Shown one piece after another: positions 1 through 64,000 of a DNA stretch of 64,000 nucleotides. The stretch covers positions 186,001-250,000 of the forward strand of contig NZ_PDWW01000001.1 of assembly GCF_010093445.1 (NCBI RefSeq), given 5' to 3'. Both the position numbers and the translations under genes were made by a program. The notes below the pieces were generated by a model that saw only the letters and a program-made list of their open reading frames with translations, was not told the origin of the DNA and searched no databases. Source of the stretch: Pseudoxanthomonas japonensis (GTDB taxonomy: Bacteria; Pseudomonadota; Gammaproteobacteria; Xanthomonadales; Xanthomonadaceae). How positions within the stretch are numbered: position 1 is the first letter of the stretch; each line of letters opens with the position of its first letter.

Positions 1-277
1 GGCTGACCGAGGTGTTGACCACCAGCCCGACCTTGTCGGCGCCGATGCCGGCGTCTTCCAGTGCCTTCCTGGCGGCCAGCGTGGCGGCGTCGGAGGCCTG
101 CACGTCGGCGTCCCACAGGCGGCGGGCATGCACGCCGGCAACGTCGTTCAGCACGTCGGTCTTGATGCCCAGACGGTCGAGCGTGGGCTGCAGACGGGCG
201 TTGATTTCGGCGGACGTCAGCGTGTGCGGCGCATCGATATGCGCCAGTCCCGCGATGGAGACATTCTTGAAGAGCAT
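1..277 (-). CDS. oleA: OleA-type 3-oxoacyl-ACP synthase III/thiolase, N-terminal part (gene runs off the window)
   Basis: The minus strand from the ATG at 277 to the window edge encodes 92 residues beginning MLFKNVSIAGLAHIDAPHTL. This closely resembles the N-terminus of xanthomonad OleA proteins as I remember them. OleA is a thiolase-fold enzyme that condenses two fatty acyl-CoAs head to head, the first step of long-chain olefin synthesis in the cytoplasm. Only the N-terminal part of the fold (through ...KVGLVVNTSVS) is present, so the active-site Cys and His cannot be checked. The gene is incomplete because the window ends, not because it is broken. Confidence 0.8.
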   Translation of the reverse strand, partial: MLFKNVSIAGLAHIDAPHTLTSAEINARLQPTLDRLGIKTDVLNDVAGVHARRLWDADVQASDAATLAARKALEDAGIGADKVGLVVNTSVS

Positions 278-400
278 TGAGGTTAGCGCCAAGGCTCAGG
301 CGAGGGGGCCGACAAGGGTAACGGCTTCCCGCCTTCACCGCATCTTTACGGGCGTCGCTGGACCCACGCACCCGATCTCAAGCGTGACTCACTTCACACT

Positions 401-718
401 TTATCGGCCACAGCGGTAGGCCGCGAACCGCTGCTCGCCGTTGGCGGGATCGCCCAGCGGCTGCAGGGTGTCGGCCTGCAGGCCCGGCGCTTCGTTGCGG
501 GCCAGGGTTTCCAGCTCGTCCCGGACCCGCAGGTTGTTGCGTTCGTAGAACGCCACGCTGTCCTTGACCGACACGGAGACCTCGCCGCGCTTCTCGCACC
601 CGGTCGGCACGGCGCCCGCGCCGACCACGCGAACATTCTTGGCATTGGGGGCGAGATGCACCCAGGTGCAGGCGGACAGCAGGACGGTGGAGGCGGCAGC
701 CAGCAGGACGAGACGCAT
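401..718 (-). CDS. Small lipoprotein, DUF4156-like
   Basis: This 105-residue protein has a type II signal peptide: a hydrophobic N-terminus ends in a lipobox (LLSAC) with the lipidated Cys at residue 17. The mature part contains GCEKRGEVSVSVKD and ends in AAYRCGR, resembling the DUF4156 group of small outer-membrane lipoproteins. Its two remaining cysteines could form a disulfide. An in-frame upstream ATG at 727 exists, but the start at 718 gives a normal Met-Arg signal sequence. It lies between oleA and the M16 peptidase, all on the minus strand. Function is unknown. Confidence 0.65.
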   Translation of the reverse strand: MRLVLLAAASTVLLSACTWVHLAPNAKNVRVVGAGAVPTGCEKRGEVSVSVKDSVAFYERNNLRVRDELETLARNEAPGLQADTLQPLGDPANGEQRFAAYRCGR

Positions 719-785
719 CGAAGTCACCTAGTAATGTGAGTCGCGGCCATTCTGGCCGATGCCGGATGAATCGATCCGGGCCATG

Positions 786-809
786 CGCCGCCCCGGAGAA
801 GGGGCGGCG
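786..809 (-). terminator. GC-rich hairpin after the M16 peptidase gene
   Basis: CGCCGCCCC (786-794) and GGGGCGGCG (801-809) form a perfect 9-bp stem around a 6-nt loop, 13 nt past the stop codon of the M16 gene on the minus strand. No clear T tract follows. It may stabilise the mRNA 3' end rather than act as a strong intrinsic terminator. Confidence 0.5.
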
Positions 810-821
810 ACACGGACATAC

Positions 822-3692
822 TTACTTCTTCGGCTTGCCGTCGGCATCCAGCTCGACCGCTTCGCCCAGCTGCAGCGCGCGGACGGACTCGCCCACCTTG
901 GACAGGTCGCCCACCACTACCCAAGTCAGCGCGGACGGCGACAGCGTGGCGGCGGCCTTGGCCACGTCGGCGGCGCCGATGGCTTCGTTGCGCGCCTTGT
1001 ACTGCACGATGTAATCGTCCGGCCGGCCGTAGCGCTGGTTGGAGGCGATCTGGCCGAGCACGGCGGACGCGGTTTCGTAGGCGCCCGGCAGCTCCAGCGT
1101 GTTGGCGGCGCGGACCTTGGTGATCTCCTCCGGCGTGGCCGGGGCCTGGCCGGTAGCGAACTGGCTGATTTCCTTCTGCAATTCCTTCATCGAGTCGGCG
1201 GTGCGGTCGCTCTGCACCGCGGCGCTGGCCCACCACGGGCGCTGGCCCAGGCTGTTGCGCGCGCCACTGTAGGAGCCGTAGGCCCAGTGCTTGTCCTCGC
1301 GCAGATTGGAGTTCAGGCGCGAGGTGAACTGGCCGCCGAGCACGCCGTTGGCGAAGTCGAAATCGATCGTGCCGGCATCGCCGGTCGGCGGAACGAGCTG
1401 CGCGGCGTAGACGTTCGACTGGATGGCACCGGGCTGGTCGATCAGGAACACGCGCGGCTTGGCGGCGTTGGCGACCTTGGGCACGGCGGCCAGCTTGGGC
1501 GCGTTGGGTGCGGCCTTCCAGTCGCCCAGGCGGGCTTCCAGCAGCGGCACGATCTCGGCCAGCGTGGTGTCGCCGACGATGGTGATGCGCGCCTGGTCCG
1601 GCTGCAGCCAGTCGCGATGGAAGGCGACCAGGTCGTCGCGGGTCAGCGAGGCGATCGACGCTTCCGTGCCCGAGCCGGTGAACGGAATGGCATACGGATG
1701 GCCCTCGCCGTACAGCAGCGGCGGCAGCGTGCGCAACGCGGCGGTCTGCGGACGCGCCTTCTCCTGCTTGATGCCCGCGATCCAGGTCGCGCGCACGCGC
1801 TCGATTTCCGCCGGCGCGAAGGTCGGACGACGCAGCACGTCGGCCAGCAGGTCCAGCGAAGGTGCGAGCTTGTCGGTCAGCGCCGACAGGCCGACCGAGG
1901 CCGAATCCAGCCCGGCGCCGGTCGTCAGTTCCGCCCCCAGCGATTCCTTGCGGGCAGCGAAGTCGAGCGCGCCGTACTCGCCGGCGCCCTCGTCCATCAT
2001 CTGCAGCGCGAAGCTGGCGGTGCCGAGCTTCTTGCCGACGTCCGCGGCATAGCCACCGGGGAACTCGACGTTGAACTGCACCACCGGCGTTTCGTGGCGC
2101 TCGGCCAGCGTCACCTGCATGCCGTTGGACAGCGTGGCACGATGCACGGCCGGGAACTTCAGGTCGGGGAAGGTGGTGGTCTTCGGCACGCCGGCCTTGC
2201 GGTCGACGGTGCTGGCGACGGTCTTGAACTTCGGGTCGACCTTCGGCGTGGCGGCCGGCGTGGTGGCGGGCGCCGCGAACACGGTTTCCGGCAACGCCGA
2301 CGCCGGCGTCTCGCTGGGCTGGACCAGGATGGTGTGCGAGCCACCACTCAACCACTTCTTCGCCGCCGCCTGCACGTCGGCCGGCGTGGCGCTGGCGTAG
2401 ATGGCCAGGTCTTCCTTGTAGCAGTCGGGCGTGGTCTGGTAGACGGCGCACGAGGCCAGCACGTCGGACTTGCCGCCGAAACCGCCGATGCGCTCGATGC
2501 CGCGGACGAAGCCGGCGACGCCGGCGGTGCGGGCGCGCTCCAGTTCCTCCGCCGTCGGGCCCTGCGCGATCAGGCGCTTCATTTCTTCGTCCAGCGCGGC
2601 CTCGACCTTGGCCGGGTCGACGCCTTCCTTCACCGTGGACATCAGGAAGAAGGTACCGCTGATCTCGCTGCTCCACTGGTAGGCGGTCGCCTGGTCGGCG
2701 ATCTTGTCGCCGTGCACCAGGCGGGTGTCGAAGCGCGAGGCCGCGCTGCCGCCGAGCACCTGCGCGAACAGGTCGAGCAGGACGGCGTCCTTCGTTCCCA
2801 TCTCGGCGACCGGCCAGGCGCGGTAGACCCGCACCTGCGGCACGCGGTCGGGGATGGTCTCGCGGGTGTCCTTGGCATGCGTCGGGATGTTGGTCTTCAT
2901 GTCCGCCAGCGTGGCGCTGGCCGGAATGTCGCCGAAGTAGCGGGTGACCTTCTCCTTGGCGGTGGCGACGTCGATGTCGCCGGCCAGCACCAGCACCGCA
3001 TTGTTCGGGCCGTACCAGCTGCGGAACCAGGTCTTCACGTCATCGAGCGTGGCGGCATCGAGATCCGCCATGGAGCCGATGGTCTGCCAGCTGTACGGAT
3101 GCCCGGCCGGATACAGGGCCTCGAACATGCGCGCGCTGATGCGGCGGCCGTAGGGCTGGTTCTCGCCCTGGCGCTTCTCGTTCTGCACCACGCCGCGCTG
3201 CTCGTCGAGCGCCTTCTGGTCGATCGCGCCGAGCAGGTGGCCCATGCGGTCGGATTCCATCCACAGCGCCATGTCGAGCGCGGTGGTCGGCACGTTCTGG
3301 AAGTAATTGGTGCGGTCCTGGTTGGTGGTGCCGTTCTGGTCGGTGGCGCCCACCAGTTCGAACGGAGTGAAGAACTCGCCGTCGTGGTTCTCGCTGCCCT
3401 GGAACATCAGGTGTTCGAACAGGTGCGCGAAGCCGGTACGGCCCGGGGTCTCGTTCTTGCTGCCCACGTGGTACCAGATGTTGACCGCCACGATCGGCGC
3501 CTTGCGGTCGGTATGCACGATGACGCGCAGGCCATTGGGCAGGGTGAACTCCTCGTAGGGGATCACGATGTCCGCACCGGCGGCCGGCTTCGCGTACGTC
3601 GGGGCCGGTGCGTACGCCAGGCCCCCGAGGGCGGCGGACAGGGCAACGGCGAGCAGGGCGGCGCGGGGCGGACGGGAAAGGGACATGGACAC
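822..3692 (-). CDS. M16-family zinc metallopeptidase (pitrilysin/insulinase type), exported
   Basis: The product is 956 residues with a hydrophobic signal peptide over about residues 1-35, so it should act in the periplasm or be secreted. The inverted zinc motif HxxEH is intact as HLFEH at residues 90-94, with the downstream NEKR region supplying the third ligand. A second inactive-looking M16 half follows (about 480-930), giving the usual two-lobed clam-shell of single-chain M16 enzymes of this length. Such enzymes degrade peptides, including signal peptides and small proteins. It is probably monocistronic, with a GC hairpin just after its stop. The true substrate is unknown. Confidence 0.9.
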   Translation of the reverse strand: MSMSLSRPPRAALLAVALSAALGGLAYAPAPTYAKPAAGADIVIPYEEFTLPNGLRVIVHTDRKAPIVAVNIWYHVGSKNETPGRTGFAHLFEHLMFQGSENHDGEFFTPFELVGATDQNGTTNQDRTNYFQNVPTTALDMALWMESDRMGHLLGAIDQKALDEQRGVVQNEKRQGENQPYGRRISARMFEALYPAGHPYSWQTIGSMADLDAATLDDVKTWFRSWYGPNNAVLVLAGDIDVATAKEKVTRYFGDIPASATLADMKTNIPTHAKDTRETIPDRVPQVRVYRAWPVAEMGTKDAVLLDLFAQVLGGSAASRFDTRLVHGDKIADQATAYQWSSEISGTFFLMSTVKEGVDPAKVEAALDEEMKRLIAQGPTAEELERARTAGVAGFVRGIERIGGFGGKSDVLASCAVYQTTPDCYKEDLAIYASATPADVQAAAKKWLSGGSHTILVQPSETPASALPETVFAAPATTPAATPKVDPKFKTVASTVDRKAGVPKTTTFPDLKFPAVHRATLSNGMQVTLAERHETPVVQFNVEFPGGYAADVGKKLGTASFALQMMDEGAGEYGALDFAARKESLGAELTTGAGLDSASVGLSALTDKLAPSLDLLADVLRRPTFAPAEIERVRATWIAGIKQEKARPQTAALRTLPPLLYGEGHPYAIPFTGSGTEASIASLTRDDLVAFHRDWLQPDQARITIVGDTTLAEIVPLLEARLGDWKAAPNAPKLAAVPKVANAAKPRVFLIDQPGAIQSNVYAAQLVPPTGDAGTIDFDFANGVLGGQFTSRLNSNLREDKHWAYGSYSGARNSLGQRPWWASAAVQSDRTADSMKELQKEISQFATGQAPATPEEITKVRAANTLELPGAYETASAVLGQIASNQRYGRPDDYIVQYKARNEAIGAADVAKAAATLSPSALTWVVVGDLSKVGESVRALQLGEAVELDADGKPKK

Positions 3693-3827
3693 TCCTTCGA
3701 TACTGAATGGGCCTGCAGAACCCCCGATGCTAGCCCTCGCTGGCAGTCATTACACTAGGCCACAAGCCATGACCTACGGCACGGGTACCACCGCGCCAAT
3801 GCTCTCGAACCCCTTGGTGGAGGCGAC

Positions 3828-4532
3828 ATGGACCGCAAGCACTGCCTGGTGACCGGGGCCAATCGCGGCCTGGGACTGGAACTGGTTTCGCAGCTGCTGG
3901 CCCGCCAGCGGCACGTGGTGGCGACCTGCCGCCACCCCGGCAAGGCGACGGCGTTGAACCGGCTGGCCGGCGAGCATCCGGGGCGCCTGCATGTGCTGCC
4001 GCTGGACGTGGCCGATGCCCGCAGCCGCGAGGCGCTGCTGCGCGACCTGCCCCTGGTCACCGACGGGCAGCCGCTGCACCTGCTCATCAACAACGCCGGC
4101 GTGCTCCGTGGCGGCGAACGCTTCGGCCAGGTGGCTGCCGAGGATCTGGACACCAGCTTCCATACCCACGCCGCCGGACCATTCCTGCTGACGCAGGCCC
4201 TGGCGCCGCAACTGGCCGAGGGCGCGGCGGTGGCGAACATCTCGTCCGAGATCGGTTCGATCGCGTTGCGGCAGGAGTTCCGCACGCCCAGCTACGCGAT
4301 CGGCAAGGCCGCACAGAACATGGTCACGTCGTTGCTCTCGCAGGCGTTGGCGCCGCGCGGCATCAAGGTCGTCGCCCTGCACCCAGGCTGGGTGCGCACC
4401 GACATGGGCGGCGACAACGCGGCGCTCTCCGTGGCGGAATCGGCGGCAGGCCTGCTGCAGGTGATCGACCACCTCACGTCCGAAGACAGCGGGCGTTTCC
4501 TCGACTGGCAGGGCGACCCGCTGCCCTGGTGA
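3828..4532 (+). CDS. Short-chain dehydrogenase/reductase (CsgA/C-factor-like)
   Basis: This 234-residue Rossmann-fold oxidoreductase has the SDR glycine motif TGANRGLG at residues 9-16, NNAG at 88-91, a catalytic Ser near 139-140 and the YxxxK pair Y156/K160. Length and motif spacing are those of classical SDRs, which use NAD(P)(H). The sequence style (LEDxxGxLxVLPLDV near the coenzyme-specificity loop, WVRTDMGG near the C-terminus) resembles the cell-contact C-factor subgroup. The substrate cannot be told from sequence. GGAGG lies about 6 nt before the ATG. It is divergent from the M16 gene, with about 135 nt between them. Confidence 0.85.
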   Translation: MDRKHCLVTGANRGLGLELVSQLLARQRHVVATCRHPGKATALNRLAGEHPGRLHVLPLDVADARSREALLRDLPLVTDGQPLHLLINNAGVLRGGERFGQVAAEDLDTSFHTHAAGPFLLTQALAPQLAEGAAVANISSEIGSIALRQEFRTPSYAIGKAAQNMVTSLLSQALAPRGIKVVALHPGWVRTDMGGDNAALSVAESAAGLLQVIDHLTSEDSGRFLDWQGDPLPW

Positions 4533-4742
4533 ACCTGAACGCTGGCTGCGCCGATCCGAAGGCAACGCAACGCTTCCGAGTTGAACAGCATCCAAACCCT
4601 TGCGCACCGGAATGACCGGGGGCAGGGCGAAGCGGCGTGTTCGCAGTCACAACGGACACCACCGCCCGTCTTGGTTCACGCAGGACGGACACCGGACGGA
4701 CAGTCGCTCCGGACAGCGGACAGGCAGGAAGCACCAAGAACT

Positions 4743-4756
4743 ATTGATGGATCAAT
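4743..4756. repeat. ATTGAT-GG-ATCAAT inverted repeat beside the sigma-54-type promoter
   Basis: A 6-bp inverted repeat with a 2-bp spacer sits 10 bp upstream of the -24 box at 4767. It could be an operator. Its spacing does not match the FNR consensus (TTGAT-N4-ATCAA), so no regulator is assigned. Confidence 0.35.
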
Positions 4757-4766
4757 GATTTACGTT

Positions 4767-4781
4767 TGGCACGGTTTCTGC
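4767..4781 (+). promoter_or_regulatory. Sigma-54 (RpoN) -24/-12 promoter candidate upstream of the repeat protein
   Basis: TGGCACGGTTTCTGC matches the RpoN consensus TGGCACG-N4-TTGC at 10 of 11 conserved positions, with exact spacing between the invariant GG and GC. Transcription would start near 4792, leaving a leader of about 140 nt before the ATG at 4932. The leader also holds a small A/T hairpin (CAAAAC/GTTTTG, 4844-4860). No convincing NtrC or other enhancer site was found upstream, so the activator is unknown. Confidence 0.6.
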
Positions 4782-4931
4782 GTTACCTACAACAAGAAGC
4801 GCGCAGCACCGCACCAACCTGACTGAAGCCTGAATAAAATCACCAAAACGAAAAGTTTTGCTTGCCCGCTCTGTCTAGGTGTACTACCTTACTACCACAC
4901 CACCCAACAACATCACTACAGAGGCATGACA

Positions 4932-5312
4932 ATGAACGCCAAGAACCTCCTCCCCCTGACCGCCGCCGCCGTGTTCGCCCTGTGCGCCGGTGCCATGGTC
5001 GTCTCCGCGACCCACGCCGACAACAACCACAACGCTGCTGCCCCGGCTGCCCGTATCGTCGACCTGCCGACCGTCACGGTGACGCCGGACGCCGCCGACC
5101 TGGCCCACTACCACACCTACAAGGACGCCAAGATCGTCGACCTGGCCACGATCACCGTGACGCCGACCGCCGAAGACCTGGCCCAGTTCGTCGCCCAGCA
5201 GGCGGTCCGCATCGTCGACATGCCGGTGGTCACCGTGCGCCCGTCGGCCGAGGACATGCAGCAGATCGCGGTGCAGGCAGGCGTGCTGGCCGGCCAGCTG
5301 GCTTCGCGCTGA
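4932..5312 (+). CDS. Exported protein with three imperfect internal repeats, unknown function
   Basis: The protein is 126 residues from the ATG at 4932. That start is chosen because GAGG at 4921-4924 is 7 nt away, whereas the in-frame ATG at 4926 is too close. A signal peptide is evident (hydrophobic stretch ending VVSATHA). The mature part has three copies of a unit beginning RIVDLPTVTVTP, KIVDLATITVTP and RIVDMPVVTVRP, each followed by a short acidic/Ala segment such as SAEDMQQ. I do not recognise the family. The repeats suggest a small beta-rich periplasmic or surface protein. It is preceded by a sigma-54-type promoter and followed by trmL on the same strand. Confidence 0.7.
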   Translation: MNAKNLLPLTAAAVFALCAGAMVVSATHADNNHNAAAPAARIVDLPTVTVTPDAADLAHYHTYKDAKIVDLATITVTPTAEDLAQFVAQQAVRIVDMPVVTVRPSAEDMQQIAVQAGVLAGQLASR

Positions 5313-5422
5313 TAAGCAGGCGATACACGCTTCACCTGCGACATCGCGCAAGCCGGCTGCGGCCGGAGCAACACCGCAACACCCGCCCGTGAGGCCATGC
5401 AGCGCCGCGTAGAATGCGCGCC

Positions 5423-5902
5423 ATGACCGACACCCTGGACATCGACGTCCTGCTGTACCAGCCGGAAATTCCCCCGAATACCGGGAATGCCATCCGCCTC
5501 TGCGCGAACACCGGCGCGCGGCTGCACCTGATCGAACCGCTCGGGTTCGCATTGGAAGACAAGCAGCTCAAGCGCGCCGGCCTGGATTACCACGAATACG
5601 CCACGCTGCAGGTCCACGCCTCGCTCGATGCGGCCCTGCAGCGCATCCGTCCTGCGCGCCTGTTTGCGCTGAGCACGCGCGGCATCGTGCGCCACGACCA
5701 GCCCGTCTACCAGCCTGGCGATGCCTTCCTGTTCGGTCCCGAAACGCGCGGCCTGCCGCAGGATGTGCTGGACGGTTTGCCGGAAGCGCAGCGCCTGCGC
5801 CTGCCGATGCGTCCGAACAACCGCAGCCTCAACCTGTCCAATACGGTCGCCGTGGTGGTGTTCGAAGCGTGGCGGCAGGCGGGATTCGCCGGCGGCGCTT
5901 AG
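5423..5902 (+). CDS. trmL: tRNA (cytidine(34)-2'-O)-methyltransferase TrmL
   Basis: This 159-residue SPOUT-class methyltransferase is full length for TrmL. Family motifs are all visible: the N-terminal YQPEIPPNTGNAIRLCANTG, the AdoMet-binding trefoil-knot segment FLFGPETRGLP and the C-terminal NRSLNLSNTVAVVVFEAW. TrmL methylates the 2'-O of the wobble C/U of leucine tRNAs using S-adenosylmethionine. The start at 5423 is preferred to an upstream in-frame ATG (5414) because the family begins shortly before the LLYQPE strand. A paired REP-like repeat follows the stop. Confidence 0.93.
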   Translation: MTDTLDIDVLLYQPEIPPNTGNAIRLCANTGARLHLIEPLGFALEDKQLKRAGLDYHEYATLQVHASLDAALQRIRPARLFALSTRGIVRHDQPVYQPGDAFLFGPETRGLPQDVLDGLPEAQRLRLPMRPNNRSLNLSNTVAVVVFEAWRQAGFAGGA

Positions 5903-5915
5903 TCGTCTGCTCATC

Positions 5916-6064
5916 TGTAGGAGCGACGTGAGTCGCGACCGCACGCGTGGGCTGCCGATGCACTCACATCATGCGAAAACACTCCGACGAGCCCCTGCAT
6001 CAATCCCTTCGATATGGATCCGTAGGTCTGACGATCCGCGGTCGCGACTCACGTCGCTCCTACA
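5916..6064. repeat. Inverted pair of REP-like repeats (REPIN-like)
   Basis: TGTAGGAGCGACGTGAGTCG starts at 5916 and continues CGACC to 5940. Its exact reverse complement lies at 6040-6064. Each copy contains the hairpin GCGAC-GTGA-GTCGC. The two copies, 99 bp apart, can pair into a long hairpin between the convergent trmL and D-amino-acid dehydrogenase genes. Further copies lie at 57229 and 57365. Such elements are common between genes in xanthomonads and pseudomonads and can stabilise or terminate transcripts. Confidence 0.85.
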
Positions 6065-6079
6065 GACGCTGGAACCCGG

Positions 6080-7345
6080 TTAACCGAACCGCGCCAATGC
6101 GTAAGGCGCCAGCGGAATGTCCGTCGCCTCGCCCGCCATCATCTGGTCGACCAGCCTGCCGGTGACCGGGCCCTGTGTCAGGCCAAGATGGCCGTGGCCG
6201 GTGGCGACGAAAATATCTTCGCCCGGCACCCGGTCAATGATCGGCAGCGAGTCCGGCGTGCACGGGCGGTTGCCCGCCCACTCCGACACCGGTTCGCCGC
6301 TGATGCCGGGAAACAGTTTGCGCGCTTCCGGATCGAGGCGATGGATCAGCGCGTAATGCGGATCGCGGCCGAGCGCGGTCAGCTCCTTGATGCTGGTCAT
6401 GCGGATGCCGGCCTGCATCGGCGACACCACCATGTAGCGCTCGGCCCACAGCGTGGGGCGCAGCACGACCGCCTGCGCCTGCGGGTACATCAAGTGGTAG
6501 CCGCGCGCAGGTATCACCGGGATCTTCAGGCCGAACGGCTGCAGCAATGCGTTGCTCCATGCGCCCGCGGCCACGACCACGCGTCCCGCATGCACGGGAC
6601 CCTGATCGGTATCGATGCGATAGCCGTCGCCCTGGCGCACGATGGCGGACGCACTGGAGATCAAGGATGCCGCGCCGCGCGTGCGCAGGTCGTCGAACAG
6701 ACGACGGCAGAACTCCCCCGGATCACGCATCGCCAGCGAGTCGCGCTGGAACACCGCGCGCTGGAATCCCGCGCCGATGCCGGGTTCGAGATCGCGCAAC
6801 TGGGCGGCATCGAGCACGTCGAACGCGACGCCTCGCTCACGCATCAGCCCGCGCTCCCATTCGCCCTTCGCGAACGTCGCGTCCTCGCTGTAAACATGCA
6901 GGTAGCCGGTGTGCCCGATCAGCTCGCTCGCACCTATGCGCTCGCCCAGATCCAGCCACGCACTGCGCGAGGCGGTGTTGATGGCACTCAGTGCATCGAT
7001 GATCGGCAACACATGCTGCAAGCGGCCCTGGTTGAGGAACTGCAGTAGCCAGCGCGCATAGGACGGGCTGACGGCCCAGTCCAGCTTCAGCGGCGCCAAC
7101 GGGTTGGCGAGCATGCGCAGCGCCTTGGTGACGATGCCCGGCGTGGACTGCGGCATCACGTTGCCGACCGAGATCGAGCCGGCATTGCCGAACGAGGTCT
7201 CGCCCGCCGGTCCCTTGGCGTCGATCAGCAGGCAGGACAGCCCGCGATCCATCAGGTGGTGCGCCGTCGACAGACCGACGATGCCGCTGCCGATCACCGC
7301 GACATCGGCTGTGCGCGGCGAGGAAGAAGAAGGGGAAGGACTCAT
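6080..7345 (-). CDS. DadA-like FAD-dependent D-amino-acid dehydrogenase
   Basis: The product is 421 residues with the FAD-binding motif GSGIVG at residues 19-24 and the DAO-family C-terminal pattern GNRPCTPDSLPIIDRV and GHGHLGLTQGPVTG typical of DadA. Such enzymes oxidise D-amino acids, classically D-alanine, to 2-oxo acids plus ammonia, passing electrons to the respiratory chain at the inner membrane. The ATG at 7345 overlaps the VanX stop by 4 bp (ATGA), so the pair is probably translationally coupled. In this locus the obvious substrate is D-Ala released by the dipeptidase. It could instead act on another D-amino acid or 4-hydroxyproline. It converges on trmL. Confidence 0.85.
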   Translation of the reverse strand: MSPSPSSSSPRTADVAVIGSGIVGLSTAHHLMDRGLSCLLIDAKGPAGETSFGNAGSISVGNVMPQSTPGIVTKALRMLANPLAPLKLDWAVSPSYARWLLQFLNQGRLQHVLPIIDALSAINTASRSAWLDLGERIGASELIGHTGYLHVYSEDATFAKGEWERGLMRERGVAFDVLDAAQLRDLEPGIGAGFQRAVFQRDSLAMRDPGEFCRRLFDDLRTRGAASLISSASAIVRQGDGYRIDTDQGPVHAGRVVVAAGAWSNALLQPFGLKIPVIPARGYHLMYPQAQAVVLRPTLWAERYMVVSPMQAGIRMTSIKELTALGRDPHYALIHRLDPEARKLFPGISGEPVSEWAGNRPCTPDSLPIIDRVPGEDIFVATGHGHLGLTQGPVTGRLVDQMMAGEATDIPLAPYALARFG

Positions 7346-8049
7346 CGGATCGGAACGTCGTAGGCGGTGCGTGGGGTGGGTTCGGGACGGAAGGTGAAGT
7401 GCCACCACTCCATCGCATAGTTCTGGAATCCATGGCGGGCCATGGCCTGCACCAGCTGCTCGCGGTGGCGGCGCTGTTCGTCGGTGATCGACGGATGCGC
7501 AGTGTTGGCGCGCGGATCGAAGAAATCGAACGGCGTGCCCATGTCGAGTTCCGTGCAGGCATCGCCATCGCAGCGGACCAGGGTCAGGTCGAGCGTGGCG
7601 CCGCGGCTGTGCCCGGAGGTTTCGGCGATGTAGCCATCCAGCAGGCTCGCCTTCTCCAGGTTGGGGTAGTACGCGGACTTTGTGCGCTGGTCGGCCGGAT
7701 CGCGTGCCCAGCGGACGAAGTGCTGCACCGCGCGCACCGGGCGGTAGCAGTCGAACACCTTCAGCGACAGCCCTTCGCGCTGCACGTCCTGTTGCACCCG
7801 TGCGAGCGCCTGCGCGACCGGCGACAGCAACATGCATTTCGGTGCTTCATAACCGGTGACGGGCGCGCCGACGAAGTTGTTCGCGCCGGCGTAGCGGATG
7901 TCCTGTTTCAGTCCGGGCACGACGCTGGCCGCCTCGACCAGATCCACGTCGGCCGCGTCCTGCGCGGGAGAGACCTGCACGGCCGGCGAAGAAGCGCAGG
8001 CGCCCAGCCATGGCAGCGCGCACACAAGCAGCAGCCAGGCACCACGCAT
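7342..8049 (-). CDS. VanX/DdpX-type D-Ala-D-Ala dipeptidase, lipoprotein
   Basis: The protein is 235 residues with a lipobox (WLGAC, Cys 18), so it is probably anchored in the periplasm. The M15D zinc site is complete: SGHSRGATLD supplies His147 and Asp154, and EWWH supplies the catalytic Glu214 and ligand His217. The substrate Arg region (CYRPVR, about 101-106) is present. VanX enzymes split D-Ala-D-Ala into D-alanine. Because it is exported and has no vanH or vanA neighbours, a catabolic role is more likely than glycopeptide resistance. It starts 1 nt after the serine hydrolase stop and overlaps the D-amino-acid dehydrogenase by 4 bp. Confidence 0.88.
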   Translation of the reverse strand: MRGAWLLLVCALPWLGACASSPAVQVSPAQDAADVDLVEAASVVPGLKQDIRYAGANNFVGAPVTGYEAPKCMLLSPVAQALARVQQDVQREGLSLKVFDCYRPVRAVQHFVRWARDPADQRTKSAYYPNLEKASLLDGYIAETSGHSRGATLDLTLVRCDGDACTELDMGTPFDFFDPRANTAHPSITDEQRRHREQLVQAMARHGFQNYAMEWWHFTFRPEPTPRTAYDVPIR

Positions 8050-8050
8050 G

Positions 8051-9607
8051 TCAGCGGCACGCCTGCGTGCGGTGGAAATCGAGATCGGCATAGTCGTAGC
8101 TGAAGTCCGCATCCGGATCGACATGCGACAGTGTAAGTCCGGCGTCGCCGCTCGCCTTCGCTGCTGCAAAGTGCAACCAGGGCTCCGCGTCCACACTGTC
8201 GTCGTCCCAGTCCACCAGCCAGCGCTCGTCCACACGCATCATCGTGCCCGCCAGCATCGGCGAGCGCGCCGCGACGAAGCGCACGCGATCACCTTGTGGA
8301 CACAGCGACACGTCGCCGAACCAGGGATCGCGGTAGTGCCCGGTCCAGGCAGCTAGCGCTCGGGGGCTGGCGATCGTGCGATGGCGCGTGTCCGCCTTCG
8401 GCTTGGCGGCCCGCTCGCCGGCACGCTCCCGATCCAGCAGCTCGGCGTAGTACGCCACCGTTGGGGTCGATTGCGGTGCGGTGAACTGCTTGGTCAGCAC
8501 CTGCCCCAATACCGTGCGTGCCGCCTCGCCTTCGCCGTTGATCAGGATGACGATGCCGGTGCGCTGGTCGGGCAGCAGGATGACCGACGAATACATCCCG
8601 GCCAGCGTGCCGGTATGGGCCACCTTCCACGCGCCATCGACATCCGACAGGCGCCAGCCGTAGCCGTAGGCCGAGAAGTGACTGTTGTCCCAGGCGCGCA
8701 TGCGCGCGCTCACCGGCATCGGCATGTGCGCCGTCCAAACGGCCTTGCGCTGCGCGGGCGACAGCCACGCGGGCGTCGCGTCCGGCGACAGCCACATGCG
8801 CATCCACGTCAGCATGTCGTCGAGGCTGCAGCGGATGCCGCCGGCCGCCATGGACGTGACGTTGGGAACCACCTCGTCATCCTCACGGATGACACGATTC
8901 CCCAGTGGCGTGCGCATGTGCGGCTGGGCCACGTTGCCGACCTCGGCGCGGTTCCATTCGCCGACCTGGCAGCGCGACAGGCCGAGCGGCTGGAACAGTT
9001 CGCGCTTCACCAGCTCTTCGTAGGGCGCACCGCCGGCAGCGGCCGCCACCTCGCCCGCGACGACATACAGCAGGTTGTCGTAGGCATACGTGGCCCGGAA
9101 GCTGTGCGTCGGCTTGAGGTGCTGTAGTCCTGCGATGATGTCGTCGCGGGTGAACCGGTTCGGTTCCGGCCACAGCATCAGGTCGCCCGCGCCCAGCCCC
9201 AGACCACTGTTGTGGATCAGCAGGTCACGCACCTGCATCTGCTGGGTGACCCACGGGTCGTGCATGCGGAACTGTGGCAGGTATTTGGTGACCGGGTCGT
9301 CCCACTTCAGCTTGCCGGCATCGACCAGGCGTGCGAGTACACCGGCCGTCATCGCCTTGCTGTTGGACGCGATCTTGAACAGCGTGTCGTTGTCGATCTT
9401 CTCGCCGCTGCCGGCCTGCAACTCGCCCAGCGTGCGGGTGTACGCGATCTCGCCGTCGCGGATGATGCCGACCGCGATGCCGGGCAGCTCGTAGCGGTCG
9501 AATGTCTGCTGGACAGCGGAGTCGATCTCGATGCCGGCAGGCTCGGCCTTTGCGGTATGTGCCAGAAGAATGGCGAGAACCCACAGCAATCTCATCGACT
9601 GGCCCAA
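8051..9607 (-). CDS. Exported penicillin-binding-type serine hydrolase (class C beta-lactamase/DD-peptidase fold)
   Basis: This 518-residue protein has a signal peptide and the serine-hydrolase triad motifs: SxxK as SNSK (81-84), YxN as YDN (176-178) and HTG in KVAHTGTLAG. It is longer than true AmpC enzymes; a C-terminal domain of about 150 residues (from about 370) resembles the lipocalin-like extensions of family S12 peptidases. Relatives include D-aminopeptidases, DD-carboxypeptidases and esterases. Its position directly before a D-Ala-D-Ala dipeptidase and a D-amino-acid dehydrogenase favours a peptidase acting on D-amino-acid peptides. A start at residue 5 (9595) is also possible. Antibiotic resistance is not implied. 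Confidence 0.8.
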   Translation of the reverse strand: MGQSMRLLWVLAILLAHTAKAEPAGIEIDSAVQQTFDRYELPGIAVGIIRDGEIAYTRTLGELQAGSGEKIDNDTLFKIASNSKAMTAGVLARLVDAGKLKWDDPVTKYLPQFRMHDPWVTQQMQVRDLLIHNSGLGLGAGDLMLWPEPNRFTRDDIIAGLQHLKPTHSFRATYAYDNLLYVVAGEVAAAAGGAPYEELVKRELFQPLGLSRCQVGEWNRAEVGNVAQPHMRTPLGNRVIREDDEVVPNVTSMAAGGIRCSLDDMLTWMRMWLSPDATPAWLSPAQRKAVWTAHMPMPVSARMRAWDNSHFSAYGYGWRLSDVDGAWKVAHTGTLAGMYSSVILLPDQRTGIVILINGEGEAARTVLGQVLTKQFTAPQSTPTVAYYAELLDRERAGERAAKPKADTRHRTIASPRALAAWTGHYRDPWFGDVSLCPQGDRVRFVAARSPMLAGTMMRVDERWLVDWDDDSVDAEPWLHFAAAKASGDAGLTLSHVDPDADFSYDYADLDFHRTQACR

Positions 9608-9630
9608 TGCACTGCGTTCTCAACATTGAC

Positions 9631-9671
9631 GAAAAGAAGGGCGTCGCCGCAATTTCTTCACGGCAACGCCC
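9631..9671 (-). terminator. Intrinsic terminator after TonB-dependent receptor 1
   Basis: On the minus strand GGGCGTTGCCG and CGGCGACGCCC form an 11-bp stem with one mismatch and an 11-nt loop (9639-9671), followed by TTCTTTTC. It lies 27 nt past the receptor stop and ahead of the serine hydrolase start. The downstream trio therefore either depends on read-through or has its own promoter. Confidence 0.7.
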
Positions 9672-9697
9672 CGTTTGCTATCTCACAAACCCGTATG

Positions 9698-12637
9698 TCA
9701 GAAGAATTTGTATTCCAATACCAGGTTGAATGCACGTCCTCGCGGATCAGCGACACGTGGCTCCCAGCCAGAGCCGCCGCCGTAATCAAGATAAGCCACG
9801 GTGAAGGGCGGATCGGTATTAAGGAGGTTCCGGATGCCGAAGGTCGCCTTCAGCCCTTCCATTCCCGTCCAACTCACACTGTAGTTGTACGTGATGTACT
9901 CATCGACGTCGGGATCGTAGTTGGGCAGGTCTGCAGGGTCCAATGCTCCGCGACTGATGGCTCGCGGCACCCAGTCCTTATAGCCATCCCTGTACACCTG
10001 AGTCAGCGTGTGTGCCCAGTCTCCCTTCGCCCAGCCAAAACTCAACGTGTGCTTCCATTCAATCGGCAAGATGCCCCACTGGGTGTAGCTCCCGACCTGA
10101 TCTGCGCTCCATGGCGAGGTCTCGAGCGTCTTGGTCTTGTATTGATCGAGATAGTTGCCATTGAAGTGGATGTTCCAGTTGCCGCCCGCCAGCTCACCGC
10201 GCAGGTTGGCATCCACTTCAATGCCGCGCGTCAGCGTTCCACCCGTATTGACGTAGCGCTGGTCGATCTGCACGACGTTTCCGCTGGCGTCGCGAATCCA
10301 GTTTTCCCTGAAGATGTCGTAGTTGTCTTTGAGCTCGCGCAAGGTTGTGGAGCGCACCGTGGCCAGTCGTTCGATCTCCCACCAGTCGACGCTGACATTG
10401 AAATTGCTGGTAGGCGCAAACACGACGCCGATACTCCGCTGTTCGGACTCCTCAGGCTTCAGGTTCGGGTTGCCGCCAGTGAGAATCGTGGGATAGATGT
10501 TCTCGCAGCCCGCTTCGCTGGCATCCGGATCACCTCCCGGGCATGTTGCGGGGTCGGCGATGTCCACGCCTGCGCCGATGCTGGGCGACTCTGTCGTTCC
10601 TCGGAACAGCTTGGCGAAATCGGGCACCTTGAAGCCCGTGCTGTATGACCCGCGGAATGCGAGCCAATCCACTGGCTGCCATTTGAATGAGTACTTGGGA
10701 TTGAACGTCCCGCCGAAACCGTCATAGTCATCGTAACGACCCGATATCGTGGCATTCAACGAATCCAGCACGGGCACGAGGAACTCGGCATATACCGCTT
10801 TTACGTTGCGAGCCTTGCCGGTCATGTAGTTGTTCGCATCACCCGCTGCTTGGTAGATCCATGCGCTACCGCCCGTGGTCGGATACGTGGTGGAATCCCA
10901 CAGGGCGGGGCCGGTGAACTCGTACTCCTCGCGACGCCATTCCGCCCCGAAAGCCGCCTGCACATCGTCTTTGGCCCAAAGGCCGAAGCCGAGACTACCG
11001 GTGAAGGTCGCGTCGAATGTGGTCGTGGTGGTTTCGCCGCTATAAAGCTGCGTGCCATCGGCTGAAATGGACTCAAGCGCTGCCAGCGCTTCGGGGGTCT
11101 GGCTCTGGCCCGGCAACAGGAAGGGATTGATCAACCCCGTTCGCAGCATCTCCTTCAATGGCGCCGTGAAGACGAAGCCATTGGTCAGCACCGACTCGGC
11201 CTTGCTGCTCGACCTTGAAAGGCCCGTCGTATAGTTCCAGTTGCCGATGCTGCCATCCAGACCCAACATCAACCGCATGGCTTTGGTGGTCGTGGTGTAT
11301 TGCCGCGGCCCGCACTCGTAGCACCTCCAGCGGTACGCAATGGGATTCCCATAGATCAGATTGGCTTGAGGCCCAAAGTGGCCCAAGAGCGCGCCATAGA
11401 CCATGTCGTAGGTCGCGCGGGTGAGATCGTTGAGGGGATACGGATCCAGCGTACCTGCTGCAGTTGCGGGATTGGTGGTAGACGGAATGGCGGTCGTAAA
11501 CTGCAGCGCTTCGAACCGGCGCTTGGACTCCACCTCCGACCCCATGGCTTCGATGTAGAACTGATGCCGGTCAGATATGTTGAACGTGAAGCGGCCAATC
11601 AGTTGATTGGTCTCGGATGCCTGCTGGAGCGTGCGTGCGCGGCCGTAATCCCAGGCGCAGGCGTAACGAAACGTCGGGTAATCCCAGATCTCGTTGGCGT
11701 AAGGCCCCATCAGGTCGCCGGCATTCTCGCAACCGATTCCTCCAGGGAGGTCCGCGATATTCACCCAGTTCTGTGGGCCGCCTCCAAGCGGGTCCGTCAA
11801 ATTTCCGTTGATCAGCGTACCTGCACCGCTACCGATGGTGGCGAAGGGGCCACCGCGGGAGTCGGGAGACAGGCCCCGGTCCGGCCGGAAGCTATTGGTG
11901 AAATCCCGGTCCTTACCCGTGAGAATCTCATTCTTCTTGTGGTTCCAAGCCAACCACACATTCCAGCGGTCACTATCGAGGTCACCGACGCCGCCCAGCA
12001 ACCCCGCGCGATAGATGTTGCCGCCACCTTCATCCGTCACGTCGGCACCCAGGGTGGCCGATAGTCCCTGATAGTCCGATCTCGTAATGAAGTTGATGAC
12101 GCCCCCGATAGCATCGGTGCCATACATGGCCGAGGCACCGTCACGCAGCACTTCAACCCGGTCGATGGCTTGGAAGGGAATCGAGTTCAGGTCCACCACC
12201 TGGCCACCCAGACCATGTGCGGCTACACGCCGGCCATTTAGCAGTACCAGCGTGGCGTCAGCGCCCTGTCCACGCAGATTGGCGCCTGACAAGCCATTGT
12301 TGCCACGCCCATCTGCTTGGCCCGGCGGCGAGATCGAATTGTTGGCCGCGAGGCTATCCGAGCCACTGGTCGCGATGTTGAGCTGCTGCAACAGCTGTTC
12401 CGCCGAAGAGATGCCCTGCGCTTCGATCTCCGCCCTCTGGATGATGGTGATCGGAAGCGCTGCCTCTACATCGGTGCGCTTGATACGCGAGCCTGTGACA
12501 TTCACCGTATCTAGCGTGCGGGCAGCGCTGCTTGTGGAAGCCTCATCCTGCGCGAACACGACGCCGGGAACGGCCAAGCCCAACAGGATGGCGGTAGCGA
12601 GGTGGGTGGGCCTGAGCGAAGGGCGTCGAGCGGGCAT
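9698..12637 (-). CDS. TonB-dependent outer-membrane receptor 1
   Basis: From the ATG at 12637 (AGGAG about 7 nt upstream) the product is 979 residues. It has a signal peptide ending VVFAQD, a plug domain with VNVTGSRIKRTDVEAALPIT and GVINFITRSDY, and a long beta-barrel ending in aromatic residues (EYKFF), as outer-membrane barrels do. The plug style (GSRIKR..., LLQQLN) is that of xanthomonad receptors importing peptides or carbohydrates, not clearly siderophores. GC looks lower than in neighbouring genes; two sampled 60-base rows gave 53% and 60%. The shared regulatory element at 12912-12960 lies upstream, and the locus context suggests a muropeptide-type ligand. Confidence 0.9.
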   Translation of the reverse strand: MPARRPSLRPTHLATAILLGLAVPGVVFAQDEASTSSAARTLDTVNVTGSRIKRTDVEAALPITIIQRAEIEAQGISSAEQLLQQLNIATSGSDSLAANNSISPPGQADGRGNNGLSGANLRGQGADATLVLLNGRRVAAHGLGGQVVDLNSIPFQAIDRVEVLRDGASAMYGTDAIGGVINFITRSDYQGLSATLGADVTDEGGGNIYRAGLLGGVGDLDSDRWNVWLAWNHKKNEILTGKDRDFTNSFRPDRGLSPDSRGGPFATIGSGAGTLINGNLTDPLGGGPQNWVNIADLPGGIGCENAGDLMGPYANEIWDYPTFRYACAWDYGRARTLQQASETNQLIGRFTFNISDRHQFYIEAMGSEVESKRRFEALQFTTAIPSTTNPATAAGTLDPYPLNDLTRATYDMVYGALLGHFGPQANLIYGNPIAYRWRCYECGPRQYTTTTKAMRLMLGLDGSIGNWNYTTGLSRSSSKAESVLTNGFVFTAPLKEMLRTGLINPFLLPGQSQTPEALAALESISADGTQLYSGETTTTTFDATFTGSLGFGLWAKDDVQAAFGAEWRREEYEFTGPALWDSTTYPTTGGSAWIYQAAGDANNYMTGKARNVKAVYAEFLVPVLDSLNATISGRYDDYDGFGGTFNPKYSFKWQPVDWLAFRGSYSTGFKVPDFAKLFRGTTESPSIGAGVDIADPATCPGGDPDASEAGCENIYPTILTGGNPNLKPEESEQRSIGVVFAPTSNFNVSVDWWEIERLATVRSTTLRELKDNYDIFRENWIRDASGNVVQIDQRYVNTGGTLTRGIEVDANLRGELAGGNWNIHFNGNYLDQYKTKTLETSPWSADQVGSYTQWGILPIEWKHTLSFGWAKGDWAHTLTQVYRDGYKDWVPRAISRGALDPADLPNYDPDVDEYITYNYSVSWTGMEGLKATFGIRNLLNTDPPFTVAYLDYGGGSGWEPRVADPRGRAFNLVLEYKFF

Positions 12638-12964
12638 GCGGATCTCCTCTGGATGTCTTTGTGCGCGGTGTGCGCGACCGATGTGATGGGCTGCGATACG
12701 CTCGGCGCGCGGTTCCGGGGCCGACGCCGTTGCCCGCGCGGGGGCTGCGTCGCTGTCGTTCCTCGATCCCCGGCCCGGATGGCTCCCCATTCGCGCCTTG
12801 CCGCGCATCCCATCCCGGGTGCGCACCACAGATTGCATTTGAAACCGACTACTCCGGCACCCCTGCCGGCAAAACCCCTGTGATGGCGGTGTAGCACGCA
12901 GCTTGACCGCAGTCAATAAATTATTCTTGCGCCGCAAAAAAACCGACTTGAATATTCCTGTTTG
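12638..12964 (-). other. 327-bp promoter region and leader of TonB-dependent receptor 1
   Basis: No gene is apparent here. The amiD-proximal end holds the shared operator-like element (12912-12960) and a possible minus-strand promoter, TTGACT at 12911-12916 and TACACC at 12888-12893 with 17 bp between. Transcription would start near 12881, leaving an unusually long leader of about 240 nt before the receptor ATG. Confidence 0.55.
12912..12960 (-). promoter_or_regulatory. Shared composite operator A, upstream of TonB receptor 1
   Basis: GTCAATAAATTATTCTTG (12912-12929) contains the 11-bp perfect palindrome AATAAATTATT. AATATTCCTG (12951-12960) follows 39 bp from start to start. The same two blocks with one change each and the same 39-bp offset occur at 18511-18559. 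On the minus strand the half-site CAAGAATA/CAGGAATA repeats at a 31-bp interval, about three helical turns, just upstream of the TTGACT -35 box. A binding site for the RpiR regulator in this locus is the leading inference. Confidence 0.6.
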
Positions 12965-13723
12965 TTACGGCGATGCCACGGGTGGCGCAGTCAGCGCATG
13001 CAGGATGCGCAGGTCTTCGGCATCCAGTTCCGTGCCTTCCATGCCGCGAAAGCGATGGTGGAAAGCACGCACCGTATCGGGGCGATTGTCGGTGGCGTAG
13101 CCGATCGCCTGCAGCGCCAGCCACGGATCGAAGCCGGGCGGGGGATCACCAACACCCTCCGCCGGCCATACACCGAAGCCGGCGTCCGCCAGACGCTTCC
13201 ACGGGAACAGCGGACCCGGGTCGATCTTGCGCGTCGGCGCCAGGTCCGAGTGGCCGATGACCTGCGTCGGAGGGATGCGCAGACGTTGGGTCAGGTCGCG
13301 CAGCAGCACGATCAGGCTGTCGATCTGCACGTCGGGAAACGGACTCTTGCCGTCGTTGTCGATCTCGATGCCGATCGAGGCGTTGTTGACGTCGGTGATC
13401 GCGCCCCAGCGCCCCGCGCCGGCGTGCCAGGCGCGCTGCGTGTCGCTGACCAGCTGGTAGATCTTGCCGTCCTTGCCCAGCAGGTAGTGCGAGCTGACAC
13501 GTCCGCCACTGTTGCGGCTACGCAGCGTGTCCAATGACTGCTCCACCGAATCCTGTTCGGTGTAGTGCAGCACGATGACCACCGGCCGCCGCTCGTCGAA
13601 GTTCTTCGAGGGCACCCAGGTCGCGAGCGGATTGCGTGGAGCGGAGTGCGCGCATGCGCCGAGCAGGAGCACCATGGCGGCGAGGATCGCGGACCGGCAG
13701 GCGGATGGGACGTGCTTCGTCAT
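12965..13723 (-). CDS. AmiD/AmpD-family N-acetylmuramoyl-L-alanine amidase, lipoprotein
   Basis: The product is 252 residues with a lipobox (LLLGAC, Cys 24), like the outer-membrane amidase AmiD. The amidase_2 zinc motifs are present: VLHYTE (first His), SSHYLL, the NNASIGIEI strand and GHSDLAPTRKIDPGP carrying the later ligands and catalytic residue. This enzyme hydrolyses the amide bond between N-acetylmuramic acid and L-alanine in peptidoglycan fragments, releasing free stem peptides. The start at 13723 is chosen over an upstream in-frame codon because it begins the signal peptide. It follows TonB receptor 2 by about 130 nt on the same strand, but a terminator lies between them. Confidence 0.88.
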   Translation of the reverse strand: MTKHVPSACRSAILAAMVLLLGACAHSAPRNPLATWVPSKNFDERRPVVIVLHYTEQDSVEQSLDTLRSRNSGGRVSSHYLLGKDGKIYQLVSDTQRAWHAGAGRWGAITDVNNASIGIEIDNDGKSPFPDVQIDSLIVLLRDLTQRLRIPPTQVIGHSDLAPTRKIDPGPLFPWKRLADAGFGVWPAEGVGDPPPGFDPWLALQAIGYATDNRPDTVRAFHHRFRGMEGTELDAEDLRILHALTAPPVASP

Positions 13724-13789
13724 GATGGATACCTCGATGAGACGCAATGCGTAGGAATAACACGGACGACGCGCTCGGCCGCGAATGAC

Positions 13790-13824
13790 CGGAAGAAAGA
13801 AAGGCCTGCCGCGGACGGCAGGCC
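13790..13824 (-). terminator. Intrinsic terminator after TonB-dependent receptor 2
   Basis: GGCCTGCC (13803-13810) and GGCAGGCC (13817-13824) form a perfect 8-bp stem with a 6-nt loop. On the minus strand it is followed by the T-rich run TTTCTTTCTTCC. It is 34 nt after the receptor stop. Confidence 0.75.
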
Positions 13825-13857
13825 ACCGGAGAAGCCCACTTCAAACCTGCGTCGCGA

Positions 13858-16800
13858 TCAGAAATTCCAGGTAACCACCAGCTGAGCGTACCGCGGCGAT
13901 TGCCAGTTGGTGGGCGTACCGAACGTGGACCGGCGCACGCCCGGATTGCTCTCGTAACGGGCGGCCACGTTGACCTCCTCTTGCGCGTTGAGCACGTTGA
14001 ACACTGACAGCCGCGCCTTCAGGTCGATGCCCTCTACCGGGAGGGTCCAGGTCACGCTGGCACCCATGTTGTAGATCCACGGCATGCGCCCGTAAGCACC
14101 GCGCGGCGAGTATTGGTACTCGCGATCCGTGTAGCTCCACGGCGTGCCATCGTTCGGATTGACACAGTTCGCCACGCACAGCCAGCCGGTGCCGCCACCA
14201 CTGCCGGTGCTGGTGAAGCTGGCCACGGCGAAGTTCTCATCAGGCCAGGTGACACCGAAGGCGGTGATCGGACCACCGGACAGCGCGGTGAACGTGGCGC
14301 CGAAGCTCCACATTTCGTTGAGCTTGTAGCTGCCTCGCAGCTTGATCTGGTGGCGATGGTCGTTGAACAGGTCGCCGTAACGTTCGTTGTTCGCAGGATG
14401 GTCCCAGTGCTGGACCATGCCGGTGTCACCGTAGTTGGTGTCGGAGTTGACCGGACCTTCGTGGTTGCCCTCGGACTTGGACCACAAGTAGGAGGCGTTA
14501 AACGCCCACTTGTCATCCCAGGCGCGGTCGATCTGGAACTCGACGGCCTTGTAAGTCCGTTTGGGCTTGGAATAGCCCACGATGCGGTTGCTGCCGACGG
14601 TGATATACCCCTCCTTGGAGGTGTCGATGGTGACCCAGCCATCCTGGGCGCAACCCATTTCCGTGGTCCCCCACAGGGTCAGCGGATCGCCCGGGTTGGC
14701 GATCGGCCACAACGTGCCGTGGCGCACACCGCATAGCGCGTTGATCCGCACATCGTCCATGGCGTTGTCCATACGCCGGTAGGTGGCGTTTACGCCCCAC
14801 GACCAGGCTTGGTTGATCACCTGCTGGAAGCCAAGGATCGCCTCGTCCTGATGGACCGCATCGAGGTTGCGGTCCACCGGTTCGTTCGAGAGGTTGTAGC
14901 TGTCGTCGACATCACCGATCTGTGCGCCGACGATCGGCGCCATGTACGGCGCGCCCGTGATCGGATTGGTTTCCGGCGTCCAACCGTCCAAGGCATAGAA
15001 CGTGTACTCGTCGGTCAGGCCACCGGCGAAGTTGTAGCTGATGATGCTCGTGACCGGCATGTAGTAGCGGCCCAGGTTGCCGAACAGCTTGGTACTGCCG
15101 TCACCCTTCATGTCCCAGGAGAAGCCGAGGCGCGGCGAGACCAGGTTGTCCAGCTTGATGTAGCTGTTGCCAGCGGCGTCGAAGTTCTCGAAATTGTCCA
15201 CACGCAGGCCGAGGTTCAGCATCAGGCTGGGCGTTACATTCCAGATGTCCTCCGCGTACAACGCGCTGGTCTCGATGTCGAAAACGCCGCCTGCTGCACG
15301 CTTGCGTGCCCGTAGGTACGCGTTGACGCCGGTGGGCAACGGCGTGCCGTTGTCCAGCACTTGGTTCGGACTGGTACGTCCATAGGCAGTCAACATCCTG
15401 CCGTTCGGACCGGCATAGCGGTCGAAGCGCTCGGTGGTCATCAGTTCGTGGTCCCAGCCGAAACGCAACAGGTGGTCGCCGAGCGCCCACTCCAGATCCA
15501 AGCGTTTGGCCTTGCGCTCGTCCTCGTGCGAGACCACGGACCCTCCCGGGTGGCAACCCAGCGCGGGACTTCCCATCGCCCGGTACACGGCACCGTACGA
15601 AGCGTTCTCATAACCCACTACCTCGCAGAGGTCATCCGCCGGCGACCTCCCGAAGCTGCTGCTGCGGTTGATGCCATACATGGCCTTGGCGGTGAAATTT
15701 TCGCCGAAATGGCCGGTATAGGTGATCGAACCACTCTTGCCGCCGCTTTCGGTCGTGCGCTGACCGTCGAGCAGGCCGATGACGCCGGTATCCCAGTTGT
15801 AGGCGTAGGCACTGGTGTCGCTGGAGGCTTCGTCGGAGAAGGCGAGCAATTCCAGCAGGTGGTTGTCGGTGATGTTCCAGTCCAGCTTTGTGCCCCAGAA
15901 GCCGTTGCTACCATCTCCCTTGGTCCAGCTGCTGCCGCCGGCGTTGGTGTAGTGCGAATTGCTCTCGCGCTGCTCGTACATCGCGAACAGGAACAGTTTG
16001 TCCTCGATGAGCGGCCCCGAGGCCCAACCATTGGTCTTCAGGAAACTGCTGCCATCGCGGCTGGAGCGCGCATTGGTGCTGCCGTCCGAGTAATAGCGGT
16101 CGTCGCCGGCCGTCCTCCAGGCGTTGGGCTCGAAGGTGACAGTCACGCCACCCTGAAGTTCATTTCCGCCGCGCCGGGTCACCGCATTGATCACGCCGCC
16201 GGTGGCGCGACCGAACTCGACTGAATAGCCACCGGTCTTGACTTGAAACTCTTGGAAGAAGTCGAAGGGCGCAGTGGAGAAGCTGTGGCGTTTATAGAAG
16301 TCGGTAACGTTGAGACCGTTGATGAACACCGAATTCTCGGCCACCGATGATCCTCCGAACGAGAGGCCGCTGACATTGGAGGCGTTGCCGGAGATCACGC
16401 CTGGCGCAAGCAGCGCCACAGATGAAGCATCTTGCGCGACGGGCAGTCGCGCCAACTCCTCGCGACTGACGTTGGTCGCCGACTCCGTCGAGCGCACGTC
16501 CACGCGGTTGACCACCCGCGAACCCACCACCTGCACCGCATTGAGGTTCACCACGCCGCCGTTGGCGCCCAGGTTGACCGTGGTCGTGCCTCCCAGCGAC
16601 ACATTGACCCCGACGGCGTCGCCGACGTTGGCGCCATCGCGCTTGACCTGCAACTGGTAGTCGCCGATGGGCAACTGGGTCAGGCGATAGCTGCCGTTGC
16701 CTTCCACGGTCACCGTGCGCGTCGCGCCCGTCGCCGTATTGGTGATCGTGATCTGGTCGCCCGCGCTGGCGCGACCCGCGACCGCGCCGGTCGCGCTCTG

Positions 16801-16884
16801 CGCCATCGCCAGCGGCGCCATCGTGGCGATGCATGCGCCCAGGGCGATACCCAGCGCCGCTTTCTTCAGAACCTTGCCTTTCAT
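13858..16884 (-). CDS. TonB-dependent receptor 2 with N-terminal carboxypeptidase-regulatory-like domain (Oar-type)
   Basis: The product is 1008 residues with a signal peptide (cleavage near PLAMAQS). An Ig-like CarboxypepD_reg domain follows over about residues 30-115 (GSYRLTQLPIGDYQLQV), then a plug with QVVGSRVVNRVDVRSTES and GGVINAVTRRGG, and a large barrel ending VVTWNF. This Oar-like architecture differs from receptor 1. Such receptors take up large ligands or pass proteins across the outer membrane with TonB-ExbBD energy. It starts 55 nt after the transglutaminase-like gene and probably shares its promoter. A peptide or muropeptide ligand is inferred from context only. Confidence 0.88.
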   Translation of the reverse strand: MKGKVLKKAALGIALGACIATMAPLAMAQSATGAVAGRASAGDQITITNTATGATRTVTVEGNGSYRLTQLPIGDYQLQVKRDGANVGDAVGVNVSLGGTTTVNLGANGGVVNLNAVQVVGSRVVNRVDVRSTESATNVSREELARLPVAQDASSVALLAPGVISGNASNVSGLSFGGSSVAENSVFINGLNVTDFYKRHSFSTAPFDFFQEFQVKTGGYSVEFGRATGGVINAVTRRGGNELQGGVTVTFEPNAWRTAGDDRYYSDGSTNARSSRDGSSFLKTNGWASGPLIEDKLFLFAMYEQRESNSHYTNAGGSSWTKGDGSNGFWGTKLDWNITDNHLLELLAFSDEASSDTSAYAYNWDTGVIGLLDGQRTTESGGKSGSITYTGHFGENFTAKAMYGINRSSSFGRSPADDLCEVVGYENASYGAVYRAMGSPALGCHPGGSVVSHEDERKAKRLDLEWALGDHLLRFGWDHELMTTERFDRYAGPNGRMLTAYGRTSPNQVLDNGTPLPTGVNAYLRARKRAAGGVFDIETSALYAEDIWNVTPSLMLNLGLRVDNFENFDAAGNSYIKLDNLVSPRLGFSWDMKGDGSTKLFGNLGRYYMPVTSIISYNFAGGLTDEYTFYALDGWTPETNPITGAPYMAPIVGAQIGDVDDSYNLSNEPVDRNLDAVHQDEAILGFQQVINQAWSWGVNATYRRMDNAMDDVRINALCGVRHGTLWPIANPGDPLTLWGTTEMGCAQDGWVTIDTSKEGYITVGSNRIVGYSKPKRTYKAVEFQIDRAWDDKWAFNASYLWSKSEGNHEGPVNSDTNYGDTGMVQHWDHPANNERYGDLFNDHRHQIKLRGSYKLNEMWSFGATFTALSGGPITAFGVTWPDENFAVASFTSTGSGGGTGWLCVANCVNPNDGTPWSYTDREYQYSPRGAYGRMPWIYNMGASVTWTLPVEGIDLKARLSVFNVLNAQEEVNVAARYESNPGVRRSTFGTPTNWQSPRYAQLVVTWNF

Positions 16885-16939
16885 CCCCGCTCTCTCCTGC
16901 TAAAGATGTTGGTTGAATCGTGTTGTGGTCGTATCGCGC

Positions 16940-18430
16940 TCAGCCGCGCCCATCCCGCGGCAGCATCGTCCATTCGAACGTGTAGTCCCATTGGTCGAAG
17001 TAGAGGTTGCCGCCCTTCCATTCCACTTCGCCGCGCTGCAGGTCCACGGTTTCGGACCGCACGTGCTGCTTGGCGGGGATGAACTCGCGCGAGTAGTCGT
17101 CGTTGAACGCCACGCGATAGGCATCCAGTCCGCCAAGATAGAACCAGCGCAGCGCCGGGTCGTCCGAGTCGAGCTGGCCGGTGGTCACGTCCATCGGCAC
17201 CCAGCCGTACGGCGCCAGATACAGCGCACCCCAGTCGTGCATGGTGTCGTGGCCTTCGACGTCTTCCGAATAGGCCCAGCCCGACTGCCAGCGCGCGGGG
17301 ATGCCGTTCATCCGCAGCAGCGTGATCAGCAGCAGCGTCTGCTGTCCGCAATCGGCATGGCCCGCGCGGAACGCGTGGTCGCTGATGTTGGTGATCGTGG
17401 AGTACTCGCGCGCACCGGCCCACGGAATGCGGTCCACGGCGGCGAACAGCTTCTGGGCGACGCGGTAGGGATTCTTTTCTCCGCCCACCACCTGCTCGCT
17501 GAAACGGCGGAGGTCGTCGTTGAAGACGACATGCGGCGCGCGCTCGGCGAGGAACGGAGCAAGTTCGGGCGTGGCGATCGCCGGCACCACGCGCTCGGGA
17601 TCAATCGCCACGCGGCGTGCGTGCACGGTGACTTCATACGTCACCGAGAACGTCGTCGGCACGCCGGCGACCGCCGGTTGCTCGAGATACGCGGTGCGCT
17701 GCAACGCGCGTTCCGGCGCCACCTGCGGACGCGCTGGCTGGCTGGTCACCAGCGCGATGGCCTCCTGCTGGCCCGCGATGGCGCGCGGGTACGGCAGCCA
17801 GGCGCGCACGGTTTCGCCCGCCGGCACGGCGTCGGGCTTCACGCTGAGGGTATGGGTGATGCGCACGCGACGCGGCAGCACGCTGGTTGCGCCGGTGGCT
17901 TTGGCGACCTGCACCACGTCGCGATGATGGCGGTGCAGCGCCTCATAGGGGCCCTGTGCGAAGGGCCGCACCGGCGGCGCTCGGCGCGCGGCGGCCTCCG
18001 GACTCAGCCGGAACAGGTTCGACACCGACCGGTTGAAGTAACGCGGCTCACCGTCGATATCCAGCCGCTCGATCAGCCCGGCACTGTCCCAGCGCTGGAA
18101 CTCGTCCTCGCCCAGATCCGGCACGTGCGTGCGGATGCGGTCGCGCACCGCGGTGGCGTCGAGGGTGAAGTCGAGGCGCATGCGTCGCATGCGCTCGCGC
18201 TGGAACAGCAGTGCCTCGCGGCCCGCCGTGTCCGCGTCGTGGCTTGCGAGTGCCTGCGCAATGGCGATTTCCGCGTCGCGGAACCGTCCCTGGTCGATAT
18301 CCGCGACGATAACGGCGAGAGGATCGCCCGCCGTGGCCAGGCCCGGCAGCGGGAGTACCATCGGCCACCCGCACAGCGACAGCCACGCAGCCATCCGGCG
18401 CCGGGTGCGCCTGCCGCGTTCTGTGGTCAT
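16940..18430 (-). CDS. Exported transglutaminase-like cysteine peptidase
   Basis: From the ATG at 18430 the product is 496 residues with a signal peptide (LSLCGWPMVLPLPGLATA). The transglutaminase-core triad is visible: Cys in HADCGQQTLL, His in MHDWGALYL and Asp in MDVTTG. Bacterial members are usually proteases or amide hydrolases rather than cross-linkers. An N-terminal helical region (about 40-180) precedes the core. A GTG at 18469 is a possible longer start, but the ATG with GGGAG 8 nt upstream begins the signal peptide. It heads the minus-strand arm of the locus; a peptide or wall-peptide substrate is an inference. Confidence 0.8.
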   Translation of the reverse strand: MTTERGRRTRRRMAAWLSLCGWPMVLPLPGLATAGDPLAVIVADIDQGRFRDAEIAIAQALASHDADTAGREALLFQRERMRRMRLDFTLDATAVRDRIRTHVPDLGEDEFQRWDSAGLIERLDIDGEPRYFNRSVSNLFRLSPEAAARRAPPVRPFAQGPYEALHRHHRDVVQVAKATGATSVLPRRVRITHTLSVKPDAVPAGETVRAWLPYPRAIAGQQEAIALVTSQPARPQVAPERALQRTAYLEQPAVAGVPTTFSVTYEVTVHARRVAIDPERVVPAIATPELAPFLAERAPHVVFNDDLRRFSEQVVGGEKNPYRVAQKLFAAVDRIPWAGAREYSTITNISDHAFRAGHADCGQQTLLLITLLRMNGIPARWQSGWAYSEDVEGHDTMHDWGALYLAPYGWVPMDVTTGQLDSDDPALRWFYLGGLDAYRVAFNDDYSREFIPAKQHVRSETVDLQRGEVEWKGGNLYFDQWDYTFEWTMLPRDGRG

Positions 18431-18486
18431 GTGCTGGCTCCCGCTCGCATCCACGTCGTACATCCCCACGCCGACTGGTCACGGCT

Positions 18487-18515
18487 GTGTAACACGGCAT
18501 GAACGGAAGGGTCAA
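18487..18515 (-). promoter_or_regulatory. Candidate sigma-70 promoter for the minus-strand arm
   Basis: On the minus strand TTGACC (18510-18515) and TTACAC (18487-18492) are separated by 17 bp, placing the transcription start near 18480, about 50 nt before the ATG at 18430. The same arrangement (TTGACT-17-TACACC) lies before TonB receptor 1, so the conserved 18-bp element covers the -35 box in both. Confidence 0.5.
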
Positions 18516-18559
18516 TAATTTATTCTTGATTTTTATAGCGGAAGAAATAAATATTCTTG
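18511..18559. promoter_or_regulatory. Shared composite operator B in the divergent promoter region
   Basis: GTCAATAATTTATTCTTG (18511-18528) differs from the element at 12912-12929 at one base, the centre of the palindrome AATAAWTTATT. AATATTCTTG (18550-18559) matches the second block at 9 of 10 positions with identical offset. The element lies between the divergent transglutaminase and C40 peptidase genes. It covers the minus-strand -35 box and a possible plus-strand promoter (TTGATT at 18526, TAAATA at 18548, 16-bp spacer), so one bound regulator could control both arms. Confidence 0.65.
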
Positions 18560-18621
18560 TGGAAACGGTCCCCGGCATGGCGTCATGTTGTCGGAGGGAT
18601 GGGTCTGACGGAGGGGAGTGG

Positions 18622-20088
18622 ATGAACGCATCGATGCCGTACCGGCCCTTGGGCCGGCCAGCCAGGGCTGGGTTCGCTGGACCGGATGGGCGCGTGAAAG
18701 CCCTCGCCCTGCTCGGCCTGTTGGCCGCGGGCCTGCCCGCCTTTGCCCGCGACCCGCTGCCCGTTCCCGCCCATGCCGTCATCGGCGTACAGGAGCGCCA
18801 CCTCCAAGCGGACGACTGGATCCGCCGCCTGGCCCAGCCGGACCGGCTGCTGCTGGACGACGCCGGTGTGGCAGCGCAGAACGACCGCATGCGGAAGGAC
18901 GACCGGCATGTCCATGTACTGCAGGACCTGCCCGCCGCCTTCACTCGCGCACAGGTCCGCGGCTGGCTGGATCCGCTGTCCGCTCCGCCGACCCGCACCC
19001 TCTACGACGATCAGGGCCGGGAAGTCACGAAGCCGCAGCTGGCGGCCATCGCCGCCAATGCCGCCGTCGACGCGGTCGCCGCGAACACAACCGCACGCTA
19101 CGGCCTGGTCGTGCACCGCGCCGACCTGCGCACCTTCCCGACCCGCCAGCGCGTCTTCAGCAGCCGGGGGGACACCGACATCGACCGCTTCCAGGAGAGC
19201 GCGCTGTTCCCGGGCACACCGGTGGTGATCGCGCACACCAGCGCCGACGGCGACTGGTACTTCGTGGTGAGCCCGCGGTATGCCGCGTGGATCGAGAAGC
19301 GGTTCGTCGGCGAAGGCCCCCGCGAGGCGGTGTTCGGCTACGGCACGGGCGCGTCCGCCCTGGTGGTGACCGGCGCCACCGCGCGCACGGTCTACAACCC
19401 GGAGGAGCCCGGTCTGTCCGCGCTGCAGCTGGACATGGGTGTCCGTGTCCCGGTGCTGGCCGACTGGCCCGCGAACAAGCCGGTGAACGGCCAGCATCCC
19501 TATACCTCGCACGTCATCCAGTTGCCGGTACGTCGTGACGACGGAACGCTCGCGCTGCTGCCAGCACTGCTGCCGCGGACCGCCGACGTCGCACCGGACT
19601 ACCTGCCTTACACCTCCGCCAACCTGCTCCGCCAGAGCTTCAAGTTCCTCGGCGAGCGCTACGGCTGGGGCCACCGCTACGACAGCCGCGATTGCAGCGG
19701 CTTCGTGTCGGAGGTCTACCAGAGCATGGGCATCGTGCTGCCGCGCAATACCAGCGCGCAGGCCGTCAGCCCGGCGCTGGAGCGCATCGGCTTCGACGCC
19801 GGCGACAGCCACGAAAAACGCCTGGCCGTGCTGCGCACGCTGCAGGTCGGCGACCTGGTCTACATCCCGGGCCACGTCATGATGGTGATCGGCCACGACA
19901 ACGGCACCACCTACACCATCCACGACACCACCGGCATCACCTGGCGCGGCCCCGACGGCAACGTCGTCCGCACCACCCTCAACTCGGTCGCCGTCACTCC
20001 GCTGGAGCCCTTGCTGTTCAACAGCGAGCAGCCCACCGTCGACCGCATCACCGCCATCCAGCGCGTCCGTCCCCAAGGGGCTCCATGA
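18622..20088 (+). CDS. YkfC-like NlpC/P60 (C40) gamma-D-glutamyl endopeptidase with SH3-type domains, exported
   Basis: The product is 488 residues from the ATG at 18622, which follows GAGGGG by 5 nt. An in-frame extension to 18499 would run through the operator and lacks signal-peptide character. After a signal peptide (LALLGLLAAGLPAFA) come SH3-like segments (about 110-300) and a C-terminal NlpC/P60 domain with catalytic Cys358 (RDCSGF), His418 (PGHVMMVIGH) and His434 (IHDTTG). YkfC cuts the D-Glu-gamma-diaminopimelate bond of murein tripeptides, leaving L-Ala-D-Glu. Its stop overlaps the epimerase start (ATGA), matching ykfB-ykfC pairing in Bacillus. Here, unlike in Bacillus, it is exported. 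Confidence 0.87.
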   Translation: MNASMPYRPLGRPARAGFAGPDGRVKALALLGLLAAGLPAFARDPLPVPAHAVIGVQERHLQADDWIRRLAQPDRLLLDDAGVAAQNDRMRKDDRHVHVLQDLPAAFTRAQVRGWLDPLSAPPTRTLYDDQGREVTKPQLAAIAANAAVDAVAANTTARYGLVVHRADLRTFPTRQRVFSSRGDTDIDRFQESALFPGTPVVIAHTSADGDWYFVVSPRYAAWIEKRFVGEGPREAVFGYGTGASALVVTGATARTVYNPEEPGLSALQLDMGVRVPVLADWPANKPVNGQHPYTSHVIQLPVRRDDGTLALLPALLPRTADVAPDYLPYTSANLLRQSFKFLGERYGWGHRYDSRDCSGFVSEVYQSMGIVLPRNTSAQAVSPALERIGFDAGDSHEKRLAVLRTLQVGDLVYIPGHVMMVIGHDNGTTYTIHDTTGITWRGPDGNVVRTTLNSVAVTPLEPLLFNSEQPTVDRITAIQRVRPQGAP

Positions 20089-21182
20089 AGATCACCGACA
20101 TCACCTTCGGCATGCTGCGCGTGCCGCTCAAGACACCGTTCAAGACCGCGCTGCGCACCGTCGACACGGTGGAAGACATCGTGGTCATCGTGAAGACCGA
20201 TACCGGCCACGTCGGTTACGGCGAAGCGCCAGCCACGGCGGTGATCACCGGCGACACGCACGGCTCGATCATCGAGGCCATCGGCAAGTTCATCCGGCCG
20301 CGGCTGATCGGCCAGGACGTCGCCAACCTCAACCACATCACCGACCTCATCCAGACAGCGCTCGAGCGCAACACCAGCGCCAAGGCGGCGGTCGAAATCG
20401 CGGTGTACGACCTGTGGGCGCAGCTGTACGACGCACCGCTGTACAAGATGCTGGGCGGCGGCGACCCCGTCATCACCACCGACATCACCATCAGCGTGGA
20501 CTACATCGACAAGATGGTCGCCGATTCGATCAGCGCGGTGGAGCGCGGTTTCGAATCGTTGAAGATCAAGGTCGGCAAGGACATCGGCCTGGACATCGAG
20601 CGCGTCAAGGCGATCTATTCCGCCGTCGAAGGCCGTGCGCTGCTGCGTCTGGACGCCAACCAGGGCTGGACCGCCAAGCAGGCGGTGTTCGCCATGCAGC
20701 ACCTGGAAGACGCCGGCGTGGTGCTGGAATTGCTCGAGCAGCCGGTCAAGGCGCGCGACCTGGACGGCCTGAAGTACGTCACCGACCGCGTGCATACGCC
20801 GGTGATGGCGGACGAGAGTGTGTTCGGCCCCACCGAAGTCATCGACCTGATCAAGATGCGCGCGGCCGACATCATCAACATCAAGCTGATGAAGACCGGC
20901 GGTATTTCCAACGCCATCCGCATCGCCGATATCGCCTCGCTGTACGGCGTCGAGTGCATGATCGGCTGCATGATCGAGACCAGCATCAGCGTGGCGGCCG
21001 CCGTGCACGTGGCCGCGGCGAAGGCCAACGTCATCACCAAGGTGGACCTGGATGGCCCGTCACTGGGCCAGTTCAACCCGGTCGAAGGCGGGGTGATCTT
21101 CAACGAGTCGGAAATCACCATTACCGAGGCGCCCGGCCTGGGTATCCGCGAGATCCGCGGCCTGGAGATGCTGCCGGGCTGA
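20085..21182 (+). CDS. L-Ala-D/L-Glu epimerase (dipeptide epimerase, enolase superfamily)
   Basis: The product is 365 residues, typical for muconate-lactonising-enzyme-group epimerases. The barrel carries K-x-K at 160-162 (LKIKVGK), metal ligand Asp190 (DANQGW), the Glu of ELLEQP, the Asp of MADES and the opposite lysine in IKLMKTGG (267-270). These enzymes invert the D-Glu of L-Ala-D-Glu so that ordinary peptidases can use the dipeptide; this is a late step of murein-peptide degradation, in the cytoplasm. It overlaps the C40 peptidase gene by 4 bp. Other dipeptide specificities exist, but the neighbours support L-Ala-D-Glu. Confidence 0.92.
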   Translation: MKITDITFGMLRVPLKTPFKTALRTVDTVEDIVVIVKTDTGHVGYGEAPATAVITGDTHGSIIEAIGKFIRPRLIGQDVANLNHITDLIQTALERNTSAKAAVEIAVYDLWAQLYDAPLYKMLGGGDPVITTDITISVDYIDKMVADSISAVERGFESLKIKVGKDIGLDIERVKAIYSAVEGRALLRLDANQGWTAKQAVFAMQHLEDAGVVLELLEQPVKARDLDGLKYVTDRVHTPVMADESVFGPTEVIDLIKMRAADIINIKLMKTGGISNAIRIADIASLYGVECMIGCMIETSISVAAAVHVAAAKANVITKVDLDGPSLGQFNPVEGGVIFNESEITITEAPGLGIREIRGLEMLPG

Positions 21183-21236
21183 GCCCGGTGGCGATGGCCC
21201 GTTGTCAGCACCGTCCTCCGCCATCACACTCGCGCC

Positions 21237-22094
21237 ATGACAACGTCCCTGGTGAAGATCCGCTCCGAACGCGACCAGATGTCGGCCATCGAGCGCCGCA
21301 TCGCCGACTTCATCCTCGACAACGCGCACCTGCTGCGCGACTACTCCTCCCAGCAGCTGGCCAGCGCGCTGGGCATCAGCCAGTCGAGCGTGGTGAAGTT
21401 CGCGCAGAAGTTCGGCTTCAAGGGCTACCCGGACCTCAAGTACACCATCGGCGAAGCCGTCGCCCGCAACGGCAACGGCCAGGCGTTGCCGCCGGACGCC
21501 GCGCAGGACGATGCCGTGGATGCCTATGGGCAGCTGCAGGACAGCCTTCGCCGCAGCAAGATGGCGGCCGAGGAGGAAACCCGCAGCCTCAACCCGCGCA
21601 CGCACATCGAGCCGATCGTGGAACTGATCGACCACGCCGGCAAGGTGTTCGTCTGCGGGCTGGGCGACGATGGCCTGTTCGCGCGCGAGTTCGCCATGCG
21701 GCTGTCGCTGCTGGGCCTGCTGACGGTGCATCACGCCGACCCCATCCTGATGATGGCCAACCTGTCGGCGGCGCGTCCGGGCGATGTGCTACTGATGTTC
21801 TCCGAGTTCGGCAAGCTGCCCGAGCTGTCGCAGGTCAGCCGCCAGTTCCAGGCCTGCGAGGGCAAGGTCATTTCGATCACCCGCCACACCGCCAACCCGC
21901 TGCGCGCGCACGCGGACGCGGCGCTGGTGATCTCGGCGCACGATCCGGCGCCGCACGTGGAGCAACTGCTGTACCGCTCGTCGCTGCAGTCGCTGCTGGA
22001 TTTCGTCTTCGTGCTGCTGTGCCAGTCCAATCCGGACCGCAACCGCCAGCTCGCCATCAATCTCGAACGCATCCATCACCTGCTGGAGTCGTGA
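21237..22094 (+). CDS. MurR/RpiR-family transcriptional regulator (HTH + SIS domain)
   Basis: This 285-residue protein has an N-terminal RpiR helix-turn-helix (about residues 1-77, with YSSQQLASALGISQSSVVKF) and a SIS sugar-phosphate-binding domain (about 110-270, with FVCGLGDDGLFAREF and ISITRHTANPLRAHAD). Family members such as MurR sense phosphosugars like MurNAc-6-phosphate and usually act as repressors. It is the only regulator inside the locus and is the likely binder of the shared elements at 12912-12960 and 18511-18559. Its stop shares one base with the next start. Its ligand is not known. Confidence 0.9.
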   Translation: MTTSLVKIRSERDQMSAIERRIADFILDNAHLLRDYSSQQLASALGISQSSVVKFAQKFGFKGYPDLKYTIGEAVARNGNGQALPPDAAQDDAVDAYGQLQDSLRRSKMAAEEETRSLNPRTHIEPIVELIDHAGKVFVCGLGDDGLFAREFAMRLSLLGLLTVHHADPILMMANLSAARPGDVLLMFSEFGKLPELSQVSRQFQACEGKVISITRHTANPLRAHADAALVISAHDPAPHVEQLLYRSSLQSLLDFVFVLLCQSNPDRNRQLAINLERIHHLLES

Positions 22095-22885
22095 TGTCCC
22101 TACCGTCGTTACCTTACCTCTCCCGGTCTCTCGCCCTGGCCGCTGTCCTGCTCACCGGCACCGCCCATGCGATGGCAGCCGACGCGTCGGCACCGGCCGC
22201 ATCGTCCTGGCGCGATGCGCGCCAACTGGTGCTGGTGGTAACCGATGGCTGGGACGCGACGACCGGCACGCTGCAGCGCTTCGAGCTCCGCGACGGACGC
22301 TGGCAGGCGGTCGCTCCGGCGGCTCCGATCGCCGTCGGCCGGAACGGTGCGGCGTGGGGCCTGGGCCTGCACCCCGCGCAGGCGCAGGGACCGCAGAAGC
22401 AGGAAGGGGACGGCCGCGCGCCGGCGGGGGTGTTCACGCTCGGCGAAGCGTTCGGTTACGCGGCCAAGGCCGACACCGCCATGCCCTACCGCGCGATGCA
22501 GGCGACCAGCTACTGCATCGATGTTCCGGATTCGCCGCTGTACAACCGCATCATCGATACGCGCACCGAAGGCGAGGCCGCCGCGAAAGGCTCGACCGAG
22601 CCCATGCGACTGGACCTGCACAATCAGGGCGACATCCGTTACCGCGAAGGTCTGGTGATCGGCCACAACCCGAAGGCCACGCCACGCGCCGGCAGCTGCA
22701 TCTTCGCGCACCTGTGGCGCACGCCAGGCGAACCTACCGCCGGGTGCACGGCGATGGCATCCGAGACGATGGACAGCGTTCTGGCCTGGCTGCGTCCCGA
22801 CGCGCGCCCGGTCTTCGTGCTGCTGCCCCGCGCCGAGTACACCCGCCTCGCCCATGACTGGCAGTTGCCGGAGGCGACACGATGA
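22094..22885 (+). CDS. Exported L,D-transpeptidase (YkuD) domain protein
   Basis: This 263-residue protein has a signal peptide ending THAMAAD. The C-terminal half matches the YkuD fold seen in proteins annotated as L,D-transpeptidases or L,D-carboxypeptidases: catalytic His in FAHLWRTPG and Cys218 in TAGCTAM. The usual HGC is replaced by AGC. Such enzymes exchange or trim bonds at diaminopimelate in stem peptides. It overlaps the RpiR gene by 1 bp and the symporter gene by 4 bp, so it belongs to the operon. Hydrolysis rather than cross-linking would suit the degradative context, but this is inferred. Confidence 0.8.
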   Translation: MSLPSLPYLSRSLALAAVLLTGTAHAMAADASAPAASSWRDARQLVLVVTDGWDATTGTLQRFELRDGRWQAVAPAAPIAVGRNGAAWGLGLHPAQAQGPQKQEGDGRAPAGVFTLGEAFGYAAKADTAMPYRAMQATSYCIDVPDSPLYNRIIDTRTEGEAAAKGSTEPMRLDLHNQGDIRYREGLVIGHNPKATPRAGSCIFAHLWRTPGEPTAGCTAMASETMDSVLAWLRPDARPVFVLLPRAEYTRLAHDWQLPEATR

Positions 22886-24138
22886 GGTGGCCGGGCGCCA
22901 CCGCGCGCGTTCTCCTCGGGCTTGGAGCCGGCGCGATCGTCGGCTTGTCGCTGGCGCACTGGTCGCCGACCAGCGCCGCCACGGCGGTGGCCATCGCGCA
23001 ACCGATCGGCAAGCTGTGGCTCAGCGGCTTGCAGATGACGGTGGTCCCGCTGGTGCTGTCGCTGGTGATCCTCGGTGTCGCCACCGCCAGCGATGCCGCC
23101 GCCTCCGGCCGTGTCGCGCGGCGGGCGATGGTGGTGTTCATCTCCCTGCTGTCGCTGTTCGCCGCCTATGCGGCCATCGTCGCGCCGCTGGTGCTGTCTA
23201 TGGTGCCGCCCAGCGAAGCGCTGACCGCCACGCTGCACGGCACGCTGCCGCCCGCCGGAGCGACCGGCGCGCCGGCGCTCGCCGACTGGATCGGTTCCAT
23301 CGTGCCCAGCAACGCCATCATGGCTGCCGCGCAAGGCGCGATGCTGCCGGTGGTCGTGTTCGCGCTGTTCTTCGGATTCGCCCTCACCCGCGTGCAGGAA
23401 GACCGCCGCGCGCAGGTCATCGGCTTCTGCCACGGCATTGCCGACACCATGATCGTGATCGTGCGCTGGATGTTGCTGGCCGCGCCGATCGGCGTGTTCG
23501 CGCTGGTGCTCGCCGTTTGCGCGCAGGCCGGCATCGGCGTGATCGGCGCGTTGGCAGGCTACATCGCGCTCCAGTGCGGGATGTACCTGGGCGCGACCCT
23601 GATCTGTTACGCGCTGGTGGCCGTGTTCGCGCGCCAATCGCCGCTCGCCTTCGCCAAGGCGATCCTGCCTGCCCAGGTCGTGGCCGCCAGCACACAGTCT
23701 TCACTGGCGTCGCTACCGGCGATGGTGGAGAGCGCCCGCTTCCGTCTGGGCCATCCGCGTGCCGTCGCCGCCCTGGTGCTGCCGATGGCCGTCACGCTGT
23801 TCCGCATCACCAGCCCGATCCAGTACATCGTCGCGGCATGCTTCGTCGCTTGGGCCTACGGTATCGAGGTCAACGCCGTGACGCTCGCCGCTGGCGCTGC
23901 GCTCGCCGTGGTGATCAGTCTCGGCTCCATCGGCCTGCCGGGGCAGGTGAGCTTCATGGCGACGGTCATGCCGGTGACGCAATCGATGGGCCTGCCGATC
24001 GAACCACTGGGTCTTCTGCTTGCGGTGGACACCATCCCCGACGTATTCGCCACCACCGGCAACGTCACCGGCGACCTGACCGCCACCAGCATCGTCGCGC
24101 GCCAGTCGCCCGACGCCAGGGATGGCGATGATGGCTGA
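22882..24138 (+). CDS. DAACS-family dicarboxylate/amino-acid:cation symporter
   Basis: The product is 418 residues with about eight hydrophobic membrane segments and reentrant-loop features of the GltP/GltPh family: the Ser-rich AASTQSSLASLPAM hairpin, the MAVTLFRITSPIQYI helix in place of the usual NMDGT motif, and the DTIPDVFATTGNVTGDL C-terminal helix. Family members import glutamate, aspartate, Ser/Thr or C4-dicarboxylates with Na+ or H+. As last gene of the operon, overlapping its predecessor by 4 bp, it may carry glutamate or another cleavage product across the inner membrane. The atypical substrate-site residues leave specificity open. Confidence 0.85.
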   Translation: MRWPGATARVLLGLGAGAIVGLSLAHWSPTSAATAVAIAQPIGKLWLSGLQMTVVPLVLSLVILGVATASDAAASGRVARRAMVVFISLLSLFAAYAAIVAPLVLSMVPPSEALTATLHGTLPPAGATGAPALADWIGSIVPSNAIMAAAQGAMLPVVVFALFFGFALTRVQEDRRAQVIGFCHGIADTMIVIVRWMLLAAPIGVFALVLAVCAQAGIGVIGALAGYIALQCGMYLGATLICYALVAVFARQSPLAFAKAILPAQVVAASTQSSLASLPAMVESARFRLGHPRAVAALVLPMAVTLFRITSPIQYIVAACFVAWAYGIEVNAVTLAAGAALAVVISLGSIGLPGQVSFMATVMPVTQSMGLPIEPLGLLLAVDTIPDVFATTGNVTGDLTATSIVARQSPDARDGDDG

Positions 24139-24257
24139 GCGCGCAGCGACTCGACGACTGCTCCCAGGCAGCGTGCTGCACCCGTTCAACGGCCTTGAAC
24201 GCACCGACCCAGCCAGCGCCATCAGATCCAGAGAGGGGAGCGTTGTACCCCATCACT

Positions 24258-24298
24258 GCATCAGACGGTGGGCGTGACACGACTACCCGTCTGGATGC
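24258..24298. repeat. Imperfect hairpin after the plus-strand operon
   Basis: GCATCAGACGG (24258-24268) can pair with CCGTCTGGATGC (24287-24298), apart from one bulged base, around an 18-nt loop. It lies about 120 nt past the symporter stop and has no T tract, so a terminator role is only possible. Confidence 0.35.
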
Positions 24299-24307
24299 AG
24301 CGGTCCT

Positions 24308-24730
24308 TCAGAAGGGAGTGAATCGCGGCCCTGCGCGACGCGCGATGGATGCCGGATGGCGTGAGAGCTGGTAGTCACTGACAAGCCGTCGCAGTGGATC
24401 GGCCACGTCGGCATGCGCGTGCAATGACGCGATCACCTCGTCCCACAGCCCGCTTTGCGCCCAGCGCGTGAACCTGACATAGACGCTGTGCCATGGCCCC
24501 CATGCCTTCGGAAGGCGTCCCCAGGGCTGTCGCGTCATGGCGATCCACAGCACCGCCTCAAGAAATGCGCGTGTCCTGACGCCATTGCGCGCGCGCGCGC
24601 GGACGAGGGGTGGCAACGTCGCCACGACAGCGCTCCAGCGCGCCTCGTCCAACTGCAGTGTGGCGACCGAATCGTCCATTCCGACATCCCCGGCGATCGT
24701 CCCCCGGCTCCCATCCCACTCTTCCCTCAT
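24308..24730 (-). CDS. Orphan DUF4096 (IS5-family OrfA-like) protein
   Basis: This 140-residue protein contains the pattern found at the N-terminus of IS5-group transposases: LPPLVRARARNGVRTRAFLE, then QPWGRLPKAWGPWHSVYVRF and RWAQSGLWDEV. No catalytic DDE part, second ORF or terminal inverted repeats could be found beside it. AGGAGG lies 6 nt before the ATG and the frame is open, so it may be expressed. It may be a remnant of a lost insertion sequence or a solo DNA-binding protein; such orphans occur in xanthomonads. Function is unknown. Confidence 0.65.
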   Translation of the reverse strand: MREEWDGSRGTIAGDVGMDDSVATLQLDEARWSAVVATLPPLVRARARNGVRTRAFLEAVLWIAMTRQPWGRLPKAWGPWHSVYVRFTRWAQSGLWDEVIASLHAHADVADPLRRLVSDYQLSRHPASIARRAGPRFTPF

Positions 24731-25013
24731 CGCTTGCCTCCTGGCGCTCCGAAAAAAGAACTGCGCGTTTCACTGCGCTGCGAAATCCTTCCGCTCGTCT
24801 TCTCTTTTCGCGCTGAACCCTCGGAAGCGGACATGCCGCAGCACGCCCACAGGCGTCATCGCACACAAGTCGCAAAGTTCCCGCACCAGCCGTCAAATTT
24901 ATGTACTGGTCAGTTTGATATTCAGGAGGTGTTGTGAGCTGACGCGGATACTGCGTCCACCGTCACTCGTCGAAGCGACGGACACACAACAAAAAAAGAG
25001 AGAAACACGCCCC

Positions 25014-25598
25014 ATGAAGAAGTCCTTGCTTGCCCTCACCCTGCTGGCTGCCGCTCCCTTCGCCGCTTCCGCTGCGGAAGGTGTTTCCTACAACTATGTG
25101 GAAGGTGGCTACACCGCGACGAACATCGATGGCCCCGATGCCGATGGCTGGGCGCTGAAGGGATCGGTCGCGCTTCACCCGAACTTCCATGTCTTCGCCG
25201 ACTACAGCACGCAGGAAATCGACAACGTCAACGTCGATTTCGACCAGTGGCGCGTCGGCCTGGGTTACAACCATGAGCTGTCGCAGCGCGTCGACCTGTT
25301 GACCCGTGTGGCCTACGAGAAGGCGCGCACCGACGGTTTCAACATCGGCAGCACCCGCATCCCCAGCATCAGCGCCGACGGCTACAGCGTCGAAGTGGGC
25401 GTCAACAGCGCGCTGACCAACCGTCTCAACGGCTACGCGCTGGCCGGCTACGAGGATGGTGGCAGCGACTACGACGGTGATTTCTACGGCCGCCTCGGCG
25501 CGCAGGTGAAGTTCACCCCGAACTGGAGCGCCTCGGCCGACGTGAAGTTTGCCGACGGCGACACCCAGTGGTTCGTCGGCCCGCGTTTCATCTGGTAA
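25014..25598 (+). CDS. ax21: Ax21-family small outer-membrane beta-barrel protein (Omp1X-like)
   Basis: This 194-residue protein has a clear signal peptide (MKKSLLALTLLAAAPFAASA). The mature part starts AEGVSYNYVEGGYTATN and continues in alternating amphipathic strands (HPNFHVFADYSTQEID, WRVGLGYNHELSQRVD) to a C-terminal FVGPRFIW, as expected for an eight-stranded outer-membrane barrel. It matches the xanthomonad Ax21/Omp1X family. Earlier reports that Ax21 is a secreted quorum signal were withdrawn, so only an outer-membrane location is supported. A strong terminator follows 52 nt after its stop. Confidence 0.88.
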   Translation: MKKSLLALTLLAAAPFAASAAEGVSYNYVEGGYTATNIDGPDADGWALKGSVALHPNFHVFADYSTQEIDNVNVDFDQWRVGLGYNHELSQRVDLLTRVAYEKARTDGFNIGSTRIPSISADGYSVEVGVNSALTNRLNGYALAGYEDGGSDYDGDFYGRLGAQVKFTPNWSASADVKFADGDTQWFVGPRFIW

Positions 25599-25650
25599 TC
25601 CACAACCGCGTTCCCGCGACGCGTCCCCCTCTCTCCCTGCGTCGCACCCC

Positions 25651-25683
25651 AAAGCCCGGCCTCCACGGCCGGGCTTTTCTTTG
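25651..25683 (+). terminator. Strong intrinsic terminator after ax21
   Basis: AAAGCCCGGCC (25651-25661) and GGCCGGGCTTT (25667-25677) form a perfect 11-bp stem with a 5-nt loop, followed by TTCTTT. The A-rich upstream arm makes it usable in both directions. Confidence 0.9.
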
Positions 25684-25700
25684 TGCAGGATCAGGTCCCC

Positions 25701-25726
25701 GAAAAAAGCCCGGCGTCGCCGGGCTT
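25701..25726 (-). terminator. Intrinsic terminator after gpsA
   Basis: On the minus strand AAGCCCGGC and GCCGGGCTT form a perfect 9-bp stem with a 3-nt loop, followed by six T residues in total counting the stem end. It lies about 24 nt past the gpsA stop and back to back with the ax21 terminator. Confidence 0.88.
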
Positions 25727-25749
25727 GTCTCATCGCACGCCGAAGCGGC

Positions 25750-26787
25750 TTACTTGAACAGCGTCTCCGGATACTCCGGCTTCTGTTCGCGCGCGAGCAA
25801 CTGCTGAAGTCCATCGCGCGGAGTCAGGTCGCCGTGCAGCACGGCGCGCACCGCGCTGGAGATTGGCAGGTCGATGCCGTTGCGATCCGCCTGGCGCATG
25901 ACTTCGTCGGCGGTCTGCACCGACTCCACTACCTGGCCGATCTCGCGCACGGCATCCTGCAGCGACTGGCCGCGACCGAGCGCGAGGCCCAGGCGACGGT
26001 TGCGCGACAGGTCGCCCGTGCAGGTCAGGACCAGGTCGCCGAGGCCGGCCAGGCCCATCAGCGTTTCCGGCTTCGCGCCGATGGCGGCGGACAGGCGCAG
26101 CATCTCGTTGAGGCCGCGCGTGATCAGGCCGGCGCGGGCGTTGAGGCCGAGCTGCATGCCATCGGATACGCCGGTCGCCACGGCGAGCACATTCTTCATC
26201 GCACCGCCGAGTTCGGCACCGACCATGTCGTCGCCGGTGTAGGCGCGGAAGGCCGGGCCGTGCATCACCTCGGCCACCGCCTGCGCGAAGTCCGCATCGG
26301 CGCCGTGCACGGTGACCGCGGTGGGGAGGCCCAGCGCGACTTCCTTGGCGAACGAGGGACCGGTGACAACGGCGATCGGCACGTCGGGACCGAGGACCTC
26401 TTCGGCGACTTCATGCAGAAAGCGGCCAGAACCCGTCTCGAATCCCTTGGTCGCCCACGCCACGCCCGCCTTGGCCGGACGCAGCGGCGCCAGCTTGCGG
26501 AGGGTCTCGGTGAACGCGTGCGACGGCACGACCACCAGCACCTGGTCCGCATCGACGAGCGATGCGGCCAGGTCGGTGGTGGCGCGCAGGGTATCCGGCA
26601 ACGGAATGCCGGGCAGGTAGCGGGTGTTCTCGTGCTGGCCGTCGATGGCGGCCGCGACCACCGGGTCGCGACCCCACAACGTCACCTGGTGCCCGTGCCG
26701 CGCCATCAGCGCGGCCAGGGCGGTGCCCCAGGATCCGGCACCGAGCACCGCGATCTTCAGCACGTCGGCGGATTTCAGGTCAGACAT
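25750..26787 (-). CDS. gpsA: Glycerol-3-phosphate dehydrogenase [NAD(P)+] GpsA
   Basis: The product is 345 residues. It carries the dinucleotide-binding motif [10 protein letters not shown] near residue 16, GPSFAKEVA, the catalytic Lys region [26 protein letters not shown], the [14 protein letters not shown] loop and SRNRRLG. It reduces dihydroxyacetone phosphate to sn-glycerol-3-phosphate, the backbone of phospholipids, in the cytoplasm. It is the last gene of yibN-secB-gpsA, 52 nt after secB, in an order like that of enterobacteria. A terminator follows. Confidence 0.97.
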
Positions 26788-26839
26788 CCGTCACCCCTGT
26801 GTGCGGCGTCGCCGCCCTGACGGGACCGTGCACCGGCGA

Positions 26840-27358
26840 TCAGGCGTTGCCGACCGGTTCCGAGTTGGCCAGGCTGGCGTCGCCGCCCTGCGCAGCGCGC
26901 TGGCGCAGCGATTCGGCGTACAGCGCCTCGAAGTTGATCGGCTGCAGGAAGAACGGCGGGAAGCCGCCGGCCTGCACCAGATCGCTGACGAGCTGACGCA
27001 CGTACGGGAACAGGATGTTCGGGCACTGGGTGCCGAGCAGTACGTCGACGGCCTGCGGCTCGAGGCCGATCAGGCCGAAGATGCCGGCCTGCTGCACTTC
27101 CGCCACGTAGGCAGTCTTGTCGCCGGCCTTGCAGGTCAGGGTCACGCCGAGCACGACTTCGAAGGCGTTCTCGCCCAGGCGCTGGACGCGCTGGTTGAGG
27201 TTGAGCTGCAGCTCCGGCTGCACGTTCTCGGCGAACACGGCCGGTGCGCCGGGAGCTTCGAAGGAAACGTCCTTGACGTAGATCTTCTCGACAGTGAAAG
27301 CGGGGCCAGCGGCTTCGGCGGTGGGCGCGACCGCGCCGTTGGTGATCTCGTCGGACAT
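26840..27358 (-). CDS. secB: Protein-export chaperone SecB
   Basis: This 172-residue acidic protein is homologous to SecB along its length: [52 protein letters not shown] and the conserved [17 protein letters not shown] and [17 protein letters not shown]. The SecB tetramer keeps precursor proteins unfolded and hands them to SecA in the cytoplasm. It lies between a rhodanese-domain gene and gpsA. The enterobacterial grxC, normally just upstream, is absent here. Confidence 0.97.
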
Positions 27359-27457
27359 TTCTTTGACTCCGGAATCTGGATTGCAGCGGTGAATGGAAAC
27401 TATCTCATGGCGACACGCGCGGCCCGCTTCAAGGGCGGGTCCGCGGCCACCGGGGAA

Positions 27458-27901
27458 TCAGCGGCCCTTGACCAGCGGCAGATCGGCCTGCTGCCAGGCG
27501 GCGATGCCACCCTCGAGCGAGTAGACCTTCTCGAAACCGGCCTTCTTCAGCCGCTTGGCGGCGCCACCGGACGCCTGTCCGGTGCGGCAGACCAGCACCA
27601 CGGGCTGGGACTTGGCCCCGGCCAGCAGCTTGTTCTCGGGGTCGAAGTTGCTCGGCAACACGTTGCGGCTGCCTGCGATGTGACCCTTCTCGAAGTCGTT
27701 GCTCGCCGACAGGTCCACCACCAGGGCGTTTTCGCTGTTGACCAGTTGGGTCAGCTCGGCCGGACGCAGGGTCTTGTAGCCGCGGAACAGGCGCGAAATC
27801 TCGGTATAGACGATGGCGACCGTCAGGCCGACGAGGGCCAGCGACAGCATCTGGTTGAACGGAGAACGAGTGGCGAAAGCCAGGATTTCTTCGAAATTCA
27901 C
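27458..27901 (-). CDS. Membrane-anchored rhodanese-like protein (YibN-like)
   Basis: The product is 147 residues with a GTG start. An N-terminal membrane segment (about residues 15-33) is followed by a rhodanese domain with active-site loop CRTGQASGG; the Cys near residue 110 would carry the persulfide sulfur. Length and context (directly before secB-gpsA) match YibN. It is presumed to transfer sulfane sulfur at the membrane; its partner is unknown. About 100 nt separate it from secB. Confidence 0.82.
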   Translation of the reverse strand: MNFEEILAFATRSPFNQMLSLALVGLTVAIVYTEISRLFRGYKTLRPAELTQLVNSENALVVDLSASNDFEKGHIAGSRNVLPSNFDPENKLLAGAKSQPVVLVCRTGQASGGAAKRLKKAGFEKVYSLEGGIAAWQQADLPLVKGR

Positions 27902-27964
27902 GGGGTTGGCGATCTTCGAGCGGGCGGCGATTGTCGCACATGAGGCCGCCCGGGCGCCCGACGG

Positions 27965-28387
27965 CTATTCGCCATTCCAGAGGTCCGGCAGGCCCACGAC
28001 CAGCCACCAGCGCTTGGCCTCGGGGTCCCAGCGCCAGCGCTCGCGGTAGCGCATCGTGCGCTCGGCCATGGTGTGCTTGTTGATGACGCGCAGCTCGATG
28101 GCCCGCTCGACCGTCCCGTCCGGACCGCCGCTGGACGACAGGTCGCGGTAGCCGGAGATCTGCACCTGCTGGTAGCGCTCGAACTCCAGTTCGGTCATCG
28201 GATGCTCCGCCTTGTACGCGGGATCGACGAGCTGCCACGCCGTCTCGAAATCGCCCCAGCGGATCGCCGCGGCGTAGGCGTCCTGCATGGGCTGCAGCTT
28301 GCCGCGTTGCATGCGGCTCTGCGCAGCGGCCGTGGCGAGCATGAGCAGCAGGCCCGTCGCCAACAGCAATTTCCCGATCATCCGCAT
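27965..28387 (-). CDS. Exported hypothetical protein
   Basis: This 140-residue protein has a signal peptide (LLLATGLLLMLATAAAQS). The mature region has AYAAAIRWGDFETAWQLVDP and ends with RWRWDPEAKRWWLVVGLPDL, a compact alpha+beta style like small NTF2-type domains. No motif assigns a function. It lies between a thioesterase-like gene and the rhodanese gene, all on the minus strand. A slightly shorter start at residue 3 is possible. Confidence 0.65.
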   Translation of the reverse strand: MRMIGKLLLATGLLLMLATAAAQSRMQRGKLQPMQDAYAAAIRWGDFETAWQLVDPAYKAEHPMTELEFERYQQVQISGYRDLSSSGGPDGTVERAIELRVINKHTMAERTMRYRERWRWDPEAKRWWLVVGLPDLWNGE

Positions 28388-28414
28388 GGCATCCCCCCGG
28401 TCATGGCCCGCATG

Positions 28415-28873
28415 CTACCGCTTCGCGATGGCGACGAAGCGCCCGCTCAGCGTGGTGGCCATGCCGCCTTCAGGCAGCCGCACGCAGGCATCCACCTGGA
28501 TCCGCGCCCGGCCCCGTTGCACGAGCGTATCGATGAAGGTGTCCGGCGACTGGCCGTCGGCGAAGCTCGCGTCGGCGACCAGGTCGCCGTACAGGGGCGC
28601 GAGATAGCGGATCTGGCTGTCGGCGACGTAGACCTCCGCCTTGAGACCCGCCAACCGCAGCTTCAGCGTCACCAGACCCCAGCCGGCCACGGTCATCAGC
28701 GAGGTCAGGCTGCCGCCGAAGGCATTGCCCTTGTCGTTGACGTTGGCCGACAGCGGCGCGGTCAGCCGCAGGGCGTCGCCATGGAGGCCCTCCACGTCCA
28801 CGCGCATCGCCGCCACCGGCGGCATGCCGCGGCAGTAGTCACGCAGTTCCTGCAGGGCTTCTTCCGGGCTCAT
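28415..28873 (-). CDS. Hot-dog-fold thioesterase (YiiD C-terminal-domain-like)
   Basis: This 152-residue protein has the hot-dog pattern NVNDKGNAFGGSLTSLMTVAG, followed by ADSQIRYLAPLYGDLVADA. It resembles the putative thioesterase domain at the C-terminus of E. coli YiiD. Members hydrolyse acyl-CoA or related thioesters; the substrate is unknown. The ATG at 28873 is chosen, but the preceding GTG is also in frame. It is divergent from hemD with only 16 nt between starts, so their promoters must lie in each other's coding sequence. Confidence 0.75.
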   Translation of the reverse strand: MSPEEALQELRDYCRGMPPVAAMRVDVEGLHGDALRLTAPLSANVNDKGNAFGGSLTSLMTVAGWGLVTLKLRLAGLKAEVYVADSQIRYLAPLYGDLVADASFADGQSPDTFIDTLVQRGRARIQVDACVRLPEGGMATTLSGRFVAIAKR

Positions 28874-28889
28874 CACTCATAATCCGCGC

Positions 28890-29660
28890 ATGGGACATCC
28901 AACGCCGCCGGCATGGTACGTCATCTCGCTGCGGCCCCAGGGTGGCCACGATGCGCTGCGACGTGCCGCCCGCCGCCAGGGCGCGGGACTGCTGGCGCTG
29001 TCGCCGTGGCGCATCGCCCGGTGCGACGACGACGCCACGCGCGAATCCCTGCGCGCCGCGCTCGCCTGCCCCGTCGTCGTGTTCACCAGTCCGGCCGCCG
29101 TCGCCGCCGCACACGCACTGCAGCCGCTCCGCTCCGGCCCCGGACAGGCATGGCTGGCGGTGGGCAGCGGCACCGCGGCGGCCCTGCGCCGCGCCGGCAT
29201 CGACCGCGTTGCGTTCCCGGACCGGATGGACAGCGATGGCCTGCTGGCGCTGCCCGGGCTGACGGAGCTCCGTGGCACCCCGCTCGGCTTCGTCACCGCA
29301 CCGGACGGGCGCAACCTGCTGGTCCCCACGCTGGAAGCGCGCGGCGCCGAGGTGCGACGTGCCGACGTGTATCGGCGGGAGTCCGTACCGTTGGGCGCAC
29401 GTGCACTGGCGGCATTCGACCGCCTGAGTGCGCCCGCCTGCCTGCTGCTCAGCAGCGGTGGCGCCCTGCAGCAGGTACTGGCGCAGCTGCCCGATAGCCT
29501 CACCGGACGCTTCACGGCGTTACCTGTCGTGACCGCCAGCGAACGCCTGGCGGACGCCGCGCGGGACGCCGGCTTCGCTCGCGTCGTCCTCGCCGACGGG
29601 CCGCGCCCCGGGCAGCTGGTGAAGGCGGCGTGCACCTTCCGTCCTGGCAGCATCCGGTAG
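28890..29660 (+). CDS. hemD: Uroporphyrinogen-III synthase HemD
   Basis: This 256-residue protein has the two-domain HemD layout. Recognisable segments are PAWYVISLRPQGGHDAL at the start, VVFTSPAAVAA, WLAVGSGTAAALRRAGI, GFVTAPDGRNLLVPTLEARG, RRADVYRRE and CLLLSSGGALQQVLAQLP. The family is poorly conserved, but the neighbouring hemX and hemY settle the call. The enzyme closes hydroxymethylbilane with inversion of ring D to give uroporphyrinogen III for haem and sirohaem. Confidence 0.93.
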   Translation: MGHPTPPAWYVISLRPQGGHDALRRAARRQGAGLLALSPWRIARCDDDATRESLRAALACPVVVFTSPAAVAAAHALQPLRSGPGQAWLAVGSGTAAALRRAGIDRVAFPDRMDSDGLLALPGLTELRGTPLGFVTAPDGRNLLVPTLEARGAEVRRADVYRRESVPLGARALAAFDRLSAPACLLLSSGGALQQVLAQLPDSLTGRFTALPVVTASERLADAARDAGFARVVLADGPRPGQLVKAACTFRPGSIR

Positions 29661-29704
29661 CATCTGCGGCACCCGTCACGTTTTCCCTGCCGCCAAGGAC
29701 GCCT

Positions 29705-30733
29705 GTGATCGACGACCTGCCCTCCGATACGCCCCGCTCCGGCGCCCGTACACGGCTGATCGTGGTGGTGCTGGTGCTGCTCGCCCTCGCCCTGGGTGCC
29801 TGGCGTGGCTGGGCATGGTGGCAGGCCCAGCGTGCGCAGGAACAGACCGCACAGTCGGCGGCGGAACAGCGCCTCGACGCGCTGGAATCGCGCACCGACG
29901 CGCTGCGTCGCGACCAGCGCGCGCAGGCGCAGCGGCTGCTCGATGCCGCCGCCACCAACCGCGTGCTGCGCGACGAAGTCCTCGGCCTCGGCCAGCGTGG
30001 CGCGTTGCTCGAGGAAAGCGTCGCCAAGCTCACCGATCCCACCCGCCATGGCGCGCAGGCGCTGCGGCTGGACGAAGTGGAACTGCTGCTCTCGCAGGCC
30101 GCGCAACGCCTGGACATCGCGCATGACCTCGCGGGCGCACGCCGCGCGTACGCGTTGGCCGCCGGCGCACTCGACGGCATTGACGACCATCGCCTGCTCA
30201 ACCTGAAACAGGCATTGGCGCAGGAGCGCAGCGCGCTGGATGCGCTCGGCGACGGCCCGCGGGCGGACGGGCTGAAGCGGCTGGACGCCATCGCGGCCGC
30301 ACTGCCCCGCCTGCCGCGTGACCGGACGACGACCGCAGCCACGCCCTCGCGACCCGCCTGGCAACGCTGGTTGTCGCCGCTGGTCGATGTCCGTCCGACC
30401 CGCGATACCACCCTGATCGCACCGGAAGAACGCGCCGCGGCCGATGCGGCGCTGCAGGTCGAGGTCAGCCTGGCGCGTGCCGCGCTGGAACGCAGCGACG
30501 ATGCCGCCTGGCACGCCGCCTTGCAGCGCATCGACGCATGGCTGCCCAGGTTGTGGCCCGATTCACCGGAGCGACGCGGAGTTCACGCGCAATTGCGCAC
30601 CTTGCAGACGACGTCGGCGCCGCCGCAGCCCACCGAACTGGGCAGCACACTCCAGCAACTTCGCATGTTGCGCAACGCGGGCCTGCGCCTGCAGCCGACG
30701 CCACCCATGGCAACCCCGGAGGTCTCGCCATGA
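29705..30733 (+). CDS. hemX: HemX-type membrane protein (uroporphyrinogen-III C-methyltransferase-like)
   Basis: From the GTG at 29705 (AAGGA a few nt upstream) the product is 342 residues: one transmembrane segment (about 17-37, LIVVVLVLLALALGAWRGW), then a long coiled-coil (about 38-110, rich in Gln/Ala/Arg) and a helical periplasmic domain. It lacks the methyltransferase signature that the family name implies. HemX sits between hemD and hemY in proteobacteria and probably scaffolds haem-pathway proteins at the inner membrane. An in-frame ATG inside hemD is rejected as start. It overlaps hemY by 4 bp. Confidence 0.88.
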   Translation: MIDDLPSDTPRSGARTRLIVVVLVLLALALGAWRGWAWWQAQRAQEQTAQSAAEQRLDALESRTDALRRDQRAQAQRLLDAAATNRVLRDEVLGLGQRGALLEESVAKLTDPTRHGAQALRLDEVELLLSQAAQRLDIAHDLAGARRAYALAAGALDGIDDHRLLNLKQALAQERSALDALGDGPRADGLKRLDAIAAALPRLPRDRTTTAATPSRPAWQRWLSPLVDVRPTRDTTLIAPEERAAADAALQVEVSLARAALERSDDAAWHAALQRIDAWLPRLWPDSPERRGVHAQLRTLQTTSAPPQPTELGSTLQQLRMLRNAGLRLQPTPPMATPEVSP

Positions 30734-31989
30734 AGCCGTTCCGCACCGTCGTGGTGTTGCTGTTGCTGCTGCTCGCCGGCGTGCTGGCCGCACAGTGGAT
30801 GGCGGGTACCGACCGCGACCTGGGCGAGGTCTTCATCCGTTTCGGCGGCTACGACGTGCACACCAACGTACCGCGTGCACTGCTTTCGCTGTTGCTGATC
30901 GGTGCCGTGACCTGGTTGTTGTGGCGCCTGCTGACGCTGCCGTTCCGCGCGTGGTGCCGGCATCGCCGCAAGCAGGCGCGCGCGCGCCTCATCGACGGCC
31001 TGGAAGCCCTGCACGCGGGCCACTGGCAGAAGGCGGAGAAACTGCTGGAGCGCGCCGCCGCCGACGACGAAGTCGGCACCATCGCGTGCACCGCTGCCGT
31101 GCGCGCGGCACGAGCGCGCGGCGACGAGTCCGCCATCCAGCACCACCTCGCCGCGTTGCGCGCGCGTTCCGCACAGGCGCATGCGATCACCGCCGCGCAG
31201 ATCGCGCTCGATGCCGGTCGCCCGCAGGAGGCGCTGGTCTTGCTGGATGCCACCGAGGTACAGCCACTGCCGCCACGTGGCCTGTCGCTGCGTGCCGAGG
31301 CCCTCGCCGGCGCTGCACGGGCAGGCGAGGCGTACGGTCTGCTGGGTGCGCTCAAGCAGCAACAGGCATTGGCGCCTCCCGTCTTCGATGCGCTGGAACT
31401 CCGCCTGGCCGCGCAGTCGTTGCATGAAGCCGCTGACCCCAACGTGCTGGCGGAGCGCTGGGAAACGTTGACCAAACCCCTGCGCCTGCAGCCGCTGGTC
31501 GTGGCCGCCTATGCCGAGCGCGCCGCCGCGCTGCGCTGGGAAGACGCGGCCACGCGCAGCATCGAACAGGCGCTGGAAGCGCGTTGGGACGAGGGCCTGG
31601 TGGCGCTGTACGGCCGCCTGCCCGTGGGCAAGCTGGACTCGCGCCGCGCCAGCGCGCAGCACTGGCTGCACGCGCATCCGGCGAGTCCGGCGTTACTGGT
31701 GACGCTGGGACGGCTCGCGCGCCAGCAGGGCCAGTGGACGGCGGCGCAGGAGTTCCTGCATCGCGCCATCGCACAGGGTGCGAGCGCCGAAGCCTGGGAA
31801 GAACTGGCGACCGGCTTCAATGAAGCCGGCGACACCGCCTCGGCGCAGCAGTGCCATGCCAATGCAGTGAAGGTCGCACGCGGCGACGTGCCGGTGAAGC
31901 TGCCCGTGCGCGACATGCGGCAGGAAATCCATGACGCCGCCGTCGTCGAGGAGCGCGACGCGCACGGCCTGCCGCGCCTCAAGGATTGA
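30730..31989 (+). CDS. hemY: HemY-like haem-biosynthesis-associated TPR membrane protein
   Basis: The product is 419 residues with two N-terminal transmembrane segments (about 5-24 and 42-63), the motif GEVFIRFGGYDVHTNVP between them, and cytoplasmic TPR-like helical repeats (LEALHAGHWQKAEKLLERAA and later units) to the C-terminus. This is the proteobacterial HemY protein, distinct from the Bacillus oxidase of that name. It probably organises late haem-pathway enzymes at the membrane. It ends 2 nt before the convergent DUF4349 gene. Confidence 0.9.
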   Translation: MKPFRTVVVLLLLLLAGVLAAQWMAGTDRDLGEVFIRFGGYDVHTNVPRALLSLLLIGAVTWLLWRLLTLPFRAWCRHRRKQARARLIDGLEALHAGHWQKAEKLLERAAADDEVGTIACTAAVRAARARGDESAIQHHLAALRARSAQAHAITAAQIALDAGRPQEALVLLDATEVQPLPPRGLSLRAEALAGAARAGEAYGLLGALKQQQALAPPVFDALELRLAAQSLHEAADPNVLAERWETLTKPLRLQPLVVAAYAERAAALRWEDAATRSIEQALEARWDEGLVALYGRLPVGKLDSRRASAQHWLHAHPASPALLVTLGRLARQQGQWTAAQEFLHRAIAQGASAEAWEELATGFNEAGDTASAQQCHANAVKVARGDVPVKLPVRDMRQEIHDAAVVEERDAHGLPRLKD

Positions 31990-31991
31990 CG

Positions 31992-32987
31992 TCAGCCGGC
32001 GGTCGGCTTTTTGCGCCAGCGCCGCCATCCGATCCCGCCAGCCAGCAGGACCAGCCACGCCGGCCACAGCGCGGCCAGACCGACGATCGTCTGCAGGCAG
32101 ACGCCCCAGCCCACCGCCAGCGCATCGCCCAACTGGCTGAGGAAGCCAGGACCGTTGGCGCGGAACACGGCATCCACATCGACGCGCTCGCGGCTTCGTA
32201 CCTGCACGTCCTGGCGCAGCGACAGCGTGATGGTGCTGAAGGCCACGCGATCCTCGAATTCCTTCTGCGCGATCAGCGCCTCGTCACGGCTGCTGCGGGC
32301 TTCGCCGCGCGCCTGGATGGCATCGGCCTTGTCGCCCAGCTTGCCCCCCGCCTGCACGGCGTCGCCGAGTTCCTGCTGCTGGTCCTGCGCGCGTTGCCGC
32401 GCCAGCTGCTGCCGCAGCAGGTCGAACTGCGCGTCGCGCGCGCTGAAGTTGCGGCGGTCCAGGAATTCCATCTGCGAGGCGATGGCGCGCAGGAAGCCCT
32501 GCGTGCGCTCGCTCGGCACGCGCACCGTCAATTCGCCCTGCAGCCAGTATTCGGCCAGTTCCCGCCGCATGCCGTTGCCGATCGGCCGGCTCTCCACGCG
32601 TTGCACCTGCGCCTGGATGTCGTTGTCGACGACGAAACCTCCCTGCTTCGCCACCTCGTCCTCGATCGCCAAGGCAGTGCGGTACACATCCTTGACCTGG
32701 AACTCGGCGGCGGCGGTGCGGATGAAGCGGCGCTGCGGGTCGGTCTGGGCCAGCACGTCGGAGGCCAACTGCGACGCCGCAACGCCGGGCGCCTGCGGCG
32801 CAGGCGCTTCGAGATTCTTCTGCGGGGCGGCCGCCGCAGCAGCATCGGCCGCCATTTCCTCCATCGCCGGCGCAGAGGCTGTTGCCATATCGGCATCGGC
32901 GGGTGCCACTTCGTGCTTGCTGCACGAGAGCGCCAGCAGCGAGAGCATCAAGACGGGGGCAACGCGATACATCCTTGGCATGCGCAT
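31992..32987 (-). CDS. DUF4349 lipoprotein
   Basis: This 331-residue protein has a lipobox (LLALSC, Cys 22), then an Ala/Pro/Glu-rich linker, a DUF4349 region with RFIRTAAAEFQVKDVYRTA and FVVDNDIQAQVQRVES, a charged coiled-coil (about 190-250, rich in Gln/Arg) and a C-terminal transmembrane segment (LAALWPAWLVLLAGGIGW) followed by a basic tail. Such proteins are lipid- and membrane-anchored envelope proteins of unknown function. GGAG precedes the ATG at 32987. It is convergent with hemY and divergent from ggt. Confidence 0.78.
   Translation of the reverse strand: MRMPRMYRVAPVLMLSLLALSCSKHEVAPADADMATASAPAMEEMAADAAAAAAPQKNLEAPAPQAPGVAASQLASDVLAQTDPQRRFIRTAAAEFQVKDVYRTALAIEDEVAKQGGFVVDNDIQAQVQRVESRPIGNGMRRELAEYWLQGELTVRVPSERTQGFLRAIASQMEFLDRRNFSARDAQFDLLRQQLARQRAQDQQQELGDAVQAGGKLGDKADAIQARGEARSSRDEALIAQKEFEDRVAFSTITLSLRQDVQVRSRERVDVDAVFRANGPGFLSQLGDALAVGWGVCLQTIVGLAALWPAWLVLLAGGIGWRRWRKKPTAG
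31994..32012 (+). terminator. Small terminator-like hairpin after hemY, inside the convergent gene
   Basis: AGCCG-GCGGT-CGGCT followed by a T run (t32008-t32012) lies 4 nt past the hemY stop. It overlaps the last codons of the DUF4349 gene on the other strand. The stem is only 5 bp, so its strength is uncertain. Confidence 0.5.
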
Positions 32988-33157
32988 GGAGACTCCGAAC
33001 GGGACGTGATGGCCGACAGGCCGGCCAGACGTCCAACGCCTGCGGCGGCCCATCGGGGTTGGCCGGCATCATTCCATGGCCGCGGCAGGCCGCGATAGGC
33101 AGTGGCAGCCGGCTGCCTGCGTGTGACAATCCCGTCGCCTGCCTTCGGTGACCGACG

Positions 33158-34915
33158 ATGACCCGACTCCTGCGTGCTTCGCTGCTCCTCGTCCTGCTGG
33201 CCGGCACTGCCGTACACGCCAAGACGCCGGTGGCGAGGGGAACCGGAGGCGCTGCTGCGACGATCAGCGAGCAGGCCACCCAATCCGCGATCACGATTCT
33301 GGATCAGGGCGGCAACGCGATCGACGCCGCGGTGGCCGCCGCGGCCACGCTCGGCGTGACCGACCCTTTCAGCTGCGGTATCGGCGGCGGCGGCTTCATG
33401 GTGGTCTATCTGGCGAAGGACCAGCGCGTGATCACGATCGATCATCGCGAGATGGCGCCGGCCGCCACCACGCCGACCTTCTTCATCGAAGACGGCAAGG
33501 AGATGGATTTCGACACGGCCGTCGCCAGCGGGCTTTCCATCGGCGTGCCCGGCACGGTGCGCGGCTGGGACGAAGCGCTGCGGCGCTACGGCACGATGTC
33601 GCTGGGACAGGTGCTGGCGCCAGCGATCAAGGTCGCGGACGAAGGTTTTACTGTCGACGCCAACTTCTCGAACCTGGTGGAACGGAACGAACGCAAGTTC
33701 ACCCGCTTCCCGGCGACAGCGTCGCTGTACCTACGGAACGGCAAGGCGATCCCCGCCGGCACCCGGCTGCGCAATCCCGATCTCGCACGCACGTATCGCC
33801 TGCTGGCACGCGACGGAGCGGATGCGTTCTACGAAGGGCCGCTCGCGCGCGCCATCATCGACACGGTCAACCAGCCACCGACCGCGCCCGGTGTGTCGGT
33901 GCGCGGCAGCCGCATGACGCTGGCGGACCTGGCCAACTACGAGGCGCGCCTGCGCCTGCCGGTGCATTCGACTTACCGTGGTTATGACCTGTATGGCATG
34001 TCGTTGCCTAGCAGCGGTGGCGTGACCGTGTTCGAAGCCTTGAACCTCCTGGAGGGCTACGACCTCGCGTCGCTGCCGCGCACGCAGGTCGAGCATCTGT
34101 ATCTGGAGGCGAGCCGCCTGGCGTTCGCCGACCGCGATGCCTACCTGGCCGATCCCGAGTTCGTTGACGCGCCGGTCGCGGGCCTCCTGAGCAAGGACTA
34201 CGCCGCACAGCGCCGCTCGCTGATCGACGCGTCGCGCGCCGCATCAGGCCCCGTGACCGCAGGCGATCCCTATCCGTTCCAGCAGGATCCCAGCCAGCCG
34301 CTGCGACCGTCGCCGCGCGCGCTGCAGGCGGAAAGCGCGCACACCACGCATCTCACCGTGTCCGACAAGCATGGCAACGTGGTCGCCTACACCTTCACCA
34401 TCGAAGACTGGGGTGGCAGCGGCATGGTGGTGCCGAGCTACGGCTTCCTGCTCAACAACGAGCTGACCGACTTCGATTTCACTCCGCCACACCCGAATAT
34501 TCCCGAACCCGGCAAGCGCCCGCGCAGCAGCATGGCGCCGACGATCGCACTGAAGGATGGCAAGCCTTCATTCTCGATCGGCAGTCCGGGTGGTTCCACC
34601 ATCATCACCACCGTGCTGCAAACCATCGTCAACTACGTCGACCTCGGCATGCCGATGGACCAGGCCATCGATGCGCCGCGGCTGTCGCAGCGCAATGGCG
34701 AAGTGACCGATATCGAACCCGGATTCGCCGACAGCGCACAGGCGAAGGCCCTGGCGCATCTCGGGCAGCGTTGGTCGGATCAAGCGGAAGAGATCGGCGC
34801 CGCGAACGCGCTGGTGTTCAATGCAGATGGCACGGTGACCGCGGTGAGCGAAGGCCACCGGCATGGCGTGGGGAGTGCGCAGGTGCAGCAGCCTGCGCAG
34901 CACGAAATCCGCTAG
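33158..34915 (+). CDS. ggt: Gamma-glutamyltransferase (glutathione hydrolase), periplasmic
   Basis: This 585-residue Ntn-hydrolase precursor has a signal peptide (LLLVLLAGTAVHA). The self-processing site and nucleophile Thr lie in SAHTTHLTVSDKHGN (about residue 391). Substrate-binding segments DHREMAPAATT, NELTDFD, RPRSSMAPTI and GSPGGSTIITTVLQ are all present. The enzyme cleaves gamma-glutamyl bonds of glutathione and peptides in the periplasm. It is not linked to the muropeptide locus by operon structure, although the chemistry is related. Confidence 0.95.
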   Translation: MTRLLRASLLLVLLAGTAVHAKTPVARGTGGAAATISEQATQSAITILDQGGNAIDAAVAAAATLGVTDPFSCGIGGGGFMVVYLAKDQRVITIDHREMAPAATTPTFFIEDGKEMDFDTAVASGLSIGVPGTVRGWDEALRRYGTMSLGQVLAPAIKVADEGFTVDANFSNLVERNERKFTRFPATASLYLRNGKAIPAGTRLRNPDLARTYRLLARDGADAFYEGPLARAIIDTVNQPPTAPGVSVRGSRMTLADLANYEARLRLPVHSTYRGYDLYGMSLPSSGGVTVFEALNLLEGYDLASLPRTQVEHLYLEASRLAFADRDAYLADPEFVDAPVAGLLSKDYAAQRRSLIDASRAASGPVTAGDPYPFQQDPSQPLRPSPRALQAESAHTTHLTVSDKHGNVVAYTFTIEDWGGSGMVVPSYGFLLNNELTDFDFTPPHPNIPEPGKRPRSSMAPTIALKDGKPSFSIGSPGGSTIITTVLQTIVNYVDLGMPMDQAIDAPRLSQRNGEVTDIEPGFADSAQAKALAHLGQRWSDQAEEIGAANALVFNADGTVTAVSEGHRHGVGSAQVQQPAQHEIR

Positions 34916-34975
34916 ACCGGCGGATCAATCCAATTCCTGGGCAGACTTCGCTTGGATGAACTGCCTGACGACAAC

Positions 34976-35362
34976 TCAATTGTCGATGCTGGTGACCTTC
35001 GCGTGGATGATGCACTCGCCGCGCGAAATCAGGTAGCCGCTGAATCCCCAGAAGCCGCCGCCAGCGAGTTCGGAGCTGAAATGAAACTCGTGCACCAGGT
35101 CAGAGTCCTCGATGCCCGGCAGTGTCGATTGCGAAAATCGCTGCGCCGTATCGAGCGCGCGTGTCGAAGAGGGCTCCGAGACAGACATGCGCTTGCGAAG
35201 TTGCTCGACCGTGCCGCCAGGGCACTGCTCTGTCGGGGTAATCATGGGACGAAGGTCCCCATACCAAGTCTGCGGATCGGACGGCAGGACAACTTCCTCG
35301 CCCGCAGCGACTGCCGAACTGGCTAGCAACAATCCAAGCAATGTCCAGCGCCGCTGCGACAT
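34976..35362 (-). CDS. Exported hypothetical protein
   Basis: This 128-residue protein begins MSQRRWTLLGLLLASSAVAA, a clear signal peptide. The mature part has two cysteines (ITPTEQCPGG and SRGECIIHA) that may pair, and a Gly/Phe-rich FWGFSGYLISRGE strand pair near the C-terminus. No family is recognised. It starts 11 nt past the thiolase stop on the same strand and converges on ggt. Its base composition looks less GC-rich than its neighbours. Confidence 0.6.
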   Translation of the reverse strand: MSQRRWTLLGLLLASSAVAAGEEVVLPSDPQTWYGDLRPMITPTEQCPGGTVEQLRKRMSVSEPSSTRALDTAQRFSQSTLPGIEDSDLVHEFHFSSELAGGGFWGFSGYLISRGECIIHAKVTSIDN

Positions 35363-35373
35363 TGCCCTAACCT

Positions 35374-36654
35374 CTATCGCTCGATGATGGCGACGACGCC
35401 CATCCCACCAGCCGTGCAGATGGACACCAGCGCGCGGCCGCCGCCGCGCTGCTTCAGTTCCTTGGCCACGGTGGCGACGATGCGCGCACCGGTGGCGGCG
35501 AACGGATGGCCGGTCGCCAGCGAGGAGCCGTTGGGATTCATCTTCGCCGGGTCGATCCTGCCGAGCGGCGCATCCAGGCCCAGGCGATTGCGGCAGTAGT
35601 CTTCGCTCTCCCACGCGCGCAGCGTGCACAGCACCTGCGCGGCGAAGGCTTCGTGGATCTCGTAGATGTCGAAATCCTGCAGCGTCAGGCCATGGCGCTT
35701 GAGCATTTCCGGCACAGCCACGGTCGGCGCCATCAGCAGGCCTTCGCCATGCACGAAATCGACGGCGGAGACCTGCGCATCCTTCAGGTAGGCCAGCGGC
35801 TCGTGGCCGTGCGCCTTCGCCCATTCGTCGCTGGCCAGCAGCACCGCGGCGGCGCCGTCGGTCAGCGGGGTGGAATTGGCGGCAGTCAGCGTGCCGCGGC
35901 CGGAGGTCTTGTCGAAGACCGGCTTCAGCGTCGCCAGCTTCTCCAGCGAGGTGTCCGGGCGCAGGATGTTGTCGCGTTCCAGCCCACGGAACGGGGCGAT
36001 CAGGTCGTCGAAGAAACCACGCTCGTACGCAGCGGCCAGCTTCTTGTGCGAGGCGACCGCCAGCTCGTCCTGCGAGTCGCGCGAAATGCTCCACTCCTTC
36101 GCCATGTCCTCGCAGTGCTCGCCCATGCTCTTGCCGGTGCGCGGCTCGGCCACGCCGGGAAATTCGGGCTTCAGCTCGCCGAACCTGAAGCCACTGACCA
36201 GCGCCTTCAGCTTGTCCTGCGTGGTCTTAGCGCGATTGGCGGCCAGCAGGCGCGCGCGCAGCTTCTTGCCGTAGACGATCGGCACTTCGGAGGTGGTGTC
36301 GGAACCACCGCCGATGCCGGACTCGATCTGGCCCAGCGCGATCTTGTTGCCGATATGGATGATGGTGTCGAGGCTGGTGCCGCAGGCGCGCTGCAGGGTG
36401 ATGCCCGGCGTCAGCGGCGACAGGCCGGACGACAGCGCGGCTTCGCGGCCCAGGTTCCAGTCGGACGAATGCTTGATCACCGCGCCCATCGCCACTTCGC
36501 CCAGCTGCTGCCCATGCAGGCCGAAGCGCTCGACCAGCGCGCCCAGCGTGCGCACCGACATGCCCAGGTTCCCCACATCCGCGTAGGCCGTGTTCTGGCG
36601 GCAGAACGGAATGCGGACGCCGCCGAGGATGGCGACGGGACGGGGAGCGGGCAT
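35374..36654 (-). CDS. Acetyl-CoA C-acyltransferase (thiolase, FadI-like)
   Basis: The product is 426 residues from the ATG at 36654. Thiolase active-site elements are complete: nucleophile Cys in LQRACGTS, His in YEIHEAFAAQ, NPNGSSLATGHPFAATGAR and the proton-transfer Cys in SICTAGGMG. Length and the N-terminal VAILGGVRIPFCRQNTAY fit the FadI/trifunctional-beta branch, which cleaves 3-ketoacyl-CoA in beta-oxidation. No FadJ-type partner is adjacent. The longer open frame upstream is a shadow of the divergent gene. Confidence 0.93.
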   Translation of the reverse strand: MPAPRPVAILGGVRIPFCRQNTAYADVGNLGMSVRTLGALVERFGLHGQQLGEVAMGAVIKHSSDWNLGREAALSSGLSPLTPGITLQRACGTSLDTIIHIGNKIALGQIESGIGGGSDTTSEVPIVYGKKLRARLLAANRAKTTQDKLKALVSGFRFGELKPEFPGVAEPRTGKSMGEHCEDMAKEWSISRDSQDELAVASHKKLAAAYERGFFDDLIAPFRGLERDNILRPDTSLEKLATLKPVFDKTSGRGTLTAANSTPLTDGAAAVLLASDEWAKAHGHEPLAYLKDAQVSAVDFVHGEGLLMAPTVAVPEMLKRHGLTLQDFDIYEIHEAFAAQVLCTLRAWESEDYCRNRLGLDAPLGRIDPAKMNPNGSSLATGHPFAATGARIVATVAKELKQRGGGRALVSICTAGGMGVVAIIER

Positions 36655-36762
36655 GGGGACCTCGGTGCGGATGGCGATGGTGGGGTGGGTGAAGATGCGC
36701 CTGCGTACGGCAGGCATAATGGGGGAGTGTAATGCGCCCCTCCACCGCCTCCAACCGCTGAC

Positions 36763-37647
36763 ATGACTCGATCCCCAACCGGCCCCGTCGTCATGGGCGT
36801 GATGGCCCTGGAACTGGCCGCCGGCCACACGCCGCAGCGCGCGGCGCTGTCCGCGACCGAAGCGAGCGCTCTGGCGGAGAAGCTGGGGCGCGACCTCGCC
36901 ACGCATGCGCCGCAGGTCCGTGACCTGGATCTCGTCCTGGCCGCGGCGCATTTCGACCCGGCAGAAGCGCTCCGGCCCGGCTGGTCGCTGCATCAGCGGC
37001 TGCGCGAGCTGCACCAGCGCGCGCCGGGACGTGGCGAAGGCGCACGCCTGATCGCGTTCGGCGCCGACGACACCGGTGACATCCCGATGCCGCTGCAAGC
37101 CGACGAGGGGTTGCGGGGCGGCCTGCTGCGCGTGGTGCCGTTCCTGCTCAGCGGCGATGACCACACGGTCGAGGCGGTCGGCGAACGGCTGGAGAGCGTG
37201 CTGCTGGAAACCGGCATGGCCCAGGCCGATACCGCATTGCTGGCGCAGACCGCGTTCGGCGCGCAGATCGAACACGCGCGCTACATGACCCTGCACGATC
37301 TCGCCGCGATGACGGCGATGCAGTACGACCACGGCGGCCTCGGCCCGTTGTGGCTGGTCATCGAGACGGCCCTGATGGCGCCGGCCGAGGAGTACTGGCT
37401 GGATGCACCGCCGGAGCCGCTGCTGCGCTACGCCGGCGGCGAGGTGCATATCGCCCTGTTCGAACCGGCCGCCTGGCGCGCGCGCTACGCCTCGCAGGAC
37501 GTTAGCGACGAACGCCTGGAGCGCGCGTACCAGCATTTCCAGGCCCGCCAGCAGCAGATCGCCGCCGTGCTGGAAGCGCATGGTGTTCCGGTGACATTCG
37601 CGCATTGCCCGGGCAACACGGACGCACGGGAAACCCTGCAGTCGTAA
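36763..37647 (+). CDS. Conserved hypothetical protein, 294 aa
   Basis: This soluble-looking acidic protein has no signal peptide or membrane segment. Visible features are repeated Ala/Leu/Glu-rich helices, ELHQRAPGRGEGARLIAFGA, VVPFLLSGDDHTVEAVGERL and a C-terminal helix-rich RAYQHFQARQQQIAAVLEAHG. Codon choice and GC are like neighbouring genes, so it is surely coding. I cannot assign a family. It is divergent from the thiolase gene (109 nt between starts) and convergent with sodC. Confidence 0.7.
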   Translation: MTRSPTGPVVMGVMALELAAGHTPQRAALSATEASALAEKLGRDLATHAPQVRDLDLVLAAAHFDPAEALRPGWSLHQRLRELHQRAPGRGEGARLIAFGADDTGDIPMPLQADEGLRGGLLRVVPFLLSGDDHTVEAVGERLESVLLETGMAQADTALLAQTAFGAQIEHARYMTLHDLAAMTAMQYDHGGLGPLWLVIETALMAPAEEYWLDAPPEPLLRYAGGEVHIALFEPAAWRARYASQDVSDERLERAYQHFQARQQQIAAVLEAHGVPVTFAHCPGNTDARETLQS

Positions 37648-37678
37648 CGTGCGCTATGCGCACGCTCCGCGCTGCAAG

Positions 37679-38251
37679 TTACTGGGTGACCTTGATGATG
37701 CCGCACGCCACGCGTGCACCGGCGTTGCCGGCCGGCTGGCTGGCGTAGTCGTCCGGTGCGGCGTGCACGATCAGGGCACGGCCGGCGGCGTCGTTGACGG
37801 CACCACCGCCCAGCGTGACGCCTTCAATGTGTGCATCGACCTTCGCCACGCCATCCGCATTCGCGGTCAGGTTGTTCATGTCGCCGGCGTGGTGCGCGCC
37901 GCTGCCGGCCTTGCCGTGCGCGGCGTTGAACGGATTGAAGTGCGGACCGGCGCTGCTGGCGTCGGCGGCGCTGCAGTCGCCCTTCTCGTGGATGTGGAAG
38001 GCATGCGTGCCGTTGGCGGGCAGGCCACCGATTTCGCCCGTCAGGTGCAGGCCCTTGCCCATCGGCGTGAGGGTGACGCTGCCGCTGACCAGGCTGCCGG
38101 AGGCCGAGGCCAGCACGGCGACGGCCTGTTTGGCGGTGCTGGTGGTGGGGACGACGGTCGTCGTCGTCGACGAGGGCGAGGACGGAGACGGCGTGGTGCC
38201 GCAGGCGGCGAGCGCGAGGGCGGAAGCGGCGGCCAGCAAGGCGATGCGCAT
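37679..38251 (-). CDS. sodC: Cu-Zn superoxide dismutase, lipoprotein
   Basis: This 190-residue protein has a lipobox (LALAAC, Cys about 17) and a Ser/Thr-rich linker. The SOD domain shows the copper ligands in HAFHIHEKGDCS, the bridging and zinc region GPHFNPFNAAHG, HAGDMNNL, and the last copper His in RALIVHAAPDDYASQPAGN. The disulfide pair Cys (GDCS)/Cys (RVACGII) is present. It dismutates superoxide in the periplasm, probably anchored to a membrane. An in-frame ATG 20 codons upstream is less likely because the signal starts at 38251. Confidence 0.94.
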   Translation of the reverse strand: MRIALLAAASALALAACGTTPSPSSPSSTTTTVVPTTSTAKQAVAVLASASGSLVSGSVTLTPMGKGLHLTGEIGGLPANGTHAFHIHEKGDCSAADASSAGPHFNPFNAAHGKAGSGAHHAGDMNNLTANADGVAKVDAHIEGVTLGGGAVNDAAGRALIVHAAPDDYASQPAGNAGARVACGIIKVTQ

Positions 38252-38330
38252 GGGAAGCTCCGGTTGCAGGGTGTGGCCGGCTACCGTAACGACCGATACC
38301 TTCATGTTCAATGAAAACGGAGGCGACCCG

Positions 38331-39753
<1,423 letters not shown>

Positions 39754-39764
<11 letters not shown>

Positions 39765-40830
39765 GACGTTCCTCGTCGGTGTCGTGCGGCGATTGCGGCA
39801 GCAGCAGGGTGAAGACCGTGTGGCCGGGGCGCGAGCGGTAGGTCAGCGACCCCTGGTGTTCGCGCGCCACCTGTTGCGACAACGCCAGGCCCAGGCCGCT
39901 GCCTTCGGCGCGACCGCTGACCAATGGCAGGAACAGGTGCTCGGCGAGCGCTTCGGGCACGCCGCGGCCGTCGTCGACGATCTCCACCCGCAGCGCCATC
40001 GCGTGCAGGTGGTCGTGGATGCGCGACCCGTGTTCGACGCGGGTGCGCAGGATGATGTTGGCCGCACCCGCCTGCAGGGCGTTGCGTACCAGGTTCCAGA
40101 CCGCCTGGGTCAGGCGGTCGGCGTCGCCGGACAGTTCCGGCAGGCTGGGGTCGTAGTCGCGCTGCAGGCGCACCGACCACCCGCCCTCGTTCTCGGCCAG
40201 GCGCAGCACGCGCTCCAGCACGGTGTGGATGTTCAACGGCGCGTGCGGCCGTTGCGGCGAGGGCGACAGCAGTTGTTCCAGCAGGGTGTTGAGGCGGTTG
40301 ATCTCGGATTCGATCAGTTCGATCAGCTCGCGCTCGTCGTCGTTGTCGTTGCGGTGCGCGGCCCGGCGGGCCAGCAACTGGGCGGCGCCCTTCAGGCCCG
40401 CCAGCGGATTGCGCAGTTCGTGCGCCAGCCCCTTCAATGCCGCGCTCAACGCATTCGGCAGCACCTGGGTGGGATCGAGCGCGGGAAACTCGTCGACCGG
40501 GTGCGCCTCCAGCAGCCAGCCGCCGCCCTCCAGCCGCGACAGCCAGCCTTCGGCGAAGCACGGCGACTCGCCCGGCATGCCCAGCGCCAGCCGGTGCAGG
40601 CGCAGGACGTCGCGGTCGGTGTTGTCAAGGAAGCGCGCCATGGCGTCGCCTTCGATCTCCAGGGCCGCCAGCGGTTGCCCGATCAGGCGGCGGGTACTGA
40701 CGCCCAGCCAGCGGGCGAAGGCGGGGTTCACGCCGCGGATCAGGCCGGCGGCATCCGCCCAGGCCACCGGCGTGCTCAGCGCGTCGGTGGTGGGTTCGAA
40801 ACGCATGGGGGACGGGGCCGGAGACGACAT
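39754..40830 (-). CDS. ntrB: Nitrogen sensor histidine kinase NtrB
   Basis: This 358-residue cytoplasmic kinase has no membrane segment. An N-terminal PAS domain is followed by the H-box AHELRNPLAGLKGAAQ with the phospho-His, and ATPase boxes NLVRNALQAGA (N), DDGRGVPE (G1) and GSGLGLALSQQ (G2). It autophosphorylates and controls NtrC under PII control. The ATG at 40830 overlaps an NtrC-type palindrome; the in-frame ATG at 40806 would place that site just upstream instead. Confidence 0.95.
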
Positions 40831-40848
40831 TGCACCAGTTTAGTGCAA
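40830..40848. promoter_or_regulatory. NtrC-binding palindrome at the ntrB start
   Basis: TTGCACCAGTTTAGTGCAA has 6-bp perfect arms, TTGCAC and GTGCAA, 7 bp apart. It fits the NtrC operator pattern TGCAC-N7-GTGCA and looks much like the site at the E. coli glnL promoter. Lying on the ntrB start codon, it would suit autorepression of ntrBC by NtrC. Confidence 0.75.
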
Positions 40849-40867
40849 CGCCGCCTCCGGCATGCCA

Positions 40868-42343
40868 TCAGGCCTCGTAGGCCGATTCGCCGTGCGCGGC
40901 GATGTCCAGGCCCTCGCGCTCGGCGTCCTCGGCCACGCGCAGGCCGAACACGACCTTGGCGATCAGGAACGCGACCACCGACACCACGCCGATCCAGACG
41001 ATGGTCAGGCCCACGCCGGTCGCCTGCTTGATGACCTGCGCGACCATGTCGAAGTCCTCGGGACCCGGGCCACCCAGCTTCGGCGAGTTGAACACGCCGG
41101 TCAGGAGGGCGCCGACGATGCCGCCGACCGCATGCACGCCGAACACGTCGGCGGTGTCATCGACCTTCAGCAGGCGCTTCAGGCCGGTGACGCCCCACAC
41201 GCAGACCACGCCGGCGATGAAGCCGATGGCGACGGCGCCGAACGGACCCACCAGGCCGGCGGCCGGGGTGATGCCGACCAGGCCAGCCACCGCACCCGAG
41301 GCGACACCCAGCGCGGACGACTTGCCCTTGAAGATCTTCTCGGTGAGCGCCCAGGCGATCACGGCGGCGGCGGTGGCGACCAGCGTGTTGATGAAGGCCA
41401 GTGCCGCGCCCGCGTTGGCTTCCAGGTTGGAGCCGGCGTTGAAGCCGAACCAGCCCACCCACAGCAACGAGGCGCCGACATACGTCAGGGTGACGTTGTG
41501 CGGCTTCAGCGCGGTCTGGCCGTAGCCCAGGCGCTTGCCGACGAAGTACGCGCCGATCAGGCCGGCCACACCCGCGTTGATGTGCACCACGGTGCCGCCG
41601 GCGAAGTCCAGCGCGCCCAGTTCGAACAGGTAGCCACCGGTGGCCCACACGATGTGCGCGATCGGCAGGTAGCCGAAGGTGAACCAGATCACCGAGAACA
41701 GGATGACCGCGGCGAACTTCATGCGCTCGGCGAACGCACCGACGATCAGCGCGCCGGTGATGCCGGCGAATGTCGACTGGAACGCGACGAACACGTACTC
41801 CGGCAGGCTGACGCCGTCGGTGAACGTGGCGGCCAGCGTTTCCGGCGTCACGCCCTTCAGGAACAGCTTGTCCAGGTTGCCGACCCACGCGCCTTCGCCC
41901 GAGAACGCCAGGCTGTAGCCGTAGACGATCCACAGCACCACCAGCAGCGAGAACACGGTGATGACCTGCACCAGCACGGACAGCACGTTCTTCGACCGCA
42001 CCATGCCGCCGTAGAACAGCGCCAGGCCGGGCACCACCATCATCAGCACCAGCAGCGTGGATGTCAGCATCCACGCCACGTCGCCCTTGTCGACCGTCGG
42101 TTCGGCGGCGGCTTCCGTGGGCGCCGCTTCCGGCGCGGGCGCTTCGGTGACCGTCTCGGTGACAGTCTCGGCGACCACCTCGGCCGCAGGCGCGGCCTCT
42201 GCGGTCGCTTCAGCCGCCGGCGGCGGCGCGGGGTCCTGCGCGATGGCGGTCGCCGCCACGCCCAGGGTCATCAGGCCGAACGACGCGGCCAGGAAAAGCA
42301 CGTGCGCACGGGTCTTCCACCCGGACAACAGTCGAGTCTTCAT
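40868..42343 (-). CDS. amtB: Ammonium transporter AmtB with an unusual N-terminal linker
   Basis: This 491-residue membrane protein has a cleavable-type signal (LFLAASFGLMTLGVAATAIA), then about 55 residues rich in Ala, Glu, Pro, Thr and Val, then eleven Amt helices. The pore twin-His residues appear in GGTVVHINAGVAG and DVFGVHAVGGIVG, with the signature region FFGFNAGSN-like WFGFNAGSNLEAN. It conducts ammonium across the inner membrane and is blocked by GlnK. It follows glnK by 15 nt, and 37 nt separate its stop from ntrB. The linker makes it longer than the usual 400-430 residues. Confidence 0.95.
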   Translation of the reverse strand: MKTRLLSGWKTRAHVLFLAASFGLMTLGVAATAIAQDPAPPPAAEATAEAAPAAEVVAETVTETVTEAPAPEAAPTEAAAEPTVDKGDVAWMLTSTLLVLMMVVPGLALFYGGMVRSKNVLSVLVQVITVFSLLVVLWIVYGYSLAFSGEGAWVGNLDKLFLKGVTPETLAATFTDGVSLPEYVFVAFQSTFAGITGALIVGAFAERMKFAAVILFSVIWFTFGYLPIAHIVWATGGYLFELGALDFAGGTVVHINAGVAGLIGAYFVGKRLGYGQTALKPHNVTLTYVGASLLWVGWFGFNAGSNLEANAGAALAFINTLVATAAAVIAWALTEKIFKGKSSALGVASGAVAGLVGITPAAGLVGPFGAVAIGFIAGVVCVWGVTGLKRLLKVDDTADVFGVHAVGGIVGALLTGVFNSPKLGGPGPEDFDMVAQVIKQATGVGLTIVWIGVVSVVAFLIAKVVFGLRVAEDAEREGLDIAAHGESAYEA

Positions 42344-42358
42344 GTGGGGCTCCGAGTG

Positions 42359-42881
<523 letters not shown>

Positions 42882-43129
42882 GGACCTCTCCTGTGTTTCC
42901 CCGGTTACAGCGTTGGTGCGATCTCCGTGAATCGAAGACGGGTGGTGCCCCGGTTCCCCAACCGGTCGAAGGCATCGCAAGGCGATGTCTTCAATAAAGT
43001 GCGGCGATGGCGACGGGTGGGAGGGGAGATCCGTCGCCATCGCCGCGAGAACTCAGTGCGCGCCCGCTGCGCCGTGGAGGACCGGCGTGCGGCCCTCCAC
43101 GTGCATCGCGATGTGCGCGTACGCCGGCA

Positions 43130-44539
43130 TCAGCTGGCGTAGTACAGCTGGTATTCCAGCGGGTGCGTGGCCGCGCGGAACTTGGTCACTTCCTGCATCT
43201 TCAGCGCGATGTACGCGTCGATGAAGTCGTCCGTCATCACGCCGCCGGCCTTGAGGAAGTCGCGATCCTTGTCCAGTGCGTCCAGCGCCTGGTCCAGGCT
43301 GGAGCAGACCTGCGGGATGTTCTTCTCTTCTTCCGGCGGCAGGTCGTACAGGTCCTTGTCGCTCGGCGCGCCCGGATCGATCTGGTTCTTGATGCCGTCC
43401 AGACCGGCCATCATCAGCGCGGTGAAGGTCAGGTAGCCGGACTGCAGCGGATCGGGGAAGCGCATCTCGATGCGGCGCGCCTTCGGATTGGCGACCCACG
43501 GAATGCGGCACGAAGCGGAACGGTTGCGCGCCGAGTAGGCCAGCATCACCGGCGCCTCGAAGCCCGGCACCAGGCGCTTGTAGCTGTTGGTGCCCGAGTT
43601 GGAGAAGGCGTTGATGGCGCGGGCGTGCTTGAAGATGCCGCCGATGTACCACAGCGCCAGCTGCGACAGGCCACCGTAGCCGTCGCCGGAGAAGAGGTTC
43701 TGGCCGCCCTTGGCCAGCGACTGGTGCACGTGCATGCCGCTGCCGTTGTCGCCGACGATCGGCTTGGGCATGAAGGTCACGGTCTTGCCGTTGCGGTGGG
43801 CGACGTTGCGCACCACGTACTTCATGCGCTGCAGCTCGTCGGCCTTCTTGACCAGCGTGTTGAACTTGGCGCCGATCTCGCACTGGCCGGCGGTGGCGAC
43901 TTCGTGGTGGTGCACTTCGACCTCGATGCCGACCTGTTCCAGCGTCTTGCACATCTCGGCACGCAGGTCGTGCAGCGAGTCGGTCGGCGGCACCGGGAAG
44001 TAGCCGCCCTTGATGCCGGGACGGTAGCCGCTGTTGGCGCCGTCGTAGCTCTTGCCGCTGTTCCAGGCGCCTTCCTCGGAGTTGACCTTGAAGAAGGTGT
44101 TGCCCATCTCGTTGGCGAACTGCACCGAGTCGAAGATGAAGAACTCGGGTTCCGGGCCGAAGAACGCCAGGTCGGCGACGCCGCTGGCCTTCAGGTGGGC
44201 TTCGGCGCGCTTGGCGATGCCGCGCGGATCGCGCGTGTAGCCCTGCATGGTGGCCGGGTCGAGGATGTCGCAGACCAGCACCAGGGTCGGATCGGCGTAG
44301 AAGGGATCGAGGTAGGCGGTGCTGGGGTCGGGCAGCAGCACCATGTCGGACTCGTTGATGCCCTTCCAGCCCGAGATCGACGAGCCGTCGAACATCTTGC
44401 CGTCTTCGAACAGCGAGGCATCCACGATGCTGGCCGGGAACGTGACGTGCTGTTCGATACCGCGCATGTCGACGAAGCGCAGGTCGACGAACTCGACCTT
44501 GTTGTCCTTGATCAGCTTTTCAACGTTCTCCAGGGACAT
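43130..44539 (-). CDS. glnA: Glutamine synthetase, type I
   Basis: The product is 469 residues, standard for GSI-beta. Motifs present: [32 protein letters not shown], the ATP/Glu site [38 protein letters not shown] and the adenylylation site Tyr398 in [10 protein letters not shown]. It makes glutamine from glutamate, ammonia and ATP in the cytoplasm as a dodecamer, controlled by adenylylation. The ATG at 44539 begins MSLENVEKL as in relatives. A canonical sigma-54 promoter lies 40 nt upstream. Confidence 0.98.
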
Positions 44540-44578
44540 CTCGAAACCTCGGGTTGGATAAGAATGTCCGGATATAGA

Positions 44579-44593
44579 GCAATCGCCGTGCCA
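44579..44593 (-). promoter_or_regulatory. Sigma-54 promoter of glnA
   Basis: On the minus strand TGGCACGGCGATTGC matches the RpoN consensus TGGCACG-N4-TTGC at every conserved position. Transcription would start near 44567, 28 nt before the glnA ATG. An NtrC half-site TTGGTGCAC lies at 44665-44673, about 100 bp upstream of the start, where enhancers usually sit. Confidence 0.88.
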
Positions 44594-44751
44594 ACCCCGA
44601 ATAACGGGCAAGCCATTGATTTACATGGACTGGATTGACGCTGCCTTCACGGCGAATCCCTTTTTTGGTGCACTTGTCGGCCGCCATAACCCAAAACAGT
44701 GCGCGGCCGTTTCCCTTATTCTTTGCCACCCCTTCCCAGCGCCTGGCCACG

Positions 44752-45549
44752 ATGACCGACCTGTTCGCCGCACTGCTGCTCGGCATCCTCGAAGGCCTGA
44801 CCGAATTCCTGCCCGTCTCCAGCACCGGCCACCTGCTGATCGCGCAGCACTGGCTGGGCGAGCGCTCGGACTTCTTCAACATCGTCATCCAGGCCGGCGC
44901 GATCCTCGCGACGACCCTGGTGTTCCGGCGCCGGATCTGGGAACTGACGACCGGCTGCTGGCGCGACGCCGAGGCCCGCGACTATTCGATGAAGCTGGCC
45001 GCCGCCTTCCTGGTCACGGCGGCGGTCGGGCTCCCGGTCCGCCTGGCCGGCTGGGAACTGCCCGAGACCGTCACACCGATCGCCTGGGCGCTGATCATTG
45101 GCGGCGTCTGGATGCTGGTGGCCGAACACTTCGCCGAGAAGCGGGGCGACGTCGCCACGATCACCTGGAAGGTGGCGATCCTGGTGGGCCTGGCGCAGGT
45201 GGTGGCCGGCGTATTCCCCGGCACTTCGCGCTCGGCCGCGGCGATCTTCATGGCGATGCTGGCGGGTACCAGCCGGCGCTCGTCGGCGGCGGAGTTCGTC
45301 TTCCTGGTCGGCATTCCCACCATGTTCGCGGCCAGCGGCTACGCCTTCCTGGAACTGGTGAAGGACGACGCGCTGGGCAGCGAGAACTGGGGCGAGGTGG
45401 CGCTGGCCTTCGCCGCGGCCACGGCGACCGGCTTCGTGGTGGTGAAGTGGTTGCTGGGGTTCATCAAGTCGCATCGCTTCACCGGCTTCGCGATCTACCG
45501 CATCGTGCTCGGCGCGCTGCTGCTGTTGCTGATGCCGGTCGGCAGCTGA
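44752..45549 (+). CDS. uppP: Undecaprenyl-diphosphate phosphatase UppP (BacA)
   Basis: The product is 265 residues with about eight membrane segments. Family motifs are intact: LEGLTEFLPVSSTGHL near the N-terminus and GVFPGTSRSAAAIFMAML in the second half, holding the catalytic Glu, Ser and Arg. It dephosphorylates undecaprenyl diphosphate on the periplasmic face to recycle the lipid carrier of cell-wall synthesis; overexpression gives bacitracin resistance in other species. The start at 44752 is preferred over in-frame upstream codons. It is divergent from glnA. Confidence 0.95.
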   Translation: MTDLFAALLLGILEGLTEFLPVSSTGHLLIAQHWLGERSDFFNIVIQAGAILATTLVFRRRIWELTTGCWRDAEARDYSMKLAAAFLVTAAVGLPVRLAGWELPETVTPIAWALIIGGVWMLVAEHFAEKRGDVATITWKVAILVGLAQVVAGVFPGTSRSAAAIFMAMLAGTSRRSSAAEFVFLVGIPTMFAASGYAFLELVKDDALGSENWGEVALAFAAATATGFVVVKWLLGFIKSHRFTGFAIYRIVLGALLLLLMPVGS

Positions 45550-45625
45550 ATCCACGGCGGCACTCGCCTTCACCCCGTTCCAACCCGCCACGCGTTTGCA
45601 TAGGCCACCCTTGGAGGACACCGCC

Positions 45626-46444
45626 ATGAAACGACTGCTGCTGCTCGCCCTGCCGCTGGCCCTGGCCGCCTGCACGAAACCCGCCGATCCTGCGACGGCC
45701 CCGGCCGACGCCACCCCCGCCGCGACGACGGCTCCCGCAGCGCAGGCCGCCGATGCCAGCCTGCTGCCGAAGTACCACTGGACGCTCAACGAGGCGACCG
45801 ACGCCCAGGGCCAGCGCATCGCGACGCTGTTCGCTCGCGCCGATCAGCCGGTTCAACTCGATTTCCGCGACGGTCGCGTGGCTGTGTCCAACACCTGCAA
45901 CCGCATGGGCGGCACGTATACCGTCACCGACGGCTCGCTGACGGCCGGACGCCTGGTCTCCACCCAGATGGCATGCACGGACAGTGCCGTGATGGCGCTG
46001 GACCAGGAAGTCGGCAAGCGCCTCGAAGGCACGTTGAAGATGGCCACCATGGCGGGCGAGACGCCCACGCTGGCGCTGACCACCGCCACCGGCGACGTGC
46101 TCGCCTTCACCGGCGAGCCCACCGCGGAAACCCGCTACGGCGGTGCCGGCGAGCGCGTCTTCCTGGAAGTCGCGGCCGAGACCAAACCCTGCAGCCACCC
46201 GCTGATCCCCGACAAGCAGTGCCTGCAGGTGCGTGAGGTGAAGTACGACGACAAGGGCCTGAAAGTCGGCACGCCCGGCGAGTTCGAGCACTTCTACGAC
46301 AGCATCGAGGGCTACACGCACGAGCCCGGCGTACGCAACGTGCTGCGCGTCGACCGCTATACGGTGAAGAACCCGCCGGCGGATGGATCCTCGAATGCCT
46401 ACGTGCTGGACATGGTCGTGGAGTCGGCCAACGAGAAGCCCTGA
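45626..46444 (+). CDS. Lipoprotein with META (HslJ-like) and DUF4377 domains
   Basis: This 272-residue protein has a lipobox (LALAAC), an Ala/Pro/Thr-rich linker, then a META/HslJ domain (about 55-165) with VSNTCNRMGGTYTV and LVSTQMACTD. A DUF4377 region follows (about 178-272) with KPCSHPLIPDKQCLQVREV and GYTHEPGVRNVLRVDRY. Both domain types occur in envelope proteins linked to stress or antibiotic tolerance, but their biochemistry is unknown. GGAGG lies just before the ATG at 45626. Confidence 0.82.
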   Translation: MKRLLLLALPLALAACTKPADPATAPADATPAATTAPAAQAADASLLPKYHWTLNEATDAQGQRIATLFARADQPVQLDFRDGRVAVSNTCNRMGGTYTVTDGSLTAGRLVSTQMACTDSAVMALDQEVGKRLEGTLKMATMAGETPTLALTTATGDVLAFTGEPTAETRYGGAGERVFLEVAAETKPCSHPLIPDKQCLQVREVKYDDKGLKVGTPGEFEHFYDSIEGYTHEPGVRNVLRVDRYTVKNPPADGSSNAYVLDMVVESANEKP

Positions 46445-46501
46445 GGTCGACGCGCCAGCGCTGGTTGGCGCCGGCCTGCCATGATCCAGCCAGCCGCTGG
46501 C

Positions 46502-47116
46502 TCAGGCATGTATCGCGGGATTCAACGTGTAGGTCGCATGCACCGCTGCCTCGCCCAGCACGTGTCCCTGCATCGCGCGCTCGACATCGCCCGCGGTGAA
46601 GCGCTGTGGCAGATCGAGCGTGGCGACGTCCAACGCGAACAGGCGGAAGAAGTACCGGTGCGTGCGCAGGTCGTTGAACGGTGGATACGGGCCGTCGTAG
46701 CCGTAGTAGTCCCCGCCCATCTGCGCGTCGCCGGCGAACCAGCCGGTGTAGTCGTTCAGACCCTGTCGCGCACCGGCCGGTCCGGGAGGCTGCTGCTTGC
46801 CCTTGGCGGTGATGCCGTCGCTGCAGCTGCCGGCCGCGATCTCGCGCACGTCCGCCGCGATGTCGGCCATCGCCCAGTGGATGAAGTGCGCGCGCGGCTG
46901 TTCGACCGGAATCTGCACGTCATCGCGACCGACGGTCTCGGGGACCGTCGGCGCATCCGGGTCGATGCACAGCAGGGCGAAGGACTTCGTGCCTTCCGGG
47001 ACGCCCTCCCACGCGAGGTGCGGGTTGCGGTTGCCGGCGAAGCCGTCCGGCTGGCCCATCGCGAACTCGGCCGGGATGGGTGCCATGTGCTTGAAACTGT
47101 CGCTCCACAAACGCAT
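46502..47116 (-). CDS. PEBP-family protein (YbhB/YbcL type)
   Basis: This 204-residue protein of the phosphatidylethanolamine-binding fold has the conserved NPHLAWEGVPEGTKSFALL strand, DPDAPT followed by HWAMADI for the anion-binding pocket, and YDGPYPPFNDLRTHRYFF. It has no signal peptide, so it is cytoplasmic like YbhB. It is longer than YbhB (about 160) because of an insert near residues 60-75 and 105-130. Molecular function is unknown. It lies 27 nt downstream of the TPR gene on the same strand. Confidence 0.85.
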   Translation of the reverse strand: MRLWSDSFKHMAPIPAEFAMGQPDGFAGNRNPHLAWEGVPEGTKSFALLCIDPDAPTVPETVGRDDVQIPVEQPRAHFIHWAMADIAADVREIAAGSCSDGITAKGKQQPPGPAGARQGLNDYTGWFAGDAQMGGDYYGYDGPYPPFNDLRTHRYFFRLFALDVATLDLPQRFTAGDVERAMQGHVLGEAAVHATYTLNPAIHA

Positions 47117-47143
47117 GCGTCACTCCTGCAGGAAGAGGGGAAA

Positions 47144-49219
47144 TCAGGTTTCCGGATAGCCCAGGCGTACCGCGACCGGCGTCAGCGCAGCGAACGGGCC
47201 GGCCAGTGCCTGCGCGTAGTGGCGCCAGTGCCCTGATTCGAATCCCGAGCCGCCCGCCTGTGGCGGCGTGGGCAGCTGCGCGCCGCCGAGCGCCTCGCCA
47301 AGCGCTGCGGCCAGGCGACGCGAGTCGTGTTCGATGCCATCGATGCGGATTACCGTCGCCGGGTACGCCTGCTGTTCCAGCAGTACGGCCAAGTGCTCGA
47401 GCGCGGCCGCCAACCAGGCGCCCGCTACGTCGACAGACGGGATCGCCATCATCGACGGTGCACCCCAGGCCAACCACTCCAGCAGCATGTCACGGGGATC
47501 GCGCAGGACCACCAGCAGATGCCCCTGCGGCAGCTGCGGACGCAGCGCCTGCAGCAGTGTGTTGTCCCACCAGACCAGCCAGTCGATGACATTGCCTCCC
47601 GGCGCGCCGCGTGCCGGCAGCGACGCACGCCAATCCTGCACGAGCTGCGCAGGATCGACTTGGCCCGCGAGCAGGCGCTGCACGGTGGCAAAGGGCTGCA
47701 GCCCATCCTTCGGCGGGGTCGCGCCGAACCGGTCGGACAGCAGCGCGGCCCGTGCATTCACGAGCACGGCAACCATACGCTCGATGCCTGAGCCCGGGGC
47801 ACCCCATAGGAACAGGGGCCGCCCATTCCCTGCGTCGCCGGACTCCGCCAGGGCAGGCCACGCCTGTTCGGCCGGACCCACAAGGGGTAGCGGCAGGCTC
47901 TGCGTCTGCAGGAGGGCGGCACGCTCGCCCCAGCTTGCGACGGCGTCCGCGGTCAACCCGGCGCGATCCTGCGCCATGCCCAGCCAGCCCAGCAGCAGGG
48001 CACGCGACTCTCCGCCCGACGCACGCACCAGAAGTGACTCCACATGGGCCACTGCCGCGCGCGGATCCTTCTCGATGAGCCGGTTCACCTTGCGCGTCTG
48101 CGCCAGGCTGTGACCGGGCATGGCGGCGATCAGCTGCTCGGTGACAACATCCGCTTCCTCGTGTTGACCGGCATGGTCCAATGCCGCCAGCAGCGCCTCG
48201 AGTGCGCGGAGCTCATCCGGCACCGTCTCCGCCCAGCGTCGGGAAACCTCTAGGGCCTCCACGCTGCCAACGTCTTCCAGCGCCAGCCGGGCAAGCCAGA
48301 GATCGGGGTTCTTCGGCGAGACCGCGAGGCAGGCCTCCAGCGCTTGAGCGCCTTCCGGCCGGCGGCCCTGGCGATGCCACAGCTCCAGCAAGGCGGACAG
48401 CAGCGCGCGATCCTGCACGCCGCCTGCCAGCGCCGACTGCAGTAATGGCGCCGCCTCCTCGAGCTGCCCCGCCTGCAAATGCAGTCGCCCGGCAAGACTG
48501 CGCGCACCCACGCTACTGACCGGCGCATCCGCCATCACTGGTGCGAGTACCTCAAGGGCTTCTTCCGGGCGTCCCTGACGGCCGACCAGGCTGGCAACCA
48601 GCAGGGTGATATCGGTCGCTGCAGGCAGTTTGTCCAGGATGTTGCGGAAGGTCTGTTCCGCAAAAGCGAGATGTCCACGCGCGAGATATACCGAACCGAG
48701 CGCATGCAATAGCTGGATGTCGTCCGGCGAACGCTGGATCGCACCGGCGAGGACCGTGAGTGCTGCCTCCCCATTGCCGTTATGGAACAGCACCATGGCG
48801 TCAACAAACGCCAGCCGAGGATGTTCGGGATCCACGCGCGCAGCCAGCCGGTTCAAACGCTCTGCTTCGGCGATCTCACCCCGACTCAATGCAAGTTGAG
48901 CCTGCACGACATACGCGGTGAACTGGTTGGGATCCAGCACCGTCGCCTGGCTCAGCGCCGCCTGGGCGTCCTCGTTGCGGCGACTGCCCACCAGCACGCC
49001 GGCGCGCGCCAGGTGCAGGTCGGCATTCTCCGGCGCCAGCGCGATGGCACGGTCGATGGTCGCCAGCGCAGCGTCGTGCTGACCGCCCTGCATCTGCGCG
49101 GTGGACAGCCAGCGCAGGGCCTGCGCATCGTCGGGGCGTTCGGCCACCAGGGCTTCGGCGGCGGTCAGGGCCTCGGCCACGGCGCCACGGCGCAGGGCGT
49201 CCAGAATCGGGTCGTACAT
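47144..49219 (-). CDS. TPR-repeat protein with C-terminal sulfotransferase-like domain
   Basis: From the ATG at 49219 the product is 691 residues. The N-terminal two-thirds is a chain of tetratricopeptide repeats (about 1-420; for example ALATIDRAIALAPENADLHL and AEQTFRNILDKLPAATD). The last third has a P-loop-like LFLWGAPGSGIERMVAVL and VVLRDPRDMLLEWLAWGAP, resembling PAPS-binding loops of TPR-sulfotransferase proteins. No signal peptide is seen. Whether it transfers sulfate is not established; key residues need an alignment. A longer open frame upstream overlaps unrelated sequence and is rejected. Confidence 0.75.
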   Translation of the reverse strand: MYDPILDALRRGAVAEALTAAEALVAERPDDAQALRWLSTAQMQGGQHDAALATIDRAIALAPENADLHLARAGVLVGSRRNEDAQAALSQATVLDPNQFTAYVVQAQLALSRGEIAEAERLNRLAARVDPEHPRLAFVDAMVLFHNGNGEAALTVLAGAIQRSPDDIQLLHALGSVYLARGHLAFAEQTFRNILDKLPAATDITLLVASLVGRQGRPEEALEVLAPVMADAPVSSVGARSLAGRLHLQAGQLEEAAPLLQSALAGGVQDRALLSALLELWHRQGRRPEGAQALEACLAVSPKNPDLWLARLALEDVGSVEALEVSRRWAETVPDELRALEALLAALDHAGQHEEADVVTEQLIAAMPGHSLAQTRKVNRLIEKDPRAAVAHVESLLVRASGGESRALLLGWLGMAQDRAGLTADAVASWGERAALLQTQSLPLPLVGPAEQAWPALAESGDAGNGRPLFLWGAPGSGIERMVAVLVNARAALLSDRFGATPPKDGLQPFATVQRLLAGQVDPAQLVQDWRASLPARGAPGGNVIDWLVWWDNTLLQALRPQLPQGHLLVVLRDPRDMLLEWLAWGAPSMMAIPSVDVAGAWLAAALEHLAVLLEQQAYPATVIRIDGIEHDSRRLAAALGEALGGAQLPTPPQAGGSGFESGHWRHYAQALAGPFAALTPVAVRLGYPET

Positions 49220-49269
49220 TGCGGTTACCAGCGTTCGGTCAAACGCCGATTGTACCGGGGCTTCCCGGC

Positions 49270-50262
49270 TCAGGCGGCGCTGCCGGCCAGGCGCTCGGCC
49301 ACCCAGCGCTCGGCGTAGCCATCGCCGGCGGCGTTCTCGATGAAGGCGCAGTGGCCGCCCCACGGCGCGATCTCCAGCGTGGCCTGCGCCGGCAGCGCCC
49401 AGTCGCGGAACGTGTCGAACGGGATCACCGGATCGTCCTCGGCCATCAGGATGTGCGTCGGCACGCTCAGGCCGGCCAGCCGCGTCCCGGAAATCGCATA
49501 GCCGTCGAAGTAGGCGTCCAGCGTGCCGAACGCCGTGTGCCGCTGCACCAGCCAGTCGGTCAGCGCGCGGATGTCGAGCGCCAGCACGGTGTCGTCGAAA
49601 TCGTGGCGCTGCGGGAACAGGCTGCGCTTGCGCTCCAGCGAGCGGCGCCATTTGCGCGCGAAGTACCAGTCGTACAGCGGCAGCCCGTTCTCGATGCTGT
49701 CCATCGTCGTGGCCGGATCCAGCAACGGGCAGACCGCCGCCACGTGCGCCAGCGCCAGCCCGGCCTCCGGCGCGCGCAGCGCCAGCCGCAGCGCGAAGTT
49801 GCCGCCCAGCGAATAGCCCGCCACCCGCATCGGCACGTCGCCGGCGAACCGCCGCGACACATCCAGCGCGGCATGCACCACTTCGTCCAGCCGGTTGGAG
49901 TGGAACAGGTCCTCGTTGAGGTGGTGGGTGTCGCCATGGTCGCGGAAGTTCAGCCGGAACACGTCGAACCCGCGCGCCAGCAGCTGCGCTGCGGTCAGCC
50001 GCATGTAGTTGGAATCCGCACTGCCTTCCCAGCCGTGCAGCAGCAACACCAGGCCACGCGCCTCGCGTCCTGCCACCTGGCTGTGGAAGCCCTGCAGGCG
50101 GACCCCGTCGCCGCCGTCCACGATGTGCTCCAGCGTCACCGCACCGCTGGCCGCCAGTGCGCGCAGCGCACGCCGACGGCGCAGCGCGCTGGAACCCAGC
50201 ACCGATTGCAGGTGCGGGTTGCGCAGCCAGCGCGGGGGACGGAAGTCGGCGGCAGTGATCAT
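49270..50262 (-). CDS. YheT-family alpha/beta hydrolase
   Basis: The product is 330 residues starting MITAADFRPPRWLRNPHLQS, typical of YheT/EMB8 hydrolases. The nucleophile Ser is in GYSLGGNFAL, the acid Asp in AEDDPVIPFD and the His in GGHCAFIE. The oxyanion region LLHGWEGSADSNYM is also present. Substrates are probably lipid or carboxylic esters; the physiological one is unknown. It lies downstream of the plsC-like gene on the same strand, about 90 nt apart. Confidence 0.88.
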   Translation of the reverse strand: MITAADFRPPRWLRNPHLQSVLGSSALRRRRALRALAASGAVTLEHIVDGGDGVRLQGFHSQVAGREARGLVLLLHGWEGSADSNYMRLTAAQLLARGFDVFRLNFRDHGDTHHLNEDLFHSNRLDEVVHAALDVSRRFAGDVPMRVAGYSLGGNFALRLALRAPEAGLALAHVAAVCPLLDPATTMDSIENGLPLYDWYFARKWRRSLERKRSLFPQRHDFDDTVLALDIRALTDWLVQRHTAFGTLDAYFDGYAISGTRLAGLSVPTHILMAEDDPVIPFDTFRDWALPAQATLEIAPWGGHCAFIENAAGDGYAERWVAERLAGSAA

Positions 50263-50350
50263 GGGGTCATCGCGGCAGGATCGGCACGAGGGTGGCACCG
50301 GCGGGCCGAGTATTCCCTCGAATACGTCGGAATGCCGTCACGACGGCCGC

Positions 50351-51148
50351 TCAGGCGTCGGCCATCGCCCGGACGATGCGCTCGCGCGACAGGTCGGCGA
50401 TGCGCCGGCGGCCTTCCACGTCGGCCACGCGGATCGGCTCCAGGAAGCAGATGTCGGCCGTGCGTGCCGGTTCGCCCAGCAGGCGCACGAAGTTGGCGAA
50501 GAAGCTTTCCCTCGGCCCGAACGCCACCACCGGCTGCGCGCTGCCGCGCGCGCCATAGCGCAGCGCCACCGGCTGGACCGGCACGCCGGCTTCGACCGCG
50601 GCCAGGAAGATGCGCGCATGGAACGGCCCTACCGAGTGTCCATCGCGGGTACGGCCCTCGGGGAACACGCCGACCGGCCGGCCCTCGCGCAGGCGCTGCA
50701 TCATCGCCTGCAGCACGCCGCCCAGCGATTCCTGGCTGCCGCGCTGGTGGAAGATGGTCTGTCCCTGCGCCGCCAGCCAGCCCACCACCGGCCAGCCACG
50801 GATCTCCTGCTTGGCCACGAAGCCCATCATGCGCTGGCTGTGCAGCGCCTCGATGTCGATCCAGCTGACGTGGTTGGCCACGAACATCGTCGGGCCCGGC
50901 AACGGCGTGCCGATCCGGCGCAGGCGGAACCCGAAGATCCGCATCAGCCCACCGGACCAATGCCGTACCGCCACGTCGCCGATGCTCTCCTCGCCCACGC
51001 GGATCCACACCAGCACCGGCGACAGGCACAGCAGGGTGATCGGCAGGAAGACCAGCAGGTGGATGAGCAGCAACGGCACGCGATACGCGTAACGGAATAC
51101 CCGTGCCACGCCGCTGCCGCCAGCAACATGAACAGGGGGCGGCGTCAT
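50351..51148 (-). CDS. PlsC-type lysophospholipid acyltransferase
   Basis: This 265-residue membrane protein has N-terminal hydrophobic helices (about 20-45). Acyltransferase motif I is NHVSWID (HxxxxD) and motif III is GVFPEGRTRDGHS; RGSQESLGGV falls between them. It should acylate 1-acylglycerol-3-phosphate or a related lysolipid with acyl-ACP or acyl-CoA in phospholipid synthesis at the inner membrane. Without family comparison, lyso-ornithine-lipid acyltransferase remains an alternative. The start at 51148 is chosen because upstream codons come from repeat DNA. Confidence 0.87.
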   Translation of the reverse strand: MTPPPVHVAGGSGVARVFRYAYRVPLLLIHLLVFLPITLLCLSPVLVWIRVGEESIGDVAVRHWSGGLMRIFGFRLRRIGTPLPGPTMFVANHVSWIDIEALHSQRMMGFVAKQEIRGWPVVGWLAAQGQTIFHQRGSQESLGGVLQAMMQRLREGRPVGVFPEGRTRDGHSVGPFHARIFLAAVEAGVPVQPVALRYGARGSAQPVVAFGPRESFFANFVRLLGEPARTADICFLEPIRVADVEGRRRIADLSRERIVRAMADA

Positions 51149-51188
51149 GCTGTCACGATAGCAGGAGTCAGGGGTGGAGGGGCAGGAG

Positions 51189-51270
51189 CGAGTGGAAAGA
51201 AGTGAGGAGTGAGGAGTGAGCAAAGGCAAAAGCGCTGGCTTCCCTCACCCCTCGCTCCTCTCCGCTACCC
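51189..51270. repeat. Purine-rich imperfect inverted repeat, copy 1
   Basis: GAGTGGAAAGAAGTGAGGAG and following GAGTGAG units (51189-51220) face CCCTCACCCCTCGCTCCTC and following bases (51242-51270), forming a long imperfect hairpin between the plsC-like gene and the thioesterase stop. A related element lies at 51709-51790. Confidence 0.7.
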
Positions 51271-51271
51271 A

Positions 51272-51694
51272 CTAGGTCCTGGGCACGACGGCCAGGGTCA
51301 GCCGCGACACGCAGACCAGCTTGCCGTCGTCGTTCTCGATGCGGATCTCCCACAGCTGGGTGCTGCGACCGACATGCAGCGCCCGTGCGGTGCCGGTGAC
51401 CACGCCGCTGCGCATCGCGCGCACGTGGTTGGCGTTGATCTCCAGGCCCACGACCATCTCCTTCGTGGTGTCCACGCACAGGTTGCCGGCCACGCTGCCC
51501 AGCGTCTCGGCCAGCGCCACCGATGCGCCGCCATGCAGGATGCCGTAAGGCTGCGCCGTGCGCGCGTCCACCGGCATGGTGCCGCGCAGCCAGTCCTCGC
51601 CCGCCGCGGTCATGACGATGCCGAGGTTCGATACCAGCGTGTTGGCGGCATGGGCGTTGATGGCGGCGAGATCGACGGGAGCGCGGAAAGCCAT
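51272..51694 (-). CDS. PaaI-family hot-dog thioesterase
   Basis: This 140-residue protein has the PaaI/YdiI pattern: PYGILHGGASVALAETLGSV (catalytic loop and helix), GLEINANHVRAMRSG and GRSTQLWEIRIEN. Such tetramers hydrolyse aryl- or acyl-CoA thioesters, for example 1,4-dihydroxy-2-naphthoyl-CoA; the substrate here cannot be told. The gene is framed on both sides by the same type of purine-rich inverted repeat. Confidence 0.9.
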   Translation of the reverse strand: MAFRAPVDLAAINAHAANTLVSNLGIVMTAAGEDWLRGTMPVDARTAQPYGILHGGASVALAETLGSVAGNLCVDTTKEMVVGLEINANHVRAMRSGVVTGTARALHVGRSTQLWEIRIENDDGKLVCVSRLTLAVVPRT

Positions 51695-51708
51695 GGCGTT
51701 TCTCTGGA

Positions 51709-51790
51709 GGAGTGAGCGGAGAGGAGTGAGGAGTGAGGGGAGGCAGGAGCGCGGGCGTTACTCACGCCTCACTCCTCTCCACTCACTCCT
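51709..51790. repeat. Purine-rich imperfect inverted repeat, copy 2
   Basis: GAGTGAGCGGAGAGGAGTGA and following GGAGTGAG units (51709-51742) can pair with ACTCACGCCTCACTCCTCTC and following CACTCACTCC (51760-51790). The hairpin ends on the stop codon of the phospholipase-D-like gene and precedes the thioesterase start. Confidence 0.75.
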
Positions 51791-53756
51791 AGAGAATGGG
51801 CACCAGGCCCGCGCCGAAGGCGGTCAGCACGCGCGTGTACAGCCACTTGGCGCCGACATCGACTTCGGGGAAGTCGCCCACCGCCACGTAGCAGCGCTGG
51901 AAGGCCGGATCCTTCGGACCGACCGGCAGCGGGCAGTCCGGGCCGGGCTGGAACTCGTAGCTGGTCGCATAGCGCCAGGGCCAGATGTCGAAGATGGGCA
52001 ATGCCTCGGACACCTTGCCCAGGCTGTAATCCAGCCCGGAAAACAGTGGTGGCTTGGCGCGCGGCGCGATCGTCCAGGCATTCTCCGGCGACATGTCGCG
52101 GCGGATGCTCCCGGCCAGCGCCTGCGCGAACGCGGTGTCGTTGATCACCACCGCCGCCTCGGTGTTGTAGTTCTCCGAGCGCGGGTCGAAGTTGTGCGTG
52201 CCGATCACCGCGATCTCGCCGTCGATCACCATCGACTTCGCATGCAGGCCCATGCGCACGCCCGCACGCTTCAGCGGCAGCGGCTCGGCCGCCGCGCCGC
52301 TGCTGAAGAACGACGGCCGCGACTCGGTACGCTGCAGGCGGCGCGTGGTTTCGCCCGCGCCGGCATCGGAGGCCGACCCGCTGGAGGGACCGATCGAACC
52401 GGACGGACCGCGCATGCCGCGGCTGCCGATGCCCTCCGGCGCGGCCACCGGCGGCCCTTCCGGCATCAGCGCGGCGTAGTCCACCGGCGCGTCTTCCGGG
52501 AACGGCTTGTACTCGTGGATCCGGAAGCCGAACTCGCGCAGGTAGCGGCGCTTGTACTTGAACGACATCGAATAGACGATCGGGTTGTCGGTCGCGGCCA
52601 GGCTGTTGGTCGACACGGTCACCTGCGGCGGCGGCTGGCGCTTGCGCATCTCGCGGAACATCGCCTGCGCCTGCTTCGACATCACCAGGTACGGCGTCTG
52701 CAACAGCACTTCCGACTGCGCGCCGCGGATCAGCGCTTCCAGCTCGGGCGCCGCGGGTGCGTCGTCGTCGCGGCGCTCGCGCCGGTGCTTCTGCGGCAGG
52801 TCGGCGATGTAGCGCACCGCCCCGACCTGGAACGCCGGTTCGACGAACAGCCTCTCCACCACCTGCGGATTGCTGGCCTGCGCACTCGCGGCCTGCACGC
52901 GCTCCGGGCGCAGGTAGCGCGGCACCGGCATCGCCGGCACGCCCTCCTTCAGCAGCGTGCGGCCGACATCGTTCAGCCGTTCGGCGGGCACGCTGCGGCG
53001 CGCGTCCCAGAACGCCTGGAAGTTGATGGCCATCGCCGCCGCTTCCGGTCCGGCCACCAGCACGTCGCGGTCGCGGAAGTTGTACTCCGCATCCCAGTCG
53101 AAATAGTCGTCCTGGTAATTGCGGCCGCCACTGATGCCGATGCGGTCGTCCACCAGCAGCAACTTGGTGTGCATGCGCTGGTTGAAGCGGCGGAAGCAGC
53201 ACAGCACGCTGCCTGCGTAGTCCAGGTAGTTGAGCTTGGCCTTGCCGAAGCTGGGGTTGTAGATGCGGATGGCGAAGTTCTGGTGCGAACCGGACAGCGC
53301 GGCGAGGATCTCGAGGTCGGCGATCGCCGACAGCTGGTCGATCAGCACCCGCACCTTCACCCCGCGCCGCGCCGCGGCCAGCAGTTCGTCCAGCACCAGC
53401 CGCGCGCTGTCGTCCTTGTCGAAGATGTAGGTCTGCAGGTCGATGCGTTCGCGCGCGCTGCGGATGAGGTTCAGCCGCGCCAGCAAGGCGTCGGATCCCT
53501 TGTCCAGCATCACCGCGTAGTGGCGCGGCGACGCGGCGGTGGATTCCGCGCGCGCCTGCGCCGCCAGGTCGTACAGCGGCGACGCGACCGCGCAGGCATC
53601 GGCCTGCGTGCACTCGACCACCGTCGAGCGGGCGGCGGCGGCGATGCCGGCGGCGCGGTCGCGCTGGCGGTCGGACAGGCTGGCGCAGGCCGTGCCCAGC
53701 AGCGCAAGGCACAGCACCGCGCCCCGCGCGGCGAGTCGGGGGAAACGGCGGTTCAC
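51789..53756 (-). CDS. Phospholipase-D-superfamily lipoprotein (cardiolipin-synthase-like)
   Basis: From the GTG at 53756, whose GTGA overlaps the upstream stop, the product is 655 residues with a lipobox (ALLGTAC). Two HKD motifs are intact: HTKLLLVDDRIGISGGRNY and HAKSMVIDGEIAVIGTHNFD. It therefore belongs to the phosphatidyltransferase/PLD superfamily. A lipoprotein version is more likely a periplasmic phospholipase or transphosphatidylase than a classical inner-membrane cardiolipin synthase. It is the last gene of parA-sixA-yceI-pld, joined by short gaps or overlaps. Confidence 0.88.
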   Translation of the reverse strand: MNRRFPRLAARGAVLCLALLGTACASLSDRQRDRAAGIAAAARSTVVECTQADACAVASPLYDLAAQARAESTAASPRHYAVMLDKGSDALLARLNLIRSARERIDLQTYIFDKDDSARLVLDELLAAARRGVKVRVLIDQLSAIADLEILAALSGSHQNFAIRIYNPSFGKAKLNYLDYAGSVLCCFRRFNQRMHTKLLLVDDRIGISGGRNYQDDYFDWDAEYNFRDRDVLVAGPEAAAMAINFQAFWDARRSVPAERLNDVGRTLLKEGVPAMPVPRYLRPERVQAASAQASNPQVVERLFVEPAFQVGAVRYIADLPQKHRRERRDDDAPAAPELEALIRGAQSEVLLQTPYLVMSKQAQAMFREMRKRQPPPQVTVSTNSLAATDNPIVYSMSFKYKRRYLREFGFRIHEYKPFPEDAPVDYAALMPEGPPVAAPEGIGSRGMRGPSGSIGPSSGSASDAGAGETTRRLQRTESRPSFFSSGAAAEPLPLKRAGVRMGLHAKSMVIDGEIAVIGTHNFDPRSENYNTEAAVVINDTAFAQALAGSIRRDMSPENAWTIAPRAKPPLFSGLDYSLGKVSEALPIFDIWPWRYATSYEFQPGPDCPLPVGPKDPAFQRCYVAVGDFPEVDVGAKWLYTRVLTAFGAGLVPIL

Positions 53757-54340
53757 GGGGTTTTTCCGCTCCGGATGCGCGCGCGCAGCACGAACACCAC
53801 GCGGTCGCTGACCGCCAGCATCCAGTCGTCCATGTCGTAGTCGCTGCGGCGCACCGCGCCGGTCGCCACCACGTCGCAGTCGACCGCGGCACGCGCGCAA
53901 TCGGCGGGCGCCACCTGCAGGCTGCGTGGCCGGCTGATGCCCTTGATGCTCAGGTCGCCCTCCAGCGTGCCACCGTCGTAGAGCAGCATGGGGTCGTAGG
54001 GTTTGGAGGTGAAGGTGACCACCGGATAGCGGTCGGCATCGAAGAACTTCTCGCTGCGCGCCCAGTCGCCGTAACGCTCGTGGTCGATGATCTCCACGTC
54101 GCGCGTGTACATGCGCAGGCGCACCTGCTGGCGCCCGTCCGGCAGGTGCTCCACCGAGCCTTCGTAACGCCGGAACACGCCGTCCAGCACCTGTCCCCAG
54201 CGCGTGCGCAGTTCGAATCCCAGCCGCGTGTGCGCCGGGTCGAAATCGTTACGCCCCTGCTGTGCCCACGCGGGCACGGCGCACACCAGGGCCAGGCACA
54301 GCACGGCCAGCCAGACGGCCAGCGGCAGATCGGACTTCAT
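53753..54340 (-). CDS. YceI-family exported protein
   Basis: The product is 195 residues with a signal peptide ending PAWAQQ. The YceI lipocalin-like fold is indicated by NDFDPAHTRLGFELRTRWG, EIIDHERYGDWARSEKFFDA, YPVVTFTS and GDLSIKGISRPRSLQV. Family members bind isoprenoids such as polyprenols in the periplasm. It overlaps sixA (ATGA) and the phospholipase gene (GTGA) by 4 bp each, so the three are probably co-translated. The ligand is unknown. Confidence 0.88.
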   Translation of the reverse strand: MKSDLPLAVWLAVLCLALVCAVPAWAQQGRNDFDPAHTRLGFELRTRWGQVLDGVFRRYEGSVEHLPDGRQQVRLRMYTRDVEIIDHERYGDWARSEKFFDADRYPVVTFTSKPYDPMLLYDGGTLEGDLSIKGISRPRSLQVAPADCARAAVDCDVVATGAVRRSDYDMDDWMLAVSDRVVFVLRARIRSGKTP

Positions 54341-54813
54341 GGCCACCAGAAGGCGGAGAGCTGCGCCACACCCGGTTCGATCGCTGCATCCACCGGCAGC
54401 GTCAGCACCACCACGCCGCCGGGCGGCATGCCGCGGTACTCGCTGGTCACGCCGGAATACATCAGCGCGGCCAACTGCTCGAAGCCCGGGTTGTGGCCCA
54501 CCATCAGCAGGCGCTCGGCCTCGCGGTGCTGGTCGGCCAGGTCGGCCAGCGTGCCGGGCGTGGCTTCGTAGATGCGCTCTTCCAGCCGCTGCTCCACGTA
54601 GCCGATCGCCGCCAGCACCGACTCCAGCGTCTCGCGCGCGCGACGCGCCGGCGAACACAGCACGCGGTCCGGCACCAGGCCCTGCTCCTTCAGCCAGCGC
54701 GCCACGGCCTCGGCCTCGGCCAGGCCCTGCGGCGACAGGGGACGGTCCAGGTCGGACTGGCCGGTGGTCGCCGGTTCGGCATGCGCATGGCGCAGCAGGA
54801 TCAGTTCACGCAT
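54337..54813 (-). CDS. SixA-type histidine phosphatase
   Basis: This 158-residue phosphatase is of the two-His family. The catalytic motif is LLRHAHAEP at residues 6-14, with the second Arg in SPARRARET and the second His in MVGHNPGFEQL. Length and HAxAE match SixA, which dephosphorylates phospho-His proteins (NPr of the nitrogen PTS or ArcB in E. coli). It follows parA by 20 nt and overlaps yceI by 4 bp. Confidence 0.87.
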   Translation of the reverse strand: MRELILLRHAHAEPATTGQSDLDRPLSPQGLAEAEAVARWLKEQGLVPDRVLCSPARRARETLESVLAAIGYVEQRLEERIYEATPGTLADLADQHREAERLLMVGHNPGFEQLAALMYSGVTSEYRGMPPGGVVVLTLPVDAAIEPGVAQLSAFWWP

Positions 54814-54833
54814 GGGGTACTTTCTCCTAGGCC

Positions 54834-55466
54834 CTAGGCCTTCTTGATCCATTTCAACAACGGTTCCCAGTCGGCCTGGTGCTCGCGCACCTGGGCCGAG
54901 CGGTAATCGAACAGGCTGCGGCCCAGGCCGGCCATGACCACGTAGGCCTGGGTATCGCGCAACTGGGTGATGACCGGGTACGGCCAGGTCTTCAGCATCT
55001 CCACCGCCTGCTGCGAGGCGTTGGTCCATGGCTTGCTGCGGTTGACCACCAGCCCGACCGGCAGCTTGCGCTTGTGCACACGCGGCACCTTGGCCATGGT
55101 GTTCAGGAAGCCGACCGTCGCCTCGATGTCCAGCGCCGACGGCAGCACCGGCACCACCACGGCGTCGGCCTGTTCCAGGAAGCTGTCCAGGTCGTCGGCC
55201 ATCGCGCCGGCCGGCGCGTCGATCACCACCCGCTCGGCGTCTTCCGGCAGCCAGGCCTTCCAGGCGCGCTTGCCGCTGGCGTCGATCGGCAACACCGCGG
55301 TGTCCAGTTCCGCCCGGCGCTCGGCCCAGCGGGTGGAGGAATGCTGGGGGTCCACGTCCACCAGCACGGTACGTTTGCCATCCAGTGCGAAGTACGCCGC
55401 CAGATTGGTCGCCAGGGTCGTCTTGCCCGCGCCGCCCTTGGAGCTGGCGACCAGAATCGTCTTCAT
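54834..55466 (-). CDS. ParA/MinD-type P-loop ATPase
   Basis: The product is 210 residues with the deviant Walker [19 protein letters not shown] near residue 10, [10 protein letters not shown] for switch I and [16 protein letters not shown] for switch II. No parB gene is nearby, and the length fits orphan ParA proteins that position cellular cargo rather than plasmid partition ATPases. The start at 55466 begins [12 protein letters not shown]; upstream in-frame codons fall in repeat sequence. It heads a four-gene minus-strand operon. Confidence 0.9.
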
Positions 55467-55524
55467 GCGCGCACCTCGTTGCTGGAGAACCCGGAGGGTA
55501 CACCGGGGGCGGTGAAGCGGAAAC

Positions 55525-55677
55525 CGGGAATCGGGAATGGGGAATAGGGAATGAATTGTCCGGGGGCCGGTGGCTGCGTGGACCTGCGGACTCGGTTGCC
55601 CGATGGGCATCGTTCGTTCCGGCACGTGCCCGCTCCCGCCGAGGCCACGATCCCCGTTTCCCCATTCCCCATTCCCG
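55525..55677. repeat. Inverted GGGAAT-repeat pair between parA and the Ycf46-like gene
   Basis: CGGGAATCGGGAATGGGGAA and following bases (55525-55553) face the complementary GTTTCCCCATTCCCCATTCC and following CG (55656-55677) about 100 bp away. The pair lies between divergent genes, so either transcript could fold it. Tandem GGGAAT/ATTCCC blocks are a dispersed repeat type in xanthomonads. Confidence 0.7.
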
Positions 55678-55716
55678 CCCCTGCTATCTTTCCCGTCCCC
55701 ACGGACCGGACGCCCC

Positions 55717-57216
55717 ATGAACGAGCTGCAGGACCTCACCGCGCTGATCCGCGCCAATACTCCGCTGATCGTCATCGAGACCCAGGACGAGGGCCGCGTG
55801 GTGGAGCTGTTCCGGCAGGCGCTGGGCCAGGTGTGGCGGGCGCTGTTCCGCTGGAGCATCACCGAGGGCCTGCGCCGGCTCGACATGGACCGCGAGGACG
55901 ACGCCGTCGGCCCGCCCGACGCCAGCGCCGCCCTGCAGGCCATCAAGCAGGCCGAGCAGCGTGGCATCTACCTGCTGCTCGATTTCCACCCCTACCTGGG
56001 CTACGCGAGCAGCCAGCGGCAGCTGCGCGACATCATGCAGCGCCGCCACAGCCTGCCGCACGTGGTGGTGCTGGTCGGCGCGAAGATCGAACTGCCGGTC
56101 GAACTCGAAGCCCTGGCCGTGCGCTTCAACCCGCGCCTGCCCGACGCCCACGCGCTACTGAAGATGGTGCGCGAGGAAGCCGAACACTACGCGCGCGAAC
56201 ACGGCGGCCGCCGCGTGGAAGCCGATGGCGAGGCGGTCAAGCAGATCGTGCGCAACCTGCAGGGCCTGAGCCTGGTCGACGCGCGCCGGATCGCGCGCCA
56301 GCTGATCTTCGCCGACGGTGCGCTGACCGCCAGCGACCTGCCCGCGCTGAACAAGCTGAAGTTCGAGCTGCTCAACCGCAGCGGCCACCTGCATTACGAA
56401 TACGACACGGCGAAGTTCGCCGACGTCGCCGGCGCCAGCCGCCTGAAGCGCTGGATCGAGCAGCGCCGCGCGGTGTTCGTCTCCGGCAACCCGCCGCCCG
56501 GCCTGGACCTGCCCAAGGGCGTGCTGCTGCTCGGCGTGCAGGGTTGCGGCAAGTCGATGCTGGCCAAGGCCACCGCCGCCGGCTTCGGCGTGCCGCTGCT
56601 GCGGCTGGATTTCGGCACGCTGTACGACAAGTACCACGGCGAGACCGAGAAGAACCTGCGCGCCGCGCTCGCGTCGGCCGAACAGCTGGCGCCGTGCGTG
56701 CTGTGGATCGACGAGATCGAGAAAGGGCTCGCCAGCGGCGGCGACGAGGATGGCGGCGTCTCGCGCCGCGTGCTCGGCTACCTGCTCACGTGGATGGCCG
56801 AGCGCAAGGCCGGCGCTGGCAGCGGACAGGTGTTCCTGGTCGCCACGGCGAACCAGGTGCAGGACCTGCCGCCGGAGCTGCTGCGCAAGGGACGCTTCGA
56901 CGAGATCTTCTTCGTCGACCTGCCCTCGCCCGACGCCCGCGTCGAGGTGCTGCGCGTGCACCTGGCGCGCCGCGCGCTGGACCCGGAAGGCTTCAACCTG
57001 CCCGCACTCGCCGCCGCCGCGAACGGCTTCTCCGGCGCGGAGCTGGAACAGGCCATCGTCTCCGCGATGTACGCCGCGCATGCCGAGCAGAAACCGCTCG
57101 ACACCGACCTGGTCATGCACGAGATCCGCAGCACCCGCCCGCTGTCCGTGCTGATGGCCGAGCAGGTGCAGGCGCTGCGCGAGTGGGCGCGGGAGCGCAC
57201 CGTTCCCGCCGATTGA
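55717..57216 (+). CDS. Ycf46-like AAA+ ATPase
   Basis: The product is 499 residues. An N-terminal domain (about 1-220) begins [20 protein letters not shown] and includes [17 protein letters not shown]+ module follows with [15 protein letters not shown], Walker A GVQGCGKS, Walker [12 protein letters not shown] and the sensor region [20 protein letters not shown] with arginine finger GRFDEIF. This layout matches Ycf46 of plastids and cyanobacteria, linked there to CO2 uptake regulation; the bacterial role is unknown. The ATG at 55717 is chosen because upstream in-frame sequence is repeat DNA. Confidence 0.87.
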
Positions 57217-57228
57217 CTGCGTGCTTCT

Positions 57229-57253
57229 TGTAGGAGCGACGTGAGTCGCGACC
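57229..57253 (+). repeat. REP-like repeat, third copy
   Basis: The element TGTAGGAGCGACGTGAGTCG plus CGACC, identical to the copy at 5916, lies 13 nt after the Ycf46-like gene stop. It contains the hairpin GCGAC-GTGA-GTCGC and may protect or end that transcript. Confidence 0.85.
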
Positions 57254-57364
57254 GCACGCCACCGTCGCGTCACCCCCTGTCTTCCCTCCGTTCCCACCCG
57301 CTCAGGCACGACGGATATCTGCGGCAAGCAGACGGGAGGGATCTACCTTCGAAAAACCGCCGTC

Positions 57365-57388
57365 GTGGGAGCGACGTAAGTCGCGAGC
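57365..57388 (+). repeat. REP-like repeat, variant copy
   Basis: GTGGGAGCGACGTAAGTCGC followed by GAGC is a variant of the REP-like element (GTAA loop instead of GTGA). Confidence 0.8.
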
Positions 57389-57491
57389 TCTTTGAGCGTG
57401 CTGGTCAGCCAGATTGACACGCGCAGGATCGCGTATTCGCCCGGAGACGGCGTCGTGGCGTCCTTGGCTTCAACTCGATCATGCGACGTGC

Positions 57492-57545
57492 GATGGGCGG
57501 ACCGGCTTCGCCGTTGAAGGCCGCGTGCGGCTCGACCCATCCTGC
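57492..57545 (-). repeat. GATGGG-type dispersed repeat, copy 1
   Basis: Read on the minus strand it starts GCAGGATGGGTCGAGCCG, contains TTCAACGGCGAAGCCGG and ends CCGCCCATC. It aligns over 54 bp with the element at 59437-59490. The ends GATGGGT and GCCCATC form a near inverted repeat. Confidence 0.75.
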
Positions 57546-57612
57546 GCACTACGCACTTCACCGATCACATACGGCTACCGGCGCATGCTGGCGCTCCCAC
57601 GGAGACGCCGCC

Positions 57613-58008
57613 ATGCCCCGCAAGCGCAGCCCCGCCCGCGTCCTGGGCACGCAATTGATCGATCTGGGTGCGGCTACGCCGTCCGTCATGTCGCAACGCC
57701 TGCTGCGGATGGCGACGGCCGGCGCCCCGCCTTCCGCCCGCGACCGCCGCGAATTCACCCGGATGTCCGACGAGAAGGTGTCCGCAGCCTGGGAATCGTG
57801 GGGCGCGATGGCCGGCTACGCGATGACGCTCAACACCGCCGCCACGCAGGCCGCGCTGGCGTTCTGGATGCCGTGGGCCTTCGCCGCGAAGCCCCTGCCG
57901 TCGGCCGGGGATGCGCTGATCACCCTGGCGACGGCCGGCGTGCGGCCCTACCGTCGCATCGCCGTCGCCAACGACCGCCGCCTGCGTCGGCGCACGCCGG
58001 GCAGGTGA
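57613..58008 (+). CDS. Hypothetical protein with phasin-like amphipathic helices
   Basis: The product is 131 residues starting MPRKRSPARVLGTQLIDLG. The central part, SDEKVSAAWESWGAMAGYAM through TQAALAFWMPWAFAA, is an amphipathic helix pair like polyhydroxyalkanoate granule-associated proteins. The C-terminus is basic (RRIAVANDRRLRRRTPGR). No signal peptide is evident. The phasin suggestion is weak and rests on composition only. The start is chosen after GGAGACGCCGCC, because the upstream in-frame sequence is the dispersed repeat. Confidence 0.55.
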   Translation: MPRKRSPARVLGTQLIDLGAATPSVMSQRLLRMATAGAPPSARDRREFTRMSDEKVSAAWESWGAMAGYAMTLNTAATQAALAFWMPWAFAAKPLPSAGDALITLATAGVRPYRRIAVANDRRLRRRTPGR

Positions 58009-58044
58009 TCCTACGAAGGCGGCCATCCATCACTGCGCCACGTT

Positions 58045-58812
58045 TCACCACGCCGACACGATGCCCTCTGCGACCGCGCGCCAAGCCGCCGTCCTGCTGC
58101 CGACGATGTCCATCGTGTGCGCGGCCATGAACACGCCGATGATCGGCAGGTACGGCCCCTTCAGCACCGGCTGGCGATAGCGGAACTTCGCCAGCAGCAT
58201 GAAGACGATCAGCGTGACGTAGAGGAAGACGATCACCAGCAGGATGCCCTGCATGCCGCCCACCACGTACAGGCCCAGGCGTGCCAGCCCGGGCGTCGCG
58301 GTGACCAGCGCGGCGGCCACCACGCATGCGACATGCTGGTGCACGTGGCGGCGGCGCCATAGCGCCAGTGCGTAGAACACCAGCAGCAACACCAGCCCGT
58401 TGACCGGCTGCGCCAGCATCGACAGCGCCGCGTTCCGCGACATCTGCGTGAGCCCGTTCTCGAACGCGTGCTTCATCACCGGCACGGCGGTGACCGCGAA
58501 CAACACGATGAGGAACAGCGAGCACCAGCCCAGCCGGCGATGCAGGTCGACCCGCCCGGCCCGGATCAGGAACGGCTGCACGCCCAGCAGCACGAACCAC
58601 GCCAGCGCCACCAGCACATGCAGATGGACCATCACCGCCACGTCCATGCTGCCGGCGCGACTGAAATACCCGAAGAACGGTGTACCCGGTACGGGTGGCG
58701 TGAAGCCGGCGACGACGAGTGCCAGCAATGCCAGGAAGAAGAACCCGACGTTCCGGTAAGGACGCCCCGCCTGCGCGGCCACGCGCCGCACCTCCCCCAT
58801 GCTCGCTTCCAT
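58045..58812 (-). CDS. Integral membrane protein, unknown function
   Basis: The product is 255 residues with about seven hydrophobic segments, for example FFFLALLALVVAGF, LVALAWFVLLGVQPFLI, LFLIVLFAVTAVPVM, LVLLLVFYALALW and GILLVIVFLYVTLIVFMLLA. Histidines in MVHLHVL and RRRHVHQHVA and a conserved-looking GRVDLHRRLGW could bind haem or metal, but no family is recognised. GGAGG is 6 nt before the ATG at 58812; a second ATG at 58800 is possible. It lies downstream of another small membrane protein on the same strand. Confidence 0.7.
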   Translation of the reverse strand: MEASMGEVRRVAAQAGRPYRNVGFFFLALLALVVAGFTPPVPGTPFFGYFSRAGSMDVAVMVHLHVLVALAWFVLLGVQPFLIRAGRVDLHRRLGWCSLFLIVLFAVTAVPVMKHAFENGLTQMSRNAALSMLAQPVNGLVLLLVFYALALWRRRHVHQHVACVVAAALVTATPGLARLGLYVVGGMQGILLVIVFLYVTLIVFMLLAKFRYRQPVLKGPYLPIIGVFMAAHTMDIVGSRTAAWRAVAEGIVSAW

Positions 58813-58930
58813 TACCCGCCTCCGCTGGCATGCCTTGCTGTGGGTACACGCGAAAGCCGGAGGAATCCCGCAATGGCGAGTCGGGCGATTACCCCGCGAG
58901 GTCGAGGTCTCGGCCACATCCCCGCCGCTG

Positions 58931-59227
58931 TCAGTCCCGTCCGGTCCACCAGCGCGCGCCACGGATGAAAGCGTACTGCACCGCCATCGGCAGCAGGCCG
59001 AACACCACCATGCAGAACACGACCGCGACCACGACGAACAGGACGGCATCGACCGCCAGCAGCGACAACGGTCTTGCGTGGCCGCCCATCGCGACCCGGC
59101 CGGAACCCAGTACGAAGGCGAGCAGCAGCGGTGCCACCCCGATGACCGCGCCGACCACACCCGTCCCGATCAGCGTCTGCCTCAGCTGCCGACGCTGCCA
59201 TATCCTGCGTTCGTCCTGCTGCTCCAT
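58931..59227 (-). CDS. Small membrane protein, unknown
   Basis: The product is 98 residues from MEQQDERRIWQRR. It has two transmembrane segments (about 18-36, GTGVVGAVIGVAPLLLAFV, and about 52-78, AVDAVLFVVVAVVFCMVVFGLLP), a basic N-terminus and a short Trp-rich C-terminus (GARWWTGRD). The longer in-frame start at 59329 is rejected because it adds an uncharacteristic Cys/Arg-rich stretch. No family is recognised. Confidence 0.55.
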   Translation of the reverse strand: MEQQDERRIWQRRQLRQTLIGTGVVGAVIGVAPLLLAFVLGSGRVAMGGHARPLSLLAVDAVLFVVVAVVFCMVVFGLLPMAVQYAFIRGARWWTGRD

Positions 59228-59358
59228 GCGCTCAGGCCACAGCCATGGCGTAACCCATGCGGGCCAGCGGCGAGAACAGCGGATCACGCAACGCATGGGA
59301 CATGGACTGCACTCCTTCGGGTCACGCACCGTGCACGTCAGGGCCCGGCCGATGCCCG

Positions 59359-59436
59359 TTACTGCGTCAGACGCTGCTCGAGCGTGCCCGTGTGCAACTC
59401 GAACAGATGGTTGTCGAAGTCGTGGACATACAGTTC
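59359..59436 (-). pseudogene. C-terminal remnant of a VOC/FosA-like (glyoxalase-fold) gene
   Basis: On the minus strand ELYVHDFDNHLFELHTGTLE followed by QRLTQ and a TAA stop at 59359 matches the C-terminal strand and helix of FosA/glyoxalase-type VOC proteins (pattern D-x-HxxELHxGxLxxRL). The reading ends abruptly at 59436, where the GATGGG-type repeat begins, and no upstream portion of the gene is found. The gene appears truncated by or next to the repeat. Confidence 0.6.
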
Positions 59437-59490
59437 GCAGGATGGGTGGAACCGAGGGCGGCTTTCAACGGCGAAGCCGGTCTACCCATC
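59437..59490 (+). repeat. GATGGG-type dispersed repeat, copy 2
   Basis: GCAGGATGGGTGGAACCGAG, then TTTCAACGGCGAAGCCGGTC and CTACCCATC, align with copy 1 (57492-57545, opposite strand) at roughly 80% identity by eye. It abuts the truncated VOC/FosA-like remnant. Confidence 0.75.
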
Positions 59491-59631
59491 GGTACTCCAC
59501 CGTGAAACCAGGTCGTACGCAGCTGCGGATCGAGCATCTGCGACCGTGGGCAGAGTACGCGGCGTCTCGCGTCAAATGCGATGGGTATCGCCTTGTGGTT
59601 CCATCCATCCCAAGGGTAATCTTCCGCCGCT

Positions 59632-60186
59632 TCACACGCGGCGATAATGCATCGCGACCGCGCCGCAACGCAGCGGCGTCGCAGAAACGAGTTCAAGCCG
59701 TCGCGCGTGCGGCAATCCACCCTGGTAAAGCGTCGGACCATGGCCAGCGATCCGGGGATGGACGAGGAAGCGGTATTCGTCGATCAGATCCAACCGATCC
59801 AGTTCGTTCGCCAGCAGGCCGCTGCCCAGCAGCACGCCGTCCGGGGTCGCGTCCTTGAGCGCCTGCACGCCGCTGCGCAGGTCGCCGGTGATGCGATGGC
59901 TGTTGGTCCACGGGAAGTCCGCGCGCGTCGACGACACCACGTACTTCGGCTTGGCCTCCAGCTTCTCCGCCCATTCGCGCAAGGCCGGTGGCGCGTCCAC
60001 CTCGCCACGGGCGACCGCCGGCCAGTAGCTCTCCATCATTTCGTAGGTGACGCGGCCCCACAGCATCGCGCCGTGGTCGTCCATCAGGCGAGTGAAGAAG
60101 GCATGCGTCTCGTCGTCGACGATGCCTTCCTCGTGATCGACGCAGCCGTCGAGGGTGAGGTTGAGGCTGAAGGTCAGGAGGCCCAT
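59632..60186 (-). CDS. Dihydrofolate-reductase-like protein (RibD C-terminal fold)
   Basis: The product is 184 residues. It begins MGLLTFSLNLTLDGCVDHEE, with MLWGRVTYEMMESYW for the NADPH-binding P-loop region and DGVLLGSGLLANELDRLDLIDEYRFLVHP for the second half. This is the YwjB/YyaP group of RibD-C proteins, small cytoplasmic NADPH-dependent reductases of unknown substrate, distinct from chromosomal folA. It seems to be a single-gene unit; the next gene upstream lies 64 nt away. Confidence 0.87.
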   Translation of the reverse strand: MGLLTFSLNLTLDGCVDHEEGIVDDETHAFFTRLMDDHGAMLWGRVTYEMMESYWPAVARGEVDAPPALREWAEKLEAKPKYVVSSTRADFPWTNSHRITGDLRSGVQALKDATPDGVLLGSGLLANELDRLDLIDEYRFLVHPRIAGHGPTLYQGGLPHARRLELVSATPLRCGAVAMHYRRV

Positions 60187-60250
60187 GCGTGTCTCCGGGT
60201 CGGTGGGAGCAACGGACTGTCGATCGATCGCGTGCCGTCACCGCCGGGCG

Positions 60251-60613
60251 TCATGGCGCCTGCGCGCTTCGCTGACGGGCTGACACGAGCTGCGGCTTCA
60301 GTTCGCGCCAAGGGTAGCGACGTTCCTCCGGCCACGGAAGACGGAACACGGGGGCGCGCTTGCGCGCAAGGATCGACATGATGAGCCAGTCCTGGTCGAA
60401 CCCGTCCCAGACGCCGGCGGTCGACCACAGGTTCAGGTGGACCACCGGATGCACTTCGTCGAACAGGATGCGCCGCAGCCCGGGGATCGCGAAGGGCGAA
60501 CGTGCACAGATTCCTGCAACGCGCGCCCAGTCCGGCTTGGTATCGAGGTAGAGCTCACTGAGCGCGATCCATATCGGCCGGCGGATCTCGAGTTCCTCCA
60601 CCGAGAGCCTCAC
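60251..60613 (-). CDS. Small hypothetical protein, DUF7079-like
   Basis: This 120-residue soluble protein contains RRPIWIALSELYLDTKPDW, IPGLRRILFDEVHPVVHLNL and STAGVWDGFDQDWLI. From memory this pattern resembles a family of small uncharacterised proteins (DUF7079), some members of which occur in accessory regions. No catalytic motif is visible. The C-terminal 25 residues are basic and less conserved in style. It lies on the minus strand upstream of the dihydrofolate-reductase-like gene. Confidence 0.6.
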   Translation of the reverse strand: MRLSVEELEIRRPIWIALSELYLDTKPDWARVAGICARSPFAIPGLRRILFDEVHPVVHLNLWSTAGVWDGFDQDWLIMSILARKRAPVFRLPWPEERRYPWRELKPQLVSARQRSAQAP

Positions 60614-60823
60614 GCGTCACCCCGACGCGGTTTGAGGGCATCGGACTGCCTCTTCTCGCAGAGACATACGCCAAGAACTCCAGCACGCCCGTATTGTCCG
60701 AGGGCGGCCGGCCTCATCGAAGCATCCACGCGTGGCTCGTCAGTCCTCATCTCCGCTTGCGGGCAACCAGAGACCATCCCCGTGAGCCGGCGAGGCAGAA
60801 GGCGAGGAGGAGAAGCAACCGGA

Positions 60824-61036
60824 TCACAGCCCCTCCCACGATGTACCGAAGAGCCAGAGATGGGAAGCGCAGACCAATGGATTGCCTGCGTCGGCCGTGG
60901 GCGCATCACAGGACGGGACCATGCGGGCGTGATGCCACCAGACCAGCGCGCAGAAAAACGCAGACAGGACGACAAGCAACGCGGACAGGCGAAGCGCATT
61001 CTTTGCGACCGACTTGAGGCGGATCAGTCCTTCCAT
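60824..61036 (-). CDS. Small single-span membrane protein (70 aa)
   Basis: Starting MEGLIRLKSVAKNALRLSAL, it has one transmembrane segment (about 17-36) and a short outside part with two cysteines (VPSCDAPTADAG and PLVCASHLW) that may form a disulfide. GGAGG lies 6 nt before the ATG at 61036, which supports translation. It starts 13 nt after the cold-shock/Excalibur gene stop. Function is unknown. Confidence 0.55.
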   Translation of the reverse strand: MEGLIRLKSVAKNALRLSALLVVLSAFFCALVWWHHARMVPSCDAPTADAGNPLVCASHLWLFGTSWEGL

Positions 61037-61049
61037 CGTGCGTCCTCCC

Positions 61050-61592
61050 TCAAAAGCAGAGCTGCTCCTCGCAAGGCGTCCGGTCGTTGTCCCCATCCAT
61101 CATGACGCCCGGGCAGTGGTCGAGGAAGTAGACGGCCTCGGCGCAGGATCGCATCTGTGAGCAGTGTTTGCGCTGGTCGCATCGGAATGCCGGCTCCCGC
61201 CCGGTCGCGGCGTCGGAGGCGAGGTCGCGGCGGGCCTTCGCCGCCGGATTCATCTCCCAGTACAGCGAGCCGACGACGCGATAGGCGGCAATCCCGAGTA
61301 CCAGCACGATGACGAGCGGTACCAGGAAGACGAAGACGGACCTAGCGGATTCCGCTTCAGGTGGGACGCGATGGTACTTGCGCGGCGCGCGGCCCGGGAT
61401 GCCCACGCCCACCGCTCGCTGCTTGCCGTCCTTGATGACCGTCGTGAAGGAAACGAACATGCCGACCTCGGGGCGAACGCCCTTCGGGAATTCGGAAATG
61501 TGGACGAAGATCTCTTCGCCCGTGCCGGCGACCTCGATGAACCCGAAGCCCCGTTCGTCGTTCCACTTCTTCAACATTCCACGGTCGTGCAT
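61050..61592 (-). CDS. Cold-shock domain protein with transmembrane segment and Excalibur domain
   Basis: The product is 180 residues. The N-terminal cold-shock domain (about 1-70) has the RNA-binding motifs WNDERGFGFIEV and EEIFVHISEF. A transmembrane segment follows (about 86-108, VFVFLVPLVIVLVLGIAAYRV). The C-terminus, MRSCAEAVYFLDHCPGVMMD then GDNDRTPCE, fits the Excalibur calcium-binding-like pattern with paired cysteines. The RNA/DNA-binding end would face the cytoplasm and the Excalibur end the periplasm. CGGAG precedes the ATG at 61592, and a dispersed repeat lies in its leader. Confidence 0.82.
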   Translation of the reverse strand: MHDRGMLKKWNDERGFGFIEVAGTGEEIFVHISEFPKGVRPEVGMFVSFTTVIKDGKQRAVGVGIPGRAPRKYHRVPPEAESARSVFVFLVPLVIVLVLGIAAYRVVGSLYWEMNPAAKARRDLASDAATGREPAFRCDQRKHCSQMRSCAEAVYFLDHCPGVMMDGDNDRTPCEEQLCF

Positions 61593-61604
61593 GTCGCGCT
61601 CCGG

Positions 61605-61640
61605 GATGGGTTGAACTGCAGGTGGCTCCGCCCATCCTGC
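61605..61640 (-). repeat. GATGGG-type dispersed repeat, short copy
   Basis: Read on the minus strand it is GCAGGATGGGCGGAGCC...AACCCATC over 36 bp, with inverted ends GATGGG and CCCATC. It resembles the ends of the 54-bp copies at 57492 and 59437 but lacks their centre. It lies 13 nt before the cold-shock/Excalibur start and is probably part of its leader RNA. Confidence 0.65.
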
Positions 61641-61684
61641 GCGCTGCGTGACGCTCCGCTCGACACGGGTGCAACGCTTCCCGA

Positions 61685-62116
61685 CTACTTGGCTGGCGGT
61701 GGTGGTGCTTCTGCCAGCGTACCCGTGCTGTAGTGGCCGCCTGCGGCTGCGCAGTCGACATTTCGCGCGGGCTCCCACTTGATGGCGGTGCCGGTGACGA
61801 CAGGGCGCACGAACCGCCATGGCCAGAAGCCGAATCGCTGGGAACCGTTGTAGTGGATGACGGCATCGGCACCCGCTGCCTTCGCATCGGCGATGACCAT
61901 GGGAAGGATGTCGTTGACGCTGCCGTAGCTGCCCTTCCCGTACTTCAGTTTCCTGAGCGTGGTGTAGGTGTGGTCGGCGGGCGGCATCCCGGTGAACAGA
62001 CAGATGCCGGCGCCCTGCGCCTGTTGCGAAGAAGCCGGATCCTTCGTCTGGGTCTGGGCACCGCAGTATTGCGAAACGCAGGCGAGCGCGACGCCCACCA
62101 TCAATTTTCCGAACAT
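61685..62116 (-). CDS. Exported hypothetical protein
   Basis: This 143-residue protein from the ATG at 62116 (GGAAAGGGGA upstream) begins MFGKLMVGVALACVSQYCGA, a signal peptide, possibly a lipoprotein type through Cys 18. The mature part has ADAKAAGADAVIHYNGSQRF and FGFWPWRFVRPVVTGTAIKW, a pattern seen in several uncharacterised envelope proteins, and ends in a Pro-rich tail. Function is unknown. Confidence 0.62.
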   Translation of the reverse strand: MFGKLMVGVALACVSQYCGAQTQTKDPASSQQAQGAGICLFTGMPPADHTYTTLRKLKYGKGSYGSVNDILPMVIADAKAAGADAVIHYNGSQRFGFWPWRFVRPVVTGTAIKWEPARNVDCAAAGGHYSTGTLAEAPPPPAK

Positions 62117-62298
62117 GGATTCCCCTTTCCTGTTGACCATGGTGTGCTGCTGAAACGGCACGCGAAACGTCGGCACTCCCCCGACGACGGATCAGCCGCG
62201 CAGCGATGTGCCGCCGGCCGGAGATGATTTTCGGATCCCGTGGACGACGCTGGCAAGCGCCTGCGCCTCATCCGATCCTGTGTACCGACAGCGATGCG

Positions 62299-63441
62299 TC
62301 AGCGTGCTGCACCTGCGGCCAACAGCGCACGGTACTCCGGATTCGCCGGCCACCAGTCGGCAGGCGGCTCGCCTGCGATGCCGTTGGCCTGCAACTGCCT
62401 GCGCATGGCGGCGAGCTCGCCGTCGCGCAGGAATACGTCCGCGTAGTCCTCCGGCATGCGCTGCTCGCCGGGCAGTCGCTGGAAGAGCTGCATGGCGTTC
62501 TCGTACACCCAGGCGAAGCGGCGCAGGCGCTCGCGTGCCGCCGTGCGCTCGGCATCGGTATCGGCCCATTGCACCAGCGGCGGCAGCGCGATGAAGGACG
62601 TGATCAGGATGGACGTATCGGCGGCCATCAGCGTGTAGATACGCTTGCAGGCGGTTCGTGCATCGGCAGGCAGCTCGCCGACCTGCGCGCGGCATCGCTG
62701 CGAGATGGGCGCCAGGCTCGGCATGGCGATGGCCGCCGTCATGGCGATCACCGCGATGTCCGCCATGTCCTTCGGCGTGGCAGGCCGGCCCAGCCTGACA
62801 TCTTCGCCGAGGGCGGTCGCCAGCGCCGGCTCCAGCGCGGGTGCCGGGACCTGCCGCAGCGTCGTGGCCAGCAGCAGGCCGACGTCGTCGAAGTGCCCGC
62901 GGTAGTGAGTCGCGTTGGCGGCTGCCTGCCAATACCGCTCGGCGTCGTTCGCGTCCTTGCGTTCGATGGCCTCGTAGTAGGCGGCGAGCAGGACTTCCGC
63001 ATTGGCGGGATCGGCGGCCATCAGGCGTTGCAGCAACCGACCGCGGTCGCAGCGGGCCTCGTTCTTCGGGCAGGCATTCAACAGCGCCCAGTCCACCACG
63101 GGATCATCGCCGGTGGATGCGGCGTAGGCGGCCTCGATCCATGTCCGGGACTGGGCCCAGGCGCGTGCCTGGATCTCCGCATCGTCGCCACTTCGTGGCC
63201 ACAGCCAGCCGGCGACCAGCAGGTCACGCGGCGTGCCGCGTGCAGCGACGGCGCGCAGATGCGCTTCGACATTCGCGCGCCAGGTGGCGTGCCAGGCGTC
63301 GTTGGCAACTGCCAGCTGCGGATCGGATTCGACCCGGCCCGGCACGTCCGGAGGTGGACCCTCCTGTGCGAACGACGGCGATGCCGACAGCACCGACGCC
63401 ATCACCACCAGCCACGTACCGATCTGCATTGCCGTGCGCAT
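62299..63441 (-). CDS. Exported hypothetical protein, 380 aa, helical repeats
   Basis: The product begins MRTAMQIGTWLVVMASVLSA, a signal peptide ending PSFAQE. The mature part is Ala/Glu/Arg-rich and helical, with SEL1/TPR-like stretches such as ADPANAEVLLAAYYEAIERK and KDANDAERYWQAAANA. Paired cysteines occur in LNACPKNEARCDRG and RTACKRIYT. AGGAG precedes the ATG. It seems to be a single gene, and I recognise no family. Confidence 0.65.
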   Translation of the reverse strand: MRTAMQIGTWLVVMASVLSASPSFAQEGPPPDVPGRVESDPQLAVANDAWHATWRANVEAHLRAVAARGTPRDLLVAGWLWPRSGDDAEIQARAWAQSRTWIEAAYAASTGDDPVVDWALLNACPKNEARCDRGRLLQRLMAADPANAEVLLAAYYEAIERKDANDAERYWQAAANATHYRGHFDDVGLLLATTLRQVPAPALEPALATALGEDVRLGRPATPKDMADIAVIAMTAAIAMPSLAPISQRCRAQVGELPADARTACKRIYTLMAADTSILITSFIALPPLVQWADTDAERTAARERLRRFAWVYENAMQLFQRLPGEQRMPEDYADVFLRDGELAAMRRQLQANGIAGEPPADWWPANPEYRALLAAGAAR

Positions 63442-63513
63442 TGCCCACTCCTGTCGGGAACGGCGGCCACGTTCGCACGAACGATGCATCCTGCGCCAGC
63501 GGCCTCTGCCTCT

Positions 63514-63625
63514 GGCATTCCCGCGAAGGCGCGAAGCGCGTCCCGACGGCCGAATGGCCGGTGACCCGGTGTCCTCGTTTGCCAGCCATGAAGTCGCTGG
63601 TTCCCCGCCTGCGCGGGCATGACGG
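63514..63625. repeat. Pair of ATTCCCGCG-type dispersed repeats
   Basis: GCATTCCCGCGAAGGCGCG (about 63514-63532) and TGGTTCCCCGCCTGCGCGGG with CATGACGG (about 63599-63625) resemble the two orientations of a short repeat common in xanthomonad intergenic DNA. They lie in the gap between the exported protein start and the AEC transporter stop. Confidence 0.5.
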
Positions 63626-63643
63626 TCGTTTTTCAGGCCGTCG

Positions 63644-64000
63644 CTAGAGCACCAGCAGTCCCACCACCCACGCCCACATCGGCAGCGTCACCAGCGACAG
63701 CAGGATGCCGTAGCCGACCAGCGCGGCGGCCAGGCGCGGGGCGAGCTGGTGCGAGATCGCCAGTGCGGCGGCGGTGATCATCGTCGGCATGGCCGACTCC
63801 AGCACGTTGGCCTGCAGCATCTCGCCGCGCATGCCGAACGCGAGCGACAGCGGCACGGCGAGCGCCGGCATCACCAGCAGGCGCAGCAGCAGGCCGACGG
63901 CGAGCGGCTTCAGTTCGTCGCGCGGAAGTTTCAGCTGCAGGGTCAGGCCTACCGCCAGCATCACCAGCGGCAGCATGGCGTCGGCCAGTTTCTGCAGGGC
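63644..64000 (-). CDS. AEC (auxin efflux carrier) family transporter, C-terminal part (runs off the window)
   Basis: The last 118 residues of a membrane transporter are present on the minus strand, from ALQKLADAMLPLVMLAVGLT to the stop at 63644. Four or five hydrophobic segments are visible, with ADAMLPLVMLAVG and ESAMPTMITAAALA matching the second half of AEC/PIN-type carriers. Such carriers move organic anions or malonate/malate-like compounds across the inner membrane. The substrate is unknown. It is incomplete because the window ends. Confidence 0.82.
   Translation of the reverse strand, partial: ALQKLADAMLPLVMLAVGLTLQLKLPRDELKPLAVGLLLRLLVMPALAVPLSLAFGMRGEMLQANVLESAMPTMITAAALAISHQLAPRLAAALVGYGILLSLVTLPMWAWVVGLLVL

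Follow-up and report, generated by a model that had tools for sequence, protein, structure and literature searches.

The divergent gene cluster between positions 6,080 and 24,138 of the window (the whole 64,000-nucleotide stretch of Pseudoxanthomonas japonensis DNA that was analysed) most likely encodes a regulon for the catabolism of cell-wall peptides. This was read from the sequence, in the form of a conserved gene set, a shared operator that co-varies with an RpiR-family regulator, catalytic residues and predicted compartments. An earlier note had proposed a scavenging system working as a unit from the outer membrane to the cytoplasm. Gene clustering, a private operator, the split between exported and cytoplasmic enzymes and a diaminopimelate (DAP) decarboxylase in sister loci favour this proposal; its YkfC-type endopeptidase and its general role for VanX and DadA were not supported.

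Gene content and distribution

All twelve genes of the two arms described in the note were located, none with an internal stop (Table 1; read from the sequence, coordinates including stop codons). The many short overlaps it had mentioned are real: 4 bp for VanX/DadA, C40/AEE and YkuD/DAACS, and 1 bp for RpiR/YkuD. The start of TBDR1 was set at 12637, although the open frame extends to 12937. The proposed likeness to a polysaccharide-utilisation locus stands as far as the TonB receptors go; a SusD partner of the SusCD type was absent from the twelve proteins in domain searches.

Table 1. Features of the locus in window coordinates
Feature	Position	Strand	Evidence
DadA-like FAD-dependent D-amino acid dehydrogenase	6080-7345	-	Pfam DAO 2.3e-60
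Exported VanX-type D-Ala-D-Ala dipeptidase, lipobox in window copy	7342-8091	-	Peptidase_M15 8e-42
AmpH-like serine hydrolase, class C beta-lactamase/PBP fold, exported	8051-9595	-	Pfam Beta-lactamase 1.2e-61
TBDR1 (TonB-dependent receptor 1)	9698-12637	-	Plug + beta-barrel
Operator copy 2, upstream of TBDR1-AmpH-VanX-DadA run	12911-12958	+	Composite score 42.9
AmpDh2/AmiD-type N-acetylmuramoyl-L-alanine amidase, predicted lipoprotein	12965-13723	-	Amidase_2 1.7e-35
TBDR2 (TonB-dependent receptor 2), N-terminal carboxypeptidase-regulatory-like domain	13858-16884	-	Domain search
Exported transglutaminase-fold protein (TG)	16940-18430	-	Transglut_core 2.6e-16
Left-arm promoter-like pair	18487-18515	-	Read from sequence
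Operator between arms	18510-18557	+	GGTCAATAAWTTATKC, 18 bp, GAAnTAnnTATTC
Exported NlpC/P60 (C40) putative gamma-D-Glu-DAP endopeptidase, DvLysin/PnpA type	18622-20088	+	SH3_6 + NLPC_P60
Predicted L-Ala-D/L-Glu (dipeptide) epimerase AEE, cytoplasmic	20085-21182	+	Best PDB 1jpm, 344 bits
RpiR-family regulator, HTH_6 + SIS	21237-22094	+	Pfam domains
Exported YkuD-like protein, possible L,D-carboxypeptidase	22094-22885	+	YkuD 23.1 of 23.4 bits
DAACS (SDF) family inner-membrane symporter	22882-24138	+	SDF 1.1e-76

Pfam families exceeded their cut-offs for all proteins but YkuD. Scores for the NCBIfam names DadA, VanX, AmpH, AmpD and AEE all fell under the curated equivalog or subfamily cut-offs, and these names therefore rest on Pfam family, PDB relatives and conserved residues. 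By a crude test, hydrophobic export cores were present in most copies of VanX, the amidase, C40, YkuD, TG and AmpH, and in none of AEE or RpiR; M19 dipeptidases, whose starts were badly placed, were left out of this judgement.

We fetched 80 related loci, the best 80 of 378 AEE matches, a set biased towards close relatives. C40, AEE and RpiR occur together in all 80, and the core gene order recurs beyond chance. AEE was found in 124/198 sampled genomes of the family, and C40 adjoins it in 121 of these 124; C40 without AEE was seen in 14/198. Dispersal of the genes in related genomes, which the note had named as evidence against its reading, was thus not what we observed. The regulon is widespread by this count and occurs in Lysobacter, a genus known for lysing other bacteria, and in genera that include plant or opportunistic pathogens. 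Among 369 genomes sampled from the class, AEE and C40 passed the set thresholds in four, all of the same family, in a sample whose listing shows one genome of the same order and a different family. Three clusters of sister-locus ORFs (c13, c21, c26), without Pfam match, look like wrong-frame calls and were rejected.

A proposed private operator and its putative regulator

A 48-bp two-site operator, a new element first reported here, lies between the arms. It is found upstream of C40 or DUF819 in 80/80 loci (best 80 of 378 AEE matches), 73 of which were used to train the operator matrix. In the 4.08-Mb genome of the strain itself, just two matches were obtained at ≤2 mismatches to site 1: between the arms and before TBDR1. 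The promoter-like pair of the left arm consists of a -35 TTGACC within operator site 1 and, after 17 bp, a -10 TTACAC; its flank columns are partly conserved and the layout at the second operator is similar.

Presence of RpiR and of the operator was compared in the 124 AEE genomes: 94 have both, 23 neither, and 6 and 1 are discordant. The Fisher tests of this co-occurrence ignore shared ancestry, and more weight was placed on genera holding both states. Six RpiR-bearing genomes lack a locus operator at ≤1 mismatch; among four of them that were inspected, three carry a degenerate composite and one a degenerate site 1 alone. L090, L091 and L093 were inspected by pattern only. Outside the locus, an exact operator precedes a TBDR2 homologue in one genome, a 1-mismatch site in G068 has no adjoining locus gene, and three more matches occur in G063, G134 and G159. 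Given the operator sites and the co-variation with RpiR, the two arms, together with the TBDR1-AmpH-VanX-DadA run, seem to form a single private regulon, and the RpiR protein is predicted to bind the operator. The regulator is dispensable, since 24/124 AEE genomes are without it.

The regulator has the HTH_6 and SIS domains (Pfam) of the RpiR/MurR family, and its DNA-binding region is nearly invariant among the loci. In this family a serines/threonine motif of the SIS domain, also visible in the alignment with 8txl, binds phosphosugars. The first loop has D145 in 81/81 sequences; the second loop has E190 in 81/81 with no Ser two residues further, the first serine, S189, being kept in 79/81. 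Judged by these positions, the protein is without the phosphosugar-binding serines typical of its family, though S189 is mostly kept. We tentatively suggest, as a possibility rather than an expectation, that a SIS pocket whose phosphate-binding residues turned acidic could sense an amino acid or wall peptide that carries no phosphate, such as L-Ala-D-Glu or DAP, and so control an outer-membrane-to-cytoplasm regulon for feeding on murein peptides throughout Xanthomonadales. The DAACS, APC and DUF819 carriers would then be candidate importers of murein dipeptides.

Enzymes, carriers and the proposed pathway

The C40 enzyme had been called YkfC-like. According to the accessible part of PMC2954226, the YkfC subfamily is marked by Asp at BcYkfC position 256 and by an SH3b tyrosine equivalent to Tyr118. 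The position equivalent to 256 was placed through the conserved motif that follows the catalytic Cys rather than by structure. It is occupied by Asn in the window copy and 78/80 loci (best 80 of 378 AEE matches), and by Asp in two (L041, L051); the SH3b domains are too divergent for placing the Tyr118 equivalent by sequence. An AF2 model (pLDDT 87.2, low at 347-350) gave 3m1u as the best Foldseek match (TM 0.68/0.78 over 440 columns), with YkfC-type structures at 0.40-0.43 (query). We therefore rejected the YkfC identity in favour of an exported DvLysin type. The protein fits the DvLysin/PnpA make-up of c-clip, two SH3b and NlpC/P60 domains, as inferred from the full-length match and not domain by domain. 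Its Cys-His-polar triad was retained among the same best 80 of 378 (C358 80/80, H418 80/80, H434 79/80); 10/80 rows, dropped from the first count for a stop within the HSP, proved to have true stop codons at residue 485 overrun by the alignment, and the recount took all 80.

AEE keeps R24, KxK, D190, E218, D243, K267 and DxD in 81/81 sequences. Arg24, KxK, the metal-ligand acids and DxD are presumably the functional residues of L-Ala-D/L-Glu epimerases, and activity on L-Ala-D-Glu is predicted. Its NCBIfam scores stay below the curated cut-offs, at 258.5 bits against 500 and 115.7 bits against 343. Its high conservation was not counted as evidence because the 80 loci were chosen by AEE similarity. 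A profile search of the strain's own genome gave no glutamate racemase over the cut-off; free D-Glu would thus be hard to use, and AEE may serve as a bypass. The D-Glu source in X. oryzae is MurL, as given in the accessible part of PMC5808125.

The VanX-type protein aligns to VanX 1r44 and scores 190 bits against the curated 320 bits of equivalog NF033115, with active-site residues conserved: H161 and D168 in 37/37, E228 and H231 in 36/37 with one gap, in a count that omits the 1/37 row with a stop inside the HSP. Such rows also occur for M19 (4/20) and APC (1/13), neither of which entered the residue counts. A lipobox-like motif is present in 15/37 VanX copies. DadA reached 204.9 of 383 bits in NCBIfam. 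The note had VanX and DadA turn D-Ala-D-Ala to pyruvate; both genes are present in the window, but with VanX in 37/80 and DadA in 5/80 loci (best 80 of 378) they are a local extension and not a general part. AmpH keeps S77, K80, Y172 and N174 in 54/54, the amidase (best PDB match AmpDh2, 4bpa) H53, H158 and D168 in 14/14, and TG its Cys/His/Asp (C361, H398, D414) in 74/74. YkuD has H206 and C218 in 76/76; its structure search gave no match at E ≤ 0.001, and with a best match at 0.02 (Pgp2) the L,D-carboxypeptidase reading is weak.

The DAACS symporter has substrate residues that are altered or unusual for its family and is a candidate importer of wall-peptide products. DUF819, APC and DAACS are not strict alternatives: DUF819 and DAACS occur together in many loci, L011 has APC and DAACS, and none of these carriers passed the thresholds in four full-length loci (L027, L029, L042, L064). 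TBDR2 is present in 70/80 loci (best 80 of 378). A second DAP decarboxylase is found in 32/80 and an M19 dipeptidase in 20/80 of the same best 80 of 378; the representative decarboxylase is over its cut-off and, in 5/5 genomes tested, the gene stands alongside a separate further match, which itself lies in a long frame of fused size. The presence of these two enzymes in relatives' loci points to wall peptides as a nutrient.

We infer the activities, transported substrates, operator binding, inducer and origin of the wall as follows. Muropeptides or stem peptides would enter the periplasm through the TonB receptors. There the amidase would separate stem from sugar, the lysin-type C40 would cleave the gamma-D-Glu-DAP bond, and AmpH, YkuD and VanX would act on D-Ala ends and cross-links by trimming or opening them. 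L-Ala-D-Glu, D-Ala and DAP would pass the inner membrane via DAACS, or in sisters via APC or DUF819 carriers. In the cytoplasm, AEE would convert L-Ala-D-Glu to L-Ala-L-Glu, usable by ordinary peptidases, DadA would oxidise D-Ala and, in sister loci, the second DAP decarboxylase would yield lysine. The RpiR protein may govern both arms through the operator, which overlaps promoter-like sequence.

The sequence is silent on whose wall is eaten. AmpG is also encoded in the genome, so own muropeptides are handled and own-wall turnover may feed the locus; the locus could then recover peptides lost to the periplasm in growth. We consider this unlikely, though it deserves the most weight among the alternatives, as two TonB receptors and, in one relative, a receptor homologue that lies outside the locus but shares its operator suit an external supply, and the separate second DAP decarboxylase in sister loci suits catabolism more than DAP re-use. 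Quite improbable is a use on other D- or gamma-linked peptides (e.g. poly-gamma-glutamate, lipopeptides, D-amino-acid peptides), for which wall enzymes would have been co-opted by virtue of their fold. Dipeptide epimerases vary in specificity, and no substrate is assigned to the receptors or the transglutaminase-like protein, but two features of the L-Ala-D/L-Glu type, Arg24 and DxD, are invariant, and wall or DAP compounds are the substrates of the best relatives of VanX, the amidase and the decarboxylase. That AmpH, YkuD, VanX and C40, whose families have wall-remodelling members, reshape the own wall or confer drug tolerance is very improbable, given the catabolic or uptake functions of AEE, DAP decarboxylase, D-amino-acid oxidoreductases, inner-membrane carriers and TonB receptors, and given that the matches listed for the twelve proteins include no VanH- or VanA-type family.

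Relation to known systems

In the open-licence literature searched, we found neither a description of this system nor an operon model for TonB-linked wall-peptide use in this lineage. Several of its parts lend themselves to testing: the operator, a regulator whose sensor domain is unusual, the candidate dipeptide importers and the receptors. Muropeptides induce beta-lactamase in some relatives, where a peptide sink could matter for this induction.

The murein tripeptide genes ycjG-mpaA of E. coli, together with DdpX, likewise provide an AEE for L-Ala-D-Glu and a D-Ala-D-Ala dipeptidase, but they are not known to form one locus, use MpaA rather than C40 and have other regulators. DvLysin (3m1u) and PnpA (6sqx) resemble the C40 enzyme in full-length structure and catalytic residues, with Arg-Asn as in 3m1u. 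PnpA is secreted and has been proposed to serve in fighting competitors or in getting nutrients from dead neighbours, the part of that source available to us mentioning no catabolic regulon. A related system in Bacteroidota is the murein PUL of the mussel symbiont Urechidicola (PMC10199937), for which the accessible part of the paper describes SusCD, the sugar genes murQ and nagB, glycoside hydrolases and DeoR, and does not name VanX, C40 or RpiR. In Bacillus ykfABCD/ykfBC, as here, a C40 gamma-D-Glu-DAP endopeptidase adjoins an L-Ala-D/L-Glu epimerase, the AEE of the locus is closest to 1jpm, and B. cereus YkfC is exported like the C40 of the locus. The same adjacency is recorded in Listeria, Acidobacterium, Solibacter, B. 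thetaiotaomicron and Gramella (PMC2954226, accessible part). Unlike Bacillus ykf, the locus has no dpp/opp transporter among its twelve genes, and combines a DvLysin-type C40 with TonB receptors, VanX, AmpH, an amidase and RpiR control.

Conservation of the gene set in relatives

All twelve genes described in the earlier note were recovered in two divergent arms with 0 internal stops, their families being assigned from Pfam and NCBIfam. The left arm (−) encodes a DadA-like dehydrogenase, VanX, an AmpH-like hydrolase, a TonB-dependent receptor (TBDR1), an amidase, a second receptor (TBDR2) and a transglutaminase-like protein (TG). The right arm (+) encodes an NlpC/P60 endopeptidase (C40), an L-Ala-D/L-Glu epimerase (AEE), an RpiR regulator, a YkuD protein and a DAACS symporter. 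The assembly measures 4.08 Mb. The flanking genes appear unremarkable, with TrmL to the left and an Ax21/OmpO-type porin, GpsA and SecB to the right.

A scan of named genomes, with AEE as the query, found 378 relatives, the closest being Pseudoxanthomonas species (AEE up to 99% identical), and the best 80 of the 378 were kept as loci. These came from Pseudoxanthomonas, Lysobacter, Luteimonas, Stenotrophomonas, Xanthomonas, Rhodanobacter, Dyella, Tahibacter, Frateuria, Fulvimonas, Vulcaniibacterium, Steroidobacter, Povalibacter and others; the gene set was present also in named loci of Rhodanobacter, Dyella, Steroidobacter and Povalibacter. When the window proteins were mapped, C40, AEE and RpiR were each found in 80/80 loci, followed by YkuD (75), TG (73), TBDR2 (70), DAACS (59), AmpH (53), VanX (37), the amidase (13), TBDR1 (8) and DadA (5); contig ends cut some of the loci.

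Among 198 genomes of the family, AEE (E ≤ 1e-60) was detected in 124 and C40 (E ≤ 1e-40) in 138. All 124 AEE-bearing genomes carry C40, adjacent to AEE in 121, and 14 of the 198 have C40 without AEE. The conservation that the earlier note had proposed to look for is borne out for this pair. In a class-wide sample of 369 genomes, which included few close kin, AEE (E ≤ 1e-80) and C40 (E ≤ 1e-40) occurred in 4 each, all four belonging to the window's own family.

Further genes emerged when frames were called in the 80 loci and the representatives of their clusters were scanned for families: diaminopimelate (DAP) decarboxylase (32/80; representative 472 bits against a cut-off of 298), a DUF819 membrane protein (32/80), M19 membrane dipeptidase (20/80), a DAO-family FAD-dependent oxidoreductase (17/80) and an APC permease (13/80). 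DAP is a hallmark wall amino acid. In 5/5 genomes tested, the locus decarboxylase (468–474 bits) was accompanied by a weaker match (289–320 bits) in an open frame of 874–1024 residues. This size fits the fused aspartokinase-decarboxylase present in this group, a fusion family also named in the scan of representatives. No other single observation hints as strongly at wall-peptide catabolism as this second, locus-bound DAP enzyme, which the window's own locus lacks.

Coordinates of the operator copies and of further features in the window and in fetched loci of relatives (L, locus; G, genome)
Feature	Position	Strand	Observation
Twelve-gene locus	window 6080-24138		two divergent arms
Operator copy	window 18510-18557		48-bp composite
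Operator copy	window 12911-12958		48-bp composite
XAC0231-family small protein	window 4926-5312	+	probably exported; three near-repeats of ~28 residues each
999-residue frame	window 759-3758	+	antisense to an M16-protease-like gene; likely high-GC artefact
130-residue membrane-protein-like frame	L062:862-1254 and similar		beside VanX in 9/80 loci; no Pfam match
DAACS, C40 and VanX together	L090:7426-11066 (G028)		no AEE or RpiR match
Putative operator remnant	L101:10501-10548 and the AEE-YkuD gap (G134)		no RpiR match in the genome; operator decayed by appearance
TBDR2 homologue	L087:9590-12721 (G003)		exact operator upstream; 58% identical; contig other than that of the main locus
Glutamate-racemase-like match	L103 (G000:C22:223592-223972)		weak, falling far short of the cut-off; may belong to a different racemase family

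A putative composite operator and its predicted reader

Between TG and C40 (or DUF819) lies a composite element consisting of GGTCAATAAWTTATKC (site 1), an 18 bp spacer and GAAnTAnnTATTC (site 2). In an alignment of 74 regions, one from the window and 73 from loci, mean column information was 1.79 bits in site 1 and 1.27 bits in site 2, as against 0.16 bits between them and 0.44 and 0.19 bits at the sides. The composite matrix found the operator upstream of C40 or DUF819 in 80/80 loci, 73 of which, with the window, formed its training set. The only other matches above 25 bits lay 258–329 bp upstream of TBDR1, in six of the eight TBDR1-bearing loci. In the whole own genome, site 1 at ≤2 mismatches matched only the two tabulated copies, and the reversed pattern gave 0 matches; the TBDR1-AmpH-VanX-DadA run therefore shares a predicted regulon with the central arms. 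Read leftward, site 1 of the 18510 copy contains TTGACC, followed after 17 bp by a −10-like TTACAC; in the 12911 copy TTGACT is followed after 16 bp by CTACAC, so that the operator could overlap left-reading promoters.

With ≤1 mismatch, site 1 occurred in 98 of the 198 family genomes (reversed control, 0), 97 of which carry AEE, and 98 of its 103 matches were no more than 10 kb away from AEE or C40. The five off-locus matches were in G003, G068, G063, G134 and G159; that of G068 adjoins no locus gene, and the TBDR2 homologue of G003 may be a further member of the regulon.

Of the 124 AEE genomes, 94 have RpiR (E ≤ 1e-40) together with the locus operator and 23 have neither; six have RpiR alone, and the single one with the operator alone is 85% complete and split into 270 contigs. 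Four of the six RpiR-alone genomes were fetched, and all have degenerate sites upstream of C40 or DUF819 (three composites scoring 34.6–37.2 and one site 1 scoring 17.5; site-1 scores in 40 shuffled loci did not exceed 8.0). Matrix scoring of eight RpiR-negative loci, one of which is L101 with its apparent remnant, found no comparable operator site. Common ancestry alone does not explain the match between RpiR and operator, because both states occur within single genera (g7, g11, g28, g46 and g51 of the sampled set). RpiR, the predicted reader of the operator, varies hardly at all in its DNA-binding region. Genome G134 offers a natural test of the loss of regulator and operator.

The best-scoring PDB relatives of RpiR are named phosphosugar-binding or MurR/RpiR regulators. 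In the first SIS loop the serine pair of 8txl is replaced (D145 in 81/81); in the second, the first serine is kept in 79/81, the next residue is E190 in 81/81 and the second serine is lost. We infer that the ligand lacks a phosphate and perhaps carries an amine; L-Ala-D-Glu and DAP would be candidates.

Enzymes, transporter and the place of the epimerase

The structure nearest to AEE is the L-Ala-D/L-Glu epimerase 1jpm (344 bits); the expected residues are kept in 81/81, and the score lies below the NCBIfam equivalog cut-offs. C40 matches DvLysin 3m1u and PnpA 6sqx. The YkfC subfamily is defined in PMC2954226 by Asp256 and Tyr118 and tied to a free N-terminal L-Ala. The YkfC-like label of the earlier note is not supported: Asn occupies the Asp256 position in the window and in 78/80 loci. 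Two natural copies (L041 and L051) have the YkfC-defining Asp at this position (376 in window numbering), a possible natural specificity switch. PnpA cleaves muropeptides that are still sugar-bound, according to portions of PMC7860986; C40 here, too, probably works on stems attached to sugar, either outside or in the periplasm.

Export was judged by a crude signal test, a hydrophobic N-terminal core, which was present in VanX (37/37), the amidase (13/13), C40 (79/80), YkuD (70/75), TG (69/73) and AmpH (46/54). AEE (0/80) and RpiR (0/80) had none, and the decarboxylase had one in 1/32. The residues taken to be catalytic are kept in VanX, amidase, AmpH, YkuD and TG as far as aligned.

With residue roles in DAACS presumed to follow those of GltPh, the TM8 Asp is kept (D387 in 60/60), Ala replaces the Arg of the aligned aspartate transporter 9bgz in 58/60, and an F-R-[IL]-T-S stretch stands in place of NMDGT (R308 in 60/60). 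Judged from these residues, the substrate site is unusual, consistent with a different substrate; a dipeptide is our guess.

The own genome gave no glutamate racemase match that reached the family cut-off (best 28 against 147 bits). In X. oryzae, as described in parts of PMC5808125, MurL makes D-Glu inside UDP-MurNAc-dipeptide, and no D-to-L reaction of MurL was seen. If the window's genus resembles X. oryzae, free D-Glu could not be racemised to L-Glu, and AEE would be a bypass for its use.

Relation to known systems

We consider it probable that the locus is a real and conserved catabolic regulon, typical of the lineage, whose substrates are most likely murein peptides; the single steps are less certain. 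The searches of open-licence papers listed no description of this system, and subscription papers, including a 2015 NlpC/P60 study, may hold more. The papers that the searches did give concern YkfC (PMC2954226), PnpA (PMC7860986), the Chlamydia YkfC (PMC9928106) and a Bacteroidota murein PUL (PMC10199937). Relative to the literature found, the locus most likely represents a new, variant form of murein-peptide utilisation.
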